Source: Parabacteroides massiliensis
GTDB lineage: Bacteria; Bacteroidota; Bacteroidia; Bacteroidales; Tannerellaceae
Reading direction: 5' to 3'
DNA length: 64,000 bases
Assembly (NCBI RefSeq): GCF_900155425.1
Contig: NZ_LT700190.1
Location: forward strand, 603,386-667,385
A model generated the notes under the pieces. It was not told where the DNA came from and made no database searches. It saw nothing but the letters and a program-made list of their open reading frames with translations. Both the position numbers and the translations under genes were made by a program. Positions 1-64,000 of the stretch are shown here, piece after piece; positions within the stretch are counted from its first letter, which is position 1; each line of letters begins with the position of its first letter.

Positions 1-34
1 AGAACAATCACCTTTTTGATACCACTTTTCGACA
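1..34 (-). CDS. start of an unidentified gene, cut by window edge
   Basis: An ATG on the minus strand opens an ORF beginning M-S-K-S-G-I-K-K-V-I-V that runs off the left edge. Only 11 codons are visible. It lies just downstream of the terminator of the efflux operon, so it would be a separate transcript. No Shine-Dalgarno is visible, which is common in Bacteroidetes. The product cannot be identified. Confidence 0.4.
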
Positions 35-104
35 TAGTAATTTGGGTTGTTTTAATTTATTGATTTTATAGAATGTTATAACTGTCTAACGAGATCACAA
101 GGCA

Positions 105-139
105 CAAAAAAAATGCGTTAGTAAAAATAACTAACGCAT
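105..139 (-). terminator. rho-independent terminator of the RND efflux operon
   Basis: On the minus strand a perfect 10-bp stem (ATGCGTTAGT / ACTAACGCAT, 113-139, 7-nt loop) is followed directly by a run of eight T (105-112). It lies downstream of the last RND gene and of the small ORF at 141-245. Confidence 0.85.
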
Positions 140-140
140 C

Positions 141-245
141 TTATATAACCAAATGATAATCCTTTAAAATAAAGAAATGAGATTCATTGTCCGACATATA
201 ACCGGAAAAGTACGCTGGATCATCCTTATGTGCTTTCTGTGTCAT
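141..245 (-). CDS. possible 34-aa ORF at the end of the efflux operon
   Basis: Minus-strand ORF starting M-T-Q-K-A-H-K-D-D-P and ending H-L-V-I just before the terminator. A GGAGAT stretch lies about 6 nt ahead of the ATG, a fair ribosome binding site. It has no signal peptide and no recognised family. It may be a real microprotein or chance; codon conservation in relatives would decide. Confidence 0.25.
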   Translation of the reverse strand: MTQKAHKDDPAYFSGYMSDNESHFFILKDYHLVI

Positions 246-318
246 GAACTCTATCTCCAAAATTTCGGCAAAGATAAGGCTTATATTTCAAACATGCAAG
301 AGATGATCGATATGGAAG

Positions 319-3300
319 TTAAGGTTTAGGCTGCTTTTTCAATGTGAAAAGAGGCAGATAGATGAAGATGCCCAAGATGGACATGGCGAGTCCGCCGATG
401 GTGCCGGCGGCCAGCGGGAACCAAAATGCTTCCTTGTCCGGACCCAGCATGAACGGGATGAAACCCAAGATGGTCGAAACGACCGTTAGGAAAATGGGCG
501 TGATCTTCGCATTCCAGGCTTTCAGGTACGCCTTGTAGGGCGACATAAGCGGTTTGCGCTGCCGGATTTGGTTGTATTCGTTCAAGATGTAGATACTTGC
601 GTTGACGGTTATGCCGCACAGCAGGACGAAAGAGGCAAATCCGCCTTGGTCGAAATTCAGTTTGAACCAATAGAACGTAAGGAATACGCCGATGTAGGAG
701 ATCGGTATCACGAAGATAACGGCCAACGGTTGTTTCAACGAATTGAACAGGATACTGGTGGTAAAGAAGATAATGACGATGATCAGCAATAGCAAAAGGT
801 ATTGCGTGTTGTCCTTTTTGTTCCAGTACCAGTAGGCGCTTTCCGATTTGGCCGTATAGCCCATCGGCAGTATGTCGTTGATTTCTTTCAGGTCGCGTTC
901 CTGTATCTTGTTCCCTTGGTTGGAGGCGCCGATATATTCGTATTGCAGGCAGAGGCGGTATTGCTGGTTTACCTTGCTGACCTTTTGCGGCATCTGCCCT
1001 TTTTCGACACTGGCGAGTTCAGCCAGCTTGTAAGGCTTGCCGCCGATAGTCTGTGGAACATATTGCATGCTCCACACATCGTAGTCCTGTGACTGGCGGG
1101 AGGTGAGTTTCAGTTTCTCCGTCTCTTCGTTCACGACGATCGTTCCGGTATAAATGTCTTTCCCGAAAACGGGGTTGATGGTGGCGAACAGCTCGATCGG
1201 CTGTATGTTCTCTTGTGCCAGACGGGCTTTGTTGAGATTGAAGTAGAACTCCTGGTAGTCGTCTTTCCACCACGAGAATTCCGAGTTGATCAGCACCTCC
1301 TTGATGCGGCGGTGGGTGAGCAACTTGGCTTTCAGCCGTTCGGCCCATTCGTATAGCTCGTCGTAGTTGTAACCGTACATCTCGATACGGAAAGAACCGG
1401 CCCCTTCGCGCACATCGTTGCTGAACCCCTGGTCCTGCAAGCCGTAGACTTGCCAGCTTCCTCCTCCCAGTTCGAGCGCTTTGCTGATGATTTTTGCTTT
1501 CAGCGTGTACGGAAAACCGCTCCGCTCGCTCTCTTTCGTGAAATAGATGCGGATACCGGCCTGGCGTGCGCTGTAGACGTTTGTCTGAAACTGCCGTATC
1601 TCCTTGAATGTGCTGAGGTAGGCTTCCATCCGGCTCATCAGCGTGTTCATTTGCGACAAAGTCGTACCGTTCGGGAGTGATGCGCTGACAGACAGGACGG
1701 TCTCTTCGTTGCGGGTGAAGTAGCTTCCTTCATATACTTTCTGGACGAACAGGCGCAGGGTTCCCCCTAACGCTTTATCGACGAAGGGTTTGATCTTCTC
1801 CTTATACGTCTCGTTGGAGGCGATTTTATTATACTTTTCGATCAGCAGGGAGTCGGTTGCGGTGTAGACCTTCTTTTTATCTTTCGTGTCGTATTCGATT
1901 TTTTCCGGCAACAGGAAAACCGGGAGGCCGAAAGCCAACAGCAAAATGAAACATGCCAGTTTTTTCCATCCGCAAAGGAAGTTGATCTGCCTTTGATAGT
2001 AGCGGTTGTAATAGACGGGGAAACGTTTGAGAAAACGGTTCGTCCCTTTCCTGATCCGGCTTCTCCATGTATGCTGCGTCTTTTCTCCGGATGTTTTCTT
2101 TTTCCCGTTTTTCTTCCATTCCAGGTTCATCTTGTCGATCAGGGCGGGAACCAGGAAAAGGGCGATCAACAGGGAAACACCTAAATTGATGATGACGACA
2201 GCTGCGAAATCCTGCAGGTTGAGGCGTATCTTCTCATCCAGGAAGAAGATGATGACCAGCGCCCCCATCGTTGTCAAGGTGGCGGCCAGTATGGACAGGA
2301 TTGCCTTCCGGTTATGCCGGTTCCGGATATGTTCCGTCATGACGATCGTGTTGTCGATCACCAGGCTGAGCGAGATCGTGACGCCGGCCAACGAATAAAG
2401 CTGCATTTCCAGTCCTAACAGATAATAAAGGATGACCGCTATACAGAGGTTGATCGAAAGGCTGATGACGATCAACAACAGGTATTTTAGCTCGCGTGTG
2501 ATCAGCAAGACAAAAATCAGCAGGATCAGGATAGTAAGCCCCGTACGGATGTAAATCTTGTTCAGCTCGTCCTGGATGAATTCTGTCGCGTCATAGCTGG
2601 TATGTATTTCATAACCGGGCGGGAGCAAGGTGCGGATCTGTTCCATTTCTGCTTTTACCAGTTTGGCAAGTTCCAGCTGGTTGGCAGTCTCCTCGGCGCG
2701 GATGGACAGATAGATGGAGTTCAGCCCGTTGATGCGGTAATAGCTTTGTGGCGCCTCTTCCTGGCGGGTGACTTTCAGCAGTTGGTCCAGGCGGATCAGC
2801 TTGCCGTCTTTGTTCAGGACGGTGATGAGCGACGGGTTGACCCCGTCTTTTTCATTTTCCGGAACCAAAGCGAGACGTATCCACTGGCTGCTTTCTTCTC
2901 CTTCGCCCGAAGTTGCCAACCGGGTTTCCACATTCCCGGTTCCTAAGAATTCCTTTTTATAATATTGGTTGATCGCTCTCTGTATATCCGAGATGCCGAT
3001 ACCCAACGTGACCAGTTGGCGGTTGTCATATTCCAGCCGCCATTCCATCGGTGTGGCACCGCTGACATCGATGCGGTAGATACCGGGAATCCCGCTAAGG
3101 CGGGGTTTTATCTGGTCTTCGGCAAAGCGTTGTATGAATATGGGAGTAGCTGCCGCATTCAGTGTGTAGCTCATGAAAGGCCGTGCTTCCTTATCGTCCG
3201 GCCGGCTCATTTCCAGAACCGGGTAGCTCAGCCCGTCGGGCAGGCTGGGCCATGTCTGGCGGATGATAGTAGACGCTTCGAAACGGGCGGCGTCGATATT

Positions 3301-3591
3301 GGTGTGCTTGTCCAGTTCGAGCGTGACGTATCCCCATCCGTTGCCGGACGTGGATTTGATCTCCTTGATCCCTTTGATACGTGCCAGCATCGCTTCGAGG
3401 CGCGAAGTCACCTCCATCTCTATCACACGTGCCGAGTTGCCCGGCATGTTGTAGTTGATAGTCAGCTGCGGCAGCGTGCGCGATGGCGACAGCTTGATCG
3501 GCAGCAGCGGTATAAAGGCGATTCCCGCCAGCGCCACGCAAAGGAAGGTCACGATGATGGTGAAAGAGGATATTTTAGGAGATGCGCTCAT
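319..3591 (-). CDS. RND efflux transporter permease (AcrB/AcrD/AcrF family), second copy of the operon
   Basis: This is a 1,090-aa inner-membrane proton-driven transporter of the hydrophobe/amphiphile efflux type. The usual two repeats of one TM helix, a periplasmic loop and five TM helices are visible. The fourth helix has L-V-I-D-N-T-I-V-M with the proton-relay Asp; the matching helix of the second half has G-I-T-V-N-A-S-I, with Asn where E. coli AcrB has its Lys. It is the last gene of an adaptor-RND-OMF-RND operon and starts 22 nt after the TolC-like gene. Two permeases sharing one adaptor recall MdtB/MdtC-type heteromeric pumps (inference). The substrate is unknown. Confidence 0.9.
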   Translation of the reverse strand: MSASPKISSFTIIVTFLCVALAGIAFIPLLPIKLSPSRTLPQLTINYNMPGNSARVIEMEVTSRLEAMLARIKGIKEIKSTSGNGWGYVTLELDKHTNIDAARFEASTIIRQTWPSLPDGLSYPVLEMSRPDDKEARPFMSYTLNAAATPIFIQRFAEDQIKPRLSGIPGIYRIDVSGATPMEWRLEYDNRQLVTLGIGISDIQRAINQYYKKEFLGTGNVETRLATSGEGEESSQWIRLALVPENEKDGVNPSLITVLNKDGKLIRLDQLLKVTRQEEAPQSYYRINGLNSIYLSIRAEETANQLELAKLVKAEMEQIRTLLPPGYEIHTSYDATEFIQDELNKIYIRTGLTILILLIFVLLITRELKYLLLIVISLSINLCIAVILYYLLGLEMQLYSLAGVTISLSLVIDNTIVMTEHIRNRHNRKAILSILAATLTTMGALVIIFFLDEKIRLNLQDFAAVVIINLGVSLLIALFLVPALIDKMNLEWKKNGKKKTSGEKTQHTWRSRIRKGTNRFLKRFPVYYNRYYQRQINFLCGWKKLACFILLLAFGLPVFLLPEKIEYDTKDKKKVYTATDSLLIEKYNKIASNETYKEKIKPFVDKALGGTLRLFVQKVYEGSYFTRNEETVLSVSASLPNGTTLSQMNTLMSRMEAYLSTFKEIRQFQTNVYSARQAGIRIYFTKESERSGFPYTLKAKIISKALELGGGSWQVYGLQDQGFSNDVREGAGSFRIEMYGYNYDELYEWAERLKAKLLTHRRIKEVLINSEFSWWKDDYQEFYFNLNKARLAQENIQPIELFATINPVFGKDIYTGTIVVNEETEKLKLTSRQSQDYDVWSMQYVPQTIGGKPYKLAELASVEKGQMPQKVSKVNQQYRLCLQYEYIGASNQGNKIQERDLKEINDILPMGYTAKSESAYWYWNKKDNTQYLLLLLIIVIIFFTTSILFNSLKQPLAVIFVIPISYIGVFLTFYWFKLNFDQGGFASFVLLCGITVNASIYILNEYNQIRQRKPLMSPYKAYLKAWNAKITPIFLTVVSTILGFIPFMLGPDKEAFWFPLAAGTIGGLAMSILGIFIYLPLFTLKKQPKP

Positions 3592-3613
3592 TATTCATTC
3601 TTTTCGTTCTTTG

Positions 3614-5101
3614 TTACAATCCGTACTTATACTCGAACTCGTTCGAAAGGGAAACGCCTGTTTCGAAGTCGTGCAACGTCAGTTTGCGGATCTTATAATA
3701 ACTCAGCCAGTAGTTTTGCAGAGCCGAAATATAGTTTCGCTGCGCCTCCTGTTGGCGGTTCAACGAAAGGGTGAGGCTGTTGATGTCTGCCTTCCCGATC
3801 ATGAAGCGCTGCTTGGTCTCGCTGTAGGCTGTCTCTGCCAGGTCTACCGCTTCTTCGGCGCTCCCGATCAAGGCTTGTTGGATATTGAAATCGCCGACAG
3901 TCATGATCACATCTTCTTCGACCGTCAACTCTTTTTGTTTGGCGGATGTTTCCGTGACAACCAGGTTGTTCTTGGCGACATTATGCTTCCCTTTTCGGAC
4001 GCCCCAGTCCACCAACGGGATCGAAACGGACAAAGAGACGATTTCCTGCTGTTGCAGGTTCTTGTAGGCATCCTGTATATTCTTGGATACCTGGTTGAAC
4101 CCGACGCTGGCATTGATCTGCGCGTTGAACATCGCTTCTTTCTTGGTCTTGTCCACCTGTCGCTGGGCTTCCAGCACTTGTTGGCGCAAGTCCAGGAAGG
4201 TCGGGTTGTTTGCACGTGCCAGTTCGAGTGCTTTGTCGATCGATATTTCCATGTCGCGCGGGCGGCTCGGAAGTCGCAGGCGTATTTCCGTGTTCTTGTC
4301 GAAGTTCAGGTAGGAGGCGAGGCTGAACATGGCTCGTTTCAGGGCGATTTCCGCATTCTTCAATGTGTTGCGTGCGTTTACGGCATCCAGTTTCAATGTC
4401 AGCAGGTCCGCTTGGCTGATAGAAGCGATCTTGTGCCGTTCTTGTCCTGTCCGGTATAGCGTGTCGGTCGTGGCGACATTTTCCTTGGCCAGGTCATATT
4501 CCACCTGTGCCATTGCCAAAGCGAAGAAATAGGTCGTCGCCTGTTCGCTCATCTGCTCTACATTATAGAGAAGCTCTTTCTTTACTTTCTCGTATTTCAA
4601 CGGTTCGATTTTCCGTTCCCATTTAAAGGCATTATATCCCAATAGGTTTTGCAGGTAACCGAGGCGGATCGGGACCGAAGAGAACTGGTTATAAGTCTGG
4701 TCGCCGAAATAGCGCATATAATCCAGGTTCGTGTCCAAATAGAACGTACCGCCCAGGAGGTCGAAATTTTGTTGGATCTCCAATTGCCCGCCTGCGTAAA
4801 ACGATTGTTGCTTCCTGTACACGTCGATATCGGCTTCCGAGTCGTATCGCTGGGTAAAATATCGGCGGTATTGCGCCGGTGTCAGGTTCAGGGTCAGGCT
4901 TGGCAGACGACCGGCTTTGTAGGTCCGGTATTCCCAGTATCCGGCCAGATACATGTTTTTGTACCGGAAAGCATCCAGCGAACTGTCCGCCGCCAGCGTG
5001 ATGGTCCGTTCCAGTGTCAGTGTGAGCTGTGCTTTTCCCCCGAACACGCATGCAAGCATCAACAACGTGATGATATATCTATAAATGAATTTCCTGTCCA
5101 T
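3614..5101 (-). CDS. TolC-like outer-membrane efflux channel
   Basis: An outer-membrane factor of about 495 aa with a signal peptide (hydrophobic I-I-T-L-L-M-L-A-C-V-F-G-G-K-A-Q). Two long helical repeats of the OEP family follow, with typical heptad-rich segments such as residues 170-280 and 390-470. It would form the trimeric exit duct for the two RND pumps flanking it. The start was set at the ATG at 5101; the longer reading frame begins with TTG. The 5' gap to the previous gene holds short AT-rich AATTTTCAA-type repeats seen elsewhere in this window. Confidence 0.88.
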   Translation of the reverse strand: MDRKFIYRYIITLLMLACVFGGKAQLTLTLERTITLAADSSLDAFRYKNMYLAGYWEYRTYKAGRLPSLTLNLTPAQYRRYFTQRYDSEADIDVYRKQQSFYAGGQLEIQQNFDLLGGTFYLDTNLDYMRYFGDQTYNQFSSVPIRLGYLQNLLGYNAFKWERKIEPLKYEKVKKELLYNVEQMSEQATTYFFALAMAQVEYDLAKENVATTDTLYRTGQERHKIASISQADLLTLKLDAVNARNTLKNAEIALKRAMFSLASYLNFDKNTEIRLRLPSRPRDMEISIDKALELARANNPTFLDLRQQVLEAQRQVDKTKKEAMFNAQINASVGFNQVSKNIQDAYKNLQQQEIVSLSVSIPLVDWGVRKGKHNVAKNNLVVTETSAKQKELTVEEDVIMTVGDFNIQQALIGSAEEAVDLAETAYSETKQRFMIGKADINSLTLSLNRQQEAQRNYISALQNYWLSYYKIRKLTLHDFETGVSLSNEFEYKYGL

Positions 5102-5119
5102 AACTTCCAATTTTCAATT

Positions 5120-8100
5120 TTAACTTTCAATTTTCAAATTCCCAACGTCATGTTTGCGATAAATGAACCAATATACCAGTGGTATGACGAAAAGGCTGAC
5201 AGCCGTTCCGACCAGCATGGCCGAGATCATGGCGATGGAGAGCGGCTTTTGCAGTTCGCTACCCATGTCGAAGGTGAAAAGCAGCGGGACCATTCCGAAT
5301 ATTGTCGTTAATGATGTCATGATGATGGCACGCAGGCGTCGCCGTCCGGCCTCATGTATGGCTTCCATAAGCGGGACTCCCTCTTTGCGGAGTTCGTTGA
5401 TGGCATCCAGCTTCAGGATGGAGTCGTTGATGATGATACCGCAGGTCACGACGATGCCGATGGCGCTCATCAGGTTCATGGTATGGCCGCATATCCACAA
5501 CACCAGCAGGGAGGCTGCCACGTCGATCGGGATTTCAAGCAACACGATGAGTGGTTGGAGGAAACTTTCGAACTGGGCTGCCAGGATGAAATACATCAGC
5601 AGGATCGAGATGAACAGAATCACGACCAGTTCGTTCAGCATCTGCCGGTTGGAGAAGAAACTGCCCGAAAAGTCGATGTCCCAGTCAGTCTCGACCTCCT
5701 TTTTTACATCTGCCATCAGCTGTTCGGCTTTTTTTACGTCGTAGAAGCTGAACGGGATGTATTCTCCGTTCTTTCCTGCCGTGATCGTTTTCAGGTCTTC
5801 TCCCGGAGTGACACGCACCAACGATTGCAACGGGATATACCGTACGTTGCCTTCCGTGTCGGGAACAGTGTGCACCAATGTCTTCTGCAAGACTTCGTTT
5901 ACCGTTTGTCCTTCTCCGGCCAATGCGATCGGCAGATATTGTTGGTAGGAACGGAGCGTCGCTACTTCATTCTCTTTGAATGCTGTTTTCAGCAATCGGT
6001 ATACTTCGTTGTAGTCGACATTATAAAGCAGCAGTTTCTGCCTGTCTATCGTGATGTTCAACTGGTTGTCGAAAGTTATGCCGACAGGTGTCAGGCCTGT
6101 CTTCGCCTCTATTTGCCGCTCAATTTTGTGTAGGACGGGGGCTTCCGGCGCTTCAGTCTTATTGCGGGCGTGCAGTTCGGCGACAATGTCGGCTTCACCC
6201 GTCACAAACAGCTTTTCGAACACCGTTTCGGGGGGCGAGAAGGAGATCACTGCCATCGGGTAATGCGTCCTGATCCATTTCTCTACCGTTTTTTGCAAAG
6301 GAGCGATTTCGGCCGGTTTCTCAGTCTTGAAGTACAGTTCGCTTTCGGAAACCGACATTTCGCGGTCCCGGTTCAACAGGAATTGCTGTTGGCCGACATA
6401 GGCGGTGTATTCTTTCGTCCGGTCGCTGACCGAAGAGAATAACCGGCTGACACGGTTCCGGTTTTCATCTATATGGATGTTCTCGTTCCATTCCACGTGG
6501 GCGATCAGTTCGTTCTGGTCGATCTCCGGCATACGGCTTTTGGGTATTTCGTAGAACAGGAAGGCGCATAGTGGAATTGTGACAACTACAAAAATCAAAG
6601 TCCCTTTCTTGTGGCGGAATATGAAATCGACTCCCGCGTCATAGAAACGGTCCAGCGTATGTTCTTTTATCGGGTTGTTGATTCGCATGTTGAACCCCTT
6701 GTGTTTGATATCCGGAATGCTGTATACCAGTTTGTAAAGTACCGGAAGCAACATGATTCCCGTGAAATAAGAAACCATCAGTCCGACGGTGACGGCAAAG
6801 GCTTGGTCGAAGAAGATCGCTCCTGCTATCCCGCTCATGAACACCAGCGGGACGAACACGGCGATCGTCGTAAAGGTGGAACTCAACATCGGGGTGATTA
6901 CTTCGGTCGTCCCTTTGTTACAAGCCTCTTCCAGCGAATCTCCGCGTGCCCTGTATTGGGTGATGTTTTCCGTGACGATGATCGAACTGTCGATCATCAT
7001 GCCCAAAGCCAAGATCAGCCCGGAGATGGAGATGATGTTCAGCGACATCTTGCAGAGATAGAAAAACAGGAAACTGATGATCAAGCTCACCACCATGCTC
7101 AGCCCGATGACAGCCGGGCTCTTGATGTCTCCTAAGAAAAGGATGGCTACGATACAGATGAAAAGAAATCCCAACGACAAGTTCTGTTTCAAGTTCGAGA
7201 TGGTATAATCCAACAGTTCCGTCTGGTTACGGCTGATACTGAAATCGATGTCCGGGTAGACGGAAGCGAAATAGTCGGTAACCTCCTGCAACGCTTCCTT
7301 CATGTTGTCCATGTTTTCATCCGCCTGTTTGATTACGGCCAGCGTCACGGCTCTCTTCCCGTTGGAAAGGGAAGCCCCGGTCTCTTTCTCCGGTACGACG
7401 GAGATGCGTGCCAGGTCTTTCAGTTGGAAGATATGGTTGTTTTTCCGGATATAAATATTCTCGACGTCCTCCGGTGTGCGCAGCAGTGTCGAAAACTTGA
7501 TGTTGTACTCGTAGTAACCGTCGCGTACGGTCATGCTGCCCGGTTCGATGTTGTTGGACACCAGTGCCGCTTCCAAGTCGTCGAGCGTGATCTCCGACAT
7601 TTTCAGCAGCTTCATGTCCGGGACGATCTGCAATTGCCGTTTCAATATTCCCGTCACATCAACCATCGCCACTTCGGGCAGCTGTTCGATCCGGCGTTTG
7701 ATCACTGTTTCGGCAAACTGGCAAAGATCGAGGAAAGCGTCGTTTTTTAGTTGAGAGTTGAAAGTTGAAAGTTGAGAGTTGCTTCCACTTTCACCTTTTA
7801 AAGTGAGGTTCAGGCAGAACACCGGGATGTCGGTTGCACTGGCTTTGATTACCCGCGGACGTTCTACTTCGCGCGGCAGGTAGTTCATGGCAGCATCTAT
7901 CTTCTCATTGACCTCGATGAAAGCCAGGTCCGTATTCGTCCCGAAATCGAAGTTGAGGCGTATGATGGCAGCCCCGTCGCGAGTCTCGCTATGGATGTCG
8001 CGTAGGCTGGCAACCTGCATCAGTTGCTGGCGGATGGTTTTTACTACCGTGTTTTCCAGTTCGCGTGCCGAAGTGTTCTGGCCGGACACCTGTACGGTGA

Positions 8101-8227
8101 TCTCCGGGATTGCAATATCCGGCAACAACGACACCGGAATGGTGAAGTAGGTAACCAGTCCCACGATAAAGCAGGCCGTAAAAGCCATCAGTACCGCGAT
8201 AGGGCGTTGTAGTAGAAACTTTATCAT
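5120..8227 (-). CDS. RND efflux transporter permease, first copy of the operon
   Basis: A 1,035-aa RND permease with duplicated TM/periplasmic architecture. The proton-relay helix reads G-M-M-I-D-S-S-I-I-V; the second-half helix reads G-I-I-I-N-D-S-I-L-K. It lies between the adaptor and the TolC-like gene and differs clearly from the downstream RND protein, so this is not a recent duplication. Around residues 145-165 the first periplasmic domain contains a low-complexity insertion (S-N-S-Q-L-S-T-F-N-S-Q-L) encoded by a tandem AAGTTGA-like repeat (7744-7796), apparently an intergenic-type repeat captured in frame. Confidence 0.9.
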   Translation of the reverse strand: MIKFLLQRPIAVLMAFTACFIVGLVTYFTIPVSLLPDIAIPEITVQVSGQNTSARELENTVVKTIRQQLMQVASLRDIHSETRDGAAIIRLNFDFGTNTDLAFIEVNEKIDAAMNYLPREVERPRVIKASATDIPVFCLNLTLKGESGSNSQLSTFNSQLKNDAFLDLCQFAETVIKRRIEQLPEVAMVDVTGILKRQLQIVPDMKLLKMSEITLDDLEAALVSNNIEPGSMTVRDGYYEYNIKFSTLLRTPEDVENIYIRKNNHIFQLKDLARISVVPEKETGASLSNGKRAVTLAVIKQADENMDNMKEALQEVTDYFASVYPDIDFSISRNQTELLDYTISNLKQNLSLGFLFICIVAILFLGDIKSPAVIGLSMVVSLIISFLFFYLCKMSLNIISISGLILALGMMIDSSIIVTENITQYRARGDSLEEACNKGTTEVITPMLSSTFTTIAVFVPLVFMSGIAGAIFFDQAFAVTVGLMVSYFTGIMLLPVLYKLVYSIPDIKHKGFNMRINNPIKEHTLDRFYDAGVDFIFRHKKGTLIFVVVTIPLCAFLFYEIPKSRMPEIDQNELIAHVEWNENIHIDENRNRVSRLFSSVSDRTKEYTAYVGQQQFLLNRDREMSVSESELYFKTEKPAEIAPLQKTVEKWIRTHYPMAVISFSPPETVFEKLFVTGEADIVAELHARNKTEAPEAPVLHKIERQIEAKTGLTPVGITFDNQLNITIDRQKLLLYNVDYNEVYRLLKTAFKENEVATLRSYQQYLPIALAGEGQTVNEVLQKTLVHTVPDTEGNVRYIPLQSLVRVTPGEDLKTITAGKNGEYIPFSFYDVKKAEQLMADVKKEVETDWDIDFSGSFFSNRQMLNELVVILFISILLMYFILAAQFESFLQPLIVLLEIPIDVAASLLVLWICGHTMNLMSAIGIVVTCGIIINDSILKLDAINELRKEGVPLMEAIHEAGRRRLRAIIMTSLTTIFGMVPLLFTFDMGSELQKPLSIAMISAMLVGTAVSLFVIPLVYWFIYRKHDVGNLKIES

Positions 8228-8274
8228 GTATTAGAACTATGATTTATGATTTATAATTTATGATTTGTGAATTG

Positions 8275-9339
8275 TCAATTGGCAATAACCTTGACCGGTG
8301 CTTCGTGAGCCAGATTGATGTTGCCGCTTGTGATCACGACATCCCCTTCTTTCAGACCGTCGACGATCGTGTAGCTGTCTGCATTTTCCAAGCCTGTATG
8401 TACATAGTTCCAGTTTGCTTTATTGTCCGCCAATGTGAATACGACCTGTTTGCCGGAGCGAAGCACGACGGCGCTTTTGGGAACGACCAGTTGTTTGCCC
8501 AACGAACGGTGGATGCTTACGCGTACATTCATTCCTTCGAACAACCTGCCTTTATCGTTTACGGCTGCTTTCACCTGTACCATCCCGTCTTTGTCTACCA
8601 ACGGGTTAATTTCGGATATACGGCCGTCAGCCATGACATCGGGCAAGGCAAAAGGGGCTACCTCCACACGGTCGCCTGTTTTGATAAGTGGCAATTCACT
8701 CTCCAAAACCGTGAAAGCAGCTTCCAGTGTGCGGGTGTCGATGATGGAACAGAAAACATCTGCGATCGAAGCCGTGTTGAATTGTTTGGCGAACAGATTT
8801 GCAACGATACCGTCGAAGGGGGCGGTCAGGACTGCGTTGCGTTGTTCGTATTCGGCAAGTTGCCAGGAGATCAGCGCCTGGTCGTATCCGCTTTTTATCT
8901 TGACCAACTGCATGGTTGCAGGCGGCACTTTCGTGGAGTCTTCCAGTTTGTAGCCCTGTCCGATCAGCACGTCCTGCAATTCCAGTTTGGCGCGTTCGAG
9001 TGCATCCTTGGCCTGAGCCGTCTTGTTGGCAAGGCGGAAGGTCGAGAGCTCCGCAAGCTTTTGCCCTTTCGTCACGCGGTCGCCGTTCTTCACATATATC
9101 TTGGCGATCGGTTCTGCCGATTCGAATTTCAGGTCGACAAAGTTACGGGCAGACAATTTGCCGTTACTGATCAGTTCGTGGTTGAAATCTGAAACATTCA
9201 ATTTCATTACCGTCACCTCGTTCGTCTCGTCCGGTAGAGCCGTTTCTACACTTTCTTCAAGACCATTCTCTTTCTTTTCACCGGAGCAAGACATCATCCC
9301 GGTCAAAATCAGTATAGCAAACAATTTGTAGTATTTCAT
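8275..9339 (-). CDS. RND periplasmic adaptor (membrane fusion) lipoprotein
   Basis: 354 aa. The N-terminus is a lipoprotein signal with M-M-S-C lipobox. Next come a barrel-sandwich/lipoyl half (I-Y-V-K-N-G-D-R-V-T-K-G-Q-K-L), a short helical hairpin, the second lipoyl half (A-P-F-D-G-I-V-A-N-L-F) and beta-barrel and membrane-proximal domains. This is the HlyD/AcrA-like architecture linking the RND pump to the TolC-like duct. It is the first gene of the operon, preceded by two Bacteroidetes -7 boxes. Confidence 0.9.
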   Translation of the reverse strand: MKYYKLFAILILTGMMSCSGEKKENGLEESVETALPDETNEVTVMKLNVSDFNHELISNGKLSARNFVDLKFESAEPIAKIYVKNGDRVTKGQKLAELSTFRLANKTAQAKDALERAKLELQDVLIGQGYKLEDSTKVPPATMQLVKIKSGYDQALISWQLAEYEQRNAVLTAPFDGIVANLFAKQFNTASIADVFCSIIDTRTLEAAFTVLESELPLIKTGDRVEVAPFALPDVMADGRISEINPLVDKDGMVQVKAAVNDKGRLFEGMNVRVSIHRSLGKQLVVPKSAVVLRSGKQVVFTLADNKANWNYVHTGLENADSYTIVDGLKEGDVVITSGNINLAHEAPVKVIAN

Positions 9340-9368
9340 ATTTTCATTGTTTTATCAAAGTTGTTTCG

Positions 9369-9384
9369 CAAATATACAAATATA
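9369..9384 (-). promoter_or_regulatory. tandem Bacteroidetes -7 boxes of the efflux operon
   Basis: Two abutting copies of CAAATATA on the + strand read TATATTTG on the minus strand, matching TAnnTTTG, about 30-45 nt upstream of the adaptor start. Either or both could drive the operon. Confidence 0.55.
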
Positions 9385-9407
9385 TTTTATTTACGATCAA
9401 TTCGTAA

Positions 9408-11231
9408 TTATTTTTTTTCTAATATCTTTCTTATTTCCGCTCTCATCTCCCTGATTGCAGTCGTTTCGACCTTCGGTTCTTTTGCCAGCACGGTTTCGGC
9501 GGCAGCCCGCAACTTATCCGCTTGGTAGAACTCCGGCTCAGCATACAGCTTGGCTAACAGATAGTAAGGGTACAACCTCTCCGGCAGTATCCTGATAGCC
9601 CGGAGCAGTTCCCTCTCCGCCTGCCGGTAATCTCCGGCCGCCTGCCGGTTCTTGGCGATCATGTACCGGATCATCGGATCTCCGCTCAACCGCTTCGCCC
9701 GTTCCAATGCCTGTATCGCCTCCATGTATTGTCCCGTCTTGCCAAGGTATTGCGCCTCTTCGAACAAAAATTCCGGTTTATGCTTCAACTTGTCATGCAA
9801 GTCTTTATAATCTTCCGCAACCGATTCATACGCCTTGTTATGATAGATCGTCTGCATCCGTCCCCACCGTTTGTACGCTTCATATTGCCCTCCCTGCAAA
9901 ATGAACAGGCAGACCGAAGCAAGCGACAGCAGGCTGATCATAGAAATATGCCATGCCGGTGATGCAGGCAGGGCGGATGATCGTGCCTGCGTGCCCTCTT
10001 CCGTCACGCATATCGCCCCCAAAAACACCAGCGCCACCCAAAACGACGGCAACTGCAACGGATAGGACGACATCGCGAACACAGCTAACGCCAAGATGCC
10101 ACCGGCAGCCCCGTTCTGCCTGTTCCGGATTCCCAAGTACACCATGCTTCCCAACCACGCCACGAACACAATCAATCCTCCGATCCCCTGTTCCAGACCG
10201 ATCTGCAGGTATTCATTGAACGCATATTCGGGACATCCCGCCACCAGTTTCTCCCGCTCTGTCGCGGTCCCTGTTGCAAAATACTCGCCTTGCGCCTCTG
10301 CGTATGCCGCCGGGAATCCGCCTAATCCCGTTCCTGCAAACGGCTGTCCGGCAATCGCTTTCCCTGTCACTTTCCACATCAGCAACCGCCCGTCCGCCGA
10401 ATCCCGTTTCATCCCGTAAACCCTGGCAACAGCGCATCCCGCCAATATCGCCGCAATCGCAATAAAAGGGACTGCTGCATTCTTATACCTTATATATACA
10501 GCTTTCGCCTTTTCCCATCCGATCCGTTCCGCCCAGTACACCCATCCGCAAGCCACGACCGCCGCCATCCACGCCGACCGGCTCATCCCGGCGGGCAGGA
10601 CAATCAAGATAGCTCCGACGCATATCCAGGCAAAACAGTGCATCCCCTTTTGAAACTTCAACGCCGTCCACAGGCAAACCGGCAGCACGACCGCCAGATA
10701 TCCGGAATAGGGACCCGGATTAAAGAAAGAGCCCGTCAGCCGGAAAAGCGAATGGTTGGAATAGGCATAGCCATGCAATTGCTGCATGCCCCAAACGGCT
10801 TCGGCCAGCCCGGTGAGCATCAGCACAAACAAGAAGAAGAACTTCAGGCAAGGAGCCTCCGTAAGGAAATAGCGCAGCAAGAACCACAACACAACCAACT
10901 GCCCGCCGAAAAGCAGTTTTTCGGGTTCGGGATCGAGCGGCCAATTGTATGTCGCGAGCGTGATCCCGGCAAACAGGAGCAACAAGACGTCCGGCAACGC
11001 AAACGAAATGCTTTTCCTCCCTCCGAACCATACCGTCACAACCGCCCCAACCGCCATCAGCGCCATCGACAGGTGGAACCAGAAGACTTTCCCCATCACA
11101 ATGCCGCTTGCCAACCCGCTATCGCCGGCAAGCGGCGTGGCGATCAGCATCGCCCCGAAAACGGATGCCAGTACAAACGGGATTCCATGCCGATGTAGTT
11201 TGAATTCCATGCCAGTGTAATTTATTTCCAT
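9408..11231 (-). CDS. O-antigen ligase/polymerase-like membrane protein with C-terminal TPRs
   Basis: 607 aa. Residues about 10-430 are polytopic membrane sequence of the Wzy_C/O-antigen ligase type: many TM helices and a large periplasmic loop around residues 290-350 with G-T-G-L-G-G-F. The last 150 residues or so are soluble and TPR-like (A-L-E-R-A-K-R-L-S-G-D-P-M-I-R-Y and similar helices). The family joins polysaccharide chains to an acceptor at the periplasmic face. It begins 13 nt after lepB, so the two are probably co-transcribed, and both end the NVEALA array. The acceptor here is unknown; a peptide or glycolipid is possible. M1 or M8 could be the start. Confidence 0.75.
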   Translation of the reverse strand: MEINYTGMEFKLHRHGIPFVLASVFGAMLIATPLAGDSGLASGIVMGKVFWFHLSMALMAVGAVVTVWFGGRKSISFALPDVLLLLFAGITLATYNWPLDPEPEKLLFGGQLVVLWFLLRYFLTEAPCLKFFFLFVLMLTGLAEAVWGMQQLHGYAYSNHSLFRLTGSFFNPGPYSGYLAVVLPVCLWTALKFQKGMHCFAWICVGAILIVLPAGMSRSAWMAAVVACGWVYWAERIGWEKAKAVYIRYKNAAVPFIAIAAILAGCAVARVYGMKRDSADGRLLMWKVTGKAIAGQPFAGTGLGGFPAAYAEAQGEYFATGTATEREKLVAGCPEYAFNEYLQIGLEQGIGGLIVFVAWLGSMVYLGIRNRQNGAAGGILALAVFAMSSYPLQLPSFWVALVFLGAICVTEEGTQARSSALPASPAWHISMISLLSLASVCLFILQGGQYEAYKRWGRMQTIYHNKAYESVAEDYKDLHDKLKHKPEFLFEEAQYLGKTGQYMEAIQALERAKRLSGDPMIRYMIAKNRQAAGDYRQAERELLRAIRILPERLYPYYLLAKLYAEPEFYQADKLRAAAETVLAKEPKVETTAIREMRAEIRKILEKK

Positions 11232-11244
11232 GCTTATCCGTTTT

Positions 11245-12111
11245 TTATTCGATTTTCTTCATGAACCGATCCCATCGGAACCGTCCGGTGTAGGGGTCGG
11301 CCGACTTCCAGATAAAGGCCGCCTTGCCGACAATATATTCTTCCGGCAACAAGCCCCAATACCGGGAATCCTGCGAGTTCATGCCTTTGTCGCCCGCCAT
11401 GAAGTAGTAATTCTTTTGGAAACAATAGTCCTGCATCGGTTTCCCATTCAGATAGACCGTTGAATCCCTGTATTCTATTACTGTTTTTTGTTCATAGGCG
11501 ATCAACTTGCGATATAAAGCATAGTTTGTGCGGTTCATTTTGATCCGATCGCCGGCTTTCGGGATATAGAGCGGCCCGAAATTCCGAATATTCCAGTTCA
11601 AGATCGAGTCAAACGGGAACGCCTTATAGACACCGTCCGGGAACTCTCCCGGCAACGTCCGCCCGATCCGTTCCTGCGAGTCCGTGTTTCCGAGCGGTTC
11701 CGCCATCCCGTTTATCCGGAACTTCCCGTTTCGTATGGAAAGCGTGTCGCCCGGCAATCCGATACACCGTTTGATGTAGTATTTCAAGATGTGCATCTCG
11801 ACCTTGTCCCAACCGTTGGGATGCGGGAAGTTGAAGACCAGCACATCGCCCCGCTTTACTTTCCGGAATCCCGGCATGCGGTGTATCTCGGTCTGTTCCA
11901 GCCGCAACGTCGCGTTGAGGTCGAACAGCCGTGCGCCGAGTGTCGGTTTCCAGACCGCCACAAAGTCCCCTTCCGTCAGTTCCGGCTCCATTGAGTCGCT
12001 GGGGATGCGGAAGGAGGCGAGGAGGAAGACTTGGACGAAAACCCAAAGCACAACCAGTCCCGCCAAGACGAGAAATAGAGTCAATAATATGTCAATCCAT
12101 CGTTTCACCAT
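11245..12111 (-). CDS. lepB: signal peptidase I
   Basis: A 288-aa inner-membrane serine/lysine protease that removes Sec signal peptides. One N-terminal TM helix (residues 8-33) is followed by box B R-I-P-S-D-S-M-E-P with catalytic Ser40, and box D Y-Y-I-K-R-C-I-G-L-P-G-D with catalytic Lys114. Box E is G-D-K-G-M-N-S-Q-D-S-R-Y-W-G, with Lys in place of the usual Asn. Its place between the transglutaminase-like gene and the ligase/TPR gene, in an operon of short exported peptides, suggests a dedicated or extra peptidase; whether a housekeeping lepB exists elsewhere cannot be seen here. Confidence 0.92.
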   Translation of the reverse strand: MVKRWIDILLTLFLVLAGLVVLWVFVQVFLLASFRIPSDSMEPELTEGDFVAVWKPTLGARLFDLNATLRLEQTEIHRMPGFRKVKRGDVLVFNFPHPNGWDKVEMHILKYYIKRCIGLPGDTLSIRNGKFRINGMAEPLGNTDSQERIGRTLPGEFPDGVYKAFPFDSILNWNIRNFGPLYIPKAGDRIKMNRTNYALYRKLIAYEQKTVIEYRDSTVYLNGKPMQDYCFQKNYYFMAGDKGMNSQDSRYWGLLPEEYIVGKAAFIWKSADPYTGRFRWDRFMKKIE

Positions 12112-12147
12112 CTACAATATATTATATCCGGGTTGCAACAATCATTT

Positions 12148-12236
12148 TTAGGGAGTCGGAACAGGTGATTCCCAACCTTTTTATTCTTTAACTCCCAATT
12201 TATTACTTTTACCGTTATCTCCTTCTTTATTAATTA
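12148..12236 (-). repeat. R1 intergenic block, copy 1 (before lepB)
   Basis: On the minus strand this contains GGTTGGGAATCACCTG (12162-12177), preceded by an A/T-rich stretch with AATAAAGAAGGAG and followed by ACTCCCTAAAAAT. The same words recur at 15795-15875 and 17575-17676, where they form the leaders of two NVEALA genes. The two copies at 12160-12236 and 17599-17676 align over about 75 bp. Here no peptide gene follows, so it may mark a deleted one. Confidence 0.6.
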
Positions 12237-14276
12237 CCACCACACCTGTTTGCCGTTTTCATAAGTAAATGGCCTATGCTCTTTTCCTCGTGTATGATTA
12301 TGAATACGGAATAAAGCATTTTGGGGTATGCTATGAAACAGCAGTCTGTTCTCTTTACCATATTGCCGACCTAATGAAATCCATTTCTTGTCCCAATAGA
12401 ATAATTCATATAATTCTCCCGTAACAATTCTATTGTCATCGCTCCTTGGGTAAAACTCGACTTTTTCAATTGTATAAGGTTTACCGAAGTCGAAAACGAT
12501 ATATTGTCGTTTCTCCGCTCTATCAGGTTGATAGAATGTGACTCTGTCTCCATCGATAACGTTTTCGAGTTTATTGTCACTTATTCCTTTTGTTCCTGTC
12601 AGTTTACCTTCCAGCAATTGTCGGTTCTCTCCGAATATTTTTATTTCTGCAATGGAATAGGAATCCTGAAAATCCGGCGTATTTTGAAAATCACAAACCA
12701 AATAGCGGTATTTCATGTTTGTCTGAATCTTGAAACTGTCTTCATAAAAAGGCAGTTTCTCAATCGTATATACATGTAGACTGTCAGATAAATCTTTATT
12801 ATTGCAAACAGAAAAACGGGTTCCGATTGTCCCTGCAGCTTGCAATGCCGTATGCTGGCGGTATGGCATTTTTGAGTAGAAAGTTGCAGACATTTTCTTT
12901 TTATCAGTATCTTGTGAAAAATAGTTTAATTCTCCATTCTCTTTGATAATAAAAGCATCTCCTGCCGGAAAAATTACTCCGTTTTTGTAATAAGCCGGTA
13001 AGTAAAGCACATTCACTCCGACTTTTGTAAATAAGGCCTGCTTTTTTCTTGGAATGCTCCAACATACCGGAATCCAATTGCCATTGTCGTAACAGCATAA
13101 ATAGACATATTCTTTTTCGTGTTTCTCGTTCCATAGAGGGATTTTGATGTCCTTGCATACGATGTATTTGTCTGTAATGTCCTCTATCCCTGGATTTTTA
13201 AAGAAATCAGGAATATCCTCTTTTGCCTTGAGAGCCAGGCTGTTTTGTTGTATCTCATAATTAATCCTGTATACCTTTGGGATCGTTCTACAGTATTGTA
13301 TGGAAACATTGGAAAGTGTATCTTTTACTGCCGGGCTATAGGTGTTTTTCCAAAATATATTGTCGACCAATATATCACTATCAGAAAAATATGGCCTTTG
13401 GGTATTATCGTATAATATCTCAATGTGTTCATCTCCGATTATTTCCGTCCAAAAATGGGGGGAATTGGCATTACCCCAGTTGGGGAAAGTATTTAAAACT
13501 GCCGGAATGCCGTTTGCCCGTAATGCTGCGATTTTATAAATATTAGCTTCCAGACAGGTCCCAATCTGCGCTTTTGCAAGATTTTCAAAGGTTGTGGGAA
13601 GTAGTCCTTTATGCTTTAGTGAAAAAAGCCCCCAGTTTTGGATGAATGTCTTATCTATATCATCAGAAATAATTTTGCCGATCTCTTTATAAGATTTATG
13701 GCAAACGGAATCTCTTAATATTGCATATTTCTGTTCAAAGAAATCCGAAGCCTGTTCCCAATAACAGTTGTTTGTTGTATAAGGGAGGATGTATTTGCAA
13801 AATGTCTCAAAGTCAATGTCTTTACACCATTGATATTGTTGCCATATATGGAAGCAATTGTTGATGTGGCGGATTAGAAAATCAGCAGATATATGCTGGA
13901 GGTCTGACTGATATTGGGGATGTGACTGCCTATTGGGATATAAACGTTCGATGCTATCACAAATAGTATATTGGACACTGTTTTTGTAGCATCCATATAT
14001 TTCAAAGTGATCAGCCAGAGCATCAAAATAAAGTTGAGACTTCTTTATGGAATTCTTATCTACGGTTTGCTTCCCAAGCATATTCTTAATAAGAAAAGAA
14101 GAGGCTGTAAATTTTTGGGGGGCATCTTGATATTGATCCAAAACACACTTTAACTGCTGCTCATTTTTATCAGCAAATTTAAATGCATGAGTTAAAGCCC
14201 GGTCTTTGTATCCGCTACAAGAGGACAGGAAAAAAAGCAGAGGTGCAAGAAGTCTTACTAACTTATTTTGATCCAT
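12234..14276 (-). CDS. transglutaminase-like lipoprotein with C-terminal discoidin-like domain
   Basis: 680 aa. A lipoprotein signal has the F-L-S-S-C lipobox (Cys20). Residues about 25-160 form a helical N-terminal region. A transglutaminase-core fold follows, with G-T-C-L-E-A-N (Cys241), P-H-F-W-T-E (His274) and a following E-I-L-Y-D (Asp290) as the likely triad. The final 150 residues resemble an F5/8 type C beta-sandwich. Such lipoproteins are secreted, and the papain-like fold can cross-link, cleave or amidate. The gene follows a propeller gene by 23 nt in the NVEALA array. Related truncated N-termini occur at 21150-21398 and 15885-15929. No substrate can be read from sequence. Confidence 0.75.
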   Translation of the reverse strand: MDQNKLVRLLAPLLFFLSSCSGYKDRALTHAFKFADKNEQQLKCVLDQYQDAPQKFTASSFLIKNMLGKQTVDKNSIKKSQLYFDALADHFEIYGCYKNSVQYTICDSIERLYPNRQSHPQYQSDLQHISADFLIRHINNCFHIWQQYQWCKDIDFETFCKYILPYTTNNCYWEQASDFFEQKYAILRDSVCHKSYKEIGKIISDDIDKTFIQNWGLFSLKHKGLLPTTFENLAKAQIGTCLEANIYKIAALRANGIPAVLNTFPNWGNANSPHFWTEIIGDEHIEILYDNTQRPYFSDSDILVDNIFWKNTYSPAVKDTLSNVSIQYCRTIPKVYRINYEIQQNSLALKAKEDIPDFFKNPGIEDITDKYIVCKDIKIPLWNEKHEKEYVYLCCYDNGNWIPVCWSIPRKKQALFTKVGVNVLYLPAYYKNGVIFPAGDAFIIKENGELNYFSQDTDKKKMSATFYSKMPYRQHTALQAAGTIGTRFSVCNNKDLSDSLHVYTIEKLPFYEDSFKIQTNMKYRYLVCDFQNTPDFQDSYSIAEIKIFGENRQLLEGKLTGTKGISDNKLENVIDGDRVTFYQPDRAEKRQYIVFDFGKPYTIEKVEFYPRSDDNRIVTGELYELFYWDKKWISLGRQYGKENRLLFHSIPQNALFRIHNHTRGKEHRPFTYENGKQVWW

Positions 14277-14299
14277 TTTTTCTTTGAGATGATGAATAT

Positions 14300-15403
14300 T
14301 TACTTTTTTGTAAGATTTGGAATTATATCGTTTAGAATAGAACTGATGTTATAACGATAAAATTCATCTGTTGGACCATCTAATGTATATAGATATTTAT
14401 TTCTTAAGTCAAAATCGAATGACGTAATGAAACGATTCACTTTTATTTCAGCAATAGGTTCGCCTTCCCAATTGAACAGTTGGATTATAGGGAGTGATTT
14501 TCTTGTCGTTTGAAATGTTTTTTTATCATCCCCAATACGGAGGACTGCAAAAAAATCATTATATGTTCGTACAGCCCCGTATGTATAAATTCTCATCCAT
14601 TGTATTTTATTTTCTATGGAGCCGATATTATCCAATTTGTCGCCAACGCAAATGGTTTTCTGTAATTCACCCATACAAGAAAAAAGATTGATTTGGTTCA
14701 AAGTGATAGGAGCTTCAACTATAATATCTTTCTTGGGGTGTTTAACGGTGATAGAAGAAATAATATTAAAATCCTCTCCTTTGGCTACTTGAGCTTTGTT
14801 TAATCGGTCAAACTTTATGGGAGTTTCTTTTTCCCCATGATTCAGGATATATCTTAATTGTTGTGTCTGTTCGTTTGCAATCTCTTTACAATAAAAAATA
14901 CCATCGTCTATTATTGCAAAGTCAAAAAGAAACGGAGGAAGGTTGTCTTTAGTCAATTCCAATATGTTTTCTTGTGTACTAAATGAATCGTCAACATTCA
15001 TTTTATACAATCTGCCAGTTTGAAAATCATAAATATATGCAATTAATAGATCCTTTTCTCTTTGGAATGAAGAGTTTATTATATCGGGAGAATATATAAA
15101 TTCATTTGGTCCTTGCCCTTGTTTGATGAAAGATCCTTTAAAGGATAAATCGTCTGCTAAAAAGAAAGACCAAAATCCATTTTTGTCATTAGTGCTTACA
15201 ATTAGGAGGGAATCAACAATTCGAAATTGTTTCATACCGATCAAATCCCAATCCACTAATTTTTCATTGGACAAAGTGTATGATTTAGGGAACGAATGTA
15301 CATATTCGATTTTATCAAAAGCCATGATTTTAGATGGATTGGATGATTCATGGCAACCTATCAGCATGGTAAAAACAAAGAATAAGTAAAATATTTTTTT
15401 CAT
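14300..15403 (-). CDS. 6-bladed beta-propeller lipoprotein (propeller C)
   Basis: About 367 aa from the ATG at 15403; the open frame extends upstream only from a TTG. The signal M-K-K-I-F-Y-L-F-F-V-F-T-M-L-I-G-C is lipoprotein-type. Repeated four-stranded blade sequences follow, with the family loop G-Q-G-P-N-E-F. This matches the TolB-like 6-bladed propeller lipoproteins (BF3164-like / PF17170-type) that are frequent in Bacteroidales and usually lie beside NVEALA genes. The function of the family is not established; binding of a peptide or glycan is the usual guess. It lies between NVEALA peptide 1 and the transglutaminase-like gene. Confidence 0.75.
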   Translation of the reverse strand: MKKIFYLFFVFTMLIGCHESSNPSKIMAFDKIEYVHSFPKSYTLSNEKLVDWDLIGMKQFRIVDSLLIVSTNDKNGFWSFFLADDLSFKGSFIKQGQGPNEFIYSPDIINSSFQREKDLLIAYIYDFQTGRLYKMNVDDSFSTQENILELTKDNLPPFLFDFAIIDDGIFYCKEIANEQTQQLRYILNHGEKETPIKFDRLNKAQVAKGEDFNIISSITVKHPKKDIIVEAPITLNQINLFSCMGELQKTICVGDKLDNIGSIENKIQWMRIYTYGAVRTYNDFFAVLRIGDDKKTFQTTRKSLPIIQLFNWEGEPIAEIKVNRFITSFDFDLRNKYLYTLDGPTDEFYRYNISSILNDIIPNLTKK

Positions 15404-15513
15404 GATAAGAAAATGTAAATAAGAGTATTTCAATAAATATCAGTGAATTGTAATTAGCTTTATTTCTTTACAAATATTTTTTATTTGTTCCGCCTATGTT
15501 TTGAGTTAAAATA

Positions 15514-15783
15514 TTAATTACACTCCCCTGTACCTGAGAACCATGAATTGGTAGAGTCTGCTATATATGTACAAGTTGAACAATATAAAATTTTACTACC
15601 TGGCTGTGTCGTAATGGAATTGTAGCATTTCCCTGTTCCAGATTCTTCTCCGCTTGCGAGAGCTTCTATGTTGGCCAATGCCAAATCAGATAGTTCAACA
15701 TTCTGTTTGTTCTGCTGATAGTTCCAGCCTGCTGCTACGGCGATTGCAGCAAAAGCGATTACGCCGATAATTTTCTTTCCCAT
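15514..15783 (-). CDS. NVEALA-family leader peptide (peptide 1)
   Basis: 89 aa. An uncleaved-looking or Sec-type hydrophobic N-terminus (residues 5-19) is followed by a charged linker and the conserved leader L-S-D-L-A-L-A-N-I-E-A-L-A-S-G-E (31-46), characteristic of the Bacteroidetes NVEALA family (PF14055). The core holds Cys53, Cys68, Cys71 and Cys88 (C-x14-C-x2-C-x16-C, with Y-C-S-T-C). The leader resembles that of the broken peptide at 17262-17537 almost throughout. It is probably exported and processed near the A-S-G-E site (inference from the GG-like motif). The gene is preceded by an R1 block. Confidence 0.85.
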   Translation of the reverse strand: MGKKIIGVIAFAAIAVAAGWNYQQNKQNVELSDLALANIEALASGEESGTGKCYNSITTQPGSKILYCSTCTYIADSTNSWFSGTGECN

Positions 15784-15794
15784 GTTACATTTAT

Positions 15795-15875
15795 TTTTAG
15801 GGAGTTTATACTATATTTGTTTTGAATCTTTCTCCCGGTATCATTTTCCAAGACAGGTGATTCCCAACCATAGCA
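15795..15875 (-). repeat. R1 intergenic block, copy 2 (leader of NVEALA peptide 1)
   Basis: The minus strand contains GGTTGGGAATCACCTG (15854-15869), then ATGATACCG and ACTCCCTAAAAAT just ahead of the NVEALA ATG at 15783. These words are shared with the other two R1 copies. Confidence 0.6.
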
Positions 15876-15884
15876 CATGAAGTT

Positions 15885-15929
15885 TTATGAATTGAATAAA
15901 TTGATTAAAAAGATTAGATATAATTTCAT
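15885..15929 (-). pseudogene. 14-codon remnant of a transglutaminase-like lipoprotein
   Basis: An ATG overlapping the stop of the preceding propeller gene (ATGA overlap) opens M-K-L-Y-L-I-F-L-I-N-L-F-N-S and then a stop. In the duplicate at 21356-22435 the same start continues through the lipobox Cys into transglutaminase-like N-terminal sequence. Here the homology stops exactly at the edge of the 1,080-bp repeat (15887), so only the signal peptide is left. Confidence 0.6.
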
Positions 15930-16966
15930 GGCAAATCATATATCAATAGGGCTTCTTTTTGGGCATTAAACCCGACCATTCGTTTATCATTTTGGTCTAC
16001 GGCGTAGATAATAGGTGAAATATCAAACGAATAAGTCCGAACCAAAGTGCCTTCATTATTATAAACTTCTATCACATCCCCTTTATATTGCCCTTTGATA
16101 AATTCATTTGTTGTTTTATTGCGATACAAGGCGTAATAAAAATTCTTTGTTGCAAAAATATTTGCATAATAATACTTATTATCGGCATTTGGACCAATTG
16201 TTATACTTGGTTTTCTGTTATCCTTTTTTACGACATGAATAACATTTCCGTTTAAATCCATAAAATCTATTTGATCTTTATATGAATAGGCATAAGCCAT
16301 ACTTTCTGAAGAAACAGCCAAGTGCCCTTTGTTTGAATAAAAAAAACTTTCACGGTGGTCATCTTTTTCGAATTTCCTTAAAAGTTTTTGCTTATTATTA
16401 TTTAAATCAAGGCTCTTTAATTGTAGATCAAAAATATCATTAAATATAAGTCGGGTTGAATCTATAAATGCAATATCATTCATGGGGTTTCCATTTTGTG
16501 GTATTTTGTATTTTTCATGCAAGACGAAATTATTCCCATCAAACGTGTAAGTGATAAACGTAGAAAGCCGGTCGAAACCACCGATGATTGCTTTGTCTGA
16601 AGTTGTATTGCATAAAATTGGTAACATCAGATCCAAAGGGCCTTCTCCTTTTTTTCCAAAGCTTGATTTTAAAGTTAAAGGACTATCTCCATAAATATGG
16701 ATCAAAGTATCCGCTTTTACACTTGCAATAACAAAAAAATCACCAATAGAACTTATCTTTATGACATCAAATATTTCATTGGGATAGAATATTTCAGCAC
16801 GCAGTAAGTTTGTGTTTCCCTCTAATTCCTTTTCTTGTTTGTTTTCTGTTTTTTGATAGTGGCAAGAAAATTGAAAAAATATCAATAAATAGTATAAATA
16901 TTTCATATATATTAACTGTTAAAATTATGACTTATATAGAATAAGGACTAAAATTATTGGTAATCA
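15887..16966 (-). repeat. 1,080-bp direct repeat, copy 1
   Basis: This segment matches 21356-22435 in the same orientation and at the same length, with about five single-base differences that I could find. It carries a complete propeller gene, its upstream 60 bp and the first codons of a transglutaminase-like gene. Homology stops sharply on both sides. Confidence 0.9.
15926..16906 (-). CDS. 6-bladed beta-propeller lipoprotein (propeller B, copy 1)
   Basis: 326 aa. The signal M-K-Y-L-Y-Y-L-L-I-F-F-Q-F-S-C ends at the lipobox Cys. Blade-like repeats follow, with the family loop G-K-K-G-E-G-P-L-D and C-terminal A-L-L-I-Y-D-L-P. It is the same family as the propellers at 14300 and 18632. It differs from its duplicate at 21395-22375 at only two residues that I can see (G versus E near residue 30, G versus D in T-I-[GD]-P-N-A-D). 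Its stop overlaps the start of a transglutaminase remnant, indicating former translational coupling. It follows NVEALA peptide 2 by 88 nt. Confidence 0.78.
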   Translation of the reverse strand: MKYLYYLLIFFQFSCHYQKTENKQEKELEGNTNLLRAEIFYPNEIFDVIKISSIGDFFVIASVKADTLIHIYGDSPLTLKSSFGKKGEGPLDLMLPILCNTTSDKAIIGGFDRLSTFITYTFDGNNFVLHEKYKIPQNGNPMNDIAFIDSTRLIFNDIFDLQLKSLDLNNNKQKLLRKFEKDDHRESFFYSNKGHLAVSSESMAYAYSYKDQIDFMDLNGNVIHVVKKDNRKPSITIGPNADNKYYYANIFATKNFYYALYRNKTTNEFIKGQYKGDVIEVYNNEGTLVRTYSFDISPIIYAVDQNDKRMVGFNAQKEALLIYDLP

Positions 16967-16994
16967 ATACTATAATCCTTATCTATATAATGCT

Positions 16995-17249
16995 TTATAA
17001 ACAAATACTTTCATTATTCCAGCTGGTCGCATAAAGCAATTGGCATCCTCCACAATACCTTATGTAATTACCTAATCCAGATCCGCTACTTGATATATAT
17101 TTATAGCAGTGCGTGGTAATATTCCCTGATTCCCCTTGAGCCAATGCTTCTATGTTAGCTAAAGTCAAGTCGTCTAATCTATCTTTGTTTATGTGAGAAT
17201 TGATAAAACAACTAACAATTATAAATGCTGATAAAAATAATTTCTTCAT
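16995..17249 (-). CDS. NVEALA-family leader peptide (peptide 2)
   Basis: 84 aa. The hydrophobic N-terminus (M-K-K-L-F-L-S-A-F-I-I-V-S-C) is followed by the leader motif L-D-D-L-T-L-A-N-I-E-A-L-A-Q-G-E (25-40). The core has Cys48, Cys66, Cys69 and Cys83 (C-x17-C-x2-C-x13-C; R-Y-C-G-G-C), the same spacing as the broken peptide upstream. It starts 12 nt after that gene, with an AAAGATAAAGAG ribosome-binding region. It is predicted to be an exported, disulfide-forming peptide; this is inference. Confidence 0.83.
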   Translation of the reverse strand: MKKLFLSAFIIVSCFINSHINKDRLDDLTLANIEALAQGESGNITTHCYKYISSSGSGLGNYIRYCGGCQLLYATSWNNESICL

Positions 17250-17261
17250 GACTCTTTATCT

Positions 17262-17537
17262 TTAAAATTGTAGGCAATAACTTGTATCCCAATATGAAAA
17301 GCCTAAAATATATCTACATTCTCCACAATATAGAATATAATCGTTTGGAAAAACATGGTCGTATTGGATATTTTGATAACATACTCCTCCTTGTCCCCAT
17401 TCTCCTAGTGCTAAAGCCTCGATATTTTTTTAAGACAAGTCAGACAGTTCAACTTCTTGTTTGTTCTGCTGGTAGTTCCAGCTTGCTGCTATGCTGATCG
17501 TAACAAAAGCGATTACGGTAAAAAATTTCTTCTCCAT
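17262..17537 (-). pseudogene. NVEALA-family leader peptide interrupted by a stop codon (peptide 3)
   Basis: The minus strand from ATG at 17537 encodes M-E-K-K-F-F-T-V-I-A-F up to V-E-L-S-D-L-S. Then a TAA at codon 36 (17430-17432) is followed in frame by K-N-I-E-A-L-A-L-G-E and a full core with Cys53, Cys71, Cys74 and Cys88, ending in C-L-Q-F-stop. Compared with peptide 1 (L-S-D-L-A-L-A-N-I-E-A-L-A), the stop replaces a Leu; TTA to TAA is one base change. Frame and length are otherwise intact, pointing to a recent nonsense mutation, a sequencing error or, less likely, recoding. Confidence 0.8.
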
Positions 17538-17574
17538 TTTGATATTATTTTATTATTTATTATTAATTGTGGCT

Positions 17575-17676
17575 CTTTCGTTCGGTATCATTTCTCGAAA
17601 CAGGTGATTCCCAACCCTTTTGTTCTTTACTTTAAATTTACTACTTTTGTCGTTACCTCCTTCTTTATTAGTTATT
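17575..17676 (-). repeat. R1 intergenic block, copy 3 (leader of NVEALA peptide 3)
   Basis: This is the longest R1 copy. The minus strand has AATAAAGAAGGAGG, then an A-rich stretch, then GGTTGGGAATCACCTG (17601-17616) and ATGATACCG. The first part aligns with 12160-12236 and the last part with 15835-15870. Confidence 0.6.
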
Positions 17677-17682
17677 GAATGA

Positions 17683-17747
17683 GGGAAAGTCCGGGAGTTT
17701 CTGCTAACGTTTGTGAGTCAGTAGGCAGAGACTCCTTTCTTTTTCCC
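17683..17747 (-). promoter_or_regulatory. long intercistronic hairpin
   Basis: On the minus strand GGAGTCTCTGC pairs with GCAGAAACTCC (one mismatch) around a 20-nt loop, with outer GGGAAA/TTTCCC pairing. It lies just after the DUF1573 gene stop. No T-run follows on the minus strand, so it may be an RNA-stability or attenuation structure rather than a classic terminator. Confidence 0.5.
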
Positions 17748-17757
17748 GTTAATAGCT

Positions 17758-18624
17758 TTATTCTACTGTCCCGATAAAACTCAACATCAGCGAGTTGTTC
17801 GGGATGTTTCCATAAATGTCTACCGTCCGGTAAAAATCACCCGGCTGTTCCGCTTCATAACTGATTGTGATTGTTCCGCTCTCTCCCGGTTGCAGTTCTT
17901 TCCAATCGCAAGTCGCTTCGGTGCAGTCGCAAGAGGTGGTGATACCTTTCAACTTAAAGACACTTGTCCCGGTATTCCGGACTGTGACCGTCTGCTTCTT
18001 GGTTGTTCCTTCTTTAACCGTTCCCAAATCGTATTCGCTCTTCTCGGCTTCAAGTAGAGTCGTTGGCAACACCTTTTTGTCCTGTATGCCGGTGATCTGT
18101 TTTAGATACAAATCCCTAACCGCCAAGTTATGCACCGGATTGCCGATTACTTTCACTTTGTTGTCCCTGTCAAGCAGGAATGTCTGGAAAGTGATATCTT
18201 GTGGAAATTGGTTCAACTTGTCCAACCGGCTGTCCCGATCAATGCAGACAGGTCGGTCGAAGTTGTCACGTTTTAAGATATATCGTAATTCTCGGTCGTC
18301 TTTTGATTGGAAGACGAAGATAAACGGAATGTTGCTGTTTGTTGCCGAATCAACATGGGCGATCAATTCTTTCCATTTCGGCAGTTGCAATTTGCAACTG
18401 GTGCAACCTGTTGAATCGACATAAATCAGCACTTTATATTCAGCATCGGGTATCCGGTATTCTACCGGATTTGTGACAAAGCGGGTAAACTCCATATCCT
18501 GCGGGAAGACAATCTCTTTTCCCTGCCATTTCTGGACCAGGCGGGTAAATTGTTCTTTCTTCTTATCTTGGCAAGCGGAGGATAAGAGGAACAGGAATAA
18601 TATATAGAATAGTAATCGTTTCAT
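17758..18624 (-). CDS. thioredoxin-like / DUF1573 lipoprotein
   Basis: 288 aa. The lipoprotein signal has the S-S-A-C lipobox (Cys18). Residues about 60-175 look like a thioredoxin-fold domain with the S-T-G-C-T-S-C motif (Cys74, Cys77). The C-terminal about 90 residues match DUF1573, an Ig-like domain (Y-D-L-G-T-V-K-E-G and T-S-C-D-C-T). A surface or periplasmic disulfide-active lipoprotein is likely, and its operon partners include Cys-rich NVEALA peptides, which makes it a candidate for their oxidation (inference). It begins 7 nt after propeller A and precedes peptide 3. Confidence 0.75.
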   Translation of the reverse strand: MKRLLFYILFLFLLSSACQDKKKEQFTRLVQKWQGKEIVFPQDMEFTRFVTNPVEYRIPDAEYKVLIYVDSTGCTSCKLQLPKWKELIAHVDSATNSNIPFIFVFQSKDDRELRYILKRDNFDRPVCIDRDSRLDKLNQFPQDITFQTFLLDRDNKVKVIGNPVHNLAVRDLYLKQITGIQDKKVLPTTLLEAEKSEYDLGTVKEGTTKKQTVTVRNTGTSVFKLKGITTSCDCTEATCDWKELQPGESGTITISYEAEQPGDFYRTVDIYGNIPNNSLMLSFIGTVE

Positions 18625-18631
18625 ATTTTAG

Positions 18632-19687
18632 TTATAGTTTGAATTCCATGATCGGTTCATCACTTTCTACACATGTGGCGATGATTGTTTTTGTTTTTTC
18701 GTTTATATCGATTCCGTATATGGGTTTGTCTAAGATGTATTTTTGTAACGGGTTTCCTTGTAAATCGAACACATAAATGTAACGACCGCCGTCTTCCGGC
18801 TTTTCACCTCGTTGGTAGGAGGCTAATTTGTCTTTAAACCGGATTCCTTGGAATACGCTATAGATATGTTCGTCAGTGATAACAATATCACTGAATCCCA
18901 TAATTCCGGTTGGGACGCCTTCTCCTTTGACGCTTTTAAACCGGGGTTCGCCGTTCGGACCGTATAATACGGTATGGGTATTCTCTTTGGTATTGTATAT
19001 TTCAATGGATTCCCCTAATTGGGTGACCATTGCCAATATGCCATTGTGCGGGTTGTAATCAATAAAACTACGCCATGCCTGTGCTAATGCCGGACGGATT
19101 TCCGAAGCCAAATCTTTTTCGGTAGGTATTTTACCGATGCTTCTGATAGGTTTACCACTGTAGTCAACTTGCCAATATCGGTACTCTCCTAAATAGTCCG
19201 GGATCAGAAAACAAGAATCTGTGGCACAGAAATCTAATGAACGGATTAGATTTTTATCTAATTGTATCACTTCCTGTCTTGTAGCTGAATGGTCTTTTGC
19301 TGAAATCGCCCAGCGTGAGATCTGCATCTTGTTTGCATCGAGTGCATATATGGAATCGAGGGAGTTGAACTGAAATGTTTCGGCCGAAAGCATTTCTTCC
19401 GGTCCTTCCCCCCGTTTTCCGAAAGAAACGATATGTTTCCAATTAGGGTATGTGAAAGCATGAAAATAGTAATCGGCATTATGCAAATCCATTACAATAG
19501 CCATACTGTCTTTAACCGTTACCCGGAATGGGTAGCGGAAAAGAGCAGTATCCAGTTCGATAACCCGCGCACTTATTGCCTTTTCATTGGGAAAAGTCGA
19601 ATATCGGGGATAGTGGGTACCGGGGGAATCGGTACAGGAGATTATCGCACTGATACCTATTAATAATATGTATGCAAAACATTTCAC
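18632..19687 (-). CDS. 6-bladed beta-propeller lipoprotein (propeller A)
   Basis: About 351 aa. The best start is GTG at 19687, two bases after the stop of NVEALA peptide 4. It gives V-K-C-F-A-Y-I-L-L-I-G-I-S-A-I-I-S-C, a lipoprotein signal; the longer frame upstream overlaps the peptide gene and has no signal. Blade repeats follow, with family loop F-G-K-R-G-E-G-P-E-E-M and C-terminal P-I-M-E-F-K-L. The close spacing suggests coupled translation with the peptide. Confidence 0.75.
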   Translation of the reverse strand: MKCFAYILLIGISAIISCTDSPGTHYPRYSTFPNEKAISARVIELDTALFRYPFRVTVKDSMAIVMDLHNADYYFHAFTYPNWKHIVSFGKRGEGPEEMLSAETFQFNSLDSIYALDANKMQISRWAISAKDHSATRQEVIQLDKNLIRSLDFCATDSCFLIPDYLGEYRYWQVDYSGKPIRSIGKIPTEKDLASEIRPALAQAWRSFIDYNPHNGILAMVTQLGESIEIYNTKENTHTVLYGPNGEPRFKSVKGEGVPTGIMGFSDIVITDEHIYSVFQGIRFKDKLASYQRGEKPEDGGRYIYVFDLQGNPLQKYILDKPIYGIDINEKTKTIIATCVESDEPIMEFKL

Positions 19688-19689
19688 GG

Positions 19690-19920
19690 TTATTCTAAAC
19701 TTAAACCTGATATTTTGTATTCTACTTTGTGACCTCGGCAATCGACCGAACCGCAACCAAAGCAATTGGCATCCGCATCATTTTCGCCTTGGGCCAAAGC
19801 TTCTATATTCTGGAATGCCAGTTTGTTTAAATCTGTTGTTTCCCTGTTGCCAGAAAGACAGTATGCTGCCATTAAGCAGCCTGTTACTAAGATAAGTTTT
19901 ACAAGTGTTTCCCTTTTCAT
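19690..19920 (-). CDS. NVEALA-family leader peptide (peptide 4), first gene of the array
   Basis: 76 aa. A hydrophobic N-terminus (residues 6-22) precedes the leader motif L-N-K-L-A-F-Q-N-I-E-A-L-A-Q-G-E (31-46). The core is short and different from peptides 1-3: C-F-G-C-G-S-V-D-C (Cys53, 56, 61) and then K-V-E-Y-K-I-S-G-L-S-L-E. It is the promoter-proximal gene, transcribed away from the regulator at 20105. The upstream control region contains phased TTGGCAACA repeats. Confidence 0.83.
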   Translation of the reverse strand: MKRETLVKLILVTGCLMAAYCLSGNRETTDLNKLAFQNIEALAQGENDADANCFGCGSVDCRGHKVEYKISGLSLE

Positions 19921-19935
19921 TTTCGTATCTGTTTA

Positions 19936-20063
19936 TTGTTGGGATAAAGGTCGTTTTTTGTGTTAAGCCATGCAACTGATTTTTGCAACAAATTTGGCAA
20001 CAGTTGGCAACAATTGGCAACAAATTCTGAACGATTGAAAATTTCCTTAACCTATTGTTTGTA
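19936..20063. promoter_or_regulatory. R2 control region, copy 1: phased TTGGCAACA repeats plus promoter
   Basis: TTGGCAACA occurs at 19994, 20004 and 20014 at exact 10-bp spacing, with a degenerate fourth unit (TTTGCAACA) ending at 19990. Toward the minus-strand peptide gene follow a conserved GCATGGCTTAACACAAA and a -7-like GACCTTTA. About 130 bp align with 23637-23766, upstream of another propeller gene. Repeats spaced one helical turn, just upstream of a promoter, suggest cooperative binding of an activator. The divergent gene at 20105 is the obvious candidate (inference). Confidence 0.7.
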
Positions 20064-20077
20064 ACGAGTCCTTTGAT

Positions 20078-20085
20078 TATCTTTG
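20078..20085 (+). promoter_or_regulatory. -7 box of the regulator gene
   Basis: TATCTTTG matches TAnnTTTG, 19 nt upstream of the ATG at 20105, with a TTTG 16 nt upstream of it. Confidence 0.55.
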
Positions 20086-20104
20086 CTTTATTAAATAAAG
20101 CAAA

Positions 20105-21160
20105 ATGAAAATCAATAAACTGAACGTTATACTTTCGATTGTCGTTTTTTTGACAATATTGATTGTGTTCTTGTCTTACCGATATGCCGTACACGTAAAA
20201 AAGGAAGAAGTTCAAAGAGCTTTTTATCTGTTTAAGCAGTCTGTGGAAGAAGAAGAGACGCTTATGCAACCCGAACAAATATTTTGGGGAGATTCAAAAG
20301 CCGAGCTCCGGTCGGACTCTGTTATTATTGAAACTGAAAAAGGAAGAGTTCTGTATGAAAGAAATGAGCAGGCGGACAGCCTTGCTTTGATTGATAAAAG
20401 AGAATGGAGCTTCCAACTATTCATGACTTACAAAAATCCTAATCGCGCCTTTACCCTCGACAGTATTTATCAAGAGCAATTAAGAGATGAAGGGATAATT
20501 GCCCGGACTGCTGTATGTTTTTCACAAGGTGATAGCCTGGCCGGTTGCTCAAATGAAGCGGTATGCCGGAGAGGAATTGCCTTGTATCCTGTCGTGTTTG
20601 GGCCGAAACATGATGCGAAACGAATAGAACTGCAGGCGTATGTTTTGTTTTCTTCTTCCTACTTGATTAGCCGGATGCCTTTGATCTGGGGGTTGATTTT
20701 GTTGTGGTGCATTATTGTTTCAATGTATATATGGCAACGGCGCAAAAAGATGGATCATAAGGAATTCGTTAATCCTGCTACACCCATACCGGTAATGATC
20801 TCTTCGGATGTTTCGAAGGGGATAGAGATAGCACCAAATGTTTTTTTCAATAAGAAAACGGGAAGATTAAAAGGTCCGAATTGTGAAGTCTGCTTGACAA
20901 AAAATCGTTTACTTGCTTTTATCTGCTTTTTAGAAGCACCGGATCATACTGTCAGTTATCTCAATTTTTGTAAAGAGGTGTTGAAGCGGCCTCTGAACGA
21001 AGAAGATGAATTGACAGAGGAAAATAAGATGCTAAACCGAGCAATAAAGAAATCTATGGTACAAACTATAAAGCGCCTTCGAGAGGACCTGAATGCCTTC
21101 CCTGAATTCTCAATCGAAAATGACTCCGGTTCATTCTATCGATTAAATGTTAAAAAATAA
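20105..21160 (+). CDS. membrane-anchored winged-helix regulator (one-component type)
   Basis: 351 aa. TM1 lies at about residues 8-26, a periplasmic domain at about 27-188 with Cys138, Cys148 and Cys154, TM2 at about 189-210 followed by W-Q-R-R-K-K, and a cytoplasmic C-terminal domain at about 245-351. Its end (T-I-K-R-L-R-E-D-L and G-S-F-Y-R-L) resembles the OmpR/ToxR-type winged helix. There is no receiver or kinase domain. It is divergent from the NVEALA array and shares its control region, so it probably senses an envelope signal, perhaps the peptides, and acts on the phased repeats. The 3' end overlaps a convergent pseudogene by 11 nt. Confidence 0.72.
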   Translation: MKINKLNVILSIVVFLTILIVFLSYRYAVHVKKEEVQRAFYLFKQSVEEEETLMQPEQIFWGDSKAELRSDSVIIETEKGRVLYERNEQADSLALIDKREWSFQLFMTYKNPNRAFTLDSIYQEQLRDEGIIARTAVCFSQGDSLAGCSNEAVCRRGIALYPVVFGPKHDAKRIELQAYVLFSSSYLISRMPLIWGLILLWCIIVSMYIWQRRKKMDHKEFVNPATPIPVMISSDVSKGIEIAPNVFFNKKTGRLKGPNCEVCLTKNRLLAFICFLEAPDHTVSYLNFCKEVLKRPLNEEDELTEENKMLNRAIKKSMVQTIKRLREDLNAFPEFSIENDSGSFYRLNVKK

Positions 21161-21398
21161 TACTTCTAATCTGATACACCATCTTGAAAAAGCCTGAGAA
21201 ACAGGATTTCATATTTCTGATTAGAAATTGAGATGCTGTTAGCTGTTTTGGGTTATTCTGATAATGTTTCAGTATATTTTCCAATTCTCCTCTGTTTTCT
21301 CCAGACATGGACAAAGCTTGCTCTATACTGATTTTGTCAATCTTTGGTATGGAACATGAATTGAATAAATTGATTAAAAAGATTAGATATAATTTCAT
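21150..21398 (-). pseudogene. truncated transglutaminase-like lipoprotein
   Basis: 82 codons. Signal M-K-L-Y-L-I-F-L-I-N-L-F-N-S-C is followed by a stretch matching residues about 27-66 of the transglutaminase-like protein at 12234 (ending L-T-A-S-Q-F-L-I-R-N-M against F-T-A-S-S-F-L-I-K-N-M). It then runs into unrelated residues and a stop. No catalytic core remains. The ATG overlaps the stop of the upstream propeller gene. The deletion junction lies next to the 3' end of the regulator gene. Confidence 0.7.
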
Positions 21399-22435
21399 GG
21401 TAAATCATATATCAATAGGGCTTCTTTTTGGGCATTAAACCCGACCATTCGTTTATCGTTTTGGTCTACGGCGTAGATAATAGGTGAAATATCAAACGAA
21501 TAAGTCCGAACCAAAGTGCCTTCATTATTATAAACTTCTATCACATCCCCTTTATATTGCCCTTTGATAAATTCATTTGTTGTTTTATTGCGATACAAGG
21601 CGTAATAAAAATTCTTTGTTGCAAAAATATTTGCATAATAATACTTATTATCGGCATTTGGATCAATTGTTATACTTGGTTTTCTGTTATCCTTTTTTAC
21701 GACATGAATAACATTTCCGTTTAAATCCATAAAATCTATTTGATCTTTATATGAATAGGCATAAGCCATACTTTCTGAAGAAACAGCCAAGTGCCCTTTG
21801 TTTGAATAAAAAAAACTTTCACGGTGGTCATCTTTTTCGAATTTCCTTAAAAGTTTTTGCTTATTATTATTTAAATCAAGGCTCTTTAATTGTAGATCAA
21901 AAATATCATTAAATATAAGTCGGGTTGAATCTATAAATGCAATATCATTCATGGGGTTTCCATTTTGTGGTATTTTGTATTTTTCATGCAAGACGAAATT
22001 ATTCCCATCAAACGTGTAAGTGATAAACGTAGAAAGCCGGTCGAAACCACCGATGATTGCTTTGTCTGAAGTTGTATTGCATAAAATTGGTAACATCAGA
22101 TCCAAAGGGCCTTCTCCTTTTTTTCCAAAGCTTGATTTTAAAGTTAAAGGACTATCTCCATAAATATGGATCAAAGTATCCGCTTTTACACTTGCAATAA
22201 CAAAAAAATCACCAATAGAACTTATCTTTATGACATCAAATATTTCATTGGGATAGAATATTTCAGCACGCAGTAAGTTTGTGTTTTCCTCTAATTCCTT
22301 TTCTTGTTTGTTTTCTGTTTTTTGATAGTGGCAAGAAAATTGAAAAAATATCAATAAATAGTATAAATATTTCATATATATTAATTGTTAAAATTATGAC
22401 TTATATAGAATAAGGACTAAAATTATTGGTAATCA
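21356..22435 (-). repeat. 1,080-bp direct repeat, copy 2
   Basis: Near-identical to 15887-16966. This copy keeps the continuation of the transglutaminase start beyond the repeat edge, so it may be the donor or the less eroded locus. Confidence 0.9.
21395..22375 (-). CDS. 6-bladed beta-propeller lipoprotein (propeller B, copy 2)
   Basis: 326 aa, intact, with the same signal (F-F-Q-F-S-C lipobox), blades, loop G-K-K-G-E-G-P-L-D and C-terminus as the gene at 15926. Two amino-acid differences were noted. Its immediate upstream neighbour is only a 21-codon leader remnant, and downstream it overlaps a truncated transglutaminase. It is intact inside an otherwise decayed array. Confidence 0.78.
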   Translation of the reverse strand: MKYLYYLLIFFQFSCHYQKTENKQEKELEENTNLLRAEIFYPNEIFDVIKISSIGDFFVIASVKADTLIHIYGDSPLTLKSSFGKKGEGPLDLMLPILCNTTSDKAIIGGFDRLSTFITYTFDGNNFVLHEKYKIPQNGNPMNDIAFIDSTRLIFNDIFDLQLKSLDLNNNKQKLLRKFEKDDHRESFFYSNKGHLAVSSESMAYAYSYKDQIDFMDLNGNVIHVVKKDNRKPSITIDPNADNKYYYANIFATKNFYYALYRNKTTNEFIKGQYKGDVIEVYNNEGTLVRTYSFDISPIIYAVDQNDKRMVGFNAQKEALLIYDLP

Positions 22436-22455
22436 TATTTATCTGACTGGATGGG

Positions 22456-22521
22456 TTAGAAATACAAACCTCCCAGTGAACAAAGGAGAACGATACCTGA
22501 TTGAATAGTCTTTCTTTTCAT
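22456..22521 (-). pseudogene. remnant of a leader peptide gene
   Basis: ATG at 22521 opens M-K-R-K-T-I-Q-S-G-I-V-L-L-C-S-L-G-G-L-Y-F and a stop. The start resembles NVEALA peptide 4 (M-K-R-E-T-L-V-K-L-I-L). It occupies the position, upstream of propeller B, that peptide 2 holds in the intact array. No leader motif or Cys core follows in any frame. Confidence 0.4.
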
Positions 22522-22743
22522 GTTTATTCTATTTGTTAAATTAGTTTCCCTATATTTGTTTCATAAAACCTCTTTAATAGCAATAGGAGGTTGATGCAAA
22601 AGTATATATAAAATAGACTTGGGCAAGTGCTTTTAGGAAGGCGGGCGATAAATTGTAGGTAACGTCCTGATCTATAGTATGCATGTCAGCAAATTGTCAG
22701 AAAACTCAGCCTGTAGTCAGGATAAAATAGGAGGATTTTTGGT

Positions 22744-22869
22744 ATGAAACAAAAGATTTATATGATATTAAGTTGTGTGAGTCTGGCTTGTTTATTTAGT
22801 TGGTGGTTATGGAGTGCTTTCCATTGGATGGCGTTTCTTATCGATTATAGTTTGTATACTAAGATTTGA
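22744..22869 (+). CDS. possible 41-aa membrane peptide
   Basis: The ORF M-K-Q-K-I-Y-M-I-L-S-C-V-S-L-A-C-L-F-S-W is preceded by a strong AGGAGG 9 nt upstream. It contains one hydrophobic helix (residues 5-25) and ends in Y-T-K-I. Its 3' end overlaps the end of the convergent propeller gene by 25 nt. It could be a real small membrane protein or the start of a truncated gene. Confidence 0.35.
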   Translation: MKQKIYMILSCVSLACLFSWWLWSAFHWMAFLIDYSLYTKI

Positions 22870-23540
22870 GGATCGGATTCATATATTGTACCGGACATAA
22901 AGACTACATTTGCCATCAATTTCCTATCTTCAGATAAATAAGAGTGGCCATAATTCGCTTTTGACAATAATATTGCATCATCTTTTCTTCCTTCACAAGT
23001 CAGATAATCGCAATATGAATTATTATAAGACAAATCATCGTTCAGCAAGGTGTATTTTTTCTCCGTTCTTCCTGTCGCGACATATTTGTGCCCAATTTCA
23101 TATATCTCCAGAAATCGACTGTTCAAATCTAATTTATTGATGAAATCCGGAACACTCTTTTCTTTGCATCTATTGAGGCTATCAATGGAATAAGCGATGT
23201 ATTTTCTTTGCATATTATCGAATAGGCCTAAATAATAATTGCCTTCCCTTTGGAAAATATCCAAATTCATTATTTGTAAAAATTCATTTACACCTTGTCC
23301 TTTCTTTGCGAATGAATACATGACCGAATCATGTTGAATATCTATCACATCTATATTATACTCCCCCGAAAATGAATAATCGACAAAAAGTTGATTACCT
23401 AATATCTTTATTAGACCGGGAGCTCCTATTTCCACATTCAAAGTATCGACAGGTGTTAAATATCTATTTGCAACTATCCTTCCTTTTTCTGAACAGGAGG
23501 ATAATGACATCGTAAGTAAAATAAGAAAAATGTACCGCAT
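22845..23540 (-). CDS. shortened 6-bladed beta-propeller lipoprotein (propeller D)
   Basis: 231 aa. The signal has the S-L-S-S-C lipobox and the family loop A-K-K-G-Q-G-V-N-E-F. It ends in P-Q-I-L-V-Y-K-L, like the normal end of family members. At 231 aa against 326-367 it lacks roughly two blades; both ends look authentic, so an internal deletion near residue 218 is likely. It lies downstream of R2 control region copy 2. It may be non-functional. Confidence 0.65.
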   Translation of the reverse strand: MRYIFLILLTMSLSSCSEKGRIVANRYLTPVDTLNVEIGAPGLIKILGNQLFVDYSFSGEYNIDVIDIQHDSVMYSFAKKGQGVNEFLQIMNLDIFQREGNYYLGLFDNMQRKYIAYSIDSLNRCKEKSVPDFINKLDLNSRFLEIYEIGHKYVATGRTEKKYTLLNDDLSYNNSYCDYLTCEGRKDDAILLSKANYGHSYLSEDRKLMANVVFMSGTIYESDPQILVYKL

Positions 23541-23605
23541 AGTTTTAGATAATCAAATGATGTACTGAACTTGCATCATTCTGTTTTGTCCGGTTTATAT
23601 TACCA

Positions 23606-23620
23606 TCATGCACCTCCTTT
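23606..23620 (-). other. orphan strong ribosome binding site before a 4-codon ORF
   Basis: The minus strand reads AAAGGAGGTGCATGATG and then GTA ATA TAA, a near-perfect Shine-Dalgarno serving only M-M-V-I or M-V-I. It lies between control region R2 copy 2 and propeller D, where a peptide gene stands in the intact array. It is probably the footprint of a deleted leader-peptide gene. Confidence 0.4.
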
Positions 23621-23636
23621 CTTAGGGGGGCTTGCC

Positions 23637-23766
23637 GTTGTTTTGGGTAAAGGTAGTTCTTTGTGTTAAGCCATGCAATTAATTTTGGAAACAATTTTGG
23701 CAACAATTGGAAACAGATGGCAACAAATTCGGAGATATTGAAAATATTCTTGATATATTTGTTATA
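23637..23766. promoter_or_regulatory. R2 control region, copy 2
   Basis: Homologous to 19936-20063. Units are TTGGAAACA (23685), TTGGCAACA (23697), TTGGAAACA (23707) and ATGGCAACA (23717), spaced 12, 10 and 10 bp. The conserved GCATGGCTTAACACAAA and a -7-like TACCTTTA follow on the minus strand toward propeller D. The two copies have diverged, but the repeat core is kept. Confidence 0.65.
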
Positions 23767-24078
23767 GTACCCTCCTTTTACCATCCCTGTATTAGGTTGA
23801 TTATAATAACCTGAAAAGAGGAACTGATACAAGGGAGCGAAACTACAGAAAATACAATATCCTCCCCTAATTACGCTTAAATCTGTATGTGTCTATTCCC
23901 CAGCCAATTATCAAAATAGCTGTTTCTTAAAAAATATTACCCTATAGGGAATTTTGAAAAATAGGGGGTAGAAAATCAAAATAGATGCGGTAGAGTTTCG
24001 ATTTGGACTAATGGGTATTAAGGCAAACTGTACAATAAGGGTTGAAATGGCAATAAGGGGTAGCCGAATGCTCTGTGT
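23767..24078. other. non-coding stretch between propeller D and the ATPase gene
   Basis: AT-rich, no convincing ORF. It contains the 44-bp element at 23927-23970 described separately. Confidence 0.5.
23927..23970 (+). repeat. 44-bp TTAAAAAATATTACCC element, copy 1
   Basis: It begins TTAAAAAATATTACCC and ends with an AGGGGGTA-type tail; read on the minus strand it is TACCCC ... GGGTAATATTTTTTAA. A 44-bp sequence with the same two ends occurs at 63519-63562. Relative to the downstream gene (ATPase here, TlpA-like there) both have the same orientation. Confidence 0.5.
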
Positions 24079-25239
24079 ATGTTTTTTGTTTTTGTGAGAA
24101 ACATGTCAGGAAAAGAAGACGGTTATTTTTATATCGATAAAACCGAGTTTATCTACCGTCTTGTCAAGTCTGGACGTTACTATTTCCTGAGTCGGCCGCG
24201 CCGCTTCGGGAAAAGTTTGCTCATATCTACGATTGAAGCTTATTTTCAAGGAAAGAAAGAGCTATTCGAAGGTTTGGCGATAGAGCGATTAGAGAAGGAC
24301 TGGTCGCAATATCCGGTCTTGCATTTGGATTTGAATGCTCGCCAATACGACAGGGCGGAGTCTTTGTACGAAGAATTGAACAAATATCTTGAGATTTGGG
24401 AACAGACGTATGGCAGTCCGTATGGAGACCGTAAACCGGAAGAGCGTTTTTACCAAGTGATTCGCTATGCATATAAAAAGACCGGTCAGCGGGTTGTGGT
24501 CCTTGTGGACGAATATGACAAACCATTGCTTCAGGCAATCGGGTGTGCGGAATTGCAGGAGGCTTACCGTAATATTCTAAAAGCTTTCTATGGAGTTCTG
24601 AAATCAATGGATGGCTATATCCAGTTTGCGATGTTGACAGGTGTGACCAAGTTTGGAAAAATAAGCGTATTCAGCGACCTGAATAACTTGGATGACATCT
24701 CCATGCGTGAGCCCTATGTTAATCTATGTGGTGTGTCCGAGCAAGAGATACACCACAATTTGGAAGAAGAGCTTCATGAATTGGCAAAAATCCAGAACAT
24801 GACATATGAGGAAACCTGCGCCAAGCTCAAGGAGTATTATGACGGTTATCATTTTGCGGAAAATACCATCGGCATATACAATCCGTTCAGTTTGCTTAAT
24901 ACATTTAAATATAATAAGTTCAGTAGCTATTGGTTCGAAACCGGCACGCCGTCCTATTTGGTCGAACTGCTGAAACGAAGCCATTACGACCTGGAGCGCA
25001 TGGCAAACGAAGTTACCAGTTCGGATGTCTTGAACTGTATTTACGAAGACTTGAATCCTATTCCACTCATTTACCAAAGTGGCTACCTGACAATCAAGGG
25101 GTATGACGAAGAATTCGGAATTTACCGGTTAGGGTTTCCAAATCGAGAAGTAGAAGAGGGCTTAGATAGATTATTCAAGATCGGGATAAATTTCAGCAAT
25201 AAGTTGCGGAATATTGAAGAATGGATTATTGAAAAATAA
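24079..25239 (+). CDS. AAA-ATPase-like protein lacking its nuclease domain (probable decayed paralogue)
   Basis: 386 aa. It matches the gene at 25752 over most of its length: Y-F-Y-I-D-K-T-E, the P-loop-like R-P-R-R-F-G-K-S, V-V-L-V-D-E-Y-D-K-P and G-V-T-K-F-G. Directly after N-R-E-V-E-E-G it jumps to L-F-K-I-G-I-N-F-S-N, skipping about 110 residues that hold the PD-(D/E)XK (DUF1703-like) nuclease in the paralogue. The first residues also differ (no M-N-N-K-I-Y-P-I-G-V). The family (PF09820 plus PF08011) is widespread and of uncertain function in Bacteroidetes. Confidence 0.7.
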   Translation: MFFVFVRNMSGKEDGYFYIDKTEFIYRLVKSGRYYFLSRPRRFGKSLLISTIEAYFQGKKELFEGLAIERLEKDWSQYPVLHLDLNARQYDRAESLYEELNKYLEIWEQTYGSPYGDRKPEERFYQVIRYAYKKTGQRVVVLVDEYDKPLLQAIGCAELQEAYRNILKAFYGVLKSMDGYIQFAMLTGVTKFGKISVFSDLNNLDDISMREPYVNLCGVSEQEIHHNLEEELHELAKIQNMTYEETCAKLKEYYDGYHFAENTIGIYNPFSLLNTFKYNKFSSYWFETGTPSYLVELLKRSHYDLERMANEVTSSDVLNCIYEDLNPIPLIYQSGYLTIKGYDEEFGIYRLGFPNREVEEGLDRLFKIGINFSNKLRNIEEWIIEK

Positions 25240-25751
25240 TACAATAACCCCTTTTTGTCATTATTTCTATTTCACCAGGAATATTGTTTCATTTTAATCT
25301 GACACATTGTGCAATCGATCTGTTTTATGGTGACAGCAAGCACCATGTGTCCGGCAGTTCGTCTATATTCCAACTCTGTTTTGTCATCCTAAACAGCAAA
25401 ACAACGACAATATGAAAAGGATTAACTTTCAGAGAATCGAATATTTGCAAACGAAGTCGGTTCGCATCCCGTATATACCAAAAAGCTTTTTCCACTTTTC
25501 CCCCGTGAGGTGCGCAGAACTTTCCCGCGACGACCGTCTTCGTTGCTGTGAGTTGCCGAGATCATAGGTAGTGACGACCGTCTTCATGGCGATGAAGTCC
25601 CTTGTCATAGCGATGAAGACGGTCGTCGCGGAGGAAAAGTAGTAAATCAATGAAAAAAGCGCCGTTTTACCTATAGGAGAAGCTTCCTTGCACCTTATAC
25701 ACCAAAATGTAAAAAAATATTTTATTTACAATAAGGCATAGGAAATCAGAT
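25240..25751. other. intergenic region with nested inverted repeat
   Basis: No supported gene. It separates two oppositely oriented ATPase paralogues (convergent ends) and contains the inverted repeat at 25525-25631. The rest is unremarkable. Confidence 0.5.
25525..25631. repeat. 107-bp element bounded by 17-bp perfect inverted repeats
   Basis: The left arm CCGCGACGACCGTCTTC (25525-25541) is the exact reverse complement of 25615-25631. Inside, GACGACCGTCTTC recurs at 25573-25585, followed by a small hairpin CTTCAT-ggcg-ATGAAG. It is GC-rich against AT-rich flanks. It may be a MITE-like or REP-like element, or a strong structured terminator region between the converging genes. Confidence 0.65.
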
Positions 25752-27305
25752 TCATTCTTCAATAATCCACTCTTCAATATTCCGTAACTTGTTGCTGAAA
25801 TTTATCCCGATCTTGAATAATTTCCGTGAGTCGGCGGCAAACGGGAGTGCATACCGCTTTTCGTCAATCTGCTTCAATGCTTCCTGGGCAGTCCCTTCCA
25901 ATTTGAATTCCATCACATAGATGTAGTCACTCGTTTTCAAAACCAAATCGACACGCCCGCTGCTTGTATGATATTCTACTTGCGTATAAAAGCCTGCCAA
26001 TTTGAAAACGATAAAGAGTACATTCTGGTAATGCAATTCCAGTTGGCGGGCCAGTTCGTATGGGGTGTCCGCAAAGAAACTTTGCAGGCGCTGGAGGAAA
26101 GCGTCGGGTTGGCCCTTACGGATTTCACTGACGAATTTCTGTATTTCAAAGGGGGATTCTACTTTGTTTATATTTGTATAGAAAGGCATCAGGTACCGAA
26201 CAAAGCCTTCTTCTACTTCGCGATTGGGAAACCCTAACCGGTAAATTCCGAATTCTTCGTCATAACTTTTAATAGTCAGGTAGCCGCTTTGATAGATTAC
26301 CGGGATCGGGTTCAAGGAATCAGCATAGATACTGTTCAGCACATCCGCATTGGTTTCTTCGTTTGCCATGCGTTCCAGGTCATAATGGCTTCGTTTCAGC
26401 AGTTCGACCAAATAAGACGGCGTGCCGGTCTCGAACCAGTAGCTCCCGAATTTATTGTATTTGAACGTGTGTAGCAGGCTGAACGGATTGTATATGCCGA
26501 TGGTGTTTTCAACGAAATGGTATCCGTCGTAATACTCCTTGAGCTTGGCGCAGGTTTCCTCGTATGTCATGTTCTGGAGTTTAGCCAACTCATGGAGCTC
26601 TTCTTCCAGGTTGTCGTGTATCTCTTGCTCGGACACGCCACATAGATTAACATAGGGCTCGCGCATGGAAATATCATCCAGGTTGTTCAGGTCGCTGAAT
26701 ACGCTGATTTTTCCGAATTTTGTCACGCCCGTCAGCATTGCGAATTTGATGTTGCCGTCCATTGTTTTCAAAACACCGTAGAAAGGTTTCAGGGTGTTGC
26801 GGAATGATTGTTGGAGTTCCTCATTGCCGATGGCCTGTAACATAGGTTTGTCGTATTCGTCCACAAGGATTACGACGCGCTGTCCGGCCTGCTTGCAGGC
26901 TCGTTCGATGACTCCTGCAAAACGGAGGGAGAAAGAACGTTCGGATGGATCGGCTCCATAAAGGCTTTCCCAACCGGCCAATGTTTTCTCAAGCATATTG
27001 TCGAGGCTTTCCTGGCAATCGTATTTCTCGATGTTCAAGTCCATGTGCAGGATCGGATGCTCGATCCAGTCTTTTTCCAACTTTTCCATGGCAAGCCCTT
27101 CGAACAACTCTTTCTTGCCTTGGAAATAGGCTTCGATCGTAGATATGAGCAAACTTTTCCCGAAGCGGCGGGGGCGGCTCAGAAAATAGTAGCTGCCGGT
27201 TTTGATGATCCGGTAAATAAGTTCGGTTTTATCGATATAGAAATAACCGCCTGTACGAAGTTTTTCAAAATTCTGTACGCCTATCGGATAAATTTTATTG
27301 TTCAT
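25752..27305 (-). CDS. AAA-ATPase-like / PD-(D/E)XK nuclease-like protein
   Basis: About 517 aa from ATG at 27305 (M-N-N-K-I-Y-P-I-G-V-Q-N-F), the conserved family start; the longer frame upstream runs through the promoter. The ATPase-like N-terminal part has R-P-R-R-F-G-K-S (Walker A-like) and V-I-L-V-D-E-Y-D-K-P (Walker B-like). The C-terminal 120 residues carry the nuclease-like motif G-R-V-D-L-V-L and Y-V-M-E-F-K-L. This is the PF09820 + PF08011 architecture, common in several copies in Bacteroidales; the role is unknown. The deleted paralogue lies just downstream in opposite orientation. Confidence 0.8.
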   Translation of the reverse strand: MNNKIYPIGVQNFEKLRTGGYFYIDKTELIYRIIKTGSYYFLSRPRRFGKSLLISTIEAYFQGKKELFEGLAMEKLEKDWIEHPILHMDLNIEKYDCQESLDNMLEKTLAGWESLYGADPSERSFSLRFAGVIERACKQAGQRVVILVDEYDKPMLQAIGNEELQQSFRNTLKPFYGVLKTMDGNIKFAMLTGVTKFGKISVFSDLNNLDDISMREPYVNLCGVSEQEIHDNLEEELHELAKLQNMTYEETCAKLKEYYDGYHFVENTIGIYNPFSLLHTFKYNKFGSYWFETGTPSYLVELLKRSHYDLERMANEETNADVLNSIYADSLNPIPVIYQSGYLTIKSYDEEFGIYRLGFPNREVEEGFVRYLMPFYTNINKVESPFEIQKFVSEIRKGQPDAFLQRLQSFFADTPYELARQLELHYQNVLFIVFKLAGFYTQVEYHTSSGRVDLVLKTSDYIYVMEFKLEGTAQEALKQIDEKRYALPFAADSRKLFKIGINFSNKLRNIEEWIIEE

Positions 27306-27352
27306 AATGTTCTTTTTATCTGTTTGAACAGTGTATTCAGTCTGTAATACAA

Positions 27353-27384
27353 CAAAGATAGTAATGTTTCTTTGCATAGTCAAG
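27353..27384 (-). promoter_or_regulatory. promoter of the intact ATPase gene
   Basis: CAAAGATA at 27353-27360 reads TATCTTTG on the minus strand. A CTTG-type -33 element ends 20 bp farther upstream (27381-27384). This is the Bacteroidetes arrangement. Confidence 0.5.
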
Positions 27385-27422
27385 CCAATCGGACGGATAT
27401 GCAACGATATGTCTGTTTTATG

Positions 27423-27430
27423 TATCTTTG
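27423..27430 (+). promoter_or_regulatory. -7 box of the ion channel gene
   Basis: TATCTTTG matches TAnnTTTG about 48 nt ahead of the ATG at 27479. Confidence 0.5.
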
Positions 27431-27478
27431 TAACAATAATCAACTTCAACTGTTTTTAGTAAATTGAAGATTCTGGAT

Positions 27479-28345
27479 ATGAGGCTTTTTTCGAGAATAC
27501 GGGAGCGTGTGGATGCTCTTCTTCATGATGAGAGTTTGAAGAAGAAGCTGTATGTTATTATATTTGAATCGGATACTCCGATGGGGAAACTGTTCGACAC
27601 CTGTCTGATCGGATTTATTATCGCAAGCGTGTTGGTGGTAATATTGGAAAGTATACAGTCTTTTTCATACCATTACACGTTGGGACTACGGATATTGGAG
27701 TATGTGTTTACGGCTTTCTTCACTTTTGAATACTTGGTTCGTATCTATTGCTCGCCAAATCCTAAAAAATATGTTTTCAGCTTTTTCGGGGTTGTGGATC
27801 TGTTGTCGACATTGCCGGTCTATCTGAGTTTTTTCTTTGCCGGCACGCGCTACCTGCTTGTGATTCGTGCGTTTCGGTTGATCCGCGTTTTTCGTGTCTT
27901 TAAGCTGTTTAACTTCTTGAAAGAAGGTAATATGCTGTTGAAATCGCTTAGGATCAGTGCACCGAAGATATTCGTGTTTTTCTTTTTTGTCCTGATTTTG
28001 GTGACTTCGATCGGTACGATCATGTACATGATAGAAGGGAACCAGCCCGGTACGCAATTCGATAATATTCCGAACAGTATCTATTGGGCGATCGTGACGA
28101 TGACGACCGTCGGCTATGGCGATATAACGCCGGTGACACCCGTCGGACGTTTCCTGTCGGCGATCGTGATGCTGATCGGCTATACGATTATCGCCGTCCC
28201 GACGGGGATTGTGTCGGCAACAATGGTCGGGGAACAACGCAAAAGGAATAGGTTGGAATGTCCGCATTGCCACCGGACCGGACATGAAGAGGAAGCCGGA
28301 TATTGTAAATATTGCGGTTCGAAATTGGACCATCCGAAAAGATGA
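27479..28345 (+). CDS. voltage-gated potassium channel-like protein with C-terminal zinc ribbon
   Basis: 288 aa from ATG at 27479 (an in-frame TTG lies 15 nt upstream). Six TM helices are visible. S4 carries regularly spaced Arg (V-I-R-A-F-R-L-I-R-V-F-R-V-F-K). A pore loop with selectivity filter T-T-V-G-Y-G-D indicates K+. After S6 the cytoplasmic tail is a small zinc ribbon, C-P-H-C then C-K-Y-C-G, instead of an RCK or CNB domain. It probably sets membrane potential or osmotic balance. The gene has its own promoter and is followed 68 nt later by trpS. Confidence 0.85.
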   Translation: MRLFSRIRERVDALLHDESLKKKLYVIIFESDTPMGKLFDTCLIGFIIASVLVVILESIQSFSYHYTLGLRILEYVFTAFFTFEYLVRIYCSPNPKKYVFSFFGVVDLLSTLPVYLSFFFAGTRYLLVIRAFRLIRVFRVFKLFNFLKEGNMLLKSLRISAPKIFVFFFFVLILVTSIGTIMYMIEGNQPGTQFDNIPNSIYWAIVTMTTVGYGDITPVTPVGRFLSAIVMLIGYTIIAVPTGIVSATMVGEQRKRNRLECPHCHRTGHEEEAGYCKYCGSKLDHPKR

Positions 28346-28373
28346 ATATTCGGAATCTGTCAAAATAATTTTG

Positions 28374-28381
28374 TATCTTTG
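28374..28381 (+). promoter_or_regulatory. -7 box of trpS
   Basis: TATCTTTG matches TAnnTTTG, 32 nt upstream of the trpS ATG. Confidence 0.55.
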
Positions 28382-28413
28382 CCACCATTGATATTAACAA
28401 TTTAAGAAAGAAA

Positions 28414-29466
28414 ATGGAAACAGTAGTAAGCGGCATTCGCCCAACGGGTAATTTGCATCTGGGGAATTACTTCGGAGCAGTAAAAGGATTTTTGCAAATG
28501 CAAAATGAGTATAATTGCTTTTTCTTTATTGCAGACTGGCACTCGTTGACTACACATCCTCATCCCGATAATATCCGTAACAGCGTAAAGACTATCCTGG
28601 CTGAATATCTGGCTTGCGGTATCGATCCGGAGAAAGCGACCATCTATCTTCAGAGCGATGTGCGCGAAATCCCCGAATTGTATTTATACCTGAATATGAA
28701 CGCCGGAATCGGTGAGTTGATGCGTACTACTTCATTCAAGGATAAGGCACGCCAACAGTTGCACATAGACCGTGTCAACACCACGGAAGGCGATGTGGAG
28801 AGAGAAATATTCAACGAGGGGAATAAACACAGTGTCAGTGCCGGATTGTTGACCTATCCGACCTTGATGGCTGCCGATATCATTATCCATAAGGCGGTGA
28901 AAGTGCCGGTTGGAAAAGACCAGGAGCAAAATATGGAAATGGCTCGTCGTTTTGCCCGCCGTTTCAACGCGACTTACGGAGTCGAATGTTTTCCGGAACC
29001 CGCCTCTTTCTATTATTCCAGTAAGGCGATCAAAGTGCCCGGGCTGGACGGATCCGGAAAGATGGGCAAGAGCGAAGGAAATGCGATCTACCTGATCGAT
29101 GATGAAAAGACGATCAAGAAGAAGGTGATGAAAGCAGTGACGGATGCGGGTCCGACGGAACCGAACAGCGTGAAACCCGAACCGATTGCCAACTTGTTTA
29201 CAATGATGGAAATCGTATCTTCAAAAGACACGTTCGATTTCTTCAATGAAAAATATAACAATTGCGAGATCCGTTACGGAGATTTGAAAAAGCAACTGGC
29301 TGAAGATATCAATAATTTCTGTGCACCGATTCGCGAACGCATCTTGGATATTCGTTCCAACGAAGACTATTTGGTGAAAGTAGCCCGGATGGGAGCCGAG
29401 AAAGCAAGCGAGAGCGCTGCAAAGACATTGCGTGAAGTGCGCGAGATCATCGGATTCAGGGGATAA
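28414..29466 (+). CDS. trpS: tryptophanyl-tRNA synthetase
   Basis: 350 aa, the usual length for a bacterial class Ic enzyme that charges tRNA-Trp in the cytoplasm. Visible signatures are G-I-R-P-T-G-N-L-H-L-G-N-Y (HIGH-type motif, residues 6-18) and G-K-M-G-K-S-E-G-N (KMSKS-type loop). Also typical are D-W-H-S-L-T-T and P-T-L-M-A-A-D-I-I. It is monocistronic, with its own promoter and a strong terminator. Confidence 0.97.
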   Translation: METVVSGIRPTGNLHLGNYFGAVKGFLQMQNEYNCFFFIADWHSLTTHPHPDNIRNSVKTILAEYLACGIDPEKATIYLQSDVREIPELYLYLNMNAGIGELMRTTSFKDKARQQLHIDRVNTTEGDVEREIFNEGNKHSVSAGLLTYPTLMAADIIIHKAVKVPVGKDQEQNMEMARRFARRFNATYGVECFPEPASFYYSSKAIKVPGLDGSGKMGKSEGNAIYLIDDEKTIKKKVMKAVTDAGPTEPNSVKPEPIANLFTMMEIVSSKDTFDFFNEKYNNCEIRYGDLKKQLAEDINNFCAPIRERILDIRSNEDYLVKVARMGAEKASESAAKTLREVREIIGFRG

Positions 29467-29493
29467 GCCTATTCGGGCCCGAAAATATAGAGG

Positions 29494-29557
29494 CGCGGAT
29501 TACACAAAACTCACGGATTAATTAATGCCGTGCAGTCTGTGTGATCCGCGTTTTTTT
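29494..29557 (+). terminator. trpS terminator
   Basis: CGCGGATTACACA pairs with TGTGTGATCCGCG (one mismatch) around an internal hairpin, followed by seven T (29551-29557). Confidence 0.85.
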
Positions 29558-29681
29558 ATGTGTGTATGAGGATGATACTGTGCGATATAATTTATTAAAA
29601 TCATAATAAAGAATCTGAAAATCGGATTATTGAATGGAAAACTGCTTTACTTTGCCATGAATAGAGACAAGCAACAAATGT

Positions 29682-30197
29682 ATGGCAGCAATATCTGCGG
29701 GCGAATTTGAACGTATTTTTAAGGAGCTTTATAAGCCTCTGTGCCTGTTTGCACTTCGTTTTACTGAAAAAACGGAAGATGCCGAAGATGTCGTGCAGCA
29801 GGCTTTTGCCGATATTTGGGATAAAAACAGCCATAATGTGGTAATTGCCAACCTCAAATCCTATCTCTACCAGGCGGTACGGAACCGTTCCCTTACGCTA
29901 ATCGCCCAATCATCCGATGTGTTACAGGCAACAGAATGCATTGCCGATATGGAGGACCTGTCGGAAGAGGAACAGATATATCAGTCGGAACGGGATGCGC
30001 GTCTCTGGGCGGCTATCGACGAGCTGCCTACCGAACGGAAGAGGATATTTTTGTTATCCAAACGGGACGGATTGAAATATCAGGAGATCGCGGAGGAATT
30101 GCATATATCCGTTAAAACGGTTGAAAACCAAATAGGAAAAGCATTAAAGGCTTTGCGGGATACGGCCGTACGGATTTATTGTTTCTTTTTTTCTTGA
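29682..30197 (+). CDS. FecI-type ECF sigma factor
   Basis: 171 aa. Region 2 (residues about 10-75: F-A-L-R-F-T-E-K-T-E-D-A-E-D-V-V-Q-Q-A-F) and region 4 (residues about 110-160: L-P-T-E-R-K-R-I-F-L-L-S-K-R-D-G and L-K-Y-Q-E-I-A-E-E-L) are present with no extra domains. It belongs to the Bacteroidetes RpoE-like/FecI family controlled by FecR anti-sigma factors. Its partner is probably the FecR gene at 31083, although a barrel gene lies between them. Confidence 0.88.
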   Translation: MAAISAGEFERIFKELYKPLCLFALRFTEKTEDAEDVVQQAFADIWDKNSHNVVIANLKSYLYQAVRNRSLTLIAQSSDVLQATECIADMEDLSEEEQIYQSERDARLWAAIDELPTERKRIFLLSKRDGLKYQEIAEELHISVKTVENQIGKALKALRDTAVRIYCFFFS

Positions 30198-30279
30198 AAG
30201 AATAGGGGTTTTTCGGATTTTTTTGTCTTAGTGATAGAAAGGTTAAAATGTTTATGTATCGCTAATTCAAAAAAGAGAA

Positions 30280-31038
30280 ATGAAGAAATTCGTATTATTT
30301 GTGATGTTGATGATGAGTGGGCTATCGGTGAGCGCACAGCGGTGGTCGTTGATGCCGGAAGTCGGGATGACGGCTGTCAAAAGAGGTGGCCCTTCTTATA
30401 TCGATGAACCGGGGTACATTTGGAATGCCGGTTGGAAAATCGGGGCTGGAGTGGAGTTTGCTGTCAAACCGGACCGTTTTTCATTGAAATCGGGATTGTA
30501 TTATACTCAACGGGGGTGTTCGAGACAATCTATTTCGTTCGGAAGCATTTACCCGACAACGGACGAACAGTCAAAGTCCACTTTTAGTGAGAGCTATTAT
30601 AAGGTGAGGCGTCATTTTTTGCAGGTTCCGTTGATGGCGAATTTGTCATTCCGTTTAGCGGATAATGTACGGTTGAATCTGGCTGCCGGTCCTTATATCG
30701 CTTATTCGATGGGAGATAAAAATGTAGCTGAGTATAATGAATATATGCCGGGTAATAGTGACAGCCATGAAAGTTTAGGCTATCTCTATTATAGAGGTAA
30801 CGGTAGTTATTCGTATGGCGGCGGATGGGTTGGGCAAGGTTTTGGCCATGAAAGTTGGACGCACGACAATCCTTGGGACTGGGGACTTTCGTTTCAGGCA
30901 GGATTGGAAATCGGTTCCTGTGTGATGAATATCGGATATGATGCCTCTTTGGGCAAGGAATATGGATATGATTCGGTCGACTTGAAATACCATACCTTCA
31001 GTCTGTCTGTCGGATATAAATTCAAATTAGGGAAATAA
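30280..31038 (+). CDS. outer-membrane beta-barrel protein (PorT/OmpW-like)
   Basis: 252 aa. Signal peptide M-K-K-F-V-L-F-V-M-L-M-M-S-G-L-S-V-S-A-Q, then alternating amphipathic strands; it ends in a barrel-type V-G-Y-K-F-K-L-G-K. A Gly/Tyr-rich extracellular loop lies around residues 165-195. It resembles porin-family small barrels; no specific function. It sits unusually between the sigma factor and FecR. Confidence 0.65.
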   Translation: MKKFVLFVMLMMSGLSVSAQRWSLMPEVGMTAVKRGGPSYIDEPGYIWNAGWKIGAGVEFAVKPDRFSLKSGLYYTQRGCSRQSISFGSIYPTTDEQSKSTFSESYYKVRRHFLQVPLMANLSFRLADNVRLNLAAGPYIAYSMGDKNVAEYNEYMPGNSDSHESLGYLYYRGNGSYSYGGGWVGQGFGHESWTHDNPWDWGLSFQAGLEIGSCVMNIGYDASLGKEYGYDSVDLKYHTFSLSVGYKFKLGK

Positions 31039-31082
31039 ACAATGGAGAGTGTAATGATAATTGTCTATTGTCAATTGAAAAG

Positions 31083-31928
31083 ATGAACAACGAGCAAGAT
31101 GATAGATTTGAAAAACGTCTTCGTTTTGTAGCCCGGTGCTACAAAGAGGGGAGCTTGGATGAGGATAAGGCTTGGGAACGGTTTGCCGCCCGGCAGGGAA
31201 TCCGCCGTCCGGTCGTTTTCCGCCGTTACTGGATGGCCGCGGCAGCGTCTGTTATGCTCTTGCTTATCGGTGTCGGTACTTTTTATTTGAAAGAGCGGAA
31301 TAATCCCGAATGGGTATCTGTTGTTACTGCATCGGGGCAGTTGAAAGATGTTTATATGCCGGATAGTACGCTGGTCTCGATGGCCGGGAATTCGACACTC
31401 CGGTATGATGTGAAGAAATATGGAAAGGAAAGGCGTGTGGTGGAGATGACTGGAAAAGCTTTTTTCCAGGTGAAGAGGAACGAGGCACGCCCTTTTTCCG
31501 TTTATACAGCCATGACGGAAGTGACGGTTTTAGGGACCAGCTTCCAGATAAACGAACAACCGGGTATGACGGAAGTCGATGTCGTTACGGGAAAAGTGCG
31601 TTTTGCGGGAGGGAAAATGGCTGAGCCGGTTATCCTGACAGCAGGAATGTCGGCCTCTTATTCGAGTGAAAAAGAGGAGATAGATATTCTGAAGGAAGAG
31701 AATCCGAACAATCTTTCCTGGAAAACGAAGCAGCTGAGGTTTAATGATACGCCTTTGGAAAAGGTGATCAGGGACCTGAACGAATATTACCGGGTGGAGA
31801 TCGTCAACAAGGTGGATTCGCCGGGATCCAGGCTGACCGCGACATTCAACGATCTGCCTCTTGACGAAGTCCTGATGGTCATCAATCAGACGTTGGATAT
31901 CCGGCTGGTTCCACGGGAAGATAAATAA
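31083..31928 (+). CDS. FecR-family anti-sigma factor / signal transducer
   Basis: 281 aa from ATG at 31083; an upstream in-frame TTG is less likely. The N-terminal cytoplasmic domain (residues 1-50) binds the sigma factor, one TM helix follows at about 57-75 (A-A-A-S-V-M-L-L-L-I-G-V-G-T-F-Y-L), then the periplasmic FecR domain (V-T-A-S-G-Q-L-K-D-V-Y-M-P-D-S-T) and the C-terminal DUF4974-type region. It relays occupancy of the TonB receptor encoded 12 nt downstream to the sigma factor. Confidence 0.88.
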   Translation: MNNEQDDRFEKRLRFVARCYKEGSLDEDKAWERFAARQGIRRPVVFRRYWMAAAASVMLLLIGVGTFYLKERNNPEWVSVVTASGQLKDVYMPDSTLVSMAGNSTLRYDVKKYGKERRVVEMTGKAFFQVKRNEARPFSVYTAMTEVTVLGTSFQINEQPGMTEVDVVTGKVRFAGGKMAEPVILTAGMSASYSSEKEEIDILKEENPNNLSWKTKQLRFNDTPLEKVIRDLNEYYRVEIVNKVDSPGSRLTATFNDLPLDEVLMVINQTLDIRLVPREDK

Positions 31929-31939
31929 AAAAAGAAAGT

Positions 31940-34600
31940 ATGTATCGTGTTTACCTGTTTGTCATCGGGATTTGTATGTGTTGCCCGCTGATCAGAGCGA
32001 AAGAGCCTTTGCCCCTGTTGGAAGATCCGATTCCTACTGTCACGTTGGATATGAAGCGGGTTCCGTTGCAGGATATTTTGCTGGAGATCGAAAGGCAGAC
32101 CGGCCTGTTTTTTTCCTATGAATCGTCGATGTTGAAAGAATTCCGCCATGTTTCGTTGTCGGCGCGTGACGAATCTCTATCCTATTGCCTGAAACGGTTG
32201 TTCGAACCTTTGCCTCTTGTCTACCGGATTACGGGACGCTATGTGATATTGAAACGGAAACCCCGGCAATATACCATCAGTGGTTTTGTGCGGGATTCCG
32301 CTTCTTATGAGAGCCTGATTGCGGCAACCGTGGTAGATCGCTCGTCCGGGAAAGGGGCTGTTTCCAATAATTATGGTTTTTACAGTATGACGCTGTCTCC
32401 GGGGAAGGTGGTGTTGTCTTCCTCTTATGTCGGCTACGAGCCTTGTTCCGTCACGTTCGAGTTGGCCTGCGACACGATGATCGATCTCTCCTTGTCGCCT
32501 GCCGGCGTGCTGGGGGAAATCGTGGTAAAAGGAATTTCACCCCGGTCGGATGTGTTGAACAGCCGGATAGGGATGTCGGATGTCCCTGCGAGCCGGGTGA
32601 AATCGTTGCCGGCCCTGTTGGGTGAAACAGATGTTGTCAAGACCTTGCAACGGCTTCCGGGTGTAGCCGGAGGGACGGAAGGCATGAGCGGGTTGTTTGT
32701 GCGGGGAGGCGATGGCGATGACAACCTGTTTTTGCTCGATGGCAATCCGGTCTATCATACGGACCATGTGTTAGGTTTCTTTTCGGCTTTCAATCCGGAT
32801 GCCGTGAAGAATGCCACTTTTTATAAAGGAAGTTTTCCGGCGGAATACGGCGGGAGGCTTTCTTCCGTTATAGATGTGCGTACGAATGAGGGGAACCGGA
32901 AAGAATATCACGGGAATATCTCGGTCGGCTTGCTGGCGGCGCGTGCCAATATCGAGGGGCCGATCATCAAGGACCGCTCTTCCTTCAACGTCTCGGTAAG
33001 GCGTACCTGGATGGAACTGATTACCTGGCCGGCCATGACGGCTGTGAATAAGAAGGCCGATATCGACGTGAAAGGCGGATACCATTTCTACGATATGAAT
33101 GCCAAAGTCGATTATTCGTTTACGGACCGCAGCCGTGCCTATCTGAGTTTTTACATGGGAAGCGACAGTTACCGCAACGGTGAAGACTCGAAAGACATAC
33201 ATGGCGAGGACCGGGACTTCCGCTGGCGTTGGGGTAACCTGATCGGGTCTGCCGGATGGAACTACCTGATCAACCGGAAACTGTTTGCCTCTTTCACCGG
33301 AGGGTATACCCGCTATCGTTCGCATATAATCCAGAAGCAGAATGCTTTTGTCTCTTCGCCGGATAAGAGCGGGCAGGTCTATTTTCAGGAAGGGCATTAT
33401 CGTTCGGCTATGGAAGATGTGAGCCTGAGAGCCTCTTTCGACTATCGCCCGAATGTCGACCACCGGATCCGGATGGGAAGCGATTACCTGTTTCATCTTT
33501 TTCGTCCCGAACAGAGCAATATGAGTTCCTGGTATAAGGATTCGGTTGTTTCACAAATGAATAATACGGTCTTTTCGCATTCCCGGATTCATGGCCACGA
33601 GGTTTCCCTGTATGCCGAAGACGAAATGTCGCTGACCGACCGGCTGCGGGTGAATGCCGGGCTGCGCTTTACCCTTTTCCACGTGCAGGGAGAGACGTAC
33701 CAGTCGTTCCAACCCCGTTTTTCCGCCCGCTACCTGTTAGGGCGGAACCTGTCGGCAAAAGTCTCCTATACGAAGATGAACCAATATATCCATTTATTGT
33801 CCAACAGCTATATCAGCCAGCCGACGGATATCTGGGTGCCGGTTACCGGGAATATCCGCCCGATGCATGCGCACCAGGTGACGGGTGGCCTGTTTTGGCA
33901 TTATAAAGAATTGGATTTCTCGGCTGAAGGCTATTACAAACGAATGAATAATCTGGTGGAATATAAGGATAACGGTCCGGTTCTTCCCTCTTTTGCAGGT
34001 TGGGAAGACCGGGTCGGAGCGGGCAAGGGGCGTGCTTACGGCTTGGAACTGATGGTACAGAAAAAGACCGGTCGGTTTAACGGATGGATCGGCTATACGC
34101 TCTCCTGGTCGGACCGCTGGTTTCCGGACGGGGCGGTCAACAATGGACGTCGTTTCCCCTCCAAATATGACAACCGGCATAAGGTCGATATCGTCGCTTC
34201 CTACAAACTCTCTAAGAAGGTGGAGCTGACGGCAGCCTGGATGTATAAGTCCGGCAATCACCTGACGATTCAGGACGTGCAATACCGCCCGTTGCCGGAA
34301 CTGACGGAACATGGCTACCGGGAAGGGCTTGAATGGGGATACGGACAGAACGCAAGTTCGCGCAATAATTACCAGCTCCCGGCTTACCACCGGCTTGATT
34401 TAGGCGTTAATATCTTCCGGCATAAAAAGAACGGGCGCATGGGGATCTGGAATCTGAGCCTTTGCAATGCTTATTTTAAGGCGAATCCTTTCTCGGTCCG
34501 GCCTGTTTATTATCAAACGGAAAGAGGCCGGGAGGTCGTGTTGGAACAGACCTTGTTGTTCCTTTTCGTCCCCTCTGCCTCTTATACATATAAATTCTGA
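31940..34600 (+). CDS. TonB-dependent receptor with STN signalling domain (receptor 1)
   Basis: 886 aa. A signal peptide is followed by an STN/secretin-like domain (residues about 33-105, V-T-L-D-M-K-R-V-P-L-Q-D-I-L), a CarboxypepD_reg-like beta-sandwich (about 112-190) and the plug (G-L-F-V-R-G-G-D-G-D-D-N). The TonB barrel ends in S-Y-T-Y-K-F with terminal Phe. The STN domain couples ligand binding to the FecR/FecI pair just upstream. Its substrate is not evident; no SusD partner follows, but a DUF4249 lipoprotein does, overlapping by one base (TGATG). Confidence 0.88.
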   Translation: MYRVYLFVIGICMCCPLIRAKEPLPLLEDPIPTVTLDMKRVPLQDILLEIERQTGLFFSYESSMLKEFRHVSLSARDESLSYCLKRLFEPLPLVYRITGRYVILKRKPRQYTISGFVRDSASYESLIAATVVDRSSGKGAVSNNYGFYSMTLSPGKVVLSSSYVGYEPCSVTFELACDTMIDLSLSPAGVLGEIVVKGISPRSDVLNSRIGMSDVPASRVKSLPALLGETDVVKTLQRLPGVAGGTEGMSGLFVRGGDGDDNLFLLDGNPVYHTDHVLGFFSAFNPDAVKNATFYKGSFPAEYGGRLSSVIDVRTNEGNRKEYHGNISVGLLAARANIEGPIIKDRSSFNVSVRRTWMELITWPAMTAVNKKADIDVKGGYHFYDMNAKVDYSFTDRSRAYLSFYMGSDSYRNGEDSKDIHGEDRDFRWRWGNLIGSAGWNYLINRKLFASFTGGYTRYRSHIIQKQNAFVSSPDKSGQVYFQEGHYRSAMEDVSLRASFDYRPNVDHRIRMGSDYLFHLFRPEQSNMSSWYKDSVVSQMNNTVFSHSRIHGHEVSLYAEDEMSLTDRLRVNAGLRFTLFHVQGETYQSFQPRFSARYLLGRNLSAKVSYTKMNQYIHLLSNSYISQPTDIWVPVTGNIRPMHAHQVTGGLFWHYKELDFSAEGYYKRMNNLVEYKDNGPVLPSFAGWEDRVGAGKGRAYGLELMVQKKTGRFNGWIGYTLSWSDRWFPDGAVNNGRRFPSKYDNRHKVDIVASYKLSKKVELTAAWMYKSGNHLTIQDVQYRPLPELTEHGYREGLEWGYGQNASSRNNYQLPAYHRLDLGVNIFRHKKNGRMGIWNLSLCNAYFKANPFSVRPVYYQTERGREVVLEQTLLFLFVPSASYTYKF

Positions 34601-35628
34601 TGGCGATGAAAAAGATGCTTTTTGCCTTGTGCCTGCTTTTGTCTGCCTCCTGTACCCGCGACGTGGTGCTGGTCCTGCCGCCCGTTCCGCCACGCCTGGT
34701 GCTGAACGCTTCCGTCTCGCCGGATACGGATGTGACGGCTTTTTTGTCCAAAAGCTGGTTTGTCCTGGACACGGTCACGGACGACGGGGTGAGGAACGGC
34801 AACATACAAGTGTTTGTAAACGACCGTTCGCAAGGACGTATGCAACCCATTCCCGATAGCCGGTTTACGGGACGCTATGTATTGCCCGGATGCCGAGTGA
34901 GGGCCGGCGATCGTTTGCGGCTGGAAGCCGAAGCGGATGGTTTCGATCCGGTAGGAGGAGAGACGGTTATCCCGGATCCGGTGGAGGTGTTGTCTGTCGA
35001 TACGGTCCGTTTTACTCGCTTTGGTTATGGCGGATATGAATATCCTTCCATGCGGCTGTATGTCCGGTTTCGTGACAAGCCGGATAGACGAAATTATTAT
35101 CGCTTGATAATCGAGAAACTGACGGAGTTCCAGAAAGGAGACAGTGTGATCACCTGCAGTTCGATGTACCGGTCGGAATCGGGTTGTACGGATTGGTTGA
35201 GCGTGGTGTATGAAGATCCGGTATTTCGCTCGACGGTGACGAATCCGGTTATCGAACAGTTGGACGGGACGACTTGCCGGGGCACGTTTACGGATGATAT
35301 GTTCGATGGCGAAGACTATACGGTCCGCTCTTCTTTCTGGCCGGTCGAGAATTCCTTTAAGGGCGGTTCGGTGACGACAACGGTGCATTATGATGTCCGG
35401 CTGGTGGCTATTTCGGAAGAATATTACCGGTATCTGGTCGTTATCCGTAATTTCTCTATCTCGTTGGGCGATGCTTATTTGGACGGTTTGGTGGAACCTA
35501 CCGCCACTTATACGAATGTCGAAGGCGGTTTCGGGATCGTAGCCGGTTGCCAATTGGCCCATCGCCGCTTCACAATGCCTTTCGGCGATAAGGAATCCGG
35601 CTGGATTCCGTTTGCCGTCCATGATTGA
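34600..35628 (+). CDS. DUF4249-family lipoprotein (1)
   Basis: 342 aa (an internal ATG 6 nt downstream is also possible). The signal has the S-A-S-C lipobox. An N-terminal beta domain (P-R-L-V-L-N-A-S-V-S-P-D-T) is followed by a longer domain ending in Y-T-N-V-E-G-G-F-G-I-V-A-G, the DUF4249 signature. The family is encoded next to TonB receptors that lack SusD, so it may serve as an accessory surface lipoprotein for receptor 1 (context inference). Confidence 0.8.
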   Translation: MAMKKMLFALCLLLSASCTRDVVLVLPPVPPRLVLNASVSPDTDVTAFLSKSWFVLDTVTDDGVRNGNIQVFVNDRSQGRMQPIPDSRFTGRYVLPGCRVRAGDRLRLEAEADGFDPVGGETVIPDPVEVLSVDTVRFTRFGYGGYEYPSMRLYVRFRDKPDRRNYYRLIIEKLTEFQKGDSVITCSSMYRSESGCTDWLSVVYEDPVFRSTVTNPVIEQLDGTTCRGTFTDDMFDGEDYTVRSSFWPVENSFKGGSVTTTVHYDVRLVAISEEYYRYLVVIRNFSISLGDAYLDGLVEPTATYTNVEGGFGIVAGCQLAHRRFTMPFGDKESGWIPFAVHD

Positions 35629-35703
35629 TTCTAAAAAAATCCGGACCGGATAGGGGTTTTTTTGTTTTTCCTGTCTTATGGATGAATAGTCAATAAAGAT
35701 AGG

Positions 35704-38463
35704 ATGGAAAAGTTAATGTTGAGAGGATGGTTTACCTGTGCACTTGTGTGTTTGAGTTGTTTTTTGATCCCGGAGAAGTTGTCGGCAGAGGTAAACGGTG
35801 GAGATGAGGTTCGAACGGTTACATTGAATATGCGGAACGTTTCTTTGAAAGAGATCCTGACAGAGATAGAGAAGCAGGCCGGAGTGACTTTTTCGTATGA
35901 ATCATCTTTGTTGAAAGAGTTTCAGAAGACGAGTTTCAAAGTGGAAGATGCAGCACTGGACGATTGCCTGACACGACTTTTTGACGGCTATCCGCTCGTG
36001 TACAAGAGGACAGGAAACATTGTCGTTTTGAAACGTAAACCCAGGCAGGTCACGATCAGCGGTTTCGTGCGGGATAAAACTTCCGCGGAATCCCTGGTCG
36101 GGGCTTCTGTCTATGATGTGAACAGCTTGAGTGGTGTGGCAACTAATGCATACGGATTCTTTAGTCTTTCGTTGTCAATGCCGCCGGGTAGTAACGGCGT
36201 TCCTGTCCGTTTGCAAGTATCTTATATCGGTTATGAGAGCCGTTCGCTTACCATTTCGACCTTGCAACAAGATACGGTTTTGGCAATCGATTTACGGCCT
36301 AATGCTGCAATCGGAGAAGTACTGGTGACCGCTTCGGAAACAACCCGGCAAACGGTCCGTAATACGCAGATGGGAGCTTTGGAGATAAATCATGCTACTA
36401 TCCGCGCGACGCCAACCTTGTTGGGAGAAGCCGATATTATTCGTACCTTGCAGTTGATACCCGGAGTGTCGGCCGGGACGGAAGGTATTTCGGGGTTGTA
36501 TGTCAGAGGTGGCAATTCGGATGGAAATCTTTTCTTGATCGACGGTAATCCGGTCTATCAGGTGAATCACATTGGTGGCTTTTTCTCTGCGTTCAACAAT
36601 GAAGCGATCAAAAGCATGAATTTCTTCAAAGCCGGTTTTCCGGCCCGTTATGGCGGGCGGCTTTCTTCAGTGGTGGATGTACATACCAAAGAGGGGAATA
36701 TGAAAGAGTTTCATGGAAGTGCTTCCTTAGGGCTGGTTTCCGGTAACTTGAACTTAGAAGGGCCGATCTGGAAGGGCCGCACGTCTTTTAATATTGCGCT
36801 CAGACGTACTTGGTTGGATGTGCTGACAGCCCCGACACTGGCGATTGTGAATCAGAAAAATAAAAAGAACGGGGAACGTATTAATGTCCGTTATGCTTTC
36901 CATGATTTGAATGCTCGTATCGACCATCGTTTCAGCGACCGGAGTAGGATGTATTTGAGCCTCTATAACGGGAATGATGTTTTGAAAGTAGGAAGTGAAG
37001 ATTTTGCTTATTCCGAATATACAAGCGAATATCGTAATACGATCGACGCCTATATGCGTTGGGGGAATTTGGTCGCTTCTGCTGGCTGGACGTATGCGTT
37101 CAGTAGTAAGTTGTTCGGAAAATTGTCCGGTTTCTATACGCGATATCGTTCTAAAATCAGATATAAAGAGGAAGATGTTTCCGGTAAGGAAGGTGATTCC
37201 GGATATAAGTATTCTTTGGACGAGACGACCAATGTGACAGGAATCACGGATTTTGGTGTTCGTACCTCGTTTGATTATCGACCAGTGGCGGCACACCATA
37301 TCCGTTTTGGCGGTGATTACCTGATTCATTATTTTCAACCGGAGTATAACCGGATGAAAGCATTGGACAATAGTCTGCCGGATTCTATGCAGGTTACTAA
37401 AACTTTTTCCGACGACAAGTTGTGGGCACATGAATTGGCTGCCTATGCTGAAGATGATTGGTCGATTTCCGATGCTTTTCGTTTAAATGTCGGACTTCGT
37501 TTCAGCCTGTTTAATATTGATAACAGGACGTATACCGGCATTGAACCGCGTGCTTCTCTGCGCTGGTTGCTTTCACCGGATGTTAGTTTGAAAGCTTCTT
37601 ACTCCCGTATGAATCAGTATGTACATTTGATCAGTAACAGCTTTATGGATTTGCCGACTGATTCTTGGATGCCGGTGACTAATAAGTTGAAGCCGCTTGT
37701 CAGTGACCAGATTTCTTTGGGTGGTTATTACAATTGGAATCAGTTATTGGATTTTTCTGTTGAAGGTTATTATAAACGGATGAACAACTTGTTGGAATAT
37801 AAGGATGGTTATAGTCTGATTCCTTCATCCGTTTCATGGGAAAATAAGATGGCTTCCGGTGAAGGGCGTGCTTACGGAGTGGAGTTTATGGTTCGTAAGC
37901 AAACAGGAAAAACCACCGGATGGGTCGGGTATGCGCTGGCGTGGGCGGATCGCCAGTTTGACGAAATAAATAAAGGACGGCGCTATCCTTCCCGTTACGA
38001 CAATCGGCATAAATTGAATATTGTTGTCATGCATAAACTCTCCAAGAAAGTAGAGTTGTCGGCTGCCTGGACTTATTCGTCTGGTAATTATACAACATTG
38101 TCACTGGAAAATTATTATTCGAGTGACCATCTGCACCAACCGGGAGAAAGACCTTTCTGGGGGAATGGGGCTGGTGAAGATTATTATGACCAACGTAATA
38201 ATTATCAACTTCCTGCCTACCATCGTTTGGATGTGGGCATTAATATATATCGTCCTAAAAAGAAGGGGCGTATGGGTATTTGGAATATTAGTATTTATAA
38301 CGTGTATAGCCGGATGAATCCTATCCTGGTTTATAAAGGAGATGTCAAAGAGGAGGCTGGATCAGACGATTATGGGAATCCGAATGTCACCTATCGGAAT
38401 GCATTCAAGTCTATCGGTATTTTTCCGATCATACCGTCGGTTTCATATACATATAAATTTTGA
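35704..38463 (+). CDS. TonB-dependent receptor with STN signalling domain (receptor 2)
   Basis: 919 aa, same domain order as receptor 1: signal, STN (residues about 40-110, V-T-L-N-M-R-N-V-S-L-K-E-I-L), CarboxypepD_reg-like domain, plug with G-L-Y-V-R-G-G-N-S-D-G-N, and a barrel ending S-Y-T-Y-K-F. Clearly paralogous to receptor 1 along its length, but with divergent loops; a tandem duplication of the receptor/DUF4249 pair explains the locus. It probably shares the FecI/FecR control upstream. Confidence 0.88.
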   Translation: MEKLMLRGWFTCALVCLSCFLIPEKLSAEVNGGDEVRTVTLNMRNVSLKEILTEIEKQAGVTFSYESSLLKEFQKTSFKVEDAALDDCLTRLFDGYPLVYKRTGNIVVLKRKPRQVTISGFVRDKTSAESLVGASVYDVNSLSGVATNAYGFFSLSLSMPPGSNGVPVRLQVSYIGYESRSLTISTLQQDTVLAIDLRPNAAIGEVLVTASETTRQTVRNTQMGALEINHATIRATPTLLGEADIIRTLQLIPGVSAGTEGISGLYVRGGNSDGNLFLIDGNPVYQVNHIGGFFSAFNNEAIKSMNFFKAGFPARYGGRLSSVVDVHTKEGNMKEFHGSASLGLVSGNLNLEGPIWKGRTSFNIALRRTWLDVLTAPTLAIVNQKNKKNGERINVRYAFHDLNARIDHRFSDRSRMYLSLYNGNDVLKVGSEDFAYSEYTSEYRNTIDAYMRWGNLVASAGWTYAFSSKLFGKLSGFYTRYRSKIRYKEEDVSGKEGDSGYKYSLDETTNVTGITDFGVRTSFDYRPVAAHHIRFGGDYLIHYFQPEYNRMKALDNSLPDSMQVTKTFSDDKLWAHELAAYAEDDWSISDAFRLNVGLRFSLFNIDNRTYTGIEPRASLRWLLSPDVSLKASYSRMNQYVHLISNSFMDLPTDSWMPVTNKLKPLVSDQISLGGYYNWNQLLDFSVEGYYKRMNNLLEYKDGYSLIPSSVSWENKMASGEGRAYGVEFMVRKQTGKTTGWVGYALAWADRQFDEINKGRRYPSRYDNRHKLNIVVMHKLSKKVELSAAWTYSSGNYTTLSLENYYSSDHLHQPGERPFWGNGAGEDYYDQRNNYQLPAYHRLDVGINIYRPKKKGRMGIWNISIYNVYSRMNPILVYKGDVKEEAGSDDYGNPNVTYRNAFKSIGIFPIIPSVSYTYKF

Positions 38464-38475
38464 AGGAGGAAAAAG

Positions 38476-39483
38476 ATGAGATATAATATTTGTATATTGG
38501 TTTTGTTGTTGTTTGTCTTGTCCGGTTGCGAGAAAGAGATAAATTTGGAACATATGCGTCCTGAACCCAAACTGGTGTTGAATTGTCTGGCCGTACAAGG
38601 TGATACACTATCGGTAGAACTTTCCCGTACCTGGTTTTATGCGGATAATAAGGTCAAAGATATTTTTGTGTCTGGTGCGGATGTGAGACTTTATGTGAAC
38701 GATGTGTTCCGGGAATCATTGTCCGAAGTGACCGTAAAGTATGAAGAGCTTGATATCGATGCTGTTCGTTACAAATCTTCATCTTATATACCTGTGGCAG
38801 GCGATCGGATACGCCTTGTGGCTTCTCGGGATGATTTTAAGGAGGTGGAGGCCGTGACGGAAGTCCCGCGCCCCTGTTCTGTCTCGGGTTTCGAACTTCA
38901 ACAGGAGAGTGTAAGAGATACTACTGAATGGTTTGATGATGCATATATACATTTGGCTCAAAATAATACCGTGTGCTTCACTCTTCACGACGAACCGGGC
39001 GAAGATAATTATTATCTGATTTATTTCCGTCAGGGAAATATTTGGGGAGGAGAAAACGATACCGTTTATTCCTGGTATTCTTTTAGACCTGATTATGGTA
39101 GTGAACCGGTATTTGCTGTTCAAAATTCGGCTTTAGATCAGATTTTCGGATATGATGGTGTGGGTGGTTATAACGGACTCGCTTTTTCGGACGAGTTGTT
39201 CGACGGGAAAAGCTATCAGTTTAAGATCCCTTGGAAAATAAGTCTTAGCTATACTCAGAGTGTCGATTATACTCCCTACAAATACCGTTGTTATCTGTAT
39301 TCCGTTTCTCGCTCCTATTATAACTATATGAAAACCATGAATGATTTGTATGAGAGTGGCTTTGTTGGCAATCTGGCGGAAATAGGCTTTGCCGAACCGG
39401 TCCGCATCTACTCGAATGTGGAAGGTGGAACCGGTATCTTAGGAGGTGGTTGTTTGGAGTTCAGAGAGTTTACAAGTGACTGA
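38476..39483 (+). CDS. DUF4249-family lipoprotein (2)
   Basis: 335 aa with a GGAGG ribosome binding site 7 nt upstream. The signal has the L-S-G-C lipobox. P-K-L-V-L-N-C-L-A-V-Q-G-D-T and the C-terminal Y-S-N-V-E-G-G-T-G-I-L-G-G mark DUF4249. It is the partner of receptor 2, 12 nt downstream of it, and paralogous to the gene at 34600. It is more AT-rich than its counterpart. Confidence 0.8.
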   Translation: MRYNICILVLLLFVLSGCEKEINLEHMRPEPKLVLNCLAVQGDTLSVELSRTWFYADNKVKDIFVSGADVRLYVNDVFRESLSEVTVKYEELDIDAVRYKSSSYIPVAGDRIRLVASRDDFKEVEAVTEVPRPCSVSGFELQQESVRDTTEWFDDAYIHLAQNNTVCFTLHDEPGEDNYYLIYFRQGNIWGGENDTVYSWYSFRPDYGSEPVFAVQNSALDQIFGYDGVGGYNGLAFSDELFDGKSYQFKIPWKISLSYTQSVDYTPYKYRCYLYSVSRSYYNYMKTMNDLYESGFVGNLAEIGFAEPVRIYSNVEGGTGILGGGCLEFREFTSD

Positions 39484-39562
39484 CCTGGTCTATGCTGATC
39501 GGATAATGGTCTGAAATCCCTTGTGTTTCCTGTTCGGTATCTGTGCTTCTTTCAGCCGAAGT

Positions 39563-40393
39563 TCAGTTGCCGATCCGGAACGTCCCGATCTTGCCAGCCG
39601 GGTAGAACATGAACTGGCGTTCCATCTTCCCGCGGATCGGATTGTATTCGTAGTTGATCCCCACGCCGACCTTGAAGCCGCTGTCATTCACCTTGAATTC
39701 GAATGCTCCGCCTACGTTTGTATGGTTGTAGAACGGGTTCATCAGCATATGCGGGTTGTTTCTCTCGTTGTGGTCGTAAAACGTATATTGTCCCCATCCT
39801 CTCACTGTCATCCAATCGGTCACGTCATAGCCGGCCATTGCATTGAACCCGCCCATAAATTGGGGGGAAGGATTGAATGGCGTGAAATAGCGTCCGCCGA
39901 AAGCGCCTCCCGACAGTGAGAACCGGTCGTGTGTCCACAGCAGTTCCGTATTGATCCGGGTAAGGCCGCCGACACCGGGCCATGTGTATTGTTGCCCGCT
40001 TGTGATAAAGGAGACTTGTTCGCTGACGGGGACGATTGACACTTCGTGGAAATCCAATGCCATCGGCGAGACACGTCTTATCATCGGCGTGTACGGGTTG
40101 AAGAAAGGCTGATAGGCGGCCGATGAAATGATCATGTCCATCGGGCGTTCCTGTTCGTATGCGGATTGAGCCGGGAAGTTGGGGGTGAACTCGCGCAATT
40201 TGGCTTCGATCAGTTGCCTGTCCGATGGTGTGAAGCTTTTATAGGCGAACTTGGGCAGGTTCAAGTCGAAAACCGCCCGTTTGGGCACTGCCACCATTCT
40301 TCCTTCTCCGGTTCTGACCCAGGTCAGGTCGGATTGCGCTTGCAGGCATAATGCGCACAATAACAATGTGATTAAACTAATTCCCCGCTTCAT
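39563..40393 (-). CDS. secreted, probably outer-membrane protein of unknown function
   Basis: About 276 aa from ATG at 40393. Signal peptide M-K-R-G-I-S-L-I-T-L-L-L-C-A-L-C-L-Q-A-Q, then an Arg/Pro-rich segment and, from about residue 120, Gly/aromatic-rich amphipathic strands (F-S-L-S-G-G-A-F-G-G-R-Y-F, Y-D-V-T-D-W-M-T-V-R-G-W-G-Q-Y-T-F). It ends K-I-G-T-F-R-I-G-N. A small beta-barrel is plausible. I do not recognise a named family. It is transcribed divergently from the sigma factor at 40517. Confidence 0.6.
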   Translation of the reverse strand: MKRGISLITLLLCALCLQAQSDLTWVRTGEGRMVAVPKRAVFDLNLPKFAYKSFTPSDRQLIEAKLREFTPNFPAQSAYEQERPMDMIISSAAYQPFFNPYTPMIRRVSPMALDFHEVSIVPVSEQVSFITSGQQYTWPGVGGLTRINTELLWTHDRFSLSGGAFGGRYFTPFNPSPQFMGGFNAMAGYDVTDWMTVRGWGQYTFYDHNERNNPHMLMNPFYNHTNVGGAFEFKVNDSGFKVGVGINYEYNPIRGKMERQFMFYPAGKIGTFRIGN

Positions 40394-40516
40394 ACAACAA
40401 CTCTTTAATTTCTGCGAAGGTAAAAATAAATTTAGATATTTGTGTATAAATAATGGAGATAGGTGCAACTATTCGGAAACCTGTTTCATCATATAATCAG
40501 AGAGTAGCAAGTATTT

Positions 40517-41077
40517 ATGGACGAACAACTGTTAATCGACGGATGTAAGCGTGGCGAAGCATCGGCTCGTAAGGAATTATACGAGCTGTACGCACCTGCC
40601 ATGATGAGCGTATGCGCCCGTTACGTCCGTGACAGGGAGACGGCCCGCGACTTGCTTCAGGATGGATTTATCAAAGTATTCACCAAAATACAGACCTATT
40701 CGGCGACAGGTCCGTTTGGCGCCTGGATACGAAGGGTTTTTGTGACGACGGCACTCGAATATCTCCGTAAATACGATGCTCTCCGGTCGAGTGCTTCGAT
40801 TGATGAATATGGAGAACAGGTTGAAGATGCGGATGCTTCCGTACTGGATCGTCTGTCGGCCGACGATTTACTGGAATGCATCTCCCGGTTGCCCGATGGT
40901 TACCGGACCGTCTTCAACCTGTATGCTATCGAAGGATATACGCATAAGGAAATAGCGGCTATGCTTCATATCCAAGAGATCACTTCCCGCTCCCAGTTCG
41001 CACGGGCAAGGAAGGCATTACAGGAAATGGTTCAATCTTTAATAGCGCAGGACAATGTCAACAGAAACAGAACATAA
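40517..41077 (+). CDS. ECF sigma factor (Dma-associated type)
   Basis: 186 aa. Region 2 (A-R-D-L-L-Q-D-G-F-I-K-V-F) and region 4 (L-P-D-G-Y-R-T-V-F-N-L-Y-A-I-E-G-Y-T-H-K-E-I) are clear. The next gene overlaps by 23 nt and encodes an anti-sigma-like N-terminus fused to a barrel, the arrangement described in Bacteroides for Das/Dma pairs. It is probably held inactive by that partner until an envelope signal arrives. Confidence 0.88.
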   Translation: MDEQLLIDGCKRGEASARKELYELYAPAMMSVCARYVRDRETARDLLQDGFIKVFTKIQTYSATGPFGAWIRRVFVTTALEYLRKYDALRSSASIDEYGEQVEDADASVLDRLSADDLLECISRLPDGYRTVFNLYAIEGYTHKEIAAMLHIQEITSRSQFARARKALQEMVQSLIAQDNVNRNRT

Positions 41078-42266
41078 TGAGCATTTAGACCTGTTCAGCT
41101 TGAAGGTAAAGCAGAAACTGGAAGATCACCGGCTGCCCGTCGATGTGGAATGCTGGGAACAGATCGAGGCGAAAGTGGGCGGACGCCCGCGTCTTTCCGT
41201 CTGGCGGATCGGTGGCTGGGCAACTCTTGCCGCTGCTGTTCTTGCCTTGTTGTTTCTGATCCGCCTGAACCCGACCGTCCCCGTTCCCACGCTTGACGCG
41301 GGATCGCAGAAGGAGGAACCGATTGCCGGAAAGACGAATCCAGAGAAAACGGATACGCAGGAACGGGTGGTTGCCTATGCCGTACAAAAGAGGGCGGTCG
41401 TTCCCATTCCTGCCGATACGGTCGCCTGGGAAGAAATGATTGGAGAAGAAGAAATCGAGCTTCCTCCAAAAGCGGAGGTTACACATCCGGCAACCCCGGT
41501 TTCTGCCGTACGGCATCTGGGACCGGAACCGGAAAGACACCGGACTCAAAAATTATTGGCAAGTGCGGATAAGCCGGAGACGAAGGGCGGCAAATGGCAG
41601 ATCGGAGCCAATATGGGAACAAGTGGACATTTCTCGTTGGATATGATGCGGGTGGATGACACTTCCCAGGATGGCGTGTACGATAACCCGACAGGTCCTG
41701 ACGGGCCTCTTCCTCCGGTTGAAAGGCCGGACTTGAATCCGAGTGGAGGCCCGGAGACATTCTCGCATGTGGACTGTGCGCCGCCTTTGTCGTTCGGGTT
41801 AACCGTCAGAAAGAACCTGAACGACCGTATCGGCTTGGAAAGCGGACTTGTTTATACCTATTTGTATTCGAAGATGAACGAAAGCCGGAAGGTCAGTCGC
41901 CGGGCGACATTGGGGCTTCACTATTTAGGCATTCCGGTCAATCTGGTGGTGAAACTGTGGAACAGCTCGAATTGGAATGTGTATGTCTCCGGTGGGTTCA
42001 TGCTGGAGAAGGGATTGCGGTCCATCTATCAGGTGGAGGCATATAACTTCGATGAGCATAAATCTGCCACATACCGCTCCGGTATAGACGGGCTGCAATG
42101 GTCGTTGAACCTGTCTGTCGGTGTCTCTTACCGTTTCTACAAGGATTGGAGCCTGTATCTGGAACCGCGCTATTCTTACTACTTCGATAACAACCAGCCG
42201 GTGAGTTATCGCACCGAGAACATGACACTGATAGGCGTCGGGGCCGGTGTGTGCTTTGAATTTTGA
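41055..42266 (+). CDS. putative dual-membrane-spanning anti-sigma factor with C-terminal beta-barrel
   Basis: 403 aa. Residues 1-50 form an acidic cytoplasmic anti-sigma-like segment (L-D-L-F-S-L-K-V-K-Q-K-L-E-D-H). One TM helix at about 54-70 (W-A-T-L-A-A-A-V-L-A-L-L-F-L-I) is followed by a Pro/Lys/Glu-rich periplasmic linker (about 75-180) and a porin-like outer-membrane barrel (about 190-403, ending G-A-G-V-C-F-E-F). One chain would therefore cross both membranes, as described for Bacteroides Dma proteins linked to outer-membrane vesiculation. The function here is inferred from architecture and the overlapping sigma gene. Confidence 0.75.
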   Translation: MSTETEHNEHLDLFSLKVKQKLEDHRLPVDVECWEQIEAKVGGRPRLSVWRIGGWATLAAAVLALLFLIRLNPTVPVPTLDAGSQKEEPIAGKTNPEKTDTQERVVAYAVQKRAVVPIPADTVAWEEMIGEEEIELPPKAEVTHPATPVSAVRHLGPEPERHRTQKLLASADKPETKGGKWQIGANMGTSGHFSLDMMRVDDTSQDGVYDNPTGPDGPLPPVERPDLNPSGGPETFSHVDCAPPLSFGLTVRKNLNDRIGLESGLVYTYLYSKMNESRKVSRRATLGLHYLGIPVNLVVKLWNSSNWNVYVSGGFMLEKGLRSIYQVEAYNFDEHKSATYRSGIDGLQWSLNLSVGVSYRFYKDWSLYLEPRYSYYFDNNQPVSYRTENMTLIGVGAGVCFEF

Positions 42267-42296
42267 GGGAATACGCCTCTGTAGCCGGAAGTTTGC

Positions 42297-43610
42297 TTAT
42301 CGTACGACAATCATCACATAATCCCGTTCATGCACCTTCGGGTTGTCCAGCAGTTCGATCAGCTTCTTTTGCTTGGGCGAGCCGGTGCGTTTCACCAGTT
42401 CGCGCATTTCGGTGACGGTGCGGAGCATATAGAGGCAATCGTCCGTTTGTCCGTCCGGCCAGAAAGGCATCCCGTCGTCCAGGTCGTTGATAAAGCCCCG
42501 GTTATTGTCAGCCGGCAACATGACCGTTCGTCCTTCTTCTTTCAGGTAGACCGCCTGATGGGTCAAGTTCGGTTTATAGTCGTATTCCCAACCAATCCAG
42601 TTTGCGATTATCCGTCCTCCTTTCTGGTAAAGGCCCATGAACAACCCTTTGGGATTCTCGTAGAAGGTTTTCAGCCACATTTTGCCATTCGGGATTTCAG
42701 CGTCCTTCATCTCTTTCAGGTTAAGCCCTTGTTTCCCGTAACGGATAGCGTAGAGCGGGGCGACTGTTTGCGGATCACGCAGTTGGTAGACGGTGTCGCA
42801 ATAGGGCATCATAAAGGTCATCCGGTCCTGTCCGGTGTTCCAATAAAATGTCTGGAAAAACGGAATGTTGTCGGTCATCGTGCGCGGAGCCGACTTTCCC
42901 TCTTTCAAGCGGAACTGGCAGAGCGTATCGCCCTGAAGGTTGAATGTCGTGATCCCGTCCGGCTCTCCTGCCGCCTCGCTTTGGTTGCATAAGGTGTAGC
43001 CGGTGGAAGAGAAACCGAGTAGCTTGTCGTCGCGCCGGCCGAGCGGATATTTCTCGATGGGGCTTTCAGGGAAGAGGTAGCTTTGGATCGTCAGCATCGT
43101 GTCCAATGGTGGCAAGACGCCGATGAAGGGGATGCTGTCTGTCCCGGTCCTCCGCGTTTCCTGCGTCTTCCCGCTGAGGGCGACATACATACGGGTGGTT
43201 TTCTTATCGTAAAACAGGTTCTGCCCGTTCATCTCGTTGTTCCATTTATAGGCCAATGCTTTGAAGCCATACCGTTTACTCGGAACGCCTTGCTTGCGGT
43301 AATAGATGCGTGGGTTGTTGAATGTGATAAAGGCATTGCTATCCGGCAACTCGATTGCCTGGGTGACGGTGAACCGTCCATCCCCGACGGTATAGTATTC
43401 GATCTCGGTAGCGATCTGGCTCAATTTCAGCGGAGCGGGATTTTCAGAGGCTTGTTCCACATCCACGATCCTAACAGGCTTGGAGCGGTCTATCCGAGCT
43501 TCCATCTGTGGGGCGGCCGGGATGTGTCGTGTCTTTTCTTCTGCCTGCTTGCATCCTGTTGCTAACAGTAAAACGGACAGGAAACTTACGGTAAAAAGGT
43601 GCTTTTCCAT
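42297..43610 (-). CDS. DUF4933-like lipoprotein (2)
   Basis: About 437 aa from ATG at 43610 (M-E-K-H-L-F-T-V-S-F-L-S-V-L-L-L-A-T-G-C), which gives a lipobox; the longer frame does not. It is clearly paralogous to the gene at 43651: shared D-I-E/V-E-Q/R-A start region, E-Y-Y/F-T/M-V-G-D, F-W-P-D-G-Q-T-D and a T-G-S-P-K-Q-K tail ending in M-I-V-V. It resembles lipoproteins I recall as DUF4933, found beside beta-propeller DUF4934 genes in Bacteroides; the family label is tentative. It may itself be propeller-like. Confidence 0.6.
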   Translation of the reverse strand: MEKHLFTVSFLSVLLLATGCKQAEEKTRHIPAAPQMEARIDRSKPVRIVDVEQASENPAPLKLSQIATEIEYYTVGDGRFTVTQAIELPDSNAFITFNNPRIYYRKQGVPSKRYGFKALAYKWNNEMNGQNLFYDKKTTRMYVALSGKTQETRRTGTDSIPFIGVLPPLDTMLTIQSYLFPESPIEKYPLGRRDDKLLGFSSTGYTLCNQSEAAGEPDGITTFNLQGDTLCQFRLKEGKSAPRTMTDNIPFFQTFYWNTGQDRMTFMMPYCDTVYQLRDPQTVAPLYAIRYGKQGLNLKEMKDAEIPNGKMWLKTFYENPKGLFMGLYQKGGRIIANWIGWEYDYKPNLTHQAVYLKEEGRTVMLPADNNRGFINDLDDGMPFWPDGQTDDCLYMLRTVTEMRELVKRTGSPKQKKLIELLDNPKVHERDYVMIVVR

Positions 43611-43650
43611 CTTGAATTTGTATTTGTAGCGAATGTAATGATTTATTTTT

Positions 43651-44955
43651 TTATTTGACAACGATCATCACATTCTGCTTCTCATCCATGCTATCTAAAA
43701 ATGCTTTCAGTTCTTTTTGTTTGGGTGATCCCGTCAGCTTGATCTTTGCTTTCAATTCTTTGGCGGGGCGGATCATGTAAAGATAACCGTCCGTTTGTCC
43801 GTCCGGCCAGAAGGGAAGTCCGCCGTCCAGGTCATTTGTCAGCCCTTGGGCTTTAACGGGTAAGGCGAAAGTTTGTTTGTCGGATTTCAGATAGACGATT
43901 TGACGTTCTTCCGATGGCATATCAGGTTCACGATTGCCATCCAGCCAACCGCTCTGTGTGCTTTTACCTTCTTTGTATGTCTGGATAAAGAGAGCTTTTG
44001 CGTTTTCTTCGAGTGCGGTCATCCAGGCTTTGTTTTTCCGCTCTTTCCCTTGAATGTTTTCGATTGCGGTCAGGCGCAGCTTTCCGAAATCGGTCACGTA
44101 TGCCGGATAATAGGTCTGTTCGTCCCGGATCCGGTAGATGGTATCGCAGAAAGACAGGCGGAACGTTATTTGATCGCCATGCCTGTATATCTTGTCGAAG
44201 AAGGGAGGTTGGTATAAATACTGGCCTCTCTTGGTAGTGGGGTCTATACCGGCGATGAACGTACAAATCGTGTCTCCATTCAGGTGAAAGAGCGTGACGC
44301 CTTCATCCTGACCATCTTTATTTTCCTTTTGAGTCACATATTTACCAGGTGATAAATAACGGAGGAAAGATTTTTTTGAAGGGAGGAAGTAGCGATCAGG
44401 CAGTGAATCGGGATACAGGTAGTAAACTCTAGCCAAAACGGAGTCTAATGGAGGAAGTTCCGCGATATACTCTTCTCCATAACCGGTTTCCTGGTTGATC
44501 CGTTTCAGATGAGCATACAGACGGGTCGTGACCGTATCAAAACTGATTTTAGTCCCTGGTACATTGATCCAGTTCCCGTATGTTGTTTTCAACCCTACCC
44601 GTTTCCGTTTCATCCCTTTGCGGTAGAGGTATAGCTTAGGCTGGTTCAGGGCGATGAATCCTTCGTTTGTCGCAACCACGTCCGTGATTGGGTATTTGTC
44701 GTCTCCGACCATGAAATATTCGATGGACGAAGCCACTTTGCTCAGGTTGACCGGGACGGAGTCGGCAGTCGCCCTTTCAATATCGATACGGACGGGCGTG
44801 ACGGACTTGTCATAACGTGCCGTATATTTCGGCGGAAGCGGTTGGTGAGCCTCGATCTTACTGGTCGTTCCTTCCGTTTCAGACACCTTTTGTTGTTTAC
44901 ATCCTGTTGCCGACAGGAGTGCCGGTAACAGGATGAGAAGTAACAGTTTGTTCAT
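43651..44955 (-). CDS. DUF4933-like lipoprotein (1)
   Basis: 434 aa. The signal M-N-K-L-L-L-L-I-L-L-P-A-L-L-S-A-T-G-C is a lipoprotein type. The body and C-terminus (F-W-P-D-G-Q-T-D-G-Y-L-Y-M, T-G-S-P-K-Q-K-E-L) match the next gene, a tandem duplication with considerable divergence. It starts 5 nt after the propeller gene, so they are co-transcribed. The function is unknown. Confidence 0.6.
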   Translation of the reverse strand: MNKLLLLILLPALLSATGCKQQKVSETEGTTSKIEAHQPLPPKYTARYDKSVTPVRIDIERATADSVPVNLSKVASSIEYFMVGDDKYPITDVVATNEGFIALNQPKLYLYRKGMKRKRVGLKTTYGNWINVPGTKISFDTVTTRLYAHLKRINQETGYGEEYIAELPPLDSVLARVYYLYPDSLPDRYFLPSKKSFLRYLSPGKYVTQKENKDGQDEGVTLFHLNGDTICTFIAGIDPTTKRGQYLYQPPFFDKIYRHGDQITFRLSFCDTIYRIRDEQTYYPAYVTDFGKLRLTAIENIQGKERKNKAWMTALEENAKALFIQTYKEGKSTQSGWLDGNREPDMPSEERQIVYLKSDKQTFALPVKAQGLTNDLDGGLPFWPDGQTDGYLYMIRPAKELKAKIKLTGSPKQKELKAFLDSMDEKQNVMIVVK

Positions 44956-44960
44956 GATGT

Positions 44961-46181
44961 CTATCGCTTTAATTGTGCGATCATGACGTAGTTGTTGTCG
45001 TTTTCGTCGATAGAGGCCTGCAGGTCGGTCAGCTTTTTACGCATTTCTGCGGTGATATCCTGGTTCTTCAATGCGTTCTCGATGTCGGTCATGAGGTTGC
45101 CCGGTTCAATGTTTCGGATGTAATAGCCATTGAAGAATGCAGAACTGGGATAGCCGATTTCCAGATTGCCGAAATAGTCGTTATAGAGTGTAAAGAATGA
45201 ACCTTTCCCTGTCTCTTTGTCCACGATGTAATGGAAAGTTTGTCCGTTGGTCCATGATCCGGGAGAGACTTCAACCGGTGGTTCTGAAAAATTACCTACG
45301 AAATGGTGCGGGTATTCTCCGTATCCATGCCAGGGTATTTTGTCCGTATTGGCAAAATTGAGTGTAAATGTCGGGATCAAGCGGTTTTTGTCACTGGCGT
45401 ATCGGTAGAGCGAATCGACACGGGTCGGCATTATGCATAAAATATTGACATCGAACACACCGGGAATATTGAACCCGGCTGTCACTTCATTGCTGAAGTC
45501 CTGGGGCGCTTCCAAATGTCCCGGTTCTATGAAATCGATTCTTTTCCCTTCCAAATCCTGTGTCCAGGCTACGGCCGGATAACCTTTGAAAGGCAGCAGG
45601 ACTACCGAAACCTTGCCTCCGGAAAGATCGACATTGAATTTAGCTTTCGGACAACGCAAGCAAAGCGGGATCGGGTCCAAGACGTTTCCTTGCAAGTCGT
45701 ACACCAATAGTTGCGATGCGTTCCAGGGTAGGATATAGATACGGTTGTTCGCTTCGTCCAGTTTGGCATCATACACCATTTGATATTCGCCGGGCCCTTG
45801 TCCGATCGCACCGATGTTGGTCAGGAATTTACCCTTGCGGTCGAATAGTTTGAATGGGTTTTGCCGGCTGCCATATACCAGAATGTAATTGTCTGAAACC
45901 GTCACTCCGGTTTGCCCGACCAAGGCCTCGTCCCGGTTGTCCAGTTTTACGAGTTCCATTTCTTCCGTAAAGAAGCTGAGCGGTATGCGTACGGTATCGG
46001 CCAGTAGTTTCTGGTCGCATGCCATTACTTTGTCAGTCCCTACCTGTACATATTGACCGACTATCGGGCTGTTGGCCAAAGGATCGTTTGTGTTTTCGGC
46101 CAGGTCTTTGCTCCCGGTTCCGCAGGATGTTGCTATCGTTGCAATAAGCAAACTTCCTAAAAAAGTCATTGTCTTGTTCAT
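44961..46181 (-). CDS. 6-bladed beta-propeller lipoprotein (DUF4934-like)
   Basis: About 406 aa from ATG at 46181; the frame opens two codons earlier at GTG. The signal has the A-T-S-C lipobox. The blade loop I-G-A-I-G-Q-G-P-G-E-Y is the same signature as the propellers of the 14-24 kb array, but the protein is otherwise distant. It is followed by two related lipoproteins and preceded by an S9 peptidase gene on the same strand, 150 nt upstream, perhaps a peptide-sensing or scavenging unit (inference). Confidence 0.7.
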   Translation of the reverse strand: MNKTMTFLGSLLIATIATSCGTGSKDLAENTNDPLANSPIVGQYVQVGTDKVMACDQKLLADTVRIPLSFFTEEMELVKLDNRDEALVGQTGVTVSDNYILVYGSRQNPFKLFDRKGKFLTNIGAIGQGPGEYQMVYDAKLDEANNRIYILPWNASQLLVYDLQGNVLDPIPLCLRCPKAKFNVDLSGGKVSVVLLPFKGYPAVAWTQDLEGKRIDFIEPGHLEAPQDFSNEVTAGFNIPGVFDVNILCIMPTRVDSLYRYASDKNRLIPTFTLNFANTDKIPWHGYGEYPHHFVGNFSEPPVEVSPGSWTNGQTFHYIVDKETGKGSFFTLYNDYFGNLEIGYPSSAFFNGYYIRNIEPGNLMTDIENALKNQDITAEMRKKLTDLQASIDENDNNYVMIAQLKR

Positions 46182-46337
46182 ATACACCAGATTAATTGTT
46201 GTCTTTCAATTAAATTGTCTGATGCAAATAAAGCAATTTAGTTTATTAAAAGCAAGTTTATTACTATTTATTCGTAAATAAACGCCAGATTCGTATTTTT
46301 TCTATGTCTTTTTGCTGTTTTGTCATAATTAATGTCT

Positions 46338-49022
46338 CTAATATCCCAACTCGAAATCCCGGTCTACCGCCGGAACCCCTTCGCTCATCCATTGGGGCAT
46401 GGGGGCGCCTTGCAGGTAGTGGCAGAAGAACTGGAACATTCGTTTCTGGAAATCGATGCGGTTTGCCAAACGCGTCGGCCAATGCGGCTCACCGGTGTAA
46501 TTGAGCAACCAGGCCGGCTTCTGCAAACGTTTGAGGGCGATAAAGTATTCGATTCCTTGGTACCAAGGCACATGTCCGTCTGCATCGTTGTGCATGATCA
46601 GAATCGGAGTAGTCACTTTGTCCATGTTGAACAGAGGAGAGTTTTCGATGTATTGCAGAGGCATTTCCCAAATATTTCCTCCGATACGGCTTTGTCCGTG
46701 TTCATATTGCATGGAACGGTTTAACCCCGATCCCCAACGGATTCCCCCGTAAGCGCTCAGCATATTGACAACCGGAGCACCCGATTCGATTGCTGCAAAG
46801 AGACGGGTACGGGTCGCTAAGTAAGCAACCTGATAACCTCCCCAGCTATGGCCTTGTGCGCCGATCGCTTTTTCGTCGACATACCCTTTCGCTATCAGGG
46901 AAGTGATTCCCGGCATTACGCAATTGTAGCAACTTTCGCCCGGATAGCCGTCTATAAAACGAACATCGGGGTTGAAGATGACAAAGCCGTGGCTCAGGTA
47001 GAACGGGTAGTCGATCGTGGAACGATGTGGACTGGGCATATGGTAGCTGTAGAGCGTATTGGCATTACGCTCGTAGAAATTGATGATTACCGGATATTTT
47101 TTGTTCGGATCGAAATCGGCCGGTTTGTAGATGACGCCCTCCAATGGCCGGCCGTCCAGAGAGAGCCAGGTGGTGAGCTCGGCTGTTCCCCAGATGATCG
47201 AATCTTGCTGGCGGATACCGTCCGTCAGCCGGATGGATTTCTTGAAGCCGAGGTCGGACAACAGGATGTCCGGATATTGTTCATACGTCTCCTGCGTATA
47301 GATTACGGCATCCGCGTTTTTAGCTTTCGACAGAGCTGCCAGTTTGAAGTCGCCGGCCAGCAACGCTTTGGGGGCAGCCGGTTTGTTCAGGCGGGCGGCA
47401 TAATACCCGAAACCTTTGGTGGCTTCGTTGAAGCCGTTGAGATACTGGTTTTCGCTCAGGTTATACGATCTTTTTTCCCGATCCAGTTGAATCAACGAAT
47501 AGGATATCTTCTCTTTCCGGCCGTTTACGGTCAGGTTGACAGGAGAAGAGGAAGCGGTCGGGCTGAATTCCCAGATATCGTAGCGGTCCCGGATCAGGAT
47601 TGTCCGGTCGTCGTCCGTCCAACCTGCGATTCCGTATGGGGAAGGGTAGTCCGGGACATCGTTATCCTCGTTCCAGCCGGTGAATGTTTCCGGTGTAGTC
47701 AGGCGGAATTCTTTCCCGTCGGCCATGGAACGGGTGTACCAGGAGCTGTCTTGTTCCTGATACCAGTATGTGTATTTCCCTTTCGGGGAGAAACGCATGT
47801 AAGAAGGGCTTTTTCCCTTGATCTGCCGCCGTTCTCCGGTTTCCAGGTCAACCGTGTATATGTCATAAAAGTTTTTGGCCGTCCACATGCTTTGTGTCCC
47901 ATATGGTTTGAAAGTCGAAAGAAGAGCCAGTGAAGCATTTCCTTCATCGGCGGTTTGCAGAGAGGGGAGTTCTTCGGTCGCCAGTTGGAAAAGGCGTCCG
48001 GAACCGATGTTGTAAACCGCCGTGTAAGACCGTTTCAGGTCGGCAGCCTTGTTGAAAGACTGTTGTGTGTATTGTATCTTTTCGTCCCAACTCCACACTT
48101 GTATGTCGGGCCGGTTTTCGGCCAGTATGGTCGTGTCTTTTTGACGGGGCTCCGGAGCAGTACCGAAGAACAGGCGGTTGGCATTTTCGGAAAAAAGGAG
48201 AGTGCCGTTTTCACTGATTATCCACGAAGTGGGGAAGGCTTTGTCTCCCCGTTCCGCGATCCGTTTGCCGGGAGCATTGTTCTCTGCCAGATACAGGCTG
48301 CTCTGGGTCGAGGCGGAATCTTTGTCTGTACAAAAAAGATAAGCGAGCTTGCTGCCCGTTTCATCGAATGCGATCTTTTTGAATACTCCTTTTCCCGCGG
48401 ATATCCGGCTGTTTCCTTTCTTCGGCATATAGGTGTATAAGACCGAATCGGATACGAAATACAATACATTCCCTTTTGGGGCAAATCCGAAATCGCTTAC
48501 TGCCGGAAACGAATCTTTTTGCATCCCGTCGAGCGAACGGATGTAGAGGATGGAGTCTTTTTTGCTTCCGCGCTGATAAGCCAGCCAATCGGCCGTTTCC
48601 GAAAGTTTGTATGTCTTGAGCGAGTCTACCGTTTCTTCTCCGCCTGTCAGCCGGAAGATGACAAGGCTGTTCATCGGCATTTTATCCTTGCCGGTTTTCT
48701 TTAGTTTCTCGGCTTCTACCATTTCCAAGGGAGGAACTTTTGTTACCAGCAGATATTCGGATGAAGCGCTGAACTGAGCTGTCGAAGCAGGTTTGAAAGT
48801 TGCTTTCTCTTCTCCTTTGCCGTTGTATAACCGAATGGCGGCATCTCCCCGCCAGGGTTCCATTTTGCAGAAGACCCATTTGCCGTTATCGGAAATACGC
48901 TGTTCGGATATGCGTTCCCATCCAACCATTTCGTCGAATGTCATCGCTCTCTTTTCCTGGGCTTGCACACTCAAACCGGAAGCCAATAATAAAAGGCTTA
49001 TGAAGTATCTGGTGTAATTCAT
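46338..49022 (-). CDS. S9 family (prolyl oligopeptidase-like) secreted peptidase
   Basis: About 894 aa from ATG at 49022, which gives a signal peptide ending S-V-Q-A-Q; the longer frame adds 10 polar residues. An N-terminal beta-propeller-like region precedes an alpha/beta-hydrolase domain with the nucleophile motif G-A-Q-G-H-S-W-G-G-Y, the acid in H-N-D-A-D-G-H-V-P-W and the His in G-E-P-H-W-P-T-R. It is a periplasmic or exported peptidase cleaving short peptides. At nearly 900 aa it is longer than typical prolyl oligopeptidase (about 700), as is usual for the Bacteroidetes S9 group. Confidence 0.85.
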   Translation of the reverse strand: MNYTRYFISLLLLASGLSVQAQEKRAMTFDEMVGWERISEQRISDNGKWVFCKMEPWRGDAAIRLYNGKGEEKATFKPASTAQFSASSEYLLVTKVPPLEMVEAEKLKKTGKDKMPMNSLVIFRLTGGEETVDSLKTYKLSETADWLAYQRGSKKDSILYIRSLDGMQKDSFPAVSDFGFAPKGNVLYFVSDSVLYTYMPKKGNSRISAGKGVFKKIAFDETGSKLAYLFCTDKDSASTQSSLYLAENNAPGKRIAERGDKAFPTSWIISENGTLLFSENANRLFFGTAPEPRQKDTTILAENRPDIQVWSWDEKIQYTQQSFNKAADLKRSYTAVYNIGSGRLFQLATEELPSLQTADEGNASLALLSTFKPYGTQSMWTAKNFYDIYTVDLETGERRQIKGKSPSYMRFSPKGKYTYWYQEQDSSWYTRSMADGKEFRLTTPETFTGWNEDNDVPDYPSPYGIAGWTDDDRTILIRDRYDIWEFSPTASSSPVNLTVNGRKEKISYSLIQLDREKRSYNLSENQYLNGFNEATKGFGYYAARLNKPAAPKALLAGDFKLAALSKAKNADAVIYTQETYEQYPDILLSDLGFKKSIRLTDGIRQQDSIIWGTAELTTWLSLDGRPLEGVIYKPADFDPNKKYPVIINFYERNANTLYSYHMPSPHRSTIDYPFYLSHGFVIFNPDVRFIDGYPGESCYNCVMPGITSLIAKGYVDEKAIGAQGHSWGGYQVAYLATRTRLFAAIESGAPVVNMLSAYGGIRWGSGLNRSMQYEHGQSRIGGNIWEMPLQYIENSPLFNMDKVTTPILIMHNDADGHVPWYQGIEYFIALKRLQKPAWLLNYTGEPHWPTRLANRIDFQKRMFQFFCHYLQGAPMPQWMSEGVPAVDRDFELGY

Positions 49023-49083
49023 CTGTTTGTAAGAATTGTTTTTAGTATGCAATATTACTCTTTTTTTATGAAAAGTAAAAAAG

Positions 49084-49091
49084 TATCTTTG
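49084..49091 (+). promoter_or_regulatory. -7 box of the acyltransferase gene
   Basis: TATCTTTG matches TAnnTTTG, 34 nt upstream of the ATG at 49126. Confidence 0.5.
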
Positions 49092-49125
49092 ACGCCATTG
49101 AGGGGAATTGATAATAAAATTTGTA

Positions 49126-50154
49126 ATGAGGGATCGGAATCTTGATATCTATAGAGGGGGAATAATGATTTATATCACTTGTGTCTGCCATTTGATGTGG
49201 TGGGAAGGTGTTAAAGTCGGCATTTTCGAAAGAGGCTGGGTTTCCGGCATCTTTTTTGCGATGGTGACAGTGTTTTATCTTGTCGGTGCATCTTATTCAT
49301 TGTCGTCGAAAAAAACGTATTGGGAATATGTGAAAGGTAAGGTCAAGAGAATAGCAATTCCATACTGGAAATATACATTATGTTGTTTGCCGGTTGTTTT
49401 GTATATTTATTGGAAGCATGGATATAGGATATCTTTGGAAGATGTGGTGTCTTATGTGCTTTTCAATCCTCCTTTGGAAAATCGGATATTCGACCATATA
49501 TGGTTCATATCTCCTTATATACTGATTAGCCTTTGTCTTCCTTTTTGTGTCTGGTTTATTCACCGATATAAGCCGCCTTTTATTCTTTGGGGTGTTGCCC
49601 TGGTTTTATCGCAGTTGTTTAAGTCTCATTATCCGGATCTGCTTCAAACAGTGATTATTTATTGTTTTTTTACGATATGGGGGCTGTATTATACAAAGAA
49701 ATTAGGATGGCAAAATGTGGTTTGTGTGGCAGTCGCTATAAGCTATGTCATTTATGCTTTTGGAATTGAGAAGAGACCTTTTGATTTGCAAGCGAATAAG
49801 TTTTCGCCCAATTTGTTGTTTCTCGCTTATGGTTTGACAATCCTGGGAATAGGGGGAACTTATATGAAAAAAGGTCTTGTTTTCTTATATGATAAATTTA
49901 GGATAGTACGTTATTATATAGATATATATTCGAAAGACGGATATGAGATATATCTGGTTCATGCATATTCAACGCTGTTGTTAGGAGGATTGAAGCGAAC
50001 CTTGGGGTTGGATCAAATTATAGCAGAACATCTTTTCCTGCAATTGATTTATGTTGTAGTCGGTTTCTTGTTCTTGTTGAATGTCAATATATATGTTCTG
50101 AGGTTATATAACTATGTATGGTCGTTTATTGATAGGATATTATCTCGTCTTTAA
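49126..50154 (+). CDS. acyltransferase 3-family membrane protein
   Basis: About 342 aa from ATG at 49126 (M-R-D-R-N-L-D-I-Y-R-G); the frame extends six codons up to a TTG. The polytopic protein has ten or so hydrophobic helices. The start R-N-L-D-I-Y-R-G followed by a conserved His (V-C-H-L-M-W) and Y-L-V-H-A-Y near the end are typical of acyltransferase 3 proteins that O-acylate surface sugars. The target glycan is unknown. It is monocistronic and followed by a hairpin terminator. Confidence 0.8.
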   Translation: MRDRNLDIYRGGIMIYITCVCHLMWWEGVKVGIFERGWVSGIFFAMVTVFYLVGASYSLSSKKTYWEYVKGKVKRIAIPYWKYTLCCLPVVLYIYWKHGYRISLEDVVSYVLFNPPLENRIFDHIWFISPYILISLCLPFCVWFIHRYKPPFILWGVALVLSQLFKSHYPDLLQTVIIYCFFTIWGLYYTKKLGWQNVVCVAVAISYVIYAFGIEKRPFDLQANKFSPNLLFLAYGLTILGIGGTYMKKGLVFLYDKFRIVRYYIDIYSKDGYEIYLVHAYSTLLLGGLKRTLGLDQIIAEHLFLQLIYVVVGFLFLLNVNIYVLRLYNYVWSFIDRILSRL

Positions 50155-50179
50155 GGTCTGTCTTGTGATTCAGGCATAA

Positions 50180-50217
50180 TTCAGGCACGGATTTCGCAGT
50201 GTAAATCCGTGCCTGAA
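50180..50217. terminator. bidirectional hairpin between convergent genes
   Basis: A perfect 15-bp stem TTCAGGCACGGATTT / AAATCCGTGCCTGAA with an 8-nt loop lies between the acyltransferase stop and the convergent TlpA-like gene stop. T-runs are weak. Confidence 0.65.
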
Positions 50218-50239
50218 AGATCGTAATAAAAGTCGGTTT

Positions 50240-52189
50240 TTATTTATCTAATTCCGTCATGAGCATTTCCTTCATCTTATCCGCTCCCATGAATCCGACT
50301 TGGAAATGGGTTGGTGTGCCGTCTTTGGCGATGATCATATAAGAAGGGACACCCTGCACGCCGAATTTGTTGCAGATATATGTCCATTGTGCATCCGTCA
50401 TCCGGTAGTGTTCGCCTTTGATGTCCGGTATCATCTGTTCCCAAGTCCCTTTCGGTGAGTTTTCGCCGGCCAGGTAGAGGAAAACGATATCCTTGCCGAC
50501 GAAATCGTCCTTCACCGGTTCGGACTTTTTCATGGCTGCTATGCACGGACCGCACCAAGTCGCCCAGAAGTCGACAAACACGACTTTGCCGCGGTAAGGT
50601 GTGGTGATGGCGTTGAACAGTTCCTCGGCCGGGATGTCGGCAATGTTCACGCGGTTGACGGTGTAGCCGGATTTCTTTTTGTTCTCTTCGATAAGCTGCT
50701 TGAGTTTTTTGTTCATCTGGGTGAATGCTTCCTGGATGACCGGAGAGATTTTCCCCGCCAGCGCAATCTCTTCGTCGCTTAACGGACGGAATTCTTTTAT
50801 CGGCATGGAGAGGCGTTGTGCGGCAAGGAGGTCGAAAAGAATCCCCTTGTCTGTTCCCATAATCTTAATGAGATCGGCTGTGTTGTCGTAGACTTGTTCT
50901 CCGGTAGCATCGTTCTCTCCGGTGAAGTTCGTATATTGCAGGTTGGAGATCAGGTAAGTGAAAGAACCGTCATACAGCAGGTACGGGTCGTTGCTGACCA
51001 GTTCCGGTATAAAATCATAATATTCTATTGTCGGCTTCACTTTCTTGTCTTCGGGTATTACCGAGTCGCGTGGAATCTGATTGACAGTGCGATAAGCATA
51101 CTCTGTCATCCAGCTGACACTAAGCAGTTGTTCCGCCAGGTCTTTTTTCAGGCTGTTGTGCAGGAGCGTACGGTAAGCATCGCTTAATTCCGTATGGCTG
51201 TCCAATACGGCTTTTTCCTTCCGGTAGCGATCCATCCAGTAGGCCTTGAACTGATCTGCATTCATCGTGCTGATATCGGAAAACATCTGCATATAGTCTT
51301 CCTGGGTTTTGGGAGAGACGGATACATAACGAAGGGAAGAATTGCTGGATTCGTTGTTGAGAGCAGCCAAAGCCCCGGTGAAATAATATTTCTCTCCCAA
51401 TGATGGTTTGTCTTTTTGCTTTCTGGACTGTGAACGGCAAATCTCCGGCATATTGATTTCTACGAAAGTCGTTTCTCCCGGCTTCAGATATATCTGACCG
51501 CTCATAAAGTTGCTGGAAACGTTCAGGCTGGTAGGATAATACAGAGGAACTTCCAACGTGAAGTTTCCATCCGGTTGTACTGCGATGCTATATTCTTCCG
51601 TGCTCCCGTTCAGCAGGTTGAAATTCCAGGCACGTCCTTGTAGCTTCATTTCCGGTTTATAGTCGGCGATATGTCCTTTCAGCAGAGCCGTACCGTTTTT
51701 AAATTCCGGTTTTTCCAATACAGATGTTTCCGCCGGGTTCTTTTTCCCTGCCAGGGAAGAGTAGGCAGGCGAACCGTCCAGGTGGATGTTCCATATCTTG
51801 AAAGCTCCTTCTTCGTCCCCTTCGATAAAGTCAACGTTTTTCGTCTCTTTCGGCAATGGCGGGAATATCAGGCGGAAAGAGGTCTCTCCCGATTCGGGCA
51901 TCCAGAACTTCTCGCTCAGTGTGATGCCGTCTCCAGCCTTGATCGGATAGGTTTTGCCATCGGCCTGTAAGGTCGTTTCCTTTACGATCTGAATCCAGTT
52001 TTTCGGGAGGAAGTAAGCATCGATATAAAAGACTGTGGCAGTGTCGCTCAGTACGATTTTATCTATTTCCAGAGTTGTCGAGCTCCAAGCATCGAAAGCC
52101 GGTTGTTCGATCACGCGTTCCTGTGCCTGCAATCCTATGCAGCAGAAGAAAAGAAGGAATAAGTAAAGTCCATGATGTTTCATATTCAT
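50240..52189 (-). CDS. secreted TlpA-family thioredoxin-like protein with large N-terminal region
   Basis: 649 aa with signal peptide (L-Y-L-F-L-L-F-F-C-C-I-G-L-Q-A-Q). The first roughly 250 residues form beta-rich domains, followed by a helical linker (about 260-500). The C-terminal 145 residues are a TlpA/thioredoxin fold with V-D-F-W-A-T-W-C-G-P-C. It would act as a periplasmic disulfide reductase or exchanger. Multi-domain TlpA proteins of this size are common in Bacteroidetes; the substrate is unknown. M1 and M3 are both possible starts. Confidence 0.82.
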   Translation of the reverse strand: MNMKHHGLYLFLLFFCCIGLQAQERVIEQPAFDAWSSTTLEIDKIVLSDTATVFYIDAYFLPKNWIQIVKETTLQADGKTYPIKAGDGITLSEKFWMPESGETSFRLIFPPLPKETKNVDFIEGDEEGAFKIWNIHLDGSPAYSSLAGKKNPAETSVLEKPEFKNGTALLKGHIADYKPEMKLQGRAWNFNLLNGSTEEYSIAVQPDGNFTLEVPLYYPTSLNVSSNFMSGQIYLKPGETTFVEINMPEICRSQSRKQKDKPSLGEKYYFTGALAALNNESSNSSLRYVSVSPKTQEDYMQMFSDISTMNADQFKAYWMDRYRKEKAVLDSHTELSDAYRTLLHNSLKKDLAEQLLSVSWMTEYAYRTVNQIPRDSVIPEDKKVKPTIEYYDFIPELVSNDPYLLYDGSFTYLISNLQYTNFTGENDATGEQVYDNTADLIKIMGTDKGILFDLLAAQRLSMPIKEFRPLSDEEIALAGKISPVIQEAFTQMNKKLKQLIEENKKKSGYTVNRVNIADIPAEELFNAITTPYRGKVVFVDFWATWCGPCIAAMKKSEPVKDDFVGKDIVFLYLAGENSPKGTWEQMIPDIKGEHYRMTDAQWTYICNKFGVQGVPSYMIIAKDGTPTHFQVGFMGADKMKEMLMTELDK

Positions 52190-52344
52190 TTTGAATTAGG
52201 TGATTAGAATTGGAAATATACAAGTTTATTTGATTTGGAATCAATATATATATATATACGATTGTCTCGTAATTTGTAACATATCTTAATATGCAATGGC
52301 TTCTTCTTCCTTTTTTATAACATTTGAAAGGTCTGTTTTCAGGA

Positions 52345-52809
52345 TCAACCTTGGAGATGTTTGGTATAACGTCTTTTTAAAATTCTACTACAAATTCCGC
52401 ATCCTATCGCCAGAAGCAAAAAAGTAATAATTTTGACAGGGCTGGAATGTATTTCTTTTGAGTGATCCAAATAGGCTAATAAGTAGACCGGGAAAGCCAT
52501 ACTGAACATGAGTGCCAATATTCGCATAAACCGTGATAACAGATATAGCCGATATTCCGACCATTCTTTCATGTTTTTGCTGTCGATTTTGTGGTTGTCC
52601 GGTATAAACAATTGTTTTTGCTTATAATAATAGTTGGCTCCACCATAAACAGCGTAAGTAGATAATAGGGTCCATAGCGGAATCCCGACCATCAAATCTT
52701 CCGTATGCAAATAATCGGCTCCATACTTTAGATAAAAATAGAGGTTTAGTAAAATCCTGCTTATCAAAAACGTCGAGAATGATATTTTTATAATGACTTT
52801 ATTTACCAT
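52345..52809 (-). CDS. small membrane protein of unknown function
   Basis: 154 aa with about four hydrophobic helices (residues about 5-25, 42-60, 88-110, 125-142) separated by basic loops (K-Q-K-Q-L-F, R-R-Y-T-K-H). I recognise no family. It stands alone, convergent with nothing close. Confidence 0.5.
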   Translation of the reverse strand: MVNKVIIKISFSTFLISRILLNLYFYLKYGADYLHTEDLMVGIPLWTLLSTYAVYGGANYYYKQKQLFIPDNHKIDSKNMKEWSEYRLYLLSRFMRILALMFSMAFPVYLLAYLDHSKEIHSSPVKIITFLLLAIGCGICSRILKRRYTKHLQG

Positions 52810-52995
52810 ATATTCCTCCTTTCCTTTTATAGTGCAGAGCAGACAGATGCTACGTCTGCTGTTATGGATTGAAAAAAGTGTTGTAATATACGATTTTATT
52901 TTTAAATATGCGTACGGTCGAACCCTATTATTGTTGATGTGGTCTGTTTTCTTATGCGAAGGGAAACGATCGTGATAGCGATGTGTTTTTTTTCG

Positions 52996-53003
52996 TATGT
53001 TTG
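52996..53003 (+). promoter_or_regulatory. -7 box of the NudC-like gene
   Basis: TATGTTTG matches TAnnTTTG, 25 nt upstream of the ATG. Confidence 0.5.
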
Positions 53004-53028
53004 CGGTGTTTTTTAAAATCAGATATAT

Positions 53029-53802
53029 ATGGAAACAATAAACAGTGTACCTTTATATTGGTACGTTTTCTATAAAGACCAACTTCTGTTGCAAAAGAAA
53101 ACTGACGGTTATGCGATTCCTTGTACGATCGAAGCGCCTGTGACAGTCGCCCGTTCGCTTCCGGTCGAAATGCAAGACGGGACAATGGCGATGGCCGCCT
53201 TTACCGATGCGCCTTTGGTGGAGACAGACGTTTACCTGCCGATGGGACTCCGGGCCTCTTACGATCATATCGATCGCTACTTTTACGACCAGGCGGGAAA
53301 GGCATACGAGATTGTTTATTGGGATCAGCACAGCCGGTTTTGTCCTGTCTGCGGAACGCCGACGGTGTTGAAAGGGCCGATCGTGAAGAAATGTCCGGAT
53401 TGCGGAAACGAGATATATCCGGCAGTATCGCCCGCCATTCTTGTCTTGATCCGGAAAGGCGAAGAAATCCTCTTGGTGCATGCACGTAACTTCCGGGGTA
53501 CGTTTCATGGTCTCGTGGCCGGTTTTCTGGAAACGGGCGAGACGTTGGAGCAGTGCGTAGAGCGTGAAGTGAGGGAGGAAACCGGATTGACGATCCGTAA
53601 CATCACCTACTTCGGCAATCAGCCCTGGCCTTATCCGAGCAACCTGATGATCGGTTTTATTGCCGATTATGTCAGCGGTGAAATCAAGTTGCAGGATGAG
53701 GAGTTGAGCACCGGTTCGTTCTTTTCGAAAGACAACCTGCCGGAGATACCGCACAAACTGAGCTTGGCACGAAGGATGATCGACTGGTGGTTGCAAAATT
53801 GA
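53029..53802 (+). CDS. nudC: NAD+ diphosphatase-like Nudix hydrolase
   Basis: 257 aa, the usual NudC length. The order is N-terminal domain, zinc ribbon C-P-V-C-G-T then C-P-D-C-G-N (residues about 105-125), Nudix box G-F-L-E-T-G-E-T-L-E-Q-C followed by R-E-V-R-E-E-T-G, and the NudC-specific Q-P-W-P-Y-P-S-N-L-M. It hydrolyses NAD(H) to NMN and AMP and can remove NAD caps from RNA in homologues. It has its own promoter; the peptidase gene follows 37 nt later. Confidence 0.9.
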   Translation: METINSVPLYWYVFYKDQLLLQKKTDGYAIPCTIEAPVTVARSLPVEMQDGTMAMAAFTDAPLVETDVYLPMGLRASYDHIDRYFYDQAGKAYEIVYWDQHSRFCPVCGTPTVLKGPIVKKCPDCGNEIYPAVSPAILVLIRKGEEILLVHARNFRGTFHGLVAGFLETGETLEQCVEREVREETGLTIRNITYFGNQPWPYPSNLMIGFIADYVSGEIKLQDEELSTGSFFSKDNLPEIPHKLSLARRMIDWWLQN

Positions 53803-53839
53803 GAGTTAAAGAATTGGAATTAAATCATAAATCTTTATC

Positions 53840-55978
53840 ATGAAACAAACGACTTTGTTTATCTTTTGCTTGTTGGTGATGGCGTTCGGTGCGGGAAACG
53901 CTGCTTCGCAGGTGACACGTGCCGATTACGAGCGTGCCGACACGATCCTGAAATGTTCCGACCGGGTCTATTCTCCCGCTATCCGTCCCGAATGGATAGA
54001 CAGTTCCCATTATTTCTGGTATAAGAACCATGAGAAGGAAGGAGATTTCTTCTATCTTGTCAATGCGGAGAGCGGAAAGAAACAGCGTGCCGCAGATAAG
54101 AAAGGGTTGGCGGCATTCTTTTCCAAAAAGCAAAAGAAACTGGCCGAGTCTTTGTTGAAGGAAGAAGAAAAGAGGCCGGATCGCTGGCGCCGACGTGGAG
54201 AAGCTCCGGCTCCTGTCGTCTCGCCCGATAAGAAATGGGAAGCGTATGTGAAAGATAACAACCTCTATATCTCTCCTGTACGGGATGAGAAAGAGAAGGA
54301 TAAGCCGAAAGAAGAGATTGCCCTGACGATGGACGGCACGGCCCATCTGCGCTATGACGCTTGGTCGATCATCTGGTCGCCCGACTCCCGGAAGCTGGCA
54401 ACGGTGAAGGTGCGCGACGTGCAGGAACGCCGTATTCCGCTGATCGAGTCCAGCCCGTCCGGTCAGAAGCAGCCGATCCTGCAATGGCGCGATTACGCGA
54501 AGCCGGGCGATGTGTTGCCGGTTTACCTGCCGGCGCTCTTCGACGTGGAGGCACGGAGGCAGGTGGCATTGGATGTCGCTCCTTACGAAAACCAGTTCTT
54601 TTTGAACCTGACGGGCTGGCGGGAAGACAGCCGTGCCTTTACGTTCGAGTTCAACCAGCGCGGCCATCAGCGTTATGTCATTGGCGAAGTGAGCGCGGCG
54701 GACGGTTCCATCCGTCATCTGGTGGACGAGCAGGCAAAGACTTTTATCTACTATTACAACAACTACCGGTACGACCTCGACGACGGCAAAGAACTGCTCT
54801 GGATCTCCGAGCGCGACGGATGGCGCCATCTTTATCTCATAAACGGGACAGACGGGCAGGTGGAACGGCAGGTGACAAAAGGCGAATGGGTGGTTCGCCA
54901 GGTCGATCACGTGGATGAGGCGAACCGGGTTGTCTACTTCACCGCGTCGGGTTTCAACAAGGGCGAAGATCCTTATAACCTGCATTACTGCCGGATTAAC
55001 CTGGACGGGACGGGCTTTACCGACATGACGCCTGAGAACGGGAACCACCGTGTGTCCTTCTCTGCCGACCGTGCTTATTTTACCGATGTCTATTCCCGTC
55101 CCGACCTGCCGTCTGTCAGTCAGTTGAAGCGGACTTCGGATGCTTCTGTGGTTGCCGGATTGGAGAAGTGCGATGTGAGTGCGTTGCTGGCAGAAGGCTG
55201 GCTGATGCCGGAAGTGTTCTGTGCGAAAGGACGGGACGGACAGACGGATATCTGGGGGAATATCTATCGGCCGATGCATTTCGATGCTTCCAAATCCTAT
55301 CCGGTCGTGGAGTTTATCTATGCCGGCCCGCATGATTCGCATGTGGATAAGGATTTCAAGCCGGCCCATCATCTGGTATCCAAACTGGTGGAACTCGGCT
55401 TCATTGTCGTTTCGATCGACGGGATGGGGACATCCAACCGTTCGAAGGCTTTCCATGATGTATGCTGGAAGAACCTGAAAGATGCCGGTTTCCCGGATCG
55501 TATCGCCTGGATGAAAGCGGCAGGCGCGAAGTACAAGTATATGGATCTGGATCGTGTCGGCATCTATGGTTGGTCGGCCGGAGGTCAGAATGCGATGGCG
55601 GCCCTGCTGTTCCATAACGATTTCTACAAGGTTGCGGTCGCCCTTTGCGGTTGTCATGACAACCGGATGGATAAAATCTGGTGGAACGAACAGTGGATGG
55701 GCTATCCGGTCGACGCCTCTTACAGTGCCTCCTCCAATGTGGATAATGCCTATCGCCTGAAAGGCAAGTTGCTGCTGATCAACGGCGAATTGGACGACAA
55801 TGTCGATCCGGCTTCCACCTTGCAGGTCGTCAGCGCCTTGATGAAAGCCAACAAAAACTTCGAACAGCTTTATCTGCCGGGCAAGACCCACAGCCTCGGC
55901 GGTCCGTTCGAAATGCACAAAATGCACGATTTCTTCGTCAAAAACTTGCTGGGGCAGGAACCGCCGGAGTGGGAGTGA
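53840..55978 (+). CDS. DPP-IV-type S9 peptidase
   Basis: 712 aa. Signal peptide ending G-N-A-A-S-Q, then an N-terminal 8-bladed propeller (DPPIV_N, residues about 90-440) and a prolyl-peptidase domain. The nucleophile lies in G-I-Y-G-W-S-A-G-G-Q, the acid in N-G-E-L-D-D-N-V-D-P and the His in P-G-K-T-H-S-L-G-G. Periplasmic removal of X-Pro dipeptides is expected. A charged low-complexity stretch occurs around residues 75-130. Confidence 0.88.
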   Translation: MKQTTLFIFCLLVMAFGAGNAASQVTRADYERADTILKCSDRVYSPAIRPEWIDSSHYFWYKNHEKEGDFFYLVNAESGKKQRAADKKGLAAFFSKKQKKLAESLLKEEEKRPDRWRRRGEAPAPVVSPDKKWEAYVKDNNLYISPVRDEKEKDKPKEEIALTMDGTAHLRYDAWSIIWSPDSRKLATVKVRDVQERRIPLIESSPSGQKQPILQWRDYAKPGDVLPVYLPALFDVEARRQVALDVAPYENQFFLNLTGWREDSRAFTFEFNQRGHQRYVIGEVSAADGSIRHLVDEQAKTFIYYYNNYRYDLDDGKELLWISERDGWRHLYLINGTDGQVERQVTKGEWVVRQVDHVDEANRVVYFTASGFNKGEDPYNLHYCRINLDGTGFTDMTPENGNHRVSFSADRAYFTDVYSRPDLPSVSQLKRTSDASVVAGLEKCDVSALLAEGWLMPEVFCAKGRDGQTDIWGNIYRPMHFDASKSYPVVEFIYAGPHDSHVDKDFKPAHHLVSKLVELGFIVVSIDGMGTSNRSKAFHDVCWKNLKDAGFPDRIAWMKAAGAKYKYMDLDRVGIYGWSAGGQNAMAALLFHNDFYKVAVALCGCHDNRMDKIWWNEQWMGYPVDASYSASSNVDNAYRLKGKLLLINGELDDNVDPASTLQVVSALMKANKNFEQLYLPGKTHSLGGPFEMHKMHDFFVKNLLGQEPPEWE

Positions 55979-56013
55979 GGAGATGGCTGACTCCCATTCC
56001 GGCTGTCATAGCC

Positions 56014-57150
56014 TCATTCGCTTTGTCTTTTTAGTTGTTCGAAGGGGATTATCGTAAAGCCGATTTTTTCATACGGATTGTCTGTGCCATATTCATATAG
56101 CAGCCCGATATATCCGTTCCCTAAATTGGTCAGGTCCGAATAAGCGCTTGGCCCTGAATAGACTTGATAAGCATAGGGCCAGGTTTTGCCGTTGTTTTCA
56201 CTCAGTTTGATTGTCATCTTTTCTCTTCTGTCCGTTGAGGCAGGATTGGAAAACAAGATGTTGTGGCTGATCTTTTCCTTTTTCATATAGTTAAGCGTGT
56301 TCCCTTGGCAGATAGGTTCGATCAGTTCGGGGAGGTATGACATGGCGGAGAGCGTTTCTCCACCATCTGTACTGATTGCAAAGGAACGGCTTTTGCTCTC
56401 TTTTCGGTTGTAGTTGCGCATGTTCAGCATCAGGTATCCGTTTTTCAGTTCGACGACGCTGCTTTCATTGCCTCCGTGTTCGTTGACGACACCTCCGAGT
56501 TTCCAAGTTTCGCCTTTATCGTCGGAATAAATCAGTTGGGAATGATAGGTCTTCGTCCCTGCCACCATATGGTTGGCGGCAACCACTAACCGTCCTTTGT
56601 TCTTTTTACCTTGCAACTGGATTCCATGGCAGGGGCCTGTCGCATACCAAGTCCAATCGGGACGTTTGACAGAGGATGTGATGTCTTTGGGGGCAGACCA
56701 GTTTTTGCCGTCGTCATCGGAATGAAGGACATATACTCTCCGGCCGTCTTTGCTTGTCCCGTCGATGATCTGCGGCTCGTGGTCCTCGCCTAAATTCCAA
56801 CAGCAGACCAAGATGATACGACCTGTCTCCCGGTCTACGATAGGAGACGGGTTGCCGCAAACGTTGTCGCCGGCGTCCCATACCGTAATGGCGCGACTCC
56901 AGGTTTTACCTCCGTCTTCGGAACGTTTCACAACCAAATCAATATTACCTGTGTCCGAACAACTCTTTTTCCGTGCTTCGGCAAAGGCAAGCAAGGTTCC
57001 CGCTTTACTTTGGACGATAGCCGGAATACGGAAGCAGGCATATCCGTCCTGTCCTTGTTGGTAAACGTCTGTTGTCGTATTTGTTTGTGCTTGGGCAAAA
57101 ATCCCCGATTGCATCAAAACGAGAAAGCATATTACGATTATATTCTTCAT
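56014..57150 (-). CDS. sialidase (exo-alpha-neuraminidase, GH33)
   Basis: 378 aa with signal peptide ending G-I-F-A-Q-A-Q. The catalytic 6-bladed propeller has the F-R-I-P motif (A-C-F-R-I-P-A-I-V, about residues 38-46) and five Asp boxes (S-E-D-G-G-K-T-W, S-D-D-D-G-K-N-W, S-D-D-K-G-E-T-W, S-T-D-G-G-E-T-L, S-E-N-N-G-K-T-W). The late Y-I-G-L-L-Y-E-Y-G carries the nucleophile Tyr region. It releases terminal sialic acid from mucins or glycans. Shorter than many Bacteroides NanH enzymes because no extra carbohydrate-binding domain is present. No nan operon genes adjoin it. Confidence 0.9.
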   Translation of the reverse strand: MKNIIVICFLVLMQSGIFAQAQTNTTTDVYQQGQDGYACFRIPAIVQSKAGTLLAFAEARKKSCSDTGNIDLVVKRSEDGGKTWSRAITVWDAGDNVCGNPSPIVDRETGRIILVCCWNLGEDHEPQIIDGTSKDGRRVYVLHSDDDGKNWSAPKDITSSVKRPDWTWYATGPCHGIQLQGKKNKGRLVVAANHMVAGTKTYHSQLIYSDDKGETWKLGGVVNEHGGNESSVVELKNGYLMLNMRNYNRKESKSRSFAISTDGGETLSAMSYLPELIEPICQGNTLNYMKKEKISHNILFSNPASTDRREKMTIKLSENNGKTWPYAYQVYSGPSAYSDLTNLGNGYIGLLYEYGTDNPYEKIGFTIIPFEQLKRQSE

Positions 57151-57451
57151 GATTTTTTATTTATTTGCCAAATAAATGTAAAAGAAATATGATATGCAAT
57201 AATTGGATCTGTTTTTTGAGTAAATTAACGATCTATCTGTTTGTAATATAGCGGAATTACAGGTGTACGAGGTGAGTGTGTTTAGCCTGCCTGATTGCTT
57301 GACGCTACGAATATCAAGGCGTAGGCGATAGATATTATCTATGAGGAGAGTGGGACTTGGCCTTGTTTTTTTGCTTGTGTTTTTTTGCCAATAAAGAAAA
57401 AATATTTTTCTTTGCACGCGAAAAAAACAACAGCAAGGGTATTATACATAA
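57151..57451. other. divergent intergenic region between sialidase and fimbrial operon
   Basis: About 300 bp without a gene. The right end carries a probable promoter for the fimbrial operon. A small palindrome TAGATATTATCTA lies at about 57326-57338. Nothing else was noted. Confidence 0.45.
57385..57414 (+). promoter_or_regulatory. probable promoter of the fimbria-like operon
   Basis: TTTG at 57385-57388 and TTTCTTTG at 57407-57414 (7 of 8 to TAnnTTTG) are spaced 18 bp. Confidence 0.4.
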
Positions 57452-58186
57452 ATGTATTGGTTAAGTATCGCTGCGATACTTGCATTTTATAGCATTATAA
57501 AATGCAAGTGTTTAGATGTGAAATACTATGTGTGCAGGTGCACATTCTTCGTTTCTCGAAGGTCGCCTTATTTTAGGGTGATAGGCCTTTATTTTTTGTT
57601 ATTACCGTTTTTTACAGCCGTTTCCGCACAAGAAAAAGATTGTTCCTCTTTTTACATGGGAGTAAGGTCGAATATGCTTTATGATGCGCTGTTGGTTCCC
57701 AATATCGGCGTTGAGCTTTATTGGAAACAGAACTGGTCGGTGGCTTGTAATTGGATGTATGCGTGGTGGAAGAATGACCATCGTCATCATTACTGGCGTG
57801 TTTATGGAGGTGATCTGGAGGTCCGTTATTGGTTGAATAAGGCCGCAGAAAAGCCACAGAAAGGACATCATATAGGGTTGTATGGGCAGATGTTAACCTA
57901 TGATTTCGAGTTGGGCGGTGAGGGTGTTTTGGCTGACAAGTGGACTTACGGTTGTGGAGTCTCTTACGGGTATTCGCTTCCTGTGGCACGGCGTTTGAAT
58001 ATTGATTTTACGGCGGGTGTAGGCTACTTGCATGGTCTGTATAAAAAGTATTTGCCTGTTGACAACCATTATGTATGGCAGAGCACACACAAAAGAAGCT
58101 GTATCTTCCCGACAAAAGTGGAAATTTCTTTGGTATGGTTGATCGGAAACGAAAATCCAACCCGGAAGAGAGGAGGTCGGCGATGA
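57452..58186 (+). CDS. DUF3575 outer-membrane protein of a fimbria-like operon
   Basis: The frame is 244 codons from ATG at 57452. The true signal peptide seems to be at residues about 38-60 (Y-F-R-V-I-G-L-Y-F-L-L-L-P-F-F-T-A-V-S-A-Q), so a start near 57540-57580 (for example GTG) is more likely and would leave the hairpins untranslated. The body matches DUF3575: S-N-M-L-Y-D-A-L-L-V-P-N-I-G-V-E, E-V-R-Y-W-L, and G-C-G-V-S-Y-G-Y. The stop overlaps the start of the next gene (CGATGA). The family occurs with Bacteroidales fimbrillin operons. Confidence 0.75.
   Translation: MYWLSIAAILAFYSIIKCKCLDVKYYVCRCTFFVSRRSPYFRVIGLYFLLLPFFTAVSAQEKDCSSFYMGVRSNMLYDALLVPNIGVELYWKQNWSVACNWMYAWWKNDHRHHYWRVYGGDLEVRYWLNKAAEKPQKGHHIGLYGQMLTYDFELGGEGVLADKWTYGCGVSYGYSLPVARRLNIDFTAGVGYLHGLYKKYLPVDNHYVWQSTHKRSCIFPTKVEISLVWLIGNENPTRKRGGRR
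57463..57509 (+). promoter_or_regulatory. two overlapping perfect hairpins ahead of the fimbria-like operon
   Basis: Hairpin 1: AAGTATCG-ctg-CGATACTT (57463-57481). Hairpin 2: a 14-bp arm ACTTGCATTTTATA and its exact complement around a 4-nt loop (57478-57509). They share four bases, so they cannot form fully at once. They fall within the first codons of the open frame of the DUF3575 gene, which suggests the real start lies downstream and these are a 5' RNA element. Confidence 0.5.
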
Positions 58187-59103
58187 AACGGATTTGGTTT
58201 GGGGTTGTTTTCCTGTTTTTATTGATGGGGTTGATGGCTTGCGAACATAAGGAGTTGTGTTACGGCCATCCGCATTTTGCCACGGTACGGGTTGTGTTCG
58301 ATTGGACTAAAATCTCCAATCACGACAAACCGGAAGGCATGAGGGTTGTATTTTATCCGGTAGACGATGAAAGCAACACGTGGATATTCGATTTCCCTGA
58401 AGGAAAGGATGGGAAAATAGAAATTCCGGAGAATGATTACCGGGTGATTTGCTTTAATTACGATACCGACGGAATGGTTTGGATGGAGAGCGGCAGTTAC
58501 ACTCTCTTTACGGCCGATACGCGCGACACGAATTCGCCCGACGGCAAACAGATGGCTGTCACTCCCCCTTGGCTGTGTGGCGATCATATAGATGAGATCA
58601 GCCTCATAGACATTCCGGAAGGGACTGAAAGGGTGGTGCGGCTCGTTCCCGTAAATATGGTGTGCCACTACACCTATGAGGTGAACGGTATTCGAGGATT
58701 GGAAAGGCTGGTGGATTTGCGGGCTGCTCTTTCAGGCATGTCCGGTTCGCTTAACATGGCTGCCGACTGTTTGCCTGCCGATCTTTCAGAGAGTCTGTTC
58801 TTTGGGGGAATGGTTTCGCAGAATCAGATTGTAGGCGGATTCTATACGTTCGGATATTCTGCCCTTGACGGACAGCCGAATGTTTTCCGGCTGTATCTCA
58901 AGAACCGCTCCGGCAGCATGTCCGTATTGGAGCAGGACGTAAGCGACCAAGTACATGATGTTCCGGTTGTGGGACATGTCGGTGATGTGCATATAGTGTT
59001 GAATTTTGGTTATGAAATACCATCCGAACCCGGAAGTGACGGCGCCGGGTTTGACGTAGATGTTGATGATTGGGAGGATATAAATGTGGATATAATTTTA
59101 TAA
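58183..59103 (+). CDS. DUF5119-family lipoprotein (FimB/Mfa2-like position)
   Basis: About 306 aa from ATG at 58183, which overlaps the preceding stop and has GGAGG just upstream; the longer frame from 58075 overlaps DUF3575 and lacks a signal. The lipobox is L-M-A-C. The body starts K-E-L-C-Y-G-H-P-H, with V-V-F-D-W and Y-R-V-I-C-F-N-Y-D-T, the DUF5119 pattern. It probably anchors or caps the fimbria-like polymer of the downstream fimbrillins (context inference). Confidence 0.75.
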   Translation: MKRIWFGVVFLFLLMGLMACEHKELCYGHPHFATVRVVFDWTKISNHDKPEGMRVVFYPVDDESNTWIFDFPEGKDGKIEIPENDYRVICFNYDTDGMVWMESGSYTLFTADTRDTNSPDGKQMAVTPPWLCGDHIDEISLIDIPEGTERVVRLVPVNMVCHYTYEVNGIRGLERLVDLRAALSGMSGSLNMAADCLPADLSESLFFGGMVSQNQIVGGFYTFGYSALDGQPNVFRLYLKNRSGSMSVLEQDVSDQVHDVPVVGHVGDVHIVLNFGYEIPSEPGSDGAGFDVDVDDWEDINVDIIL

Positions 59104-59133
59104 GTGATATAGTTTTATAAGTATAAATGTGTT

Positions 59134-60297
59134 ATGAACAAAAAACATGCAATATTTGCGGCTGCCTTTGGGGTGTTATTGGCTGGATGCTCCGATGTTG
59201 AGGTTGCAAATGTAGAAACTTCTTCACAGAATGTGATCGGTTTTAATGTGATTGGGAGTACCGCGGAGACAAAGGCGACTCCTATAAATTCCTCTAATTT
59301 GCAGAGTGAGGACTTCAGCGTTTTCTGTTATACTACGAAGGGAAAACCTTTTATGGGAACTCTTGATAAGAACTTTAATCATAATGGCGTGAGGATAAAG
59401 TGGAATACAACCCTAAAAAAATGGTATTATTCTGATATAAGAGATCTTCACTATTGGCCTGTGGATGTGTTGAATTTCTACGCAATATATCCGGGAACGA
59501 CAATTGGAAAAACGGATGAACATTATGAATGGGAGTTTAATGCTGATTTTCAGGGTGTTCACTACAGGTGCCTGGATGAATTTAATACTGACTTGCCGAA
59601 TGATGAACAGTTAAAGCATGAGAACCACGATGTGATGTATGGTATAGCCAAGGAGCAGGTGTATAGTACGAATAACGGAGTGGTGAAATTCCATTTCAAG
59701 CATATACTTTCGCAAATCGTTTTCAAGGCGAGAAGGAATTTGGAATCCTTGACGGTAACCATAAAAGATATCAAACTGCACAACATCAAGCAGGGCGGAA
59801 CTTTCGCCTATCCTGATGTTCGATATACAACGGCTGAGACGGAGACGAGTAGAGATTGCTGGTCGAATGTTGCAGAATCCGATACATATTCCCCTTATAT
59901 CATAAAAGATGGAGATATAAGTGTCGGGACTGAGAATACGGATATTACTGTTAGTGGAGATTCTCCCTCGCTTGTCATACCGCAGACCGTGACTGCATGG
60001 ACTGTTTCGGGCGCAGACAAGAAAACCATAGCAGAGGCTGATGCAGCTGGAGAGAGTTACCTGGAGGTTACATGTGTGCTCCAACAGAACGGACAGAATT
60101 TAACGACGGTGAATGCTGACGGCTACGCAACAATCTATGTACCGTTCAGTGCAGACTGGATGCCGGGTAAACGTTATGTCTACACGTTGATATTTGGAGG
60201 CGGTTATGATGCCGACGGAAATGCTATTCTTGATCCGATCACTTTTGATGCAGAGGTGGAAGAATGGGGTGATGAAATTCATGATATCAATTATTAA
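59134..60297 (+). CDS. fimbrillin-family lipoprotein (1)
   Basis: 387 aa. The lipobox is L-A-G-C. The conserved N-terminal segment N-V-E-T-S-S-Q-N and A-E-T-K-A-T-P-I is shared with the next gene. Two transthyretin-like beta domains end in P-F-S-A-D-W-M-P-G-K-R-Y-V-Y-T-L-I-F-G-G-G-Y, a Mfa-like/FimA signature. As a type V pilin it would be lipidated, exported and polymerised by strand exchange after protease cleavage. It shows tandem duplication with the gene at 60351. Confidence 0.82.
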   Translation: MNKKHAIFAAAFGVLLAGCSDVEVANVETSSQNVIGFNVIGSTAETKATPINSSNLQSEDFSVFCYTTKGKPFMGTLDKNFNHNGVRIKWNTTLKKWYYSDIRDLHYWPVDVLNFYAIYPGTTIGKTDEHYEWEFNADFQGVHYRCLDEFNTDLPNDEQLKHENHDVMYGIAKEQVYSTNNGVVKFHFKHILSQIVFKARRNLESLTVTIKDIKLHNIKQGGTFAYPDVRYTTAETETSRDCWSNVAESDTYSPYIIKDGDISVGTENTDITVSGDSPSLVIPQTVTAWTVSGADKKTIAEADAAGESYLEVTCVLQQNGQNLTTVNADGYATIYVPFSADWMPGKRYVYTLIFGGGYDADGNAILDPITFDAEVEEWGDEIHDINY

Positions 60298-60350
60298 ACG
60301 ACTGAAACAATTAGATTTATTAATTATATTATTATTGATTTTTTTTGATT

Positions 60351-61487
60351 ATGGAAAAGAAAAATGTAATGTTTTTGGCAATCTTTGGAGCATTACTGGT
60401 TGGTTGTTCTGAGGAGGAGATTGCAAATGTGGAAACTTCTTCGCAGAATGCGATTAGTTTTAATGTTGTGAGTAATGCGGCAGAGACAAAAGCAACTCCT
60501 ATTACGCCTGATAATCTGACAACTACAGATTTTGATGTGTTTGCTTATACGGCGGATGGTACTGCTTTTATGGGTAAGGATGACGTTGTTATGGGGAATA
60601 GTGGAGTGAAAATAGAGCATAATGGTACGAAATGGGATTATGCAGATCAGAGTGATGTTCATTATTGGCCAGCTACAGAATCTTTGAATTTTTATGCAAT
60701 AAGTCCGGGAAGTTACTCGGTTGATTATGTATATCATTATATGTGGAATTTTAATCATGAGATGCAAAAAATAGAATATGCATGCATGGATGAGTATGGA
60801 AACGGAGAGGGTAAGCATGCTGATCATGATGTTATGTATGGAATTGCCCTGAATCAGACGAAGGGTACGAATAACGGAGTAGTGAAATTTACATTCAAAC
60901 ATATCCTTTCACAAGTGGTTTTCAAGGCAAGAACAGAACTTGCCACAATGAATGTAACTATAAGCAGTATTAAGATTTGTAATGCTAAAATGTCTGGAAC
61001 TTTTACTTTGCCAAGTGATGCTAAAACAGTTCCTACTACTGCTGACAATTGGGTGTTAAAAGAAGGTGGTGCTTATAGTCCTACCGTAATAAGAAATGCC
61101 GCAATCGAAGTAAAGAGTAATACAGAAGCAACGGATATTTCCAGTAAAACTCCTATATTTGTAATTCCGCAAACATTGACAAAATGGGTTGTTGCAGACG
61201 ATACAAAAACTATAGACAATGCTAAGAATGCCGGACAGTCTTATCTGGAAATTTCTTGCAAAATCCAACAGGCAGGAGTTTATCTGTATGGTTCAGCAGA
61301 TGAATACAAAACAATCTATGTTCCGTTCGAAGCTTCATGGGAACCGGGCAAGCGCTATATCTACACGATGATTTTCGGTGGTGGTTATGATGAAAATGGA
61401 GATGAAATTCTGAAACCGATCGAATTTGAAGCTGAAACAGAAGATTGGGTTGATGATGCAGGCAATGACCACGAAGTTAATATGTAA
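60351..61487 (+). CDS. fimbrillin-family lipoprotein (2)
   Basis: 378 aa from ATG at 60351; the frame opens two codons earlier at TTG. The lipobox is L-V-G-C. It is closely related to the preceding gene throughout (V-K-F-T-F-K-H-I-L-S-Q-V-V-F-K-A-R; P-G-K-R-Y-I-Y-T-M-I-F-G-G-G-Y-D). The two may be alternative major or minor subunits. It is followed by a strong terminator. Confidence 0.82.
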   Translation: MEKKNVMFLAIFGALLVGCSEEEIANVETSSQNAISFNVVSNAAETKATPITPDNLTTTDFDVFAYTADGTAFMGKDDVVMGNSGVKIEHNGTKWDYADQSDVHYWPATESLNFYAISPGSYSVDYVYHYMWNFNHEMQKIEYACMDEYGNGEGKHADHDVMYGIALNQTKGTNNGVVKFTFKHILSQVVFKARTELATMNVTISSIKICNAKMSGTFTLPSDAKTVPTTADNWVLKEGGAYSPTVIRNAAIEVKSNTEATDISSKTPIFVIPQTLTKWVVADDTKTIDNAKNAGQSYLEISCKIQQAGVYLYGSADEYKTIYVPFEASWEPGKRYIYTMIFGGGYDENGDEILKPIEFEAETEDWVDDAGNDHEVNM

Positions 61488-61513
61488 TTTCGATTGAATC
61501 GTAATCCATAAAA

Positions 61514-61587
61514 AGGGTTGTATCGAAACTCTCCTGTTCTCGCGTCAAGCGTGGAGACAAGGGATTTCGATACAACCCTCTTTTTTT
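61514..61587. terminator. bidirectional terminator after the fimbrillin genes
   Basis: A perfect 15-bp stem AGGGTTGTATCGAAA / TTTCGATACAACCCT around a long loop is followed by CTTTTTTT on the + strand and preceded by AAAA for the minus strand. It lies between convergent genes. Confidence 0.85.
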
Positions 61588-61611
61588 GTAGGGCTTATTT
61601 GTAGTGTCGTC

Positions 61612-62229
61612 TTATTTTAATGACAACGAGTCCTTGCGTAACAAAAGCGTATCCTGTCCGGCTATTTCCGGATGATCGGTTGCGAACTTCTTCTTTTTCT
61701 TGATGATGTCGGGAGTCGGCAGGTTGTTATAATTCTTCCATGTCCCGTCTCTTTTGGCATTACGTTTGTGTATATAGCTCTTCCTGCTGGTCATTTCTGC
61801 GAAGTCGAAAGTGACGAAACCGCTGTTATGAGAACGATTCATCGGGTCGCTCTTCCAGGCTTTAAGCATATTTTTGTAGACCGGCAACATCTTTCCGGGA
61901 GGCGGAGAGTATAACCAGAAAACACCGGGAGGCAGGTCCTTGGGGGCTTTTTTGCGATTGGTCGAATCCGTTTGTATGTATTCGGTAAAATCCTTGAGGA
62001 TGGGCAACGGGGTTACCGGCGCCATCTTCATCTCGGAGGCCGGTTCATCCAGGTTTATAAGAGAACCTGATTGAATCGCTTTCATCGTCTCGGGATTCAG
62101 TTCCAGCTTTTCTTTGCCGGACAGGACATTCTGGAGCCAGACCGAATCCTTTTTTGTCCACTGTTGTGCAGACATATAGTCGGCACCTCTCAGACAAATC
62201 AACATCACTATAAATAATTGTTTGCGCAT
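61612..62229 (-). CDS. secreted protein, DUF4858-like
   Basis: 205 aa with signal peptide (L-F-I-V-M-L-I-C-L-R-G-A-D-Y-M-S-A-Q). The mature part is basic and Pro-rich, with P-P-G-V-F-W-L-Y-S-P-P-P-G-K and a Lys-rich tail K-K-K-K-K-F. It resembles Bacteroidetes proteins I recall as DUF4858; the function is unknown. It begins 7 nt after the TlpA-like gene, so it is co-transcribed with it. Confidence 0.6.
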   Translation of the reverse strand: MRKQLFIVMLICLRGADYMSAQQWTKKDSVWLQNVLSGKEKLELNPETMKAIQSGSLINLDEPASEMKMAPVTPLPILKDFTEYIQTDSTNRKKAPKDLPPGVFWLYSPPPGKMLPVYKNMLKAWKSDPMNRSHNSGFVTFDFAEMTSRKSYIHKRNAKRDGTWKNYNNLPTPDIIKKKKKFATDHPEIAGQDTLLLRKDSLSLK

Positions 62230-62236
62230 GTCCTAT

Positions 62237-63319
62237 TTATTGCATCACTTCTTTTACTTTTGCTTTTAACCCTTCACCCCTCAAGTCGCGAGCAACAATT
62301 GTTCCGTCAGGACCAAAGAGGATGATATGAGGTATTCCATTGAAGCCGTACAGCTCGGAAGGAATATTTTGGGCGTTTAATATCTGAGGCCAGGTGATTT
62401 TCAGCTCTTCGATTGCTTTTTGGGTGTCTTCCGGCTTGTCCCATGTCGCGACGCCGACAACTTCAAATCCTTTGTCTTTATACTGGTTGTACACTTCCGC
62501 CAGTACCGGAGTCTCTGCCCGGCACGGTCCGCACCAACTTGCCCAGAAGTCGACTAGCGTGTATTTCCCTTTCCCGACATAATCGGAAAGAGAGACCTTC
62601 TCGCCATTTTCCGTTTCGACGGTAAAGTCGGTGAAAGGTTGTCCTTCGGCTGTCTTTTTCAGACGTTCGAGTCGCTGTATGAGCTTTTGTATGATGTTTC
62701 TGCTTTGTATGAACGCGCTCGACTTTGCAATTACCGGCTCCAGTTCTTCCGGCTCCATAAAGTTTGCCAGCGATTGGAGAGCAAAAGCACCCATGTAATT
62801 GTCCTGGTTCTTGTTGACAAAGTCGGTCAACATGGCTATATAGGCCGGTTTCCATTCGGAAATGTAATAGTTTTTGAACAGTTCCCGTGCTTCCGCCTGG
62901 TCGGTCGTTTGTTTTTTTATCTCTTCGGATTTTGACTGATATATCTTGTCGAGGCTGTCTCCGGCCTGTATGTAACTTGTGAATACCTCATTCAGCGGTG
63001 TGCCGGACGGAGTGTTCGGTCTTTCCATGTCCAGTTTGATTGTGCCGTTCTCAAGCATAAAATTCGTGTAATACCCTTTCCCGATTTGCGTAAAGCATAA
63101 AACAGCTGTATCAATTTTGCCGATGAAGGAGAAGGAACCGTTCTCGATGATCGTACTATCTATTACCCGGTTATTGTCGCGGTTGTGGATATAGATTGTT
63201 GTGCCATTGAAAGTTGTATCGGGTATGCTACCGGTTACGGTATAGGAAGGCGTCGGATTCGTACAGGATGAAACCACTCCCAATGTGATTAACAAAGCTA
63301 ATAGAATATTTGTTTTCAT
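62237..63319 (-). CDS. TlpA-family thioredoxin lipoprotein with DUF4369
   Basis: 360 aa. The lipobox is V-S-S-C. An N-terminal DUF4369-type beta domain (Y-T-V-T-G-S-I-P-D; I-I-E-N-G-S-F-S-F) and a helical middle precede the C-terminal thioredoxin fold with D-F-W-A-S-W-C-G-P-C-R-A-E-T-P (residues about 260-275). It is a membrane-attached periplasmic thiol reductase of the ResA/TlpA type; cytochrome or secreted-protein maturation is possible. The 44-bp element lies upstream. Confidence 0.85.
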   Translation of the reverse strand: MKTNILLALLITLGVVSSCTNPTPSYTVTGSIPDTTFNGTTIYIHNRDNNRVIDSTIIENGSFSFIGKIDTAVLCFTQIGKGYYTNFMLENGTIKLDMERPNTPSGTPLNEVFTSYIQAGDSLDKIYQSKSEEIKKQTTDQAEARELFKNYYISEWKPAYIAMLTDFVNKNQDNYMGAFALQSLANFMEPEELEPVIAKSSAFIQSRNIIQKLIQRLERLKKTAEGQPFTDFTVETENGEKVSLSDYVGKGKYTLVDFWASWCGPCRAETPVLAEVYNQYKDKGFEVVGVATWDKPEDTQKAIEELKITWPQILNAQNIPSELYGFNGIPHIILFGPDGTIVARDLRGEGLKAKVKEVMQ

Positions 63320-63518
63320 AAGAAGAATATTATTAATGTAAATGATTCATAGAGCGAATATAAAACAACTTATGCCACAATATGATATAATTAGTGTAAT
63401 TTCTCTTATCAATTTAAAATGTTAATTGTTTTTGGGAAGTGTTGACTTCCGAGATGATAAAAGAATATGATTTTAAGATTATCAAAATGTCACTACTACC
63501 CCCTCTAAATCGGATTAG

Positions 63519-63562
63519 TACCCCATGTTTTGGGAATTACACTAACGGGTAATATTTTTTAA
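63519..63562 (-). repeat. 44-bp TACCCC...GGGTAATATTTTTTAA element, copy 2
   Basis: The + strand reads TACCCC, 22 variable bases, then GGGTAATATTTTTTAA. This is the same length and end sequences as the minus strand of 23927-23970. A further TACCCCC starts 22 bp upstream (63497), giving a direct repeat of two helical turns. It is a possible regulator-binding element for the TlpA-like operon. Confidence 0.5.
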
Positions 63563-63714
63563 CCTTTCATAAAGTACAGATTTATCCAAATAAAGATAAT
63601 AAAATGACATCTGCCCCAAATTCTGTTGTCGGGTTAATCCGCCATCTTCTTTGAAACATGATCGTACATCTCGAACATTTTATGTCAACATTCGTGCTAT
63701 TCCGGCTAAAAATA

Positions 63715-63722
63715 TACCTTTG
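63715..63722 (+). promoter_or_regulatory. -7 box of mnmD
   Basis: TACCTTTG matches TAnnTTTG, 20 nt before the ATG at 63743. Confidence 0.55.
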
Positions 63723-63742
63723 TCCTGTTATTTAGGAAATAT

Positions 63743-64000
63743 ATGCAGAACGCAATGGATCATATCAAACGGGAACTACAGCTGACGGCGGATGGAAGCC
63801 ATACGCTTTTTATACCTGAAATGAACGAGCACTACCATTCCGTGAACGGTGCCGTGCAGGAGTCGCGCCATGTTTTTATCGAAGCCGGGTTGCACCATCT
63901 GGAACGGAAGGAGATTACTGTTTTGGAAGTGGGTTTCGGAACCGGGCTCAATGCTTTTCTGACTTTGTCGGATGCTGAGGCGCACCGACGGAAAATACAT
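63743..64000 (+). CDS. mnmD: tRNA (5-methylaminomethyl-2-thiouridine) methyltransferase, N-terminal part
   Basis: 86 codons before the window ends. It begins M-Q-N-A-M-D-H-I-K-R-E-L and has D-G-S-H-T-L-F-I-P-E-M-N-E-H-Y-H-S-V-N-G-A, a start typical of MnmD/MnmC methyltransferase domains. The SAM-binding V-L-E-V-G-F-G-T-G-L-N-A follows. It completes the mnm5s2U34 wobble modification in tRNA. An AGGAAAT ribosome binding site precedes the ATG. Whether an oxidoreductase half is fused cannot be seen. Confidence 0.88.
   Translation, partial: MQNAMDHIKRELQLTADGSHTLFIPEMNEHYHSVNGAVQESRHVFIEAGLHHLERKEITVLEVGFGTGLNAFLTLSDAEAHRRKIH

What the first reader, a model, noticed from the sequence alone, without database searches (positions are those of the whole stretch)
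11245..23766. NVEALA peptide / beta-propeller array as a candidate undescribed secreted-peptide system
Four NVEALA leader peptides, several 6-bladed propeller lipoproteins, a CxxC/DUF1573 lipoprotein, a transglutaminase-like lipoprotein, signal peptidase I and a ligase/TPR protein lie on one strand, opposite a membrane regulator. NVEALA genes and propellers are known to neighbour each other, but no role is established for them. The set reads as export, processing, reception and sensing of peptides; that interpretation is inference.
Basis: partly seen in the sequence, partly recalled or inferred. Interest (0 to 1): 0.85.

Follow-up and report, generated by a model that had tools for sequence, protein, structure and literature searches.

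The report
Gut bacterial peptide-and-partner gene cassettes
A gut bacterium carries a conserved set of genes that appears to make, cut, cross-link and sense small secreted peptides, in which each variable peptide travels between genomes together with its own matching propeller-shaped lipoprotein; this looks like an undescribed way for gut Bacteroidales to compete or communicate, but nobody has yet shown what the peptides do.

Summary
The array is real: three intact NVEALA precursors, a fourth with an in-frame stop, TolB-like propeller lipoproteins, a CxxC/DUF1573 lipoprotein, a transglutaminase-like lipoprotein, a signal peptidase I (SPase) paralogue and a Wzy_C/TPR protein, opposite a membrane regulator. 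The neighbours are not random: the set recurs in Parabacteroides, Bacteroides and other Bacteroidales, and the array-type SPase occurs in 20 of 22 NVEALA-positive versus 0 of 37 negative genomes, and in 36 of 43 versus 1 of 37 Bacteroides. Class I peptides (usually two Cys, conserved) sit next to the regulator. Class II peptides have a shared leader and hypervariable, mostly even-Cys payloads. Class II payload similarity tracks the next downstream propeller (Mantel r 0.63 and 0.67 in two sets); leader and upstream gene do not, the second downstream gene hardly. NVEALA fits an SPase I site (ALA|xxE). I infer a modular secreted-peptide system with cognate peptide-propeller pairs, most likely peptide plus self-protection, under a class I peptide/sensor loop; signalling with propeller receptors is the main rival. 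No function is shown. No paper in the held library contains the word NVEALA.

The parts
9408..11231 (-).
   Evidence: PF04932 53.6 bits; a match at E <= 1e-10 in 21 of 22 NVEALA+ and 2 of 37 NVEALA- genomes, some being contig-end fragments
11245..12111 (-). array-type signal peptidase I, additional to the genome's housekeeping pair
   Evidence: PF10502; own-genome paralogues; array-type copies score >=339 bits, all other listed SPases <=151; invariant S40-M41 and K114-R115 in 19 rows
12234..14276 (-). transglutaminase-like + discoidin lipoprotein
   Evidence: F5_F8_type_C 31.1 bits over cut-off; Transglut_core 16.2 bits below cut-off; recurrent neighbour
14300..15409 (-). propA, propeller lipoprotein paired with the class II peptide at 15514
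   Evidence: TolB_like 22.7 bits, below cut-off; hhalign to propC probability 99.8; same payload-propeller pair in L056
15514..15783 (-). class II NVEALA precursor, 4-Cys payload
   Evidence: PF14055 56.1 bits
15926..16906 (-). propB, propeller lipoprotein (no Pfam hit)
   Evidence: hhalign to propC probability 99.9, E 2.5e-33
16995..17249 (-). class II NVEALA precursor; one half of a two-peptide/one-propeller cassette as in L059 and L072
   Evidence: PF14055 37.3 bits
17262..17537 (-). class II NVEALA gene interrupted by an in-frame TAA (the other half of the two-peptide cassette)
17758..18624 (-). CxxC thioredoxin-like + DUF1573 lipoprotein, probable peptide disulfide or thiol chaperone
   Evidence: PF07610 82.6 bits; 42 of 54 named loci with >=8 kb downstream have it
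18632..19687 (-). propC (BF3164-type TolB_like lipoprotein), conserved core propeller; likely GTG start just after the class I stop
   Evidence: PF15869 279.7 bits; 30-row alignment
19690..19920 (-). class I NVEALA precursor; core payload, 3 Cys here
   Evidence: PF14055 40 bits; N, E, C, G, C invariant in 52 aligned rows; the two A were a selection criterion
19996..20020 (-). operator-like direct repeats TTGCC at 10-bp spacing in the regulator/class I intergenic region
   Evidence: 0 mismatches, chance mean 0.24 in the window at up to 2 mismatches; 3 of 4 genome-wide sites lie in NVEALA arrays
20105..21160 (+). membrane one-component regulator: TM, periplasmic alpha/beta domain, TM, OmpR-type winged helix
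   Evidence: AF2 mean pLDDT 89.5; winged-helix matches with VIA-align Z up to 11.2 (rmsd 2.6, 98 aligned residues in the top row), Foldseek best E only 3.3e-3; no family over its cut-off in Pfam or NCBIfam
21150..21398 (-). N-terminal fragment of a transglutaminase-like lipoprotein
21395..22375 (-). second, near-identical copy of propB without an intact peptide in front (orphan propeller)
22456..22521 (-). remnant of an NVEALA precursor, 21 codons then a stop
22845..23540 (-). propD, truncated propeller
   Evidence: 231 aa; 98% identical to a 180-aa ORF in the second array
23699..23723 (-). second copy of the TTGCC repeats (1 mismatch), remnant promoter region in front of propD

Best explanation
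This is a modular, polymorphic secreted-peptide system of Bacteroidales. (1) Core: a membrane one-component regulator faces or precedes a class I NVEALA peptide gene and its propeller lipoprotein propC; I infer that the regulator senses the class I peptide, or a propC-peptide complex, in the periplasm and drives the array from direct-repeat operators. (2) Variable cassettes: class II precursors share a leader (TM helix, then an amphipathic helix ending in NVEALA) but carry unrelated Cys-rich payloads, each followed by its own propeller. (3) Processing: the precursors are inserted by Sec; the array's own SPase I cuts after A-L-A of NVEALA; the CxxC/DUF1573 lipoprotein forms or edits disulfides; the Wzy_C/TPR membrane protein and the transglutaminase-like lipoprotein probably add a glycan or another covalent step; the adjoining RND pump may export. 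(4) Function: the payload is most likely an antagonist (or kin-recognition peptide) and its propeller the self-protection partner that binds it. Shown here: anatomy, conservation, phyletic coupling of SPase I and Wzy_C/TPR with NVEALA, payload-propeller co-inheritance, mostly even cysteine counts, operator-like repeats. Inferred: every biochemical step and the function. My estimates: cognate payload-propeller pairs 0.85; SPase I cutting at ALA 0.65; disulfide-bonded payloads 0.85; glycan or ligase step 0.4; peptide plus self-protection as the role 0.45.
For: Payload versus next propeller: r 0.664 in 74 class II pairs, 0 of 2000 permutations reach it, also when permuted within genomes; leader versus propeller r 0.046. 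Controls: second downstream gene 0.15, third 0.04, upstream 0.017 and 0.058. After stricter removal of class I rows, r is 0.632 (75 pairs) and 0.670 (50 pairs from named non-Parabacteroides loci). Phyletic: SPase I 20/22 versus 0/37 and 36/43 versus 1/37; Wzy_C/TPR 21/22 versus 2/37. Motif: -3 is A or S in 139 and -1 is A in 138 of 141 ungapped rows (6 of 147 gapped), while +2 is G in only 77. Cys counts even in 104 of 118 strictly chosen class II payloads and exactly 2 in 60 of 62 class I payloads. Orphan propellers: 58 of 133 have a relative paired with a peptide elsewhere, 40 of them of class II type and 18 propC-like, as expected of retained protection genes. Two-peptide/one-propeller cassettes. 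A second array type in this genome with an unrelated leader reuses propeller, SPase I, CxxC/DUF1573 and adds GT2 and PMT-like proteins, which fits a glycosyl-transfer step.
Against: No activity, peptide or transcript data. Payloads are mostly acidic (median charge -2, 11 of 118 positive), unlike membrane-active antimicrobials. Co-inheritance fits ligand-receptor as well as toxin-immunity. 75 of 133 orphan propellers have no paired relative at similarity 0.35 or more, and an orphan may only mean an uncalled peptide or the end of a region (13 follow a gene on the other strand, 5 have none before them). The second downstream gene keeps a weak signal: r 0.15, 2 of 2000 permutations reach it, and 0.335 among pairs of the same family. 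The motif counts are biased upwards, because the search profile was seeded with ORFs chosen for EAL[AS]. Seven NVEALA+ Bacteroides and G005 and G029 lack the array-type SPase I, and several of these genomes are 94-99% complete. 20 of 77 named propC loci have no NVEALA called immediately upstream (2 have no upstream gene). The ALA site lies ~20 residues beyond the TM helix, further than an ordinary signal-peptide c-region. Exporter unknown: the adjoining RND pump is untested.
Confidence: 0.45

Rival explanations
1. Peptide signalling: all NVEALA peptides are signals, the propellers are their periplasmic or surface receptors, and the regulator (or HK/RR pair) reads the complexes; the variety serves private communication rather than killing.
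For: Most complete arrays begin with a membrane sensor next to a conserved peptide: of 58 regulator-profile hits (fragments, kinases and response regulators included) 42 are divergent to an NVEALA gene, and by my reading 40 of those 42 genes carry the class I payload; in the named set a regulator is next in 53 of 77. In one other family the sensor is a histidine kinase plus response regulator with a homologous sensor domain. Acidic payloads. Class I payload similarity tracks the sensor (r 0.64).
Against: Usually one sensor but several payload/propeller pairs per array; orphan propellers without peptides; class I-sensor correlation is no better than leader-sensor (0.64 versus 0.68), so it may be shared descent.
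Confidence: 0.32
2. Propellers are carriers, chaperones or anchors that mount the peptides on the outer membrane for a structural or host-directed role (adhesion, mucus or immune contact).
For: Lipobox-like N-termini, seen by eye, on propellers, DUF1573 and transglutaminase-like proteins; transglutaminase-like and Wzy_C genes suggest covalent attachment.
Against: Does not explain why payloads diversify so strongly or why unpaired propellers accumulate.
Confidence: 0.13
3. The NVEALA leader is a double-glycine-type leader cut by a C39 ABC exporter, so the SPase I is a bystander.
For: The genome has one C39 protein; the GE after NVEALA superficially resembles a GG site.
Against: C39 gene unlinked (C1:292 kb); the G is not conserved (77 of 147) while AxA is; the leader starts with a TM helix (low-confidence model); array SPase I tracks NVEALA across genomes.
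Confidence: 0.06
4. Mere gene linkage: repeats and transposition copy neighbouring genes together and no functional pairing exists.
For: Near-identical duplicated segments and decaying copies; genes that I recognise from memory as IS66- and IS21-like beside propD in the second array; weak signal also for the second downstream gene.
Against: Leader, upstream gene and second downstream gene are about equally linked but do not follow the payload, or hardly.
Confidence: 0.04

Closest known systems
Bacteroidetocins (anti-Bacteroidales class IIa-like peptides; PMC6671954, passages read)
   Same: Small peptides of Bacteroidales with 4 Cys; a thiol oxidoreductase is encoded beside the peptide, and that paper says Bacteroides lack the general disulfide machinery; payload after a leader.
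   Different: Theirs have 15-16 aa leaders predicted to be cut after GG, an ABC transporter with a double-glycine peptidase domain, a net charge of +2 for the Bo/Bt peptide and no immunity gene. Here: TM-type leader with NVEALA, SPase I, a propeller partner for each payload, mostly acidic payloads.
Staphylococcal AgrD / SpsB and other SPase I-processed peptide pheromones (recalled, not read)
   Same: An amphipathic leader at the membrane cut by a type I signal peptidase; a membrane sensor reads the product.
   Different: An AgrB-type protein was not searched for; a dedicated rather than general SPase I; many different payloads; propeller lipoproteins.
Polymorphic toxin/immunity cassettes and acquired orphan immunity genes in Bacteroidales (recalled, not read)
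   Same: Conserved N-terminal part, interchangeable C-terminal payload, adjacent cognate gene, unpaired copies of the partner.
   Different: Payloads are about 20-80 aa and Cys-rich; partners are propeller lipoproteins; dedicated processing genes; toxicity not shown.
PF14055 NVEALA, PF15869 TolB_like/BF3164 family
   Same: Sequence families of the peptides and of propC; a Phocaeicola plasmid relative is annotated 'BF3164 family lipoprotein'.
   Different: The family names seen here give no role; the two peptide classes and the cognate pairing are not part of them.

Membership tests
PF14055 NVEALA | profile score over the curated cut-off | tested here: met
   56.1, 37.3 and 40 bits against 27
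Class II / bacteroidetocin-type bacteriocins | short non-hydrophobic leader ending in GG/GA/GS | tested here: not met
   hydrophobic N-terminal helix 2-24 (low-confidence model; also plain in the sequences); +2 is G in 77 of 147 rows and +3 is E
Class II / bacteroidetocin-type bacteriocins | linked C39 peptidase-containing ABC exporter | tested here: not met
   single C39 protein in the own genome, at C1:292 kb; arrays are on C2
Class II / bacteroidetocin-type bacteriocins | linked thiol oxidoreductase and even number of Cys | tested here: met
   CxxC/DUF1573 lipoprotein (oxidoreductase activity not shown); even Cys in 104 of 118 class II payloads
Type I signal peptidase substrates | small residues at -3 and -1 | tested here: met
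   139 and 138 of 141 ungapped rows, with the seeding bias told above
Type I signal peptidase substrates | cleavage a few residues after the hydrophobic core | tested here: not met
   ALA lies about 20 residues after the TM helix
Polymorphic toxin/immunity systems | payload and adjacent partner inherited as a pair while the leader is shared | tested here: met
Polymorphic toxin/immunity systems | payload is toxic and the partner protects | not testable with these tools
   needs competition or expression assay
ToxR/CadC-type membrane-bound winged-helix regulators | OmpR-type winged helix fused to TM and periplasmic domain | tested here: met
   the DNA-binding domain is C-terminal after two TM helices, the reverse of ToxR/CadC (their order is recalled)
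Wzy_C O-antigen ligase / O-oligosaccharyltransferase | PF04932 domain | tested here: met
   53.6 bits against 31.7
Wzy_C O-antigen ligase / O-oligosaccharyltransferase | transfers glycan to these peptides | not testable with these tools
   inference from co-occurrence and from the parallel array with GT2 and PMT-like proteins
Known anti-phage defence systems (PADLOC-DB) | match to a model at E <= 0.001 | tested here: not met
   0 families for the 8 array proteins given; the peptides and the propB copy were not given

The most novel reading that the evidence does not exclude
A general, undescribed principle in gut Bacteroidales: leader-borne, disulfide-bonded and probably glycosylated secreted peptides, each recognised by its own propeller lipoprotein, exchanged as cassettes between genera and switched on by a private peptide-sensor loop. 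It occurs with at least two unrelated leader families in one genome (NVEALA with SPase I + Wzy_C; the MxxLQYALDDYG leader with short SPase I + PMT-like + GT2), which would make the propeller a new class of cognate partner for bacterial competition or kin-recognition peptides.
Probability: 0.3. Interest if true: 0.92.

Novelty: new variant of a known kind. Interest (0 to 1): 0.8.

Why it matters
Families annotated only by a motif or a fold (NVEALA, BF3164-type propellers, DUF1573) turn into one testable system in human gut bacteria. About half of the sampled Bacteroides genomes carry NVEALA (43 of 80). The pairing test names which propeller should bind which peptide, and the motif analysis names the cleavage site, so function can be tested directly. 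If antagonism is confirmed it would be a large reservoir of narrow-spectrum gut peptides; if signalling, a new gut quorum-sensing family.

Tried and rejected
Double-glycine/C39 export: rejected on leader anatomy, motif statistics and linkage. Anti-phage defence: no PADLOC match. Phage or plasmid cargo: no propC relative in 50,697 phage records and three on plasmids, all Phocaeicola; arrays look chromosomal. Trans-acting SPase in G022: at first I took its SPase/Wzy_C locus as unlinked, but the fetched stretch ends at a contig end (L129), so no claim is made. A single conserved operator sequence for the regulator: rejected. Chains of four TTGCC-like units occur only in the window and L010, no other of the 97 regions has more than two; instead 13 of 78 regulator/class I intergenic regions hold some 3-unit direct repeat at 10 or 11 bp with z > 3.5 (lags 8-13 tried; among the 18 regions with z > 3 one has lag 8), against 0 of 60 shuffled. 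Solved-structure relatives by sequence: none for class I peptides, weak NHL-propeller hits for propC. Class assignment by pattern misplaced some class I rows as class II (and so in the Cys and charge counts); I repeated both with stricter exclusion and the results held. Rows dropped: regions L110 and L113 (overlaps) and 23 Parabacteroides loci of the named set beforehand; then set 1, 148 rows (8 no motif, 4 short payload, 19 no propeller-sized gene next, 38 class I, 4 duplicates, 75 kept); set 2, 111 rows (5, 1, 11, 44, 0, 50 kept). Of 15 cross-set payload matches 2 are the same genome (B. ihuae, L183/L109); of the other 13, 9 have the matching propeller ranked first of 75 and all rank within the first six. 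For the class I fold I aligned 52 of 59 candidate rows (one search listed 58 plus the window; 7 were left out by hand: L171, L180, L186:9772, L191, L196, L215, L216). The model of the class I precursor is weak (mean pLDDT 65.4, pTM 0.25). The periplasmic sensor domain was not folded or searched alone, so its fold family is open (one search tested essentially residues 236-351). Whether the adjoining RND pump tracks NVEALA across genomes was not tested.


Full report
What is in the window. The window lies at G000:C2:603386-667385 of a 5.0 Mb genome. The genus is Parabacteroides by its closest named relatives: propC is 89% identical in P. acidifaciens, and contigs of same-genus genomes have the lengths of named Parabacteroides contigs (for example 3,728,990 and 4,481,443 bases). 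Three NVEALA genes are intact, one has an in-frame TAA and one is a short remnant. The Wzy_C/TPR gene is just outside the interval. A second array of about 30 kb lies roughly 80 kb away, with three more regulator/class I/propC starts, one of its regulators being split into two ORFs.

Neighbourhood survey. PF14055 occurs in 22 of 59 genomes of the relatives set (own genome included), 15 of 295 sampled genomes of the order and 43 of 80 sampled Bacteroides. I fetched 56 regions from the first set and 20 from the second. Unsupervised clustering of 937 genes in 59 regions (the 56 plus the window's first 30 kb, L009 and L010) puts at the top, by number of regions: NVEALA (57), propellers (41), the winged-helix regulator (35), DUF1573 (29), further propellers (23), transglutaminase-like (22), SPase I (18), propellers (16) and Wzy_C/TPR (15); RND adaptor (10) and RND pump (7) follow, then clusters in 6 regions or fewer. 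Many regions end at contig ends, so these are lower bounds. The commonest order is regulator, class I peptide, propC, DUF1573, class II peptide, propeller(s), transglutaminase-like, SPase I, Wzy_C/TPR, with variations. A named set (77 loci in Parabacteroides, Bacteroides, Phocaeicola and others) repeats it: an NVEALA directly before propC in 57 of 77, a regulator next in 53 of 77 (26 divergent, 27 in tandem), and among 54 loci with at least 8 kb downstream, DUF1573 in 42, transglutaminase-like in 39, another NVEALA in 42, SPase I in 34 and Wzy_C/TPR in 29. The named set overlaps the first in Parabacteroides genomes and B. ihuae.

Phyletic coupling. The array SPase I is a paralogue besides the housekeeping pair. 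With the array profile, array-type copies score 339 bits or more and all other listed SPases 151 or less. It is present in 20 of 22 NVEALA+ genomes (absent in G005 and G029) and 0 of 37 NVEALA- ones. In 80 Bacteroides, at E <= 1e-60, it is in 36 of 43 NVEALA+ and 1 of 37 NVEALA- genomes. Wzy_C/TPR is in 21 of 22 and 2 of 37, some of these hits being contig-end fragments; it was not tested in Bacteroides. Fisher p values are 8e-14, 1.5e-14 and 1e-12; they ignore shared ancestry of the genomes.

Two peptide classes. The NVEALA next to the regulator has a conserved payload (class I; N, E, C, G and C invariant in 52 aligned precursors; the two A of the motif are invariant too, but had been a selection criterion). 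Of 58 regulator-profile hits (fragments, kinases and response regulators included) 42 have an NVEALA divergently adjacent; by my reading 40 of these 42 carry a class I payload, one is cut by the end of the region and one is truncated (some regions overlap). The other NVEALA genes (class II) share the leader but have unrelated payloads; of 118 strictly chosen ones 65 have 4 Cys, 21 have 6, 18 have 2, and 14 an odd number.

Payload-propeller pairing. For class II the similarity matrix of payloads correlates with that of the next downstream propeller (r 0.664, 74 pairs; no permutation of 2000 reaches it, also when permuted only within genomes), whereas leaders do not (r 0.046). The second and third downstream and the first and second upstream genes give 0.15, 0.04, 0.017 and 0.058; the second downstream value is reached by 2 of 2000 permutations and rises to 0.335 among pairs of one family. 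In named non-Parabacteroides loci r is 0.618 against -0.019 for leaders, and with stricter class I exclusion 0.632 and 0.670. For example the CPNGC payload and its type of propeller occur in several genera. Exceptions exist: many best payload matches below a similarity of about 0.3 have unrelated propellers. Two-peptide/one-propeller cassettes occur; the window's own (17262-17537 and 16995-17249 with propB) has one peptide interrupted. Unpaired propellers are common: 58 of 133 resemble a propeller that is paired elsewhere, 40 of class II type and 18 propC-like.

Processing site. In 147 non-redundant aligned precursors (6 gapped at these positions) the residues at -3 and -1 of NVEALA are A/S in 139 and A in 138, exceptions being L, G and T; -2 is L in 135; +2 is G in only 77; +3 is E in 129, the other 18 being gapped. 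The profile had been seeded with ORFs holding EAL[AS], which favours such rows. This obeys the SPase I rule but not the double-glycine rule. The predicted class I precursor (mean pLDDT 65, low) has a hydrophobic helix, a second helix ending at the last A of NVEALA, and a hairpin. I infer that the array SPase I is specialised for this displaced site.

Regulator. The model (mean pLDDT 89.5) shows a TM helix, a periplasmic alpha/beta domain, a second TM helix and an OmpR-type winged helix; Foldseek gave no match at E <= 0.001 for the whole model, its best rows being OmpR-type domains. No Pfam or NCBIfam family reaches its cut-off. In one other family of the order the same position holds a histidine kinase plus response regulator, whose sensor part aligns with this one (hhalign probability 95.3, E 2.3e-8). 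The window's intergenic region holds TTGCC repeats at 10 bp; across the genome three of four such sites (up to 1 mismatch) are in NVEALA arrays, and the reversed control pattern gives one hit.

Export. No exporter is proven. A tripartite RND pump (319-9339: pump genes, adaptor, outer-membrane factor) adjoins Wzy_C/TPR here; RND adaptor-like genes recur in 10 and pumps in 7 of the 59 regions, and ORFs of RND size follow Wzy_C/TPR in several Bacteroides loci. This may be an old shared locus or the exporter.

A parallel array. In the same genome, C4:264-284 kb holds repeats of a different precursor (leader MVQLKKKAVLLIGALMLLFGMGMNLQYALDDYG...) with variable Cys-rich payload, DUF5128 propellers, short SPase I, a CxxC/DUF1573 protein, a GT2 glycosyltransferase and a multi-TM protein with a sub-threshold PMT_2 match. 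In other Parabacteroides the PMT-like gene, the precursor and a propeller are again close neighbours (three fetched loci, G006, G013 and G033), with SPase I in one of them. The three precursors tried have no Pfam or NCBIfam family over cut-off, and the family is sporadic (5 of 59 genomes, one of them by weak fragments). It suggests that the logic of leader peptide, propeller, SPase I, thiol lipoprotein and membrane glycosyltransferase is more general than NVEALA.

Literature. No paper in the held library contains NVEALA. The five hits for PF14055 are four Plasmodium papers and a method paper by their titles (search listing only). BF3164 appears once, in a list of proteins (one passage of PMC1887533). 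A survey of Bacteroidales RiPP clusters does not contain the words propeller, signal peptidase or lipoprotein (PMC10352776, word search only). PMC10434189 (passages) lists BT0662, BT0664, BT0667 and BT0669 of B. thetaiotaomicron with annotations matching this locus; the second number beside these entries is 0.113 to 0.353, which I read as a p-value, so I take no expression evidence from it. Further searches showed no description of the system in their listings. Subscription papers and preprints are not covered.

Verdict. The system is real, conserved, modular and polymorphic, and peptide-propeller pairing is the new result. Its function is not established; self-protection against a secreted peptide is my leading reading, peptide signalling a close rival.

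Noticed in passing
L125:4188-20000 and L126:1-3837 (G000:C4:264-284 kb): A parallel array with an unrelated leader peptide family, variable Cys-rich payloads, propellers, short SPase I, CxxC/DUF1573, GT2 and PMT-like proteins; the precursors tried have no Pfam or NCBIfam family over cut-off.
   Followed up: partly
L117, L118, L119, L124: In one Bacteroidales family the regulator is replaced by a histidine kinase plus response regulator; the sensor part of the kinase is homologous to that of the one-component regulator (L124 not in the comparison).
   Followed up: partly
L052:13331-14815: A class II-type propeller (DUF5128) with an extra N-terminal stretch holding a GAGCDGC thioredoxin-like motif.
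   Followed up: no
window 24079-25239 and 25752-27449: Two related AAA-ATPase_like genes (PF09820 tested for the first) beside the array on opposite strands.
   Followed up: no
window 319-9339: RND pump, adaptor and outer-membrane factor next to Wzy_C/TPR, a candidate peptide exporter; RND-type genes also lie near the module in several relatives and beside the second leader family in G006.
   Followed up: no
L107:1-12000: A run of ten propeller-profile genes with a single NVEALA gene, like a store of unpaired partner genes.
   Followed up: no
G013, G014, G019, G021, G023, about 10 kb from the array: A second Wzy_C/TPR paralogue (597-665 bits) near the array in five Parabacteroides genomes.
   Followed up: no
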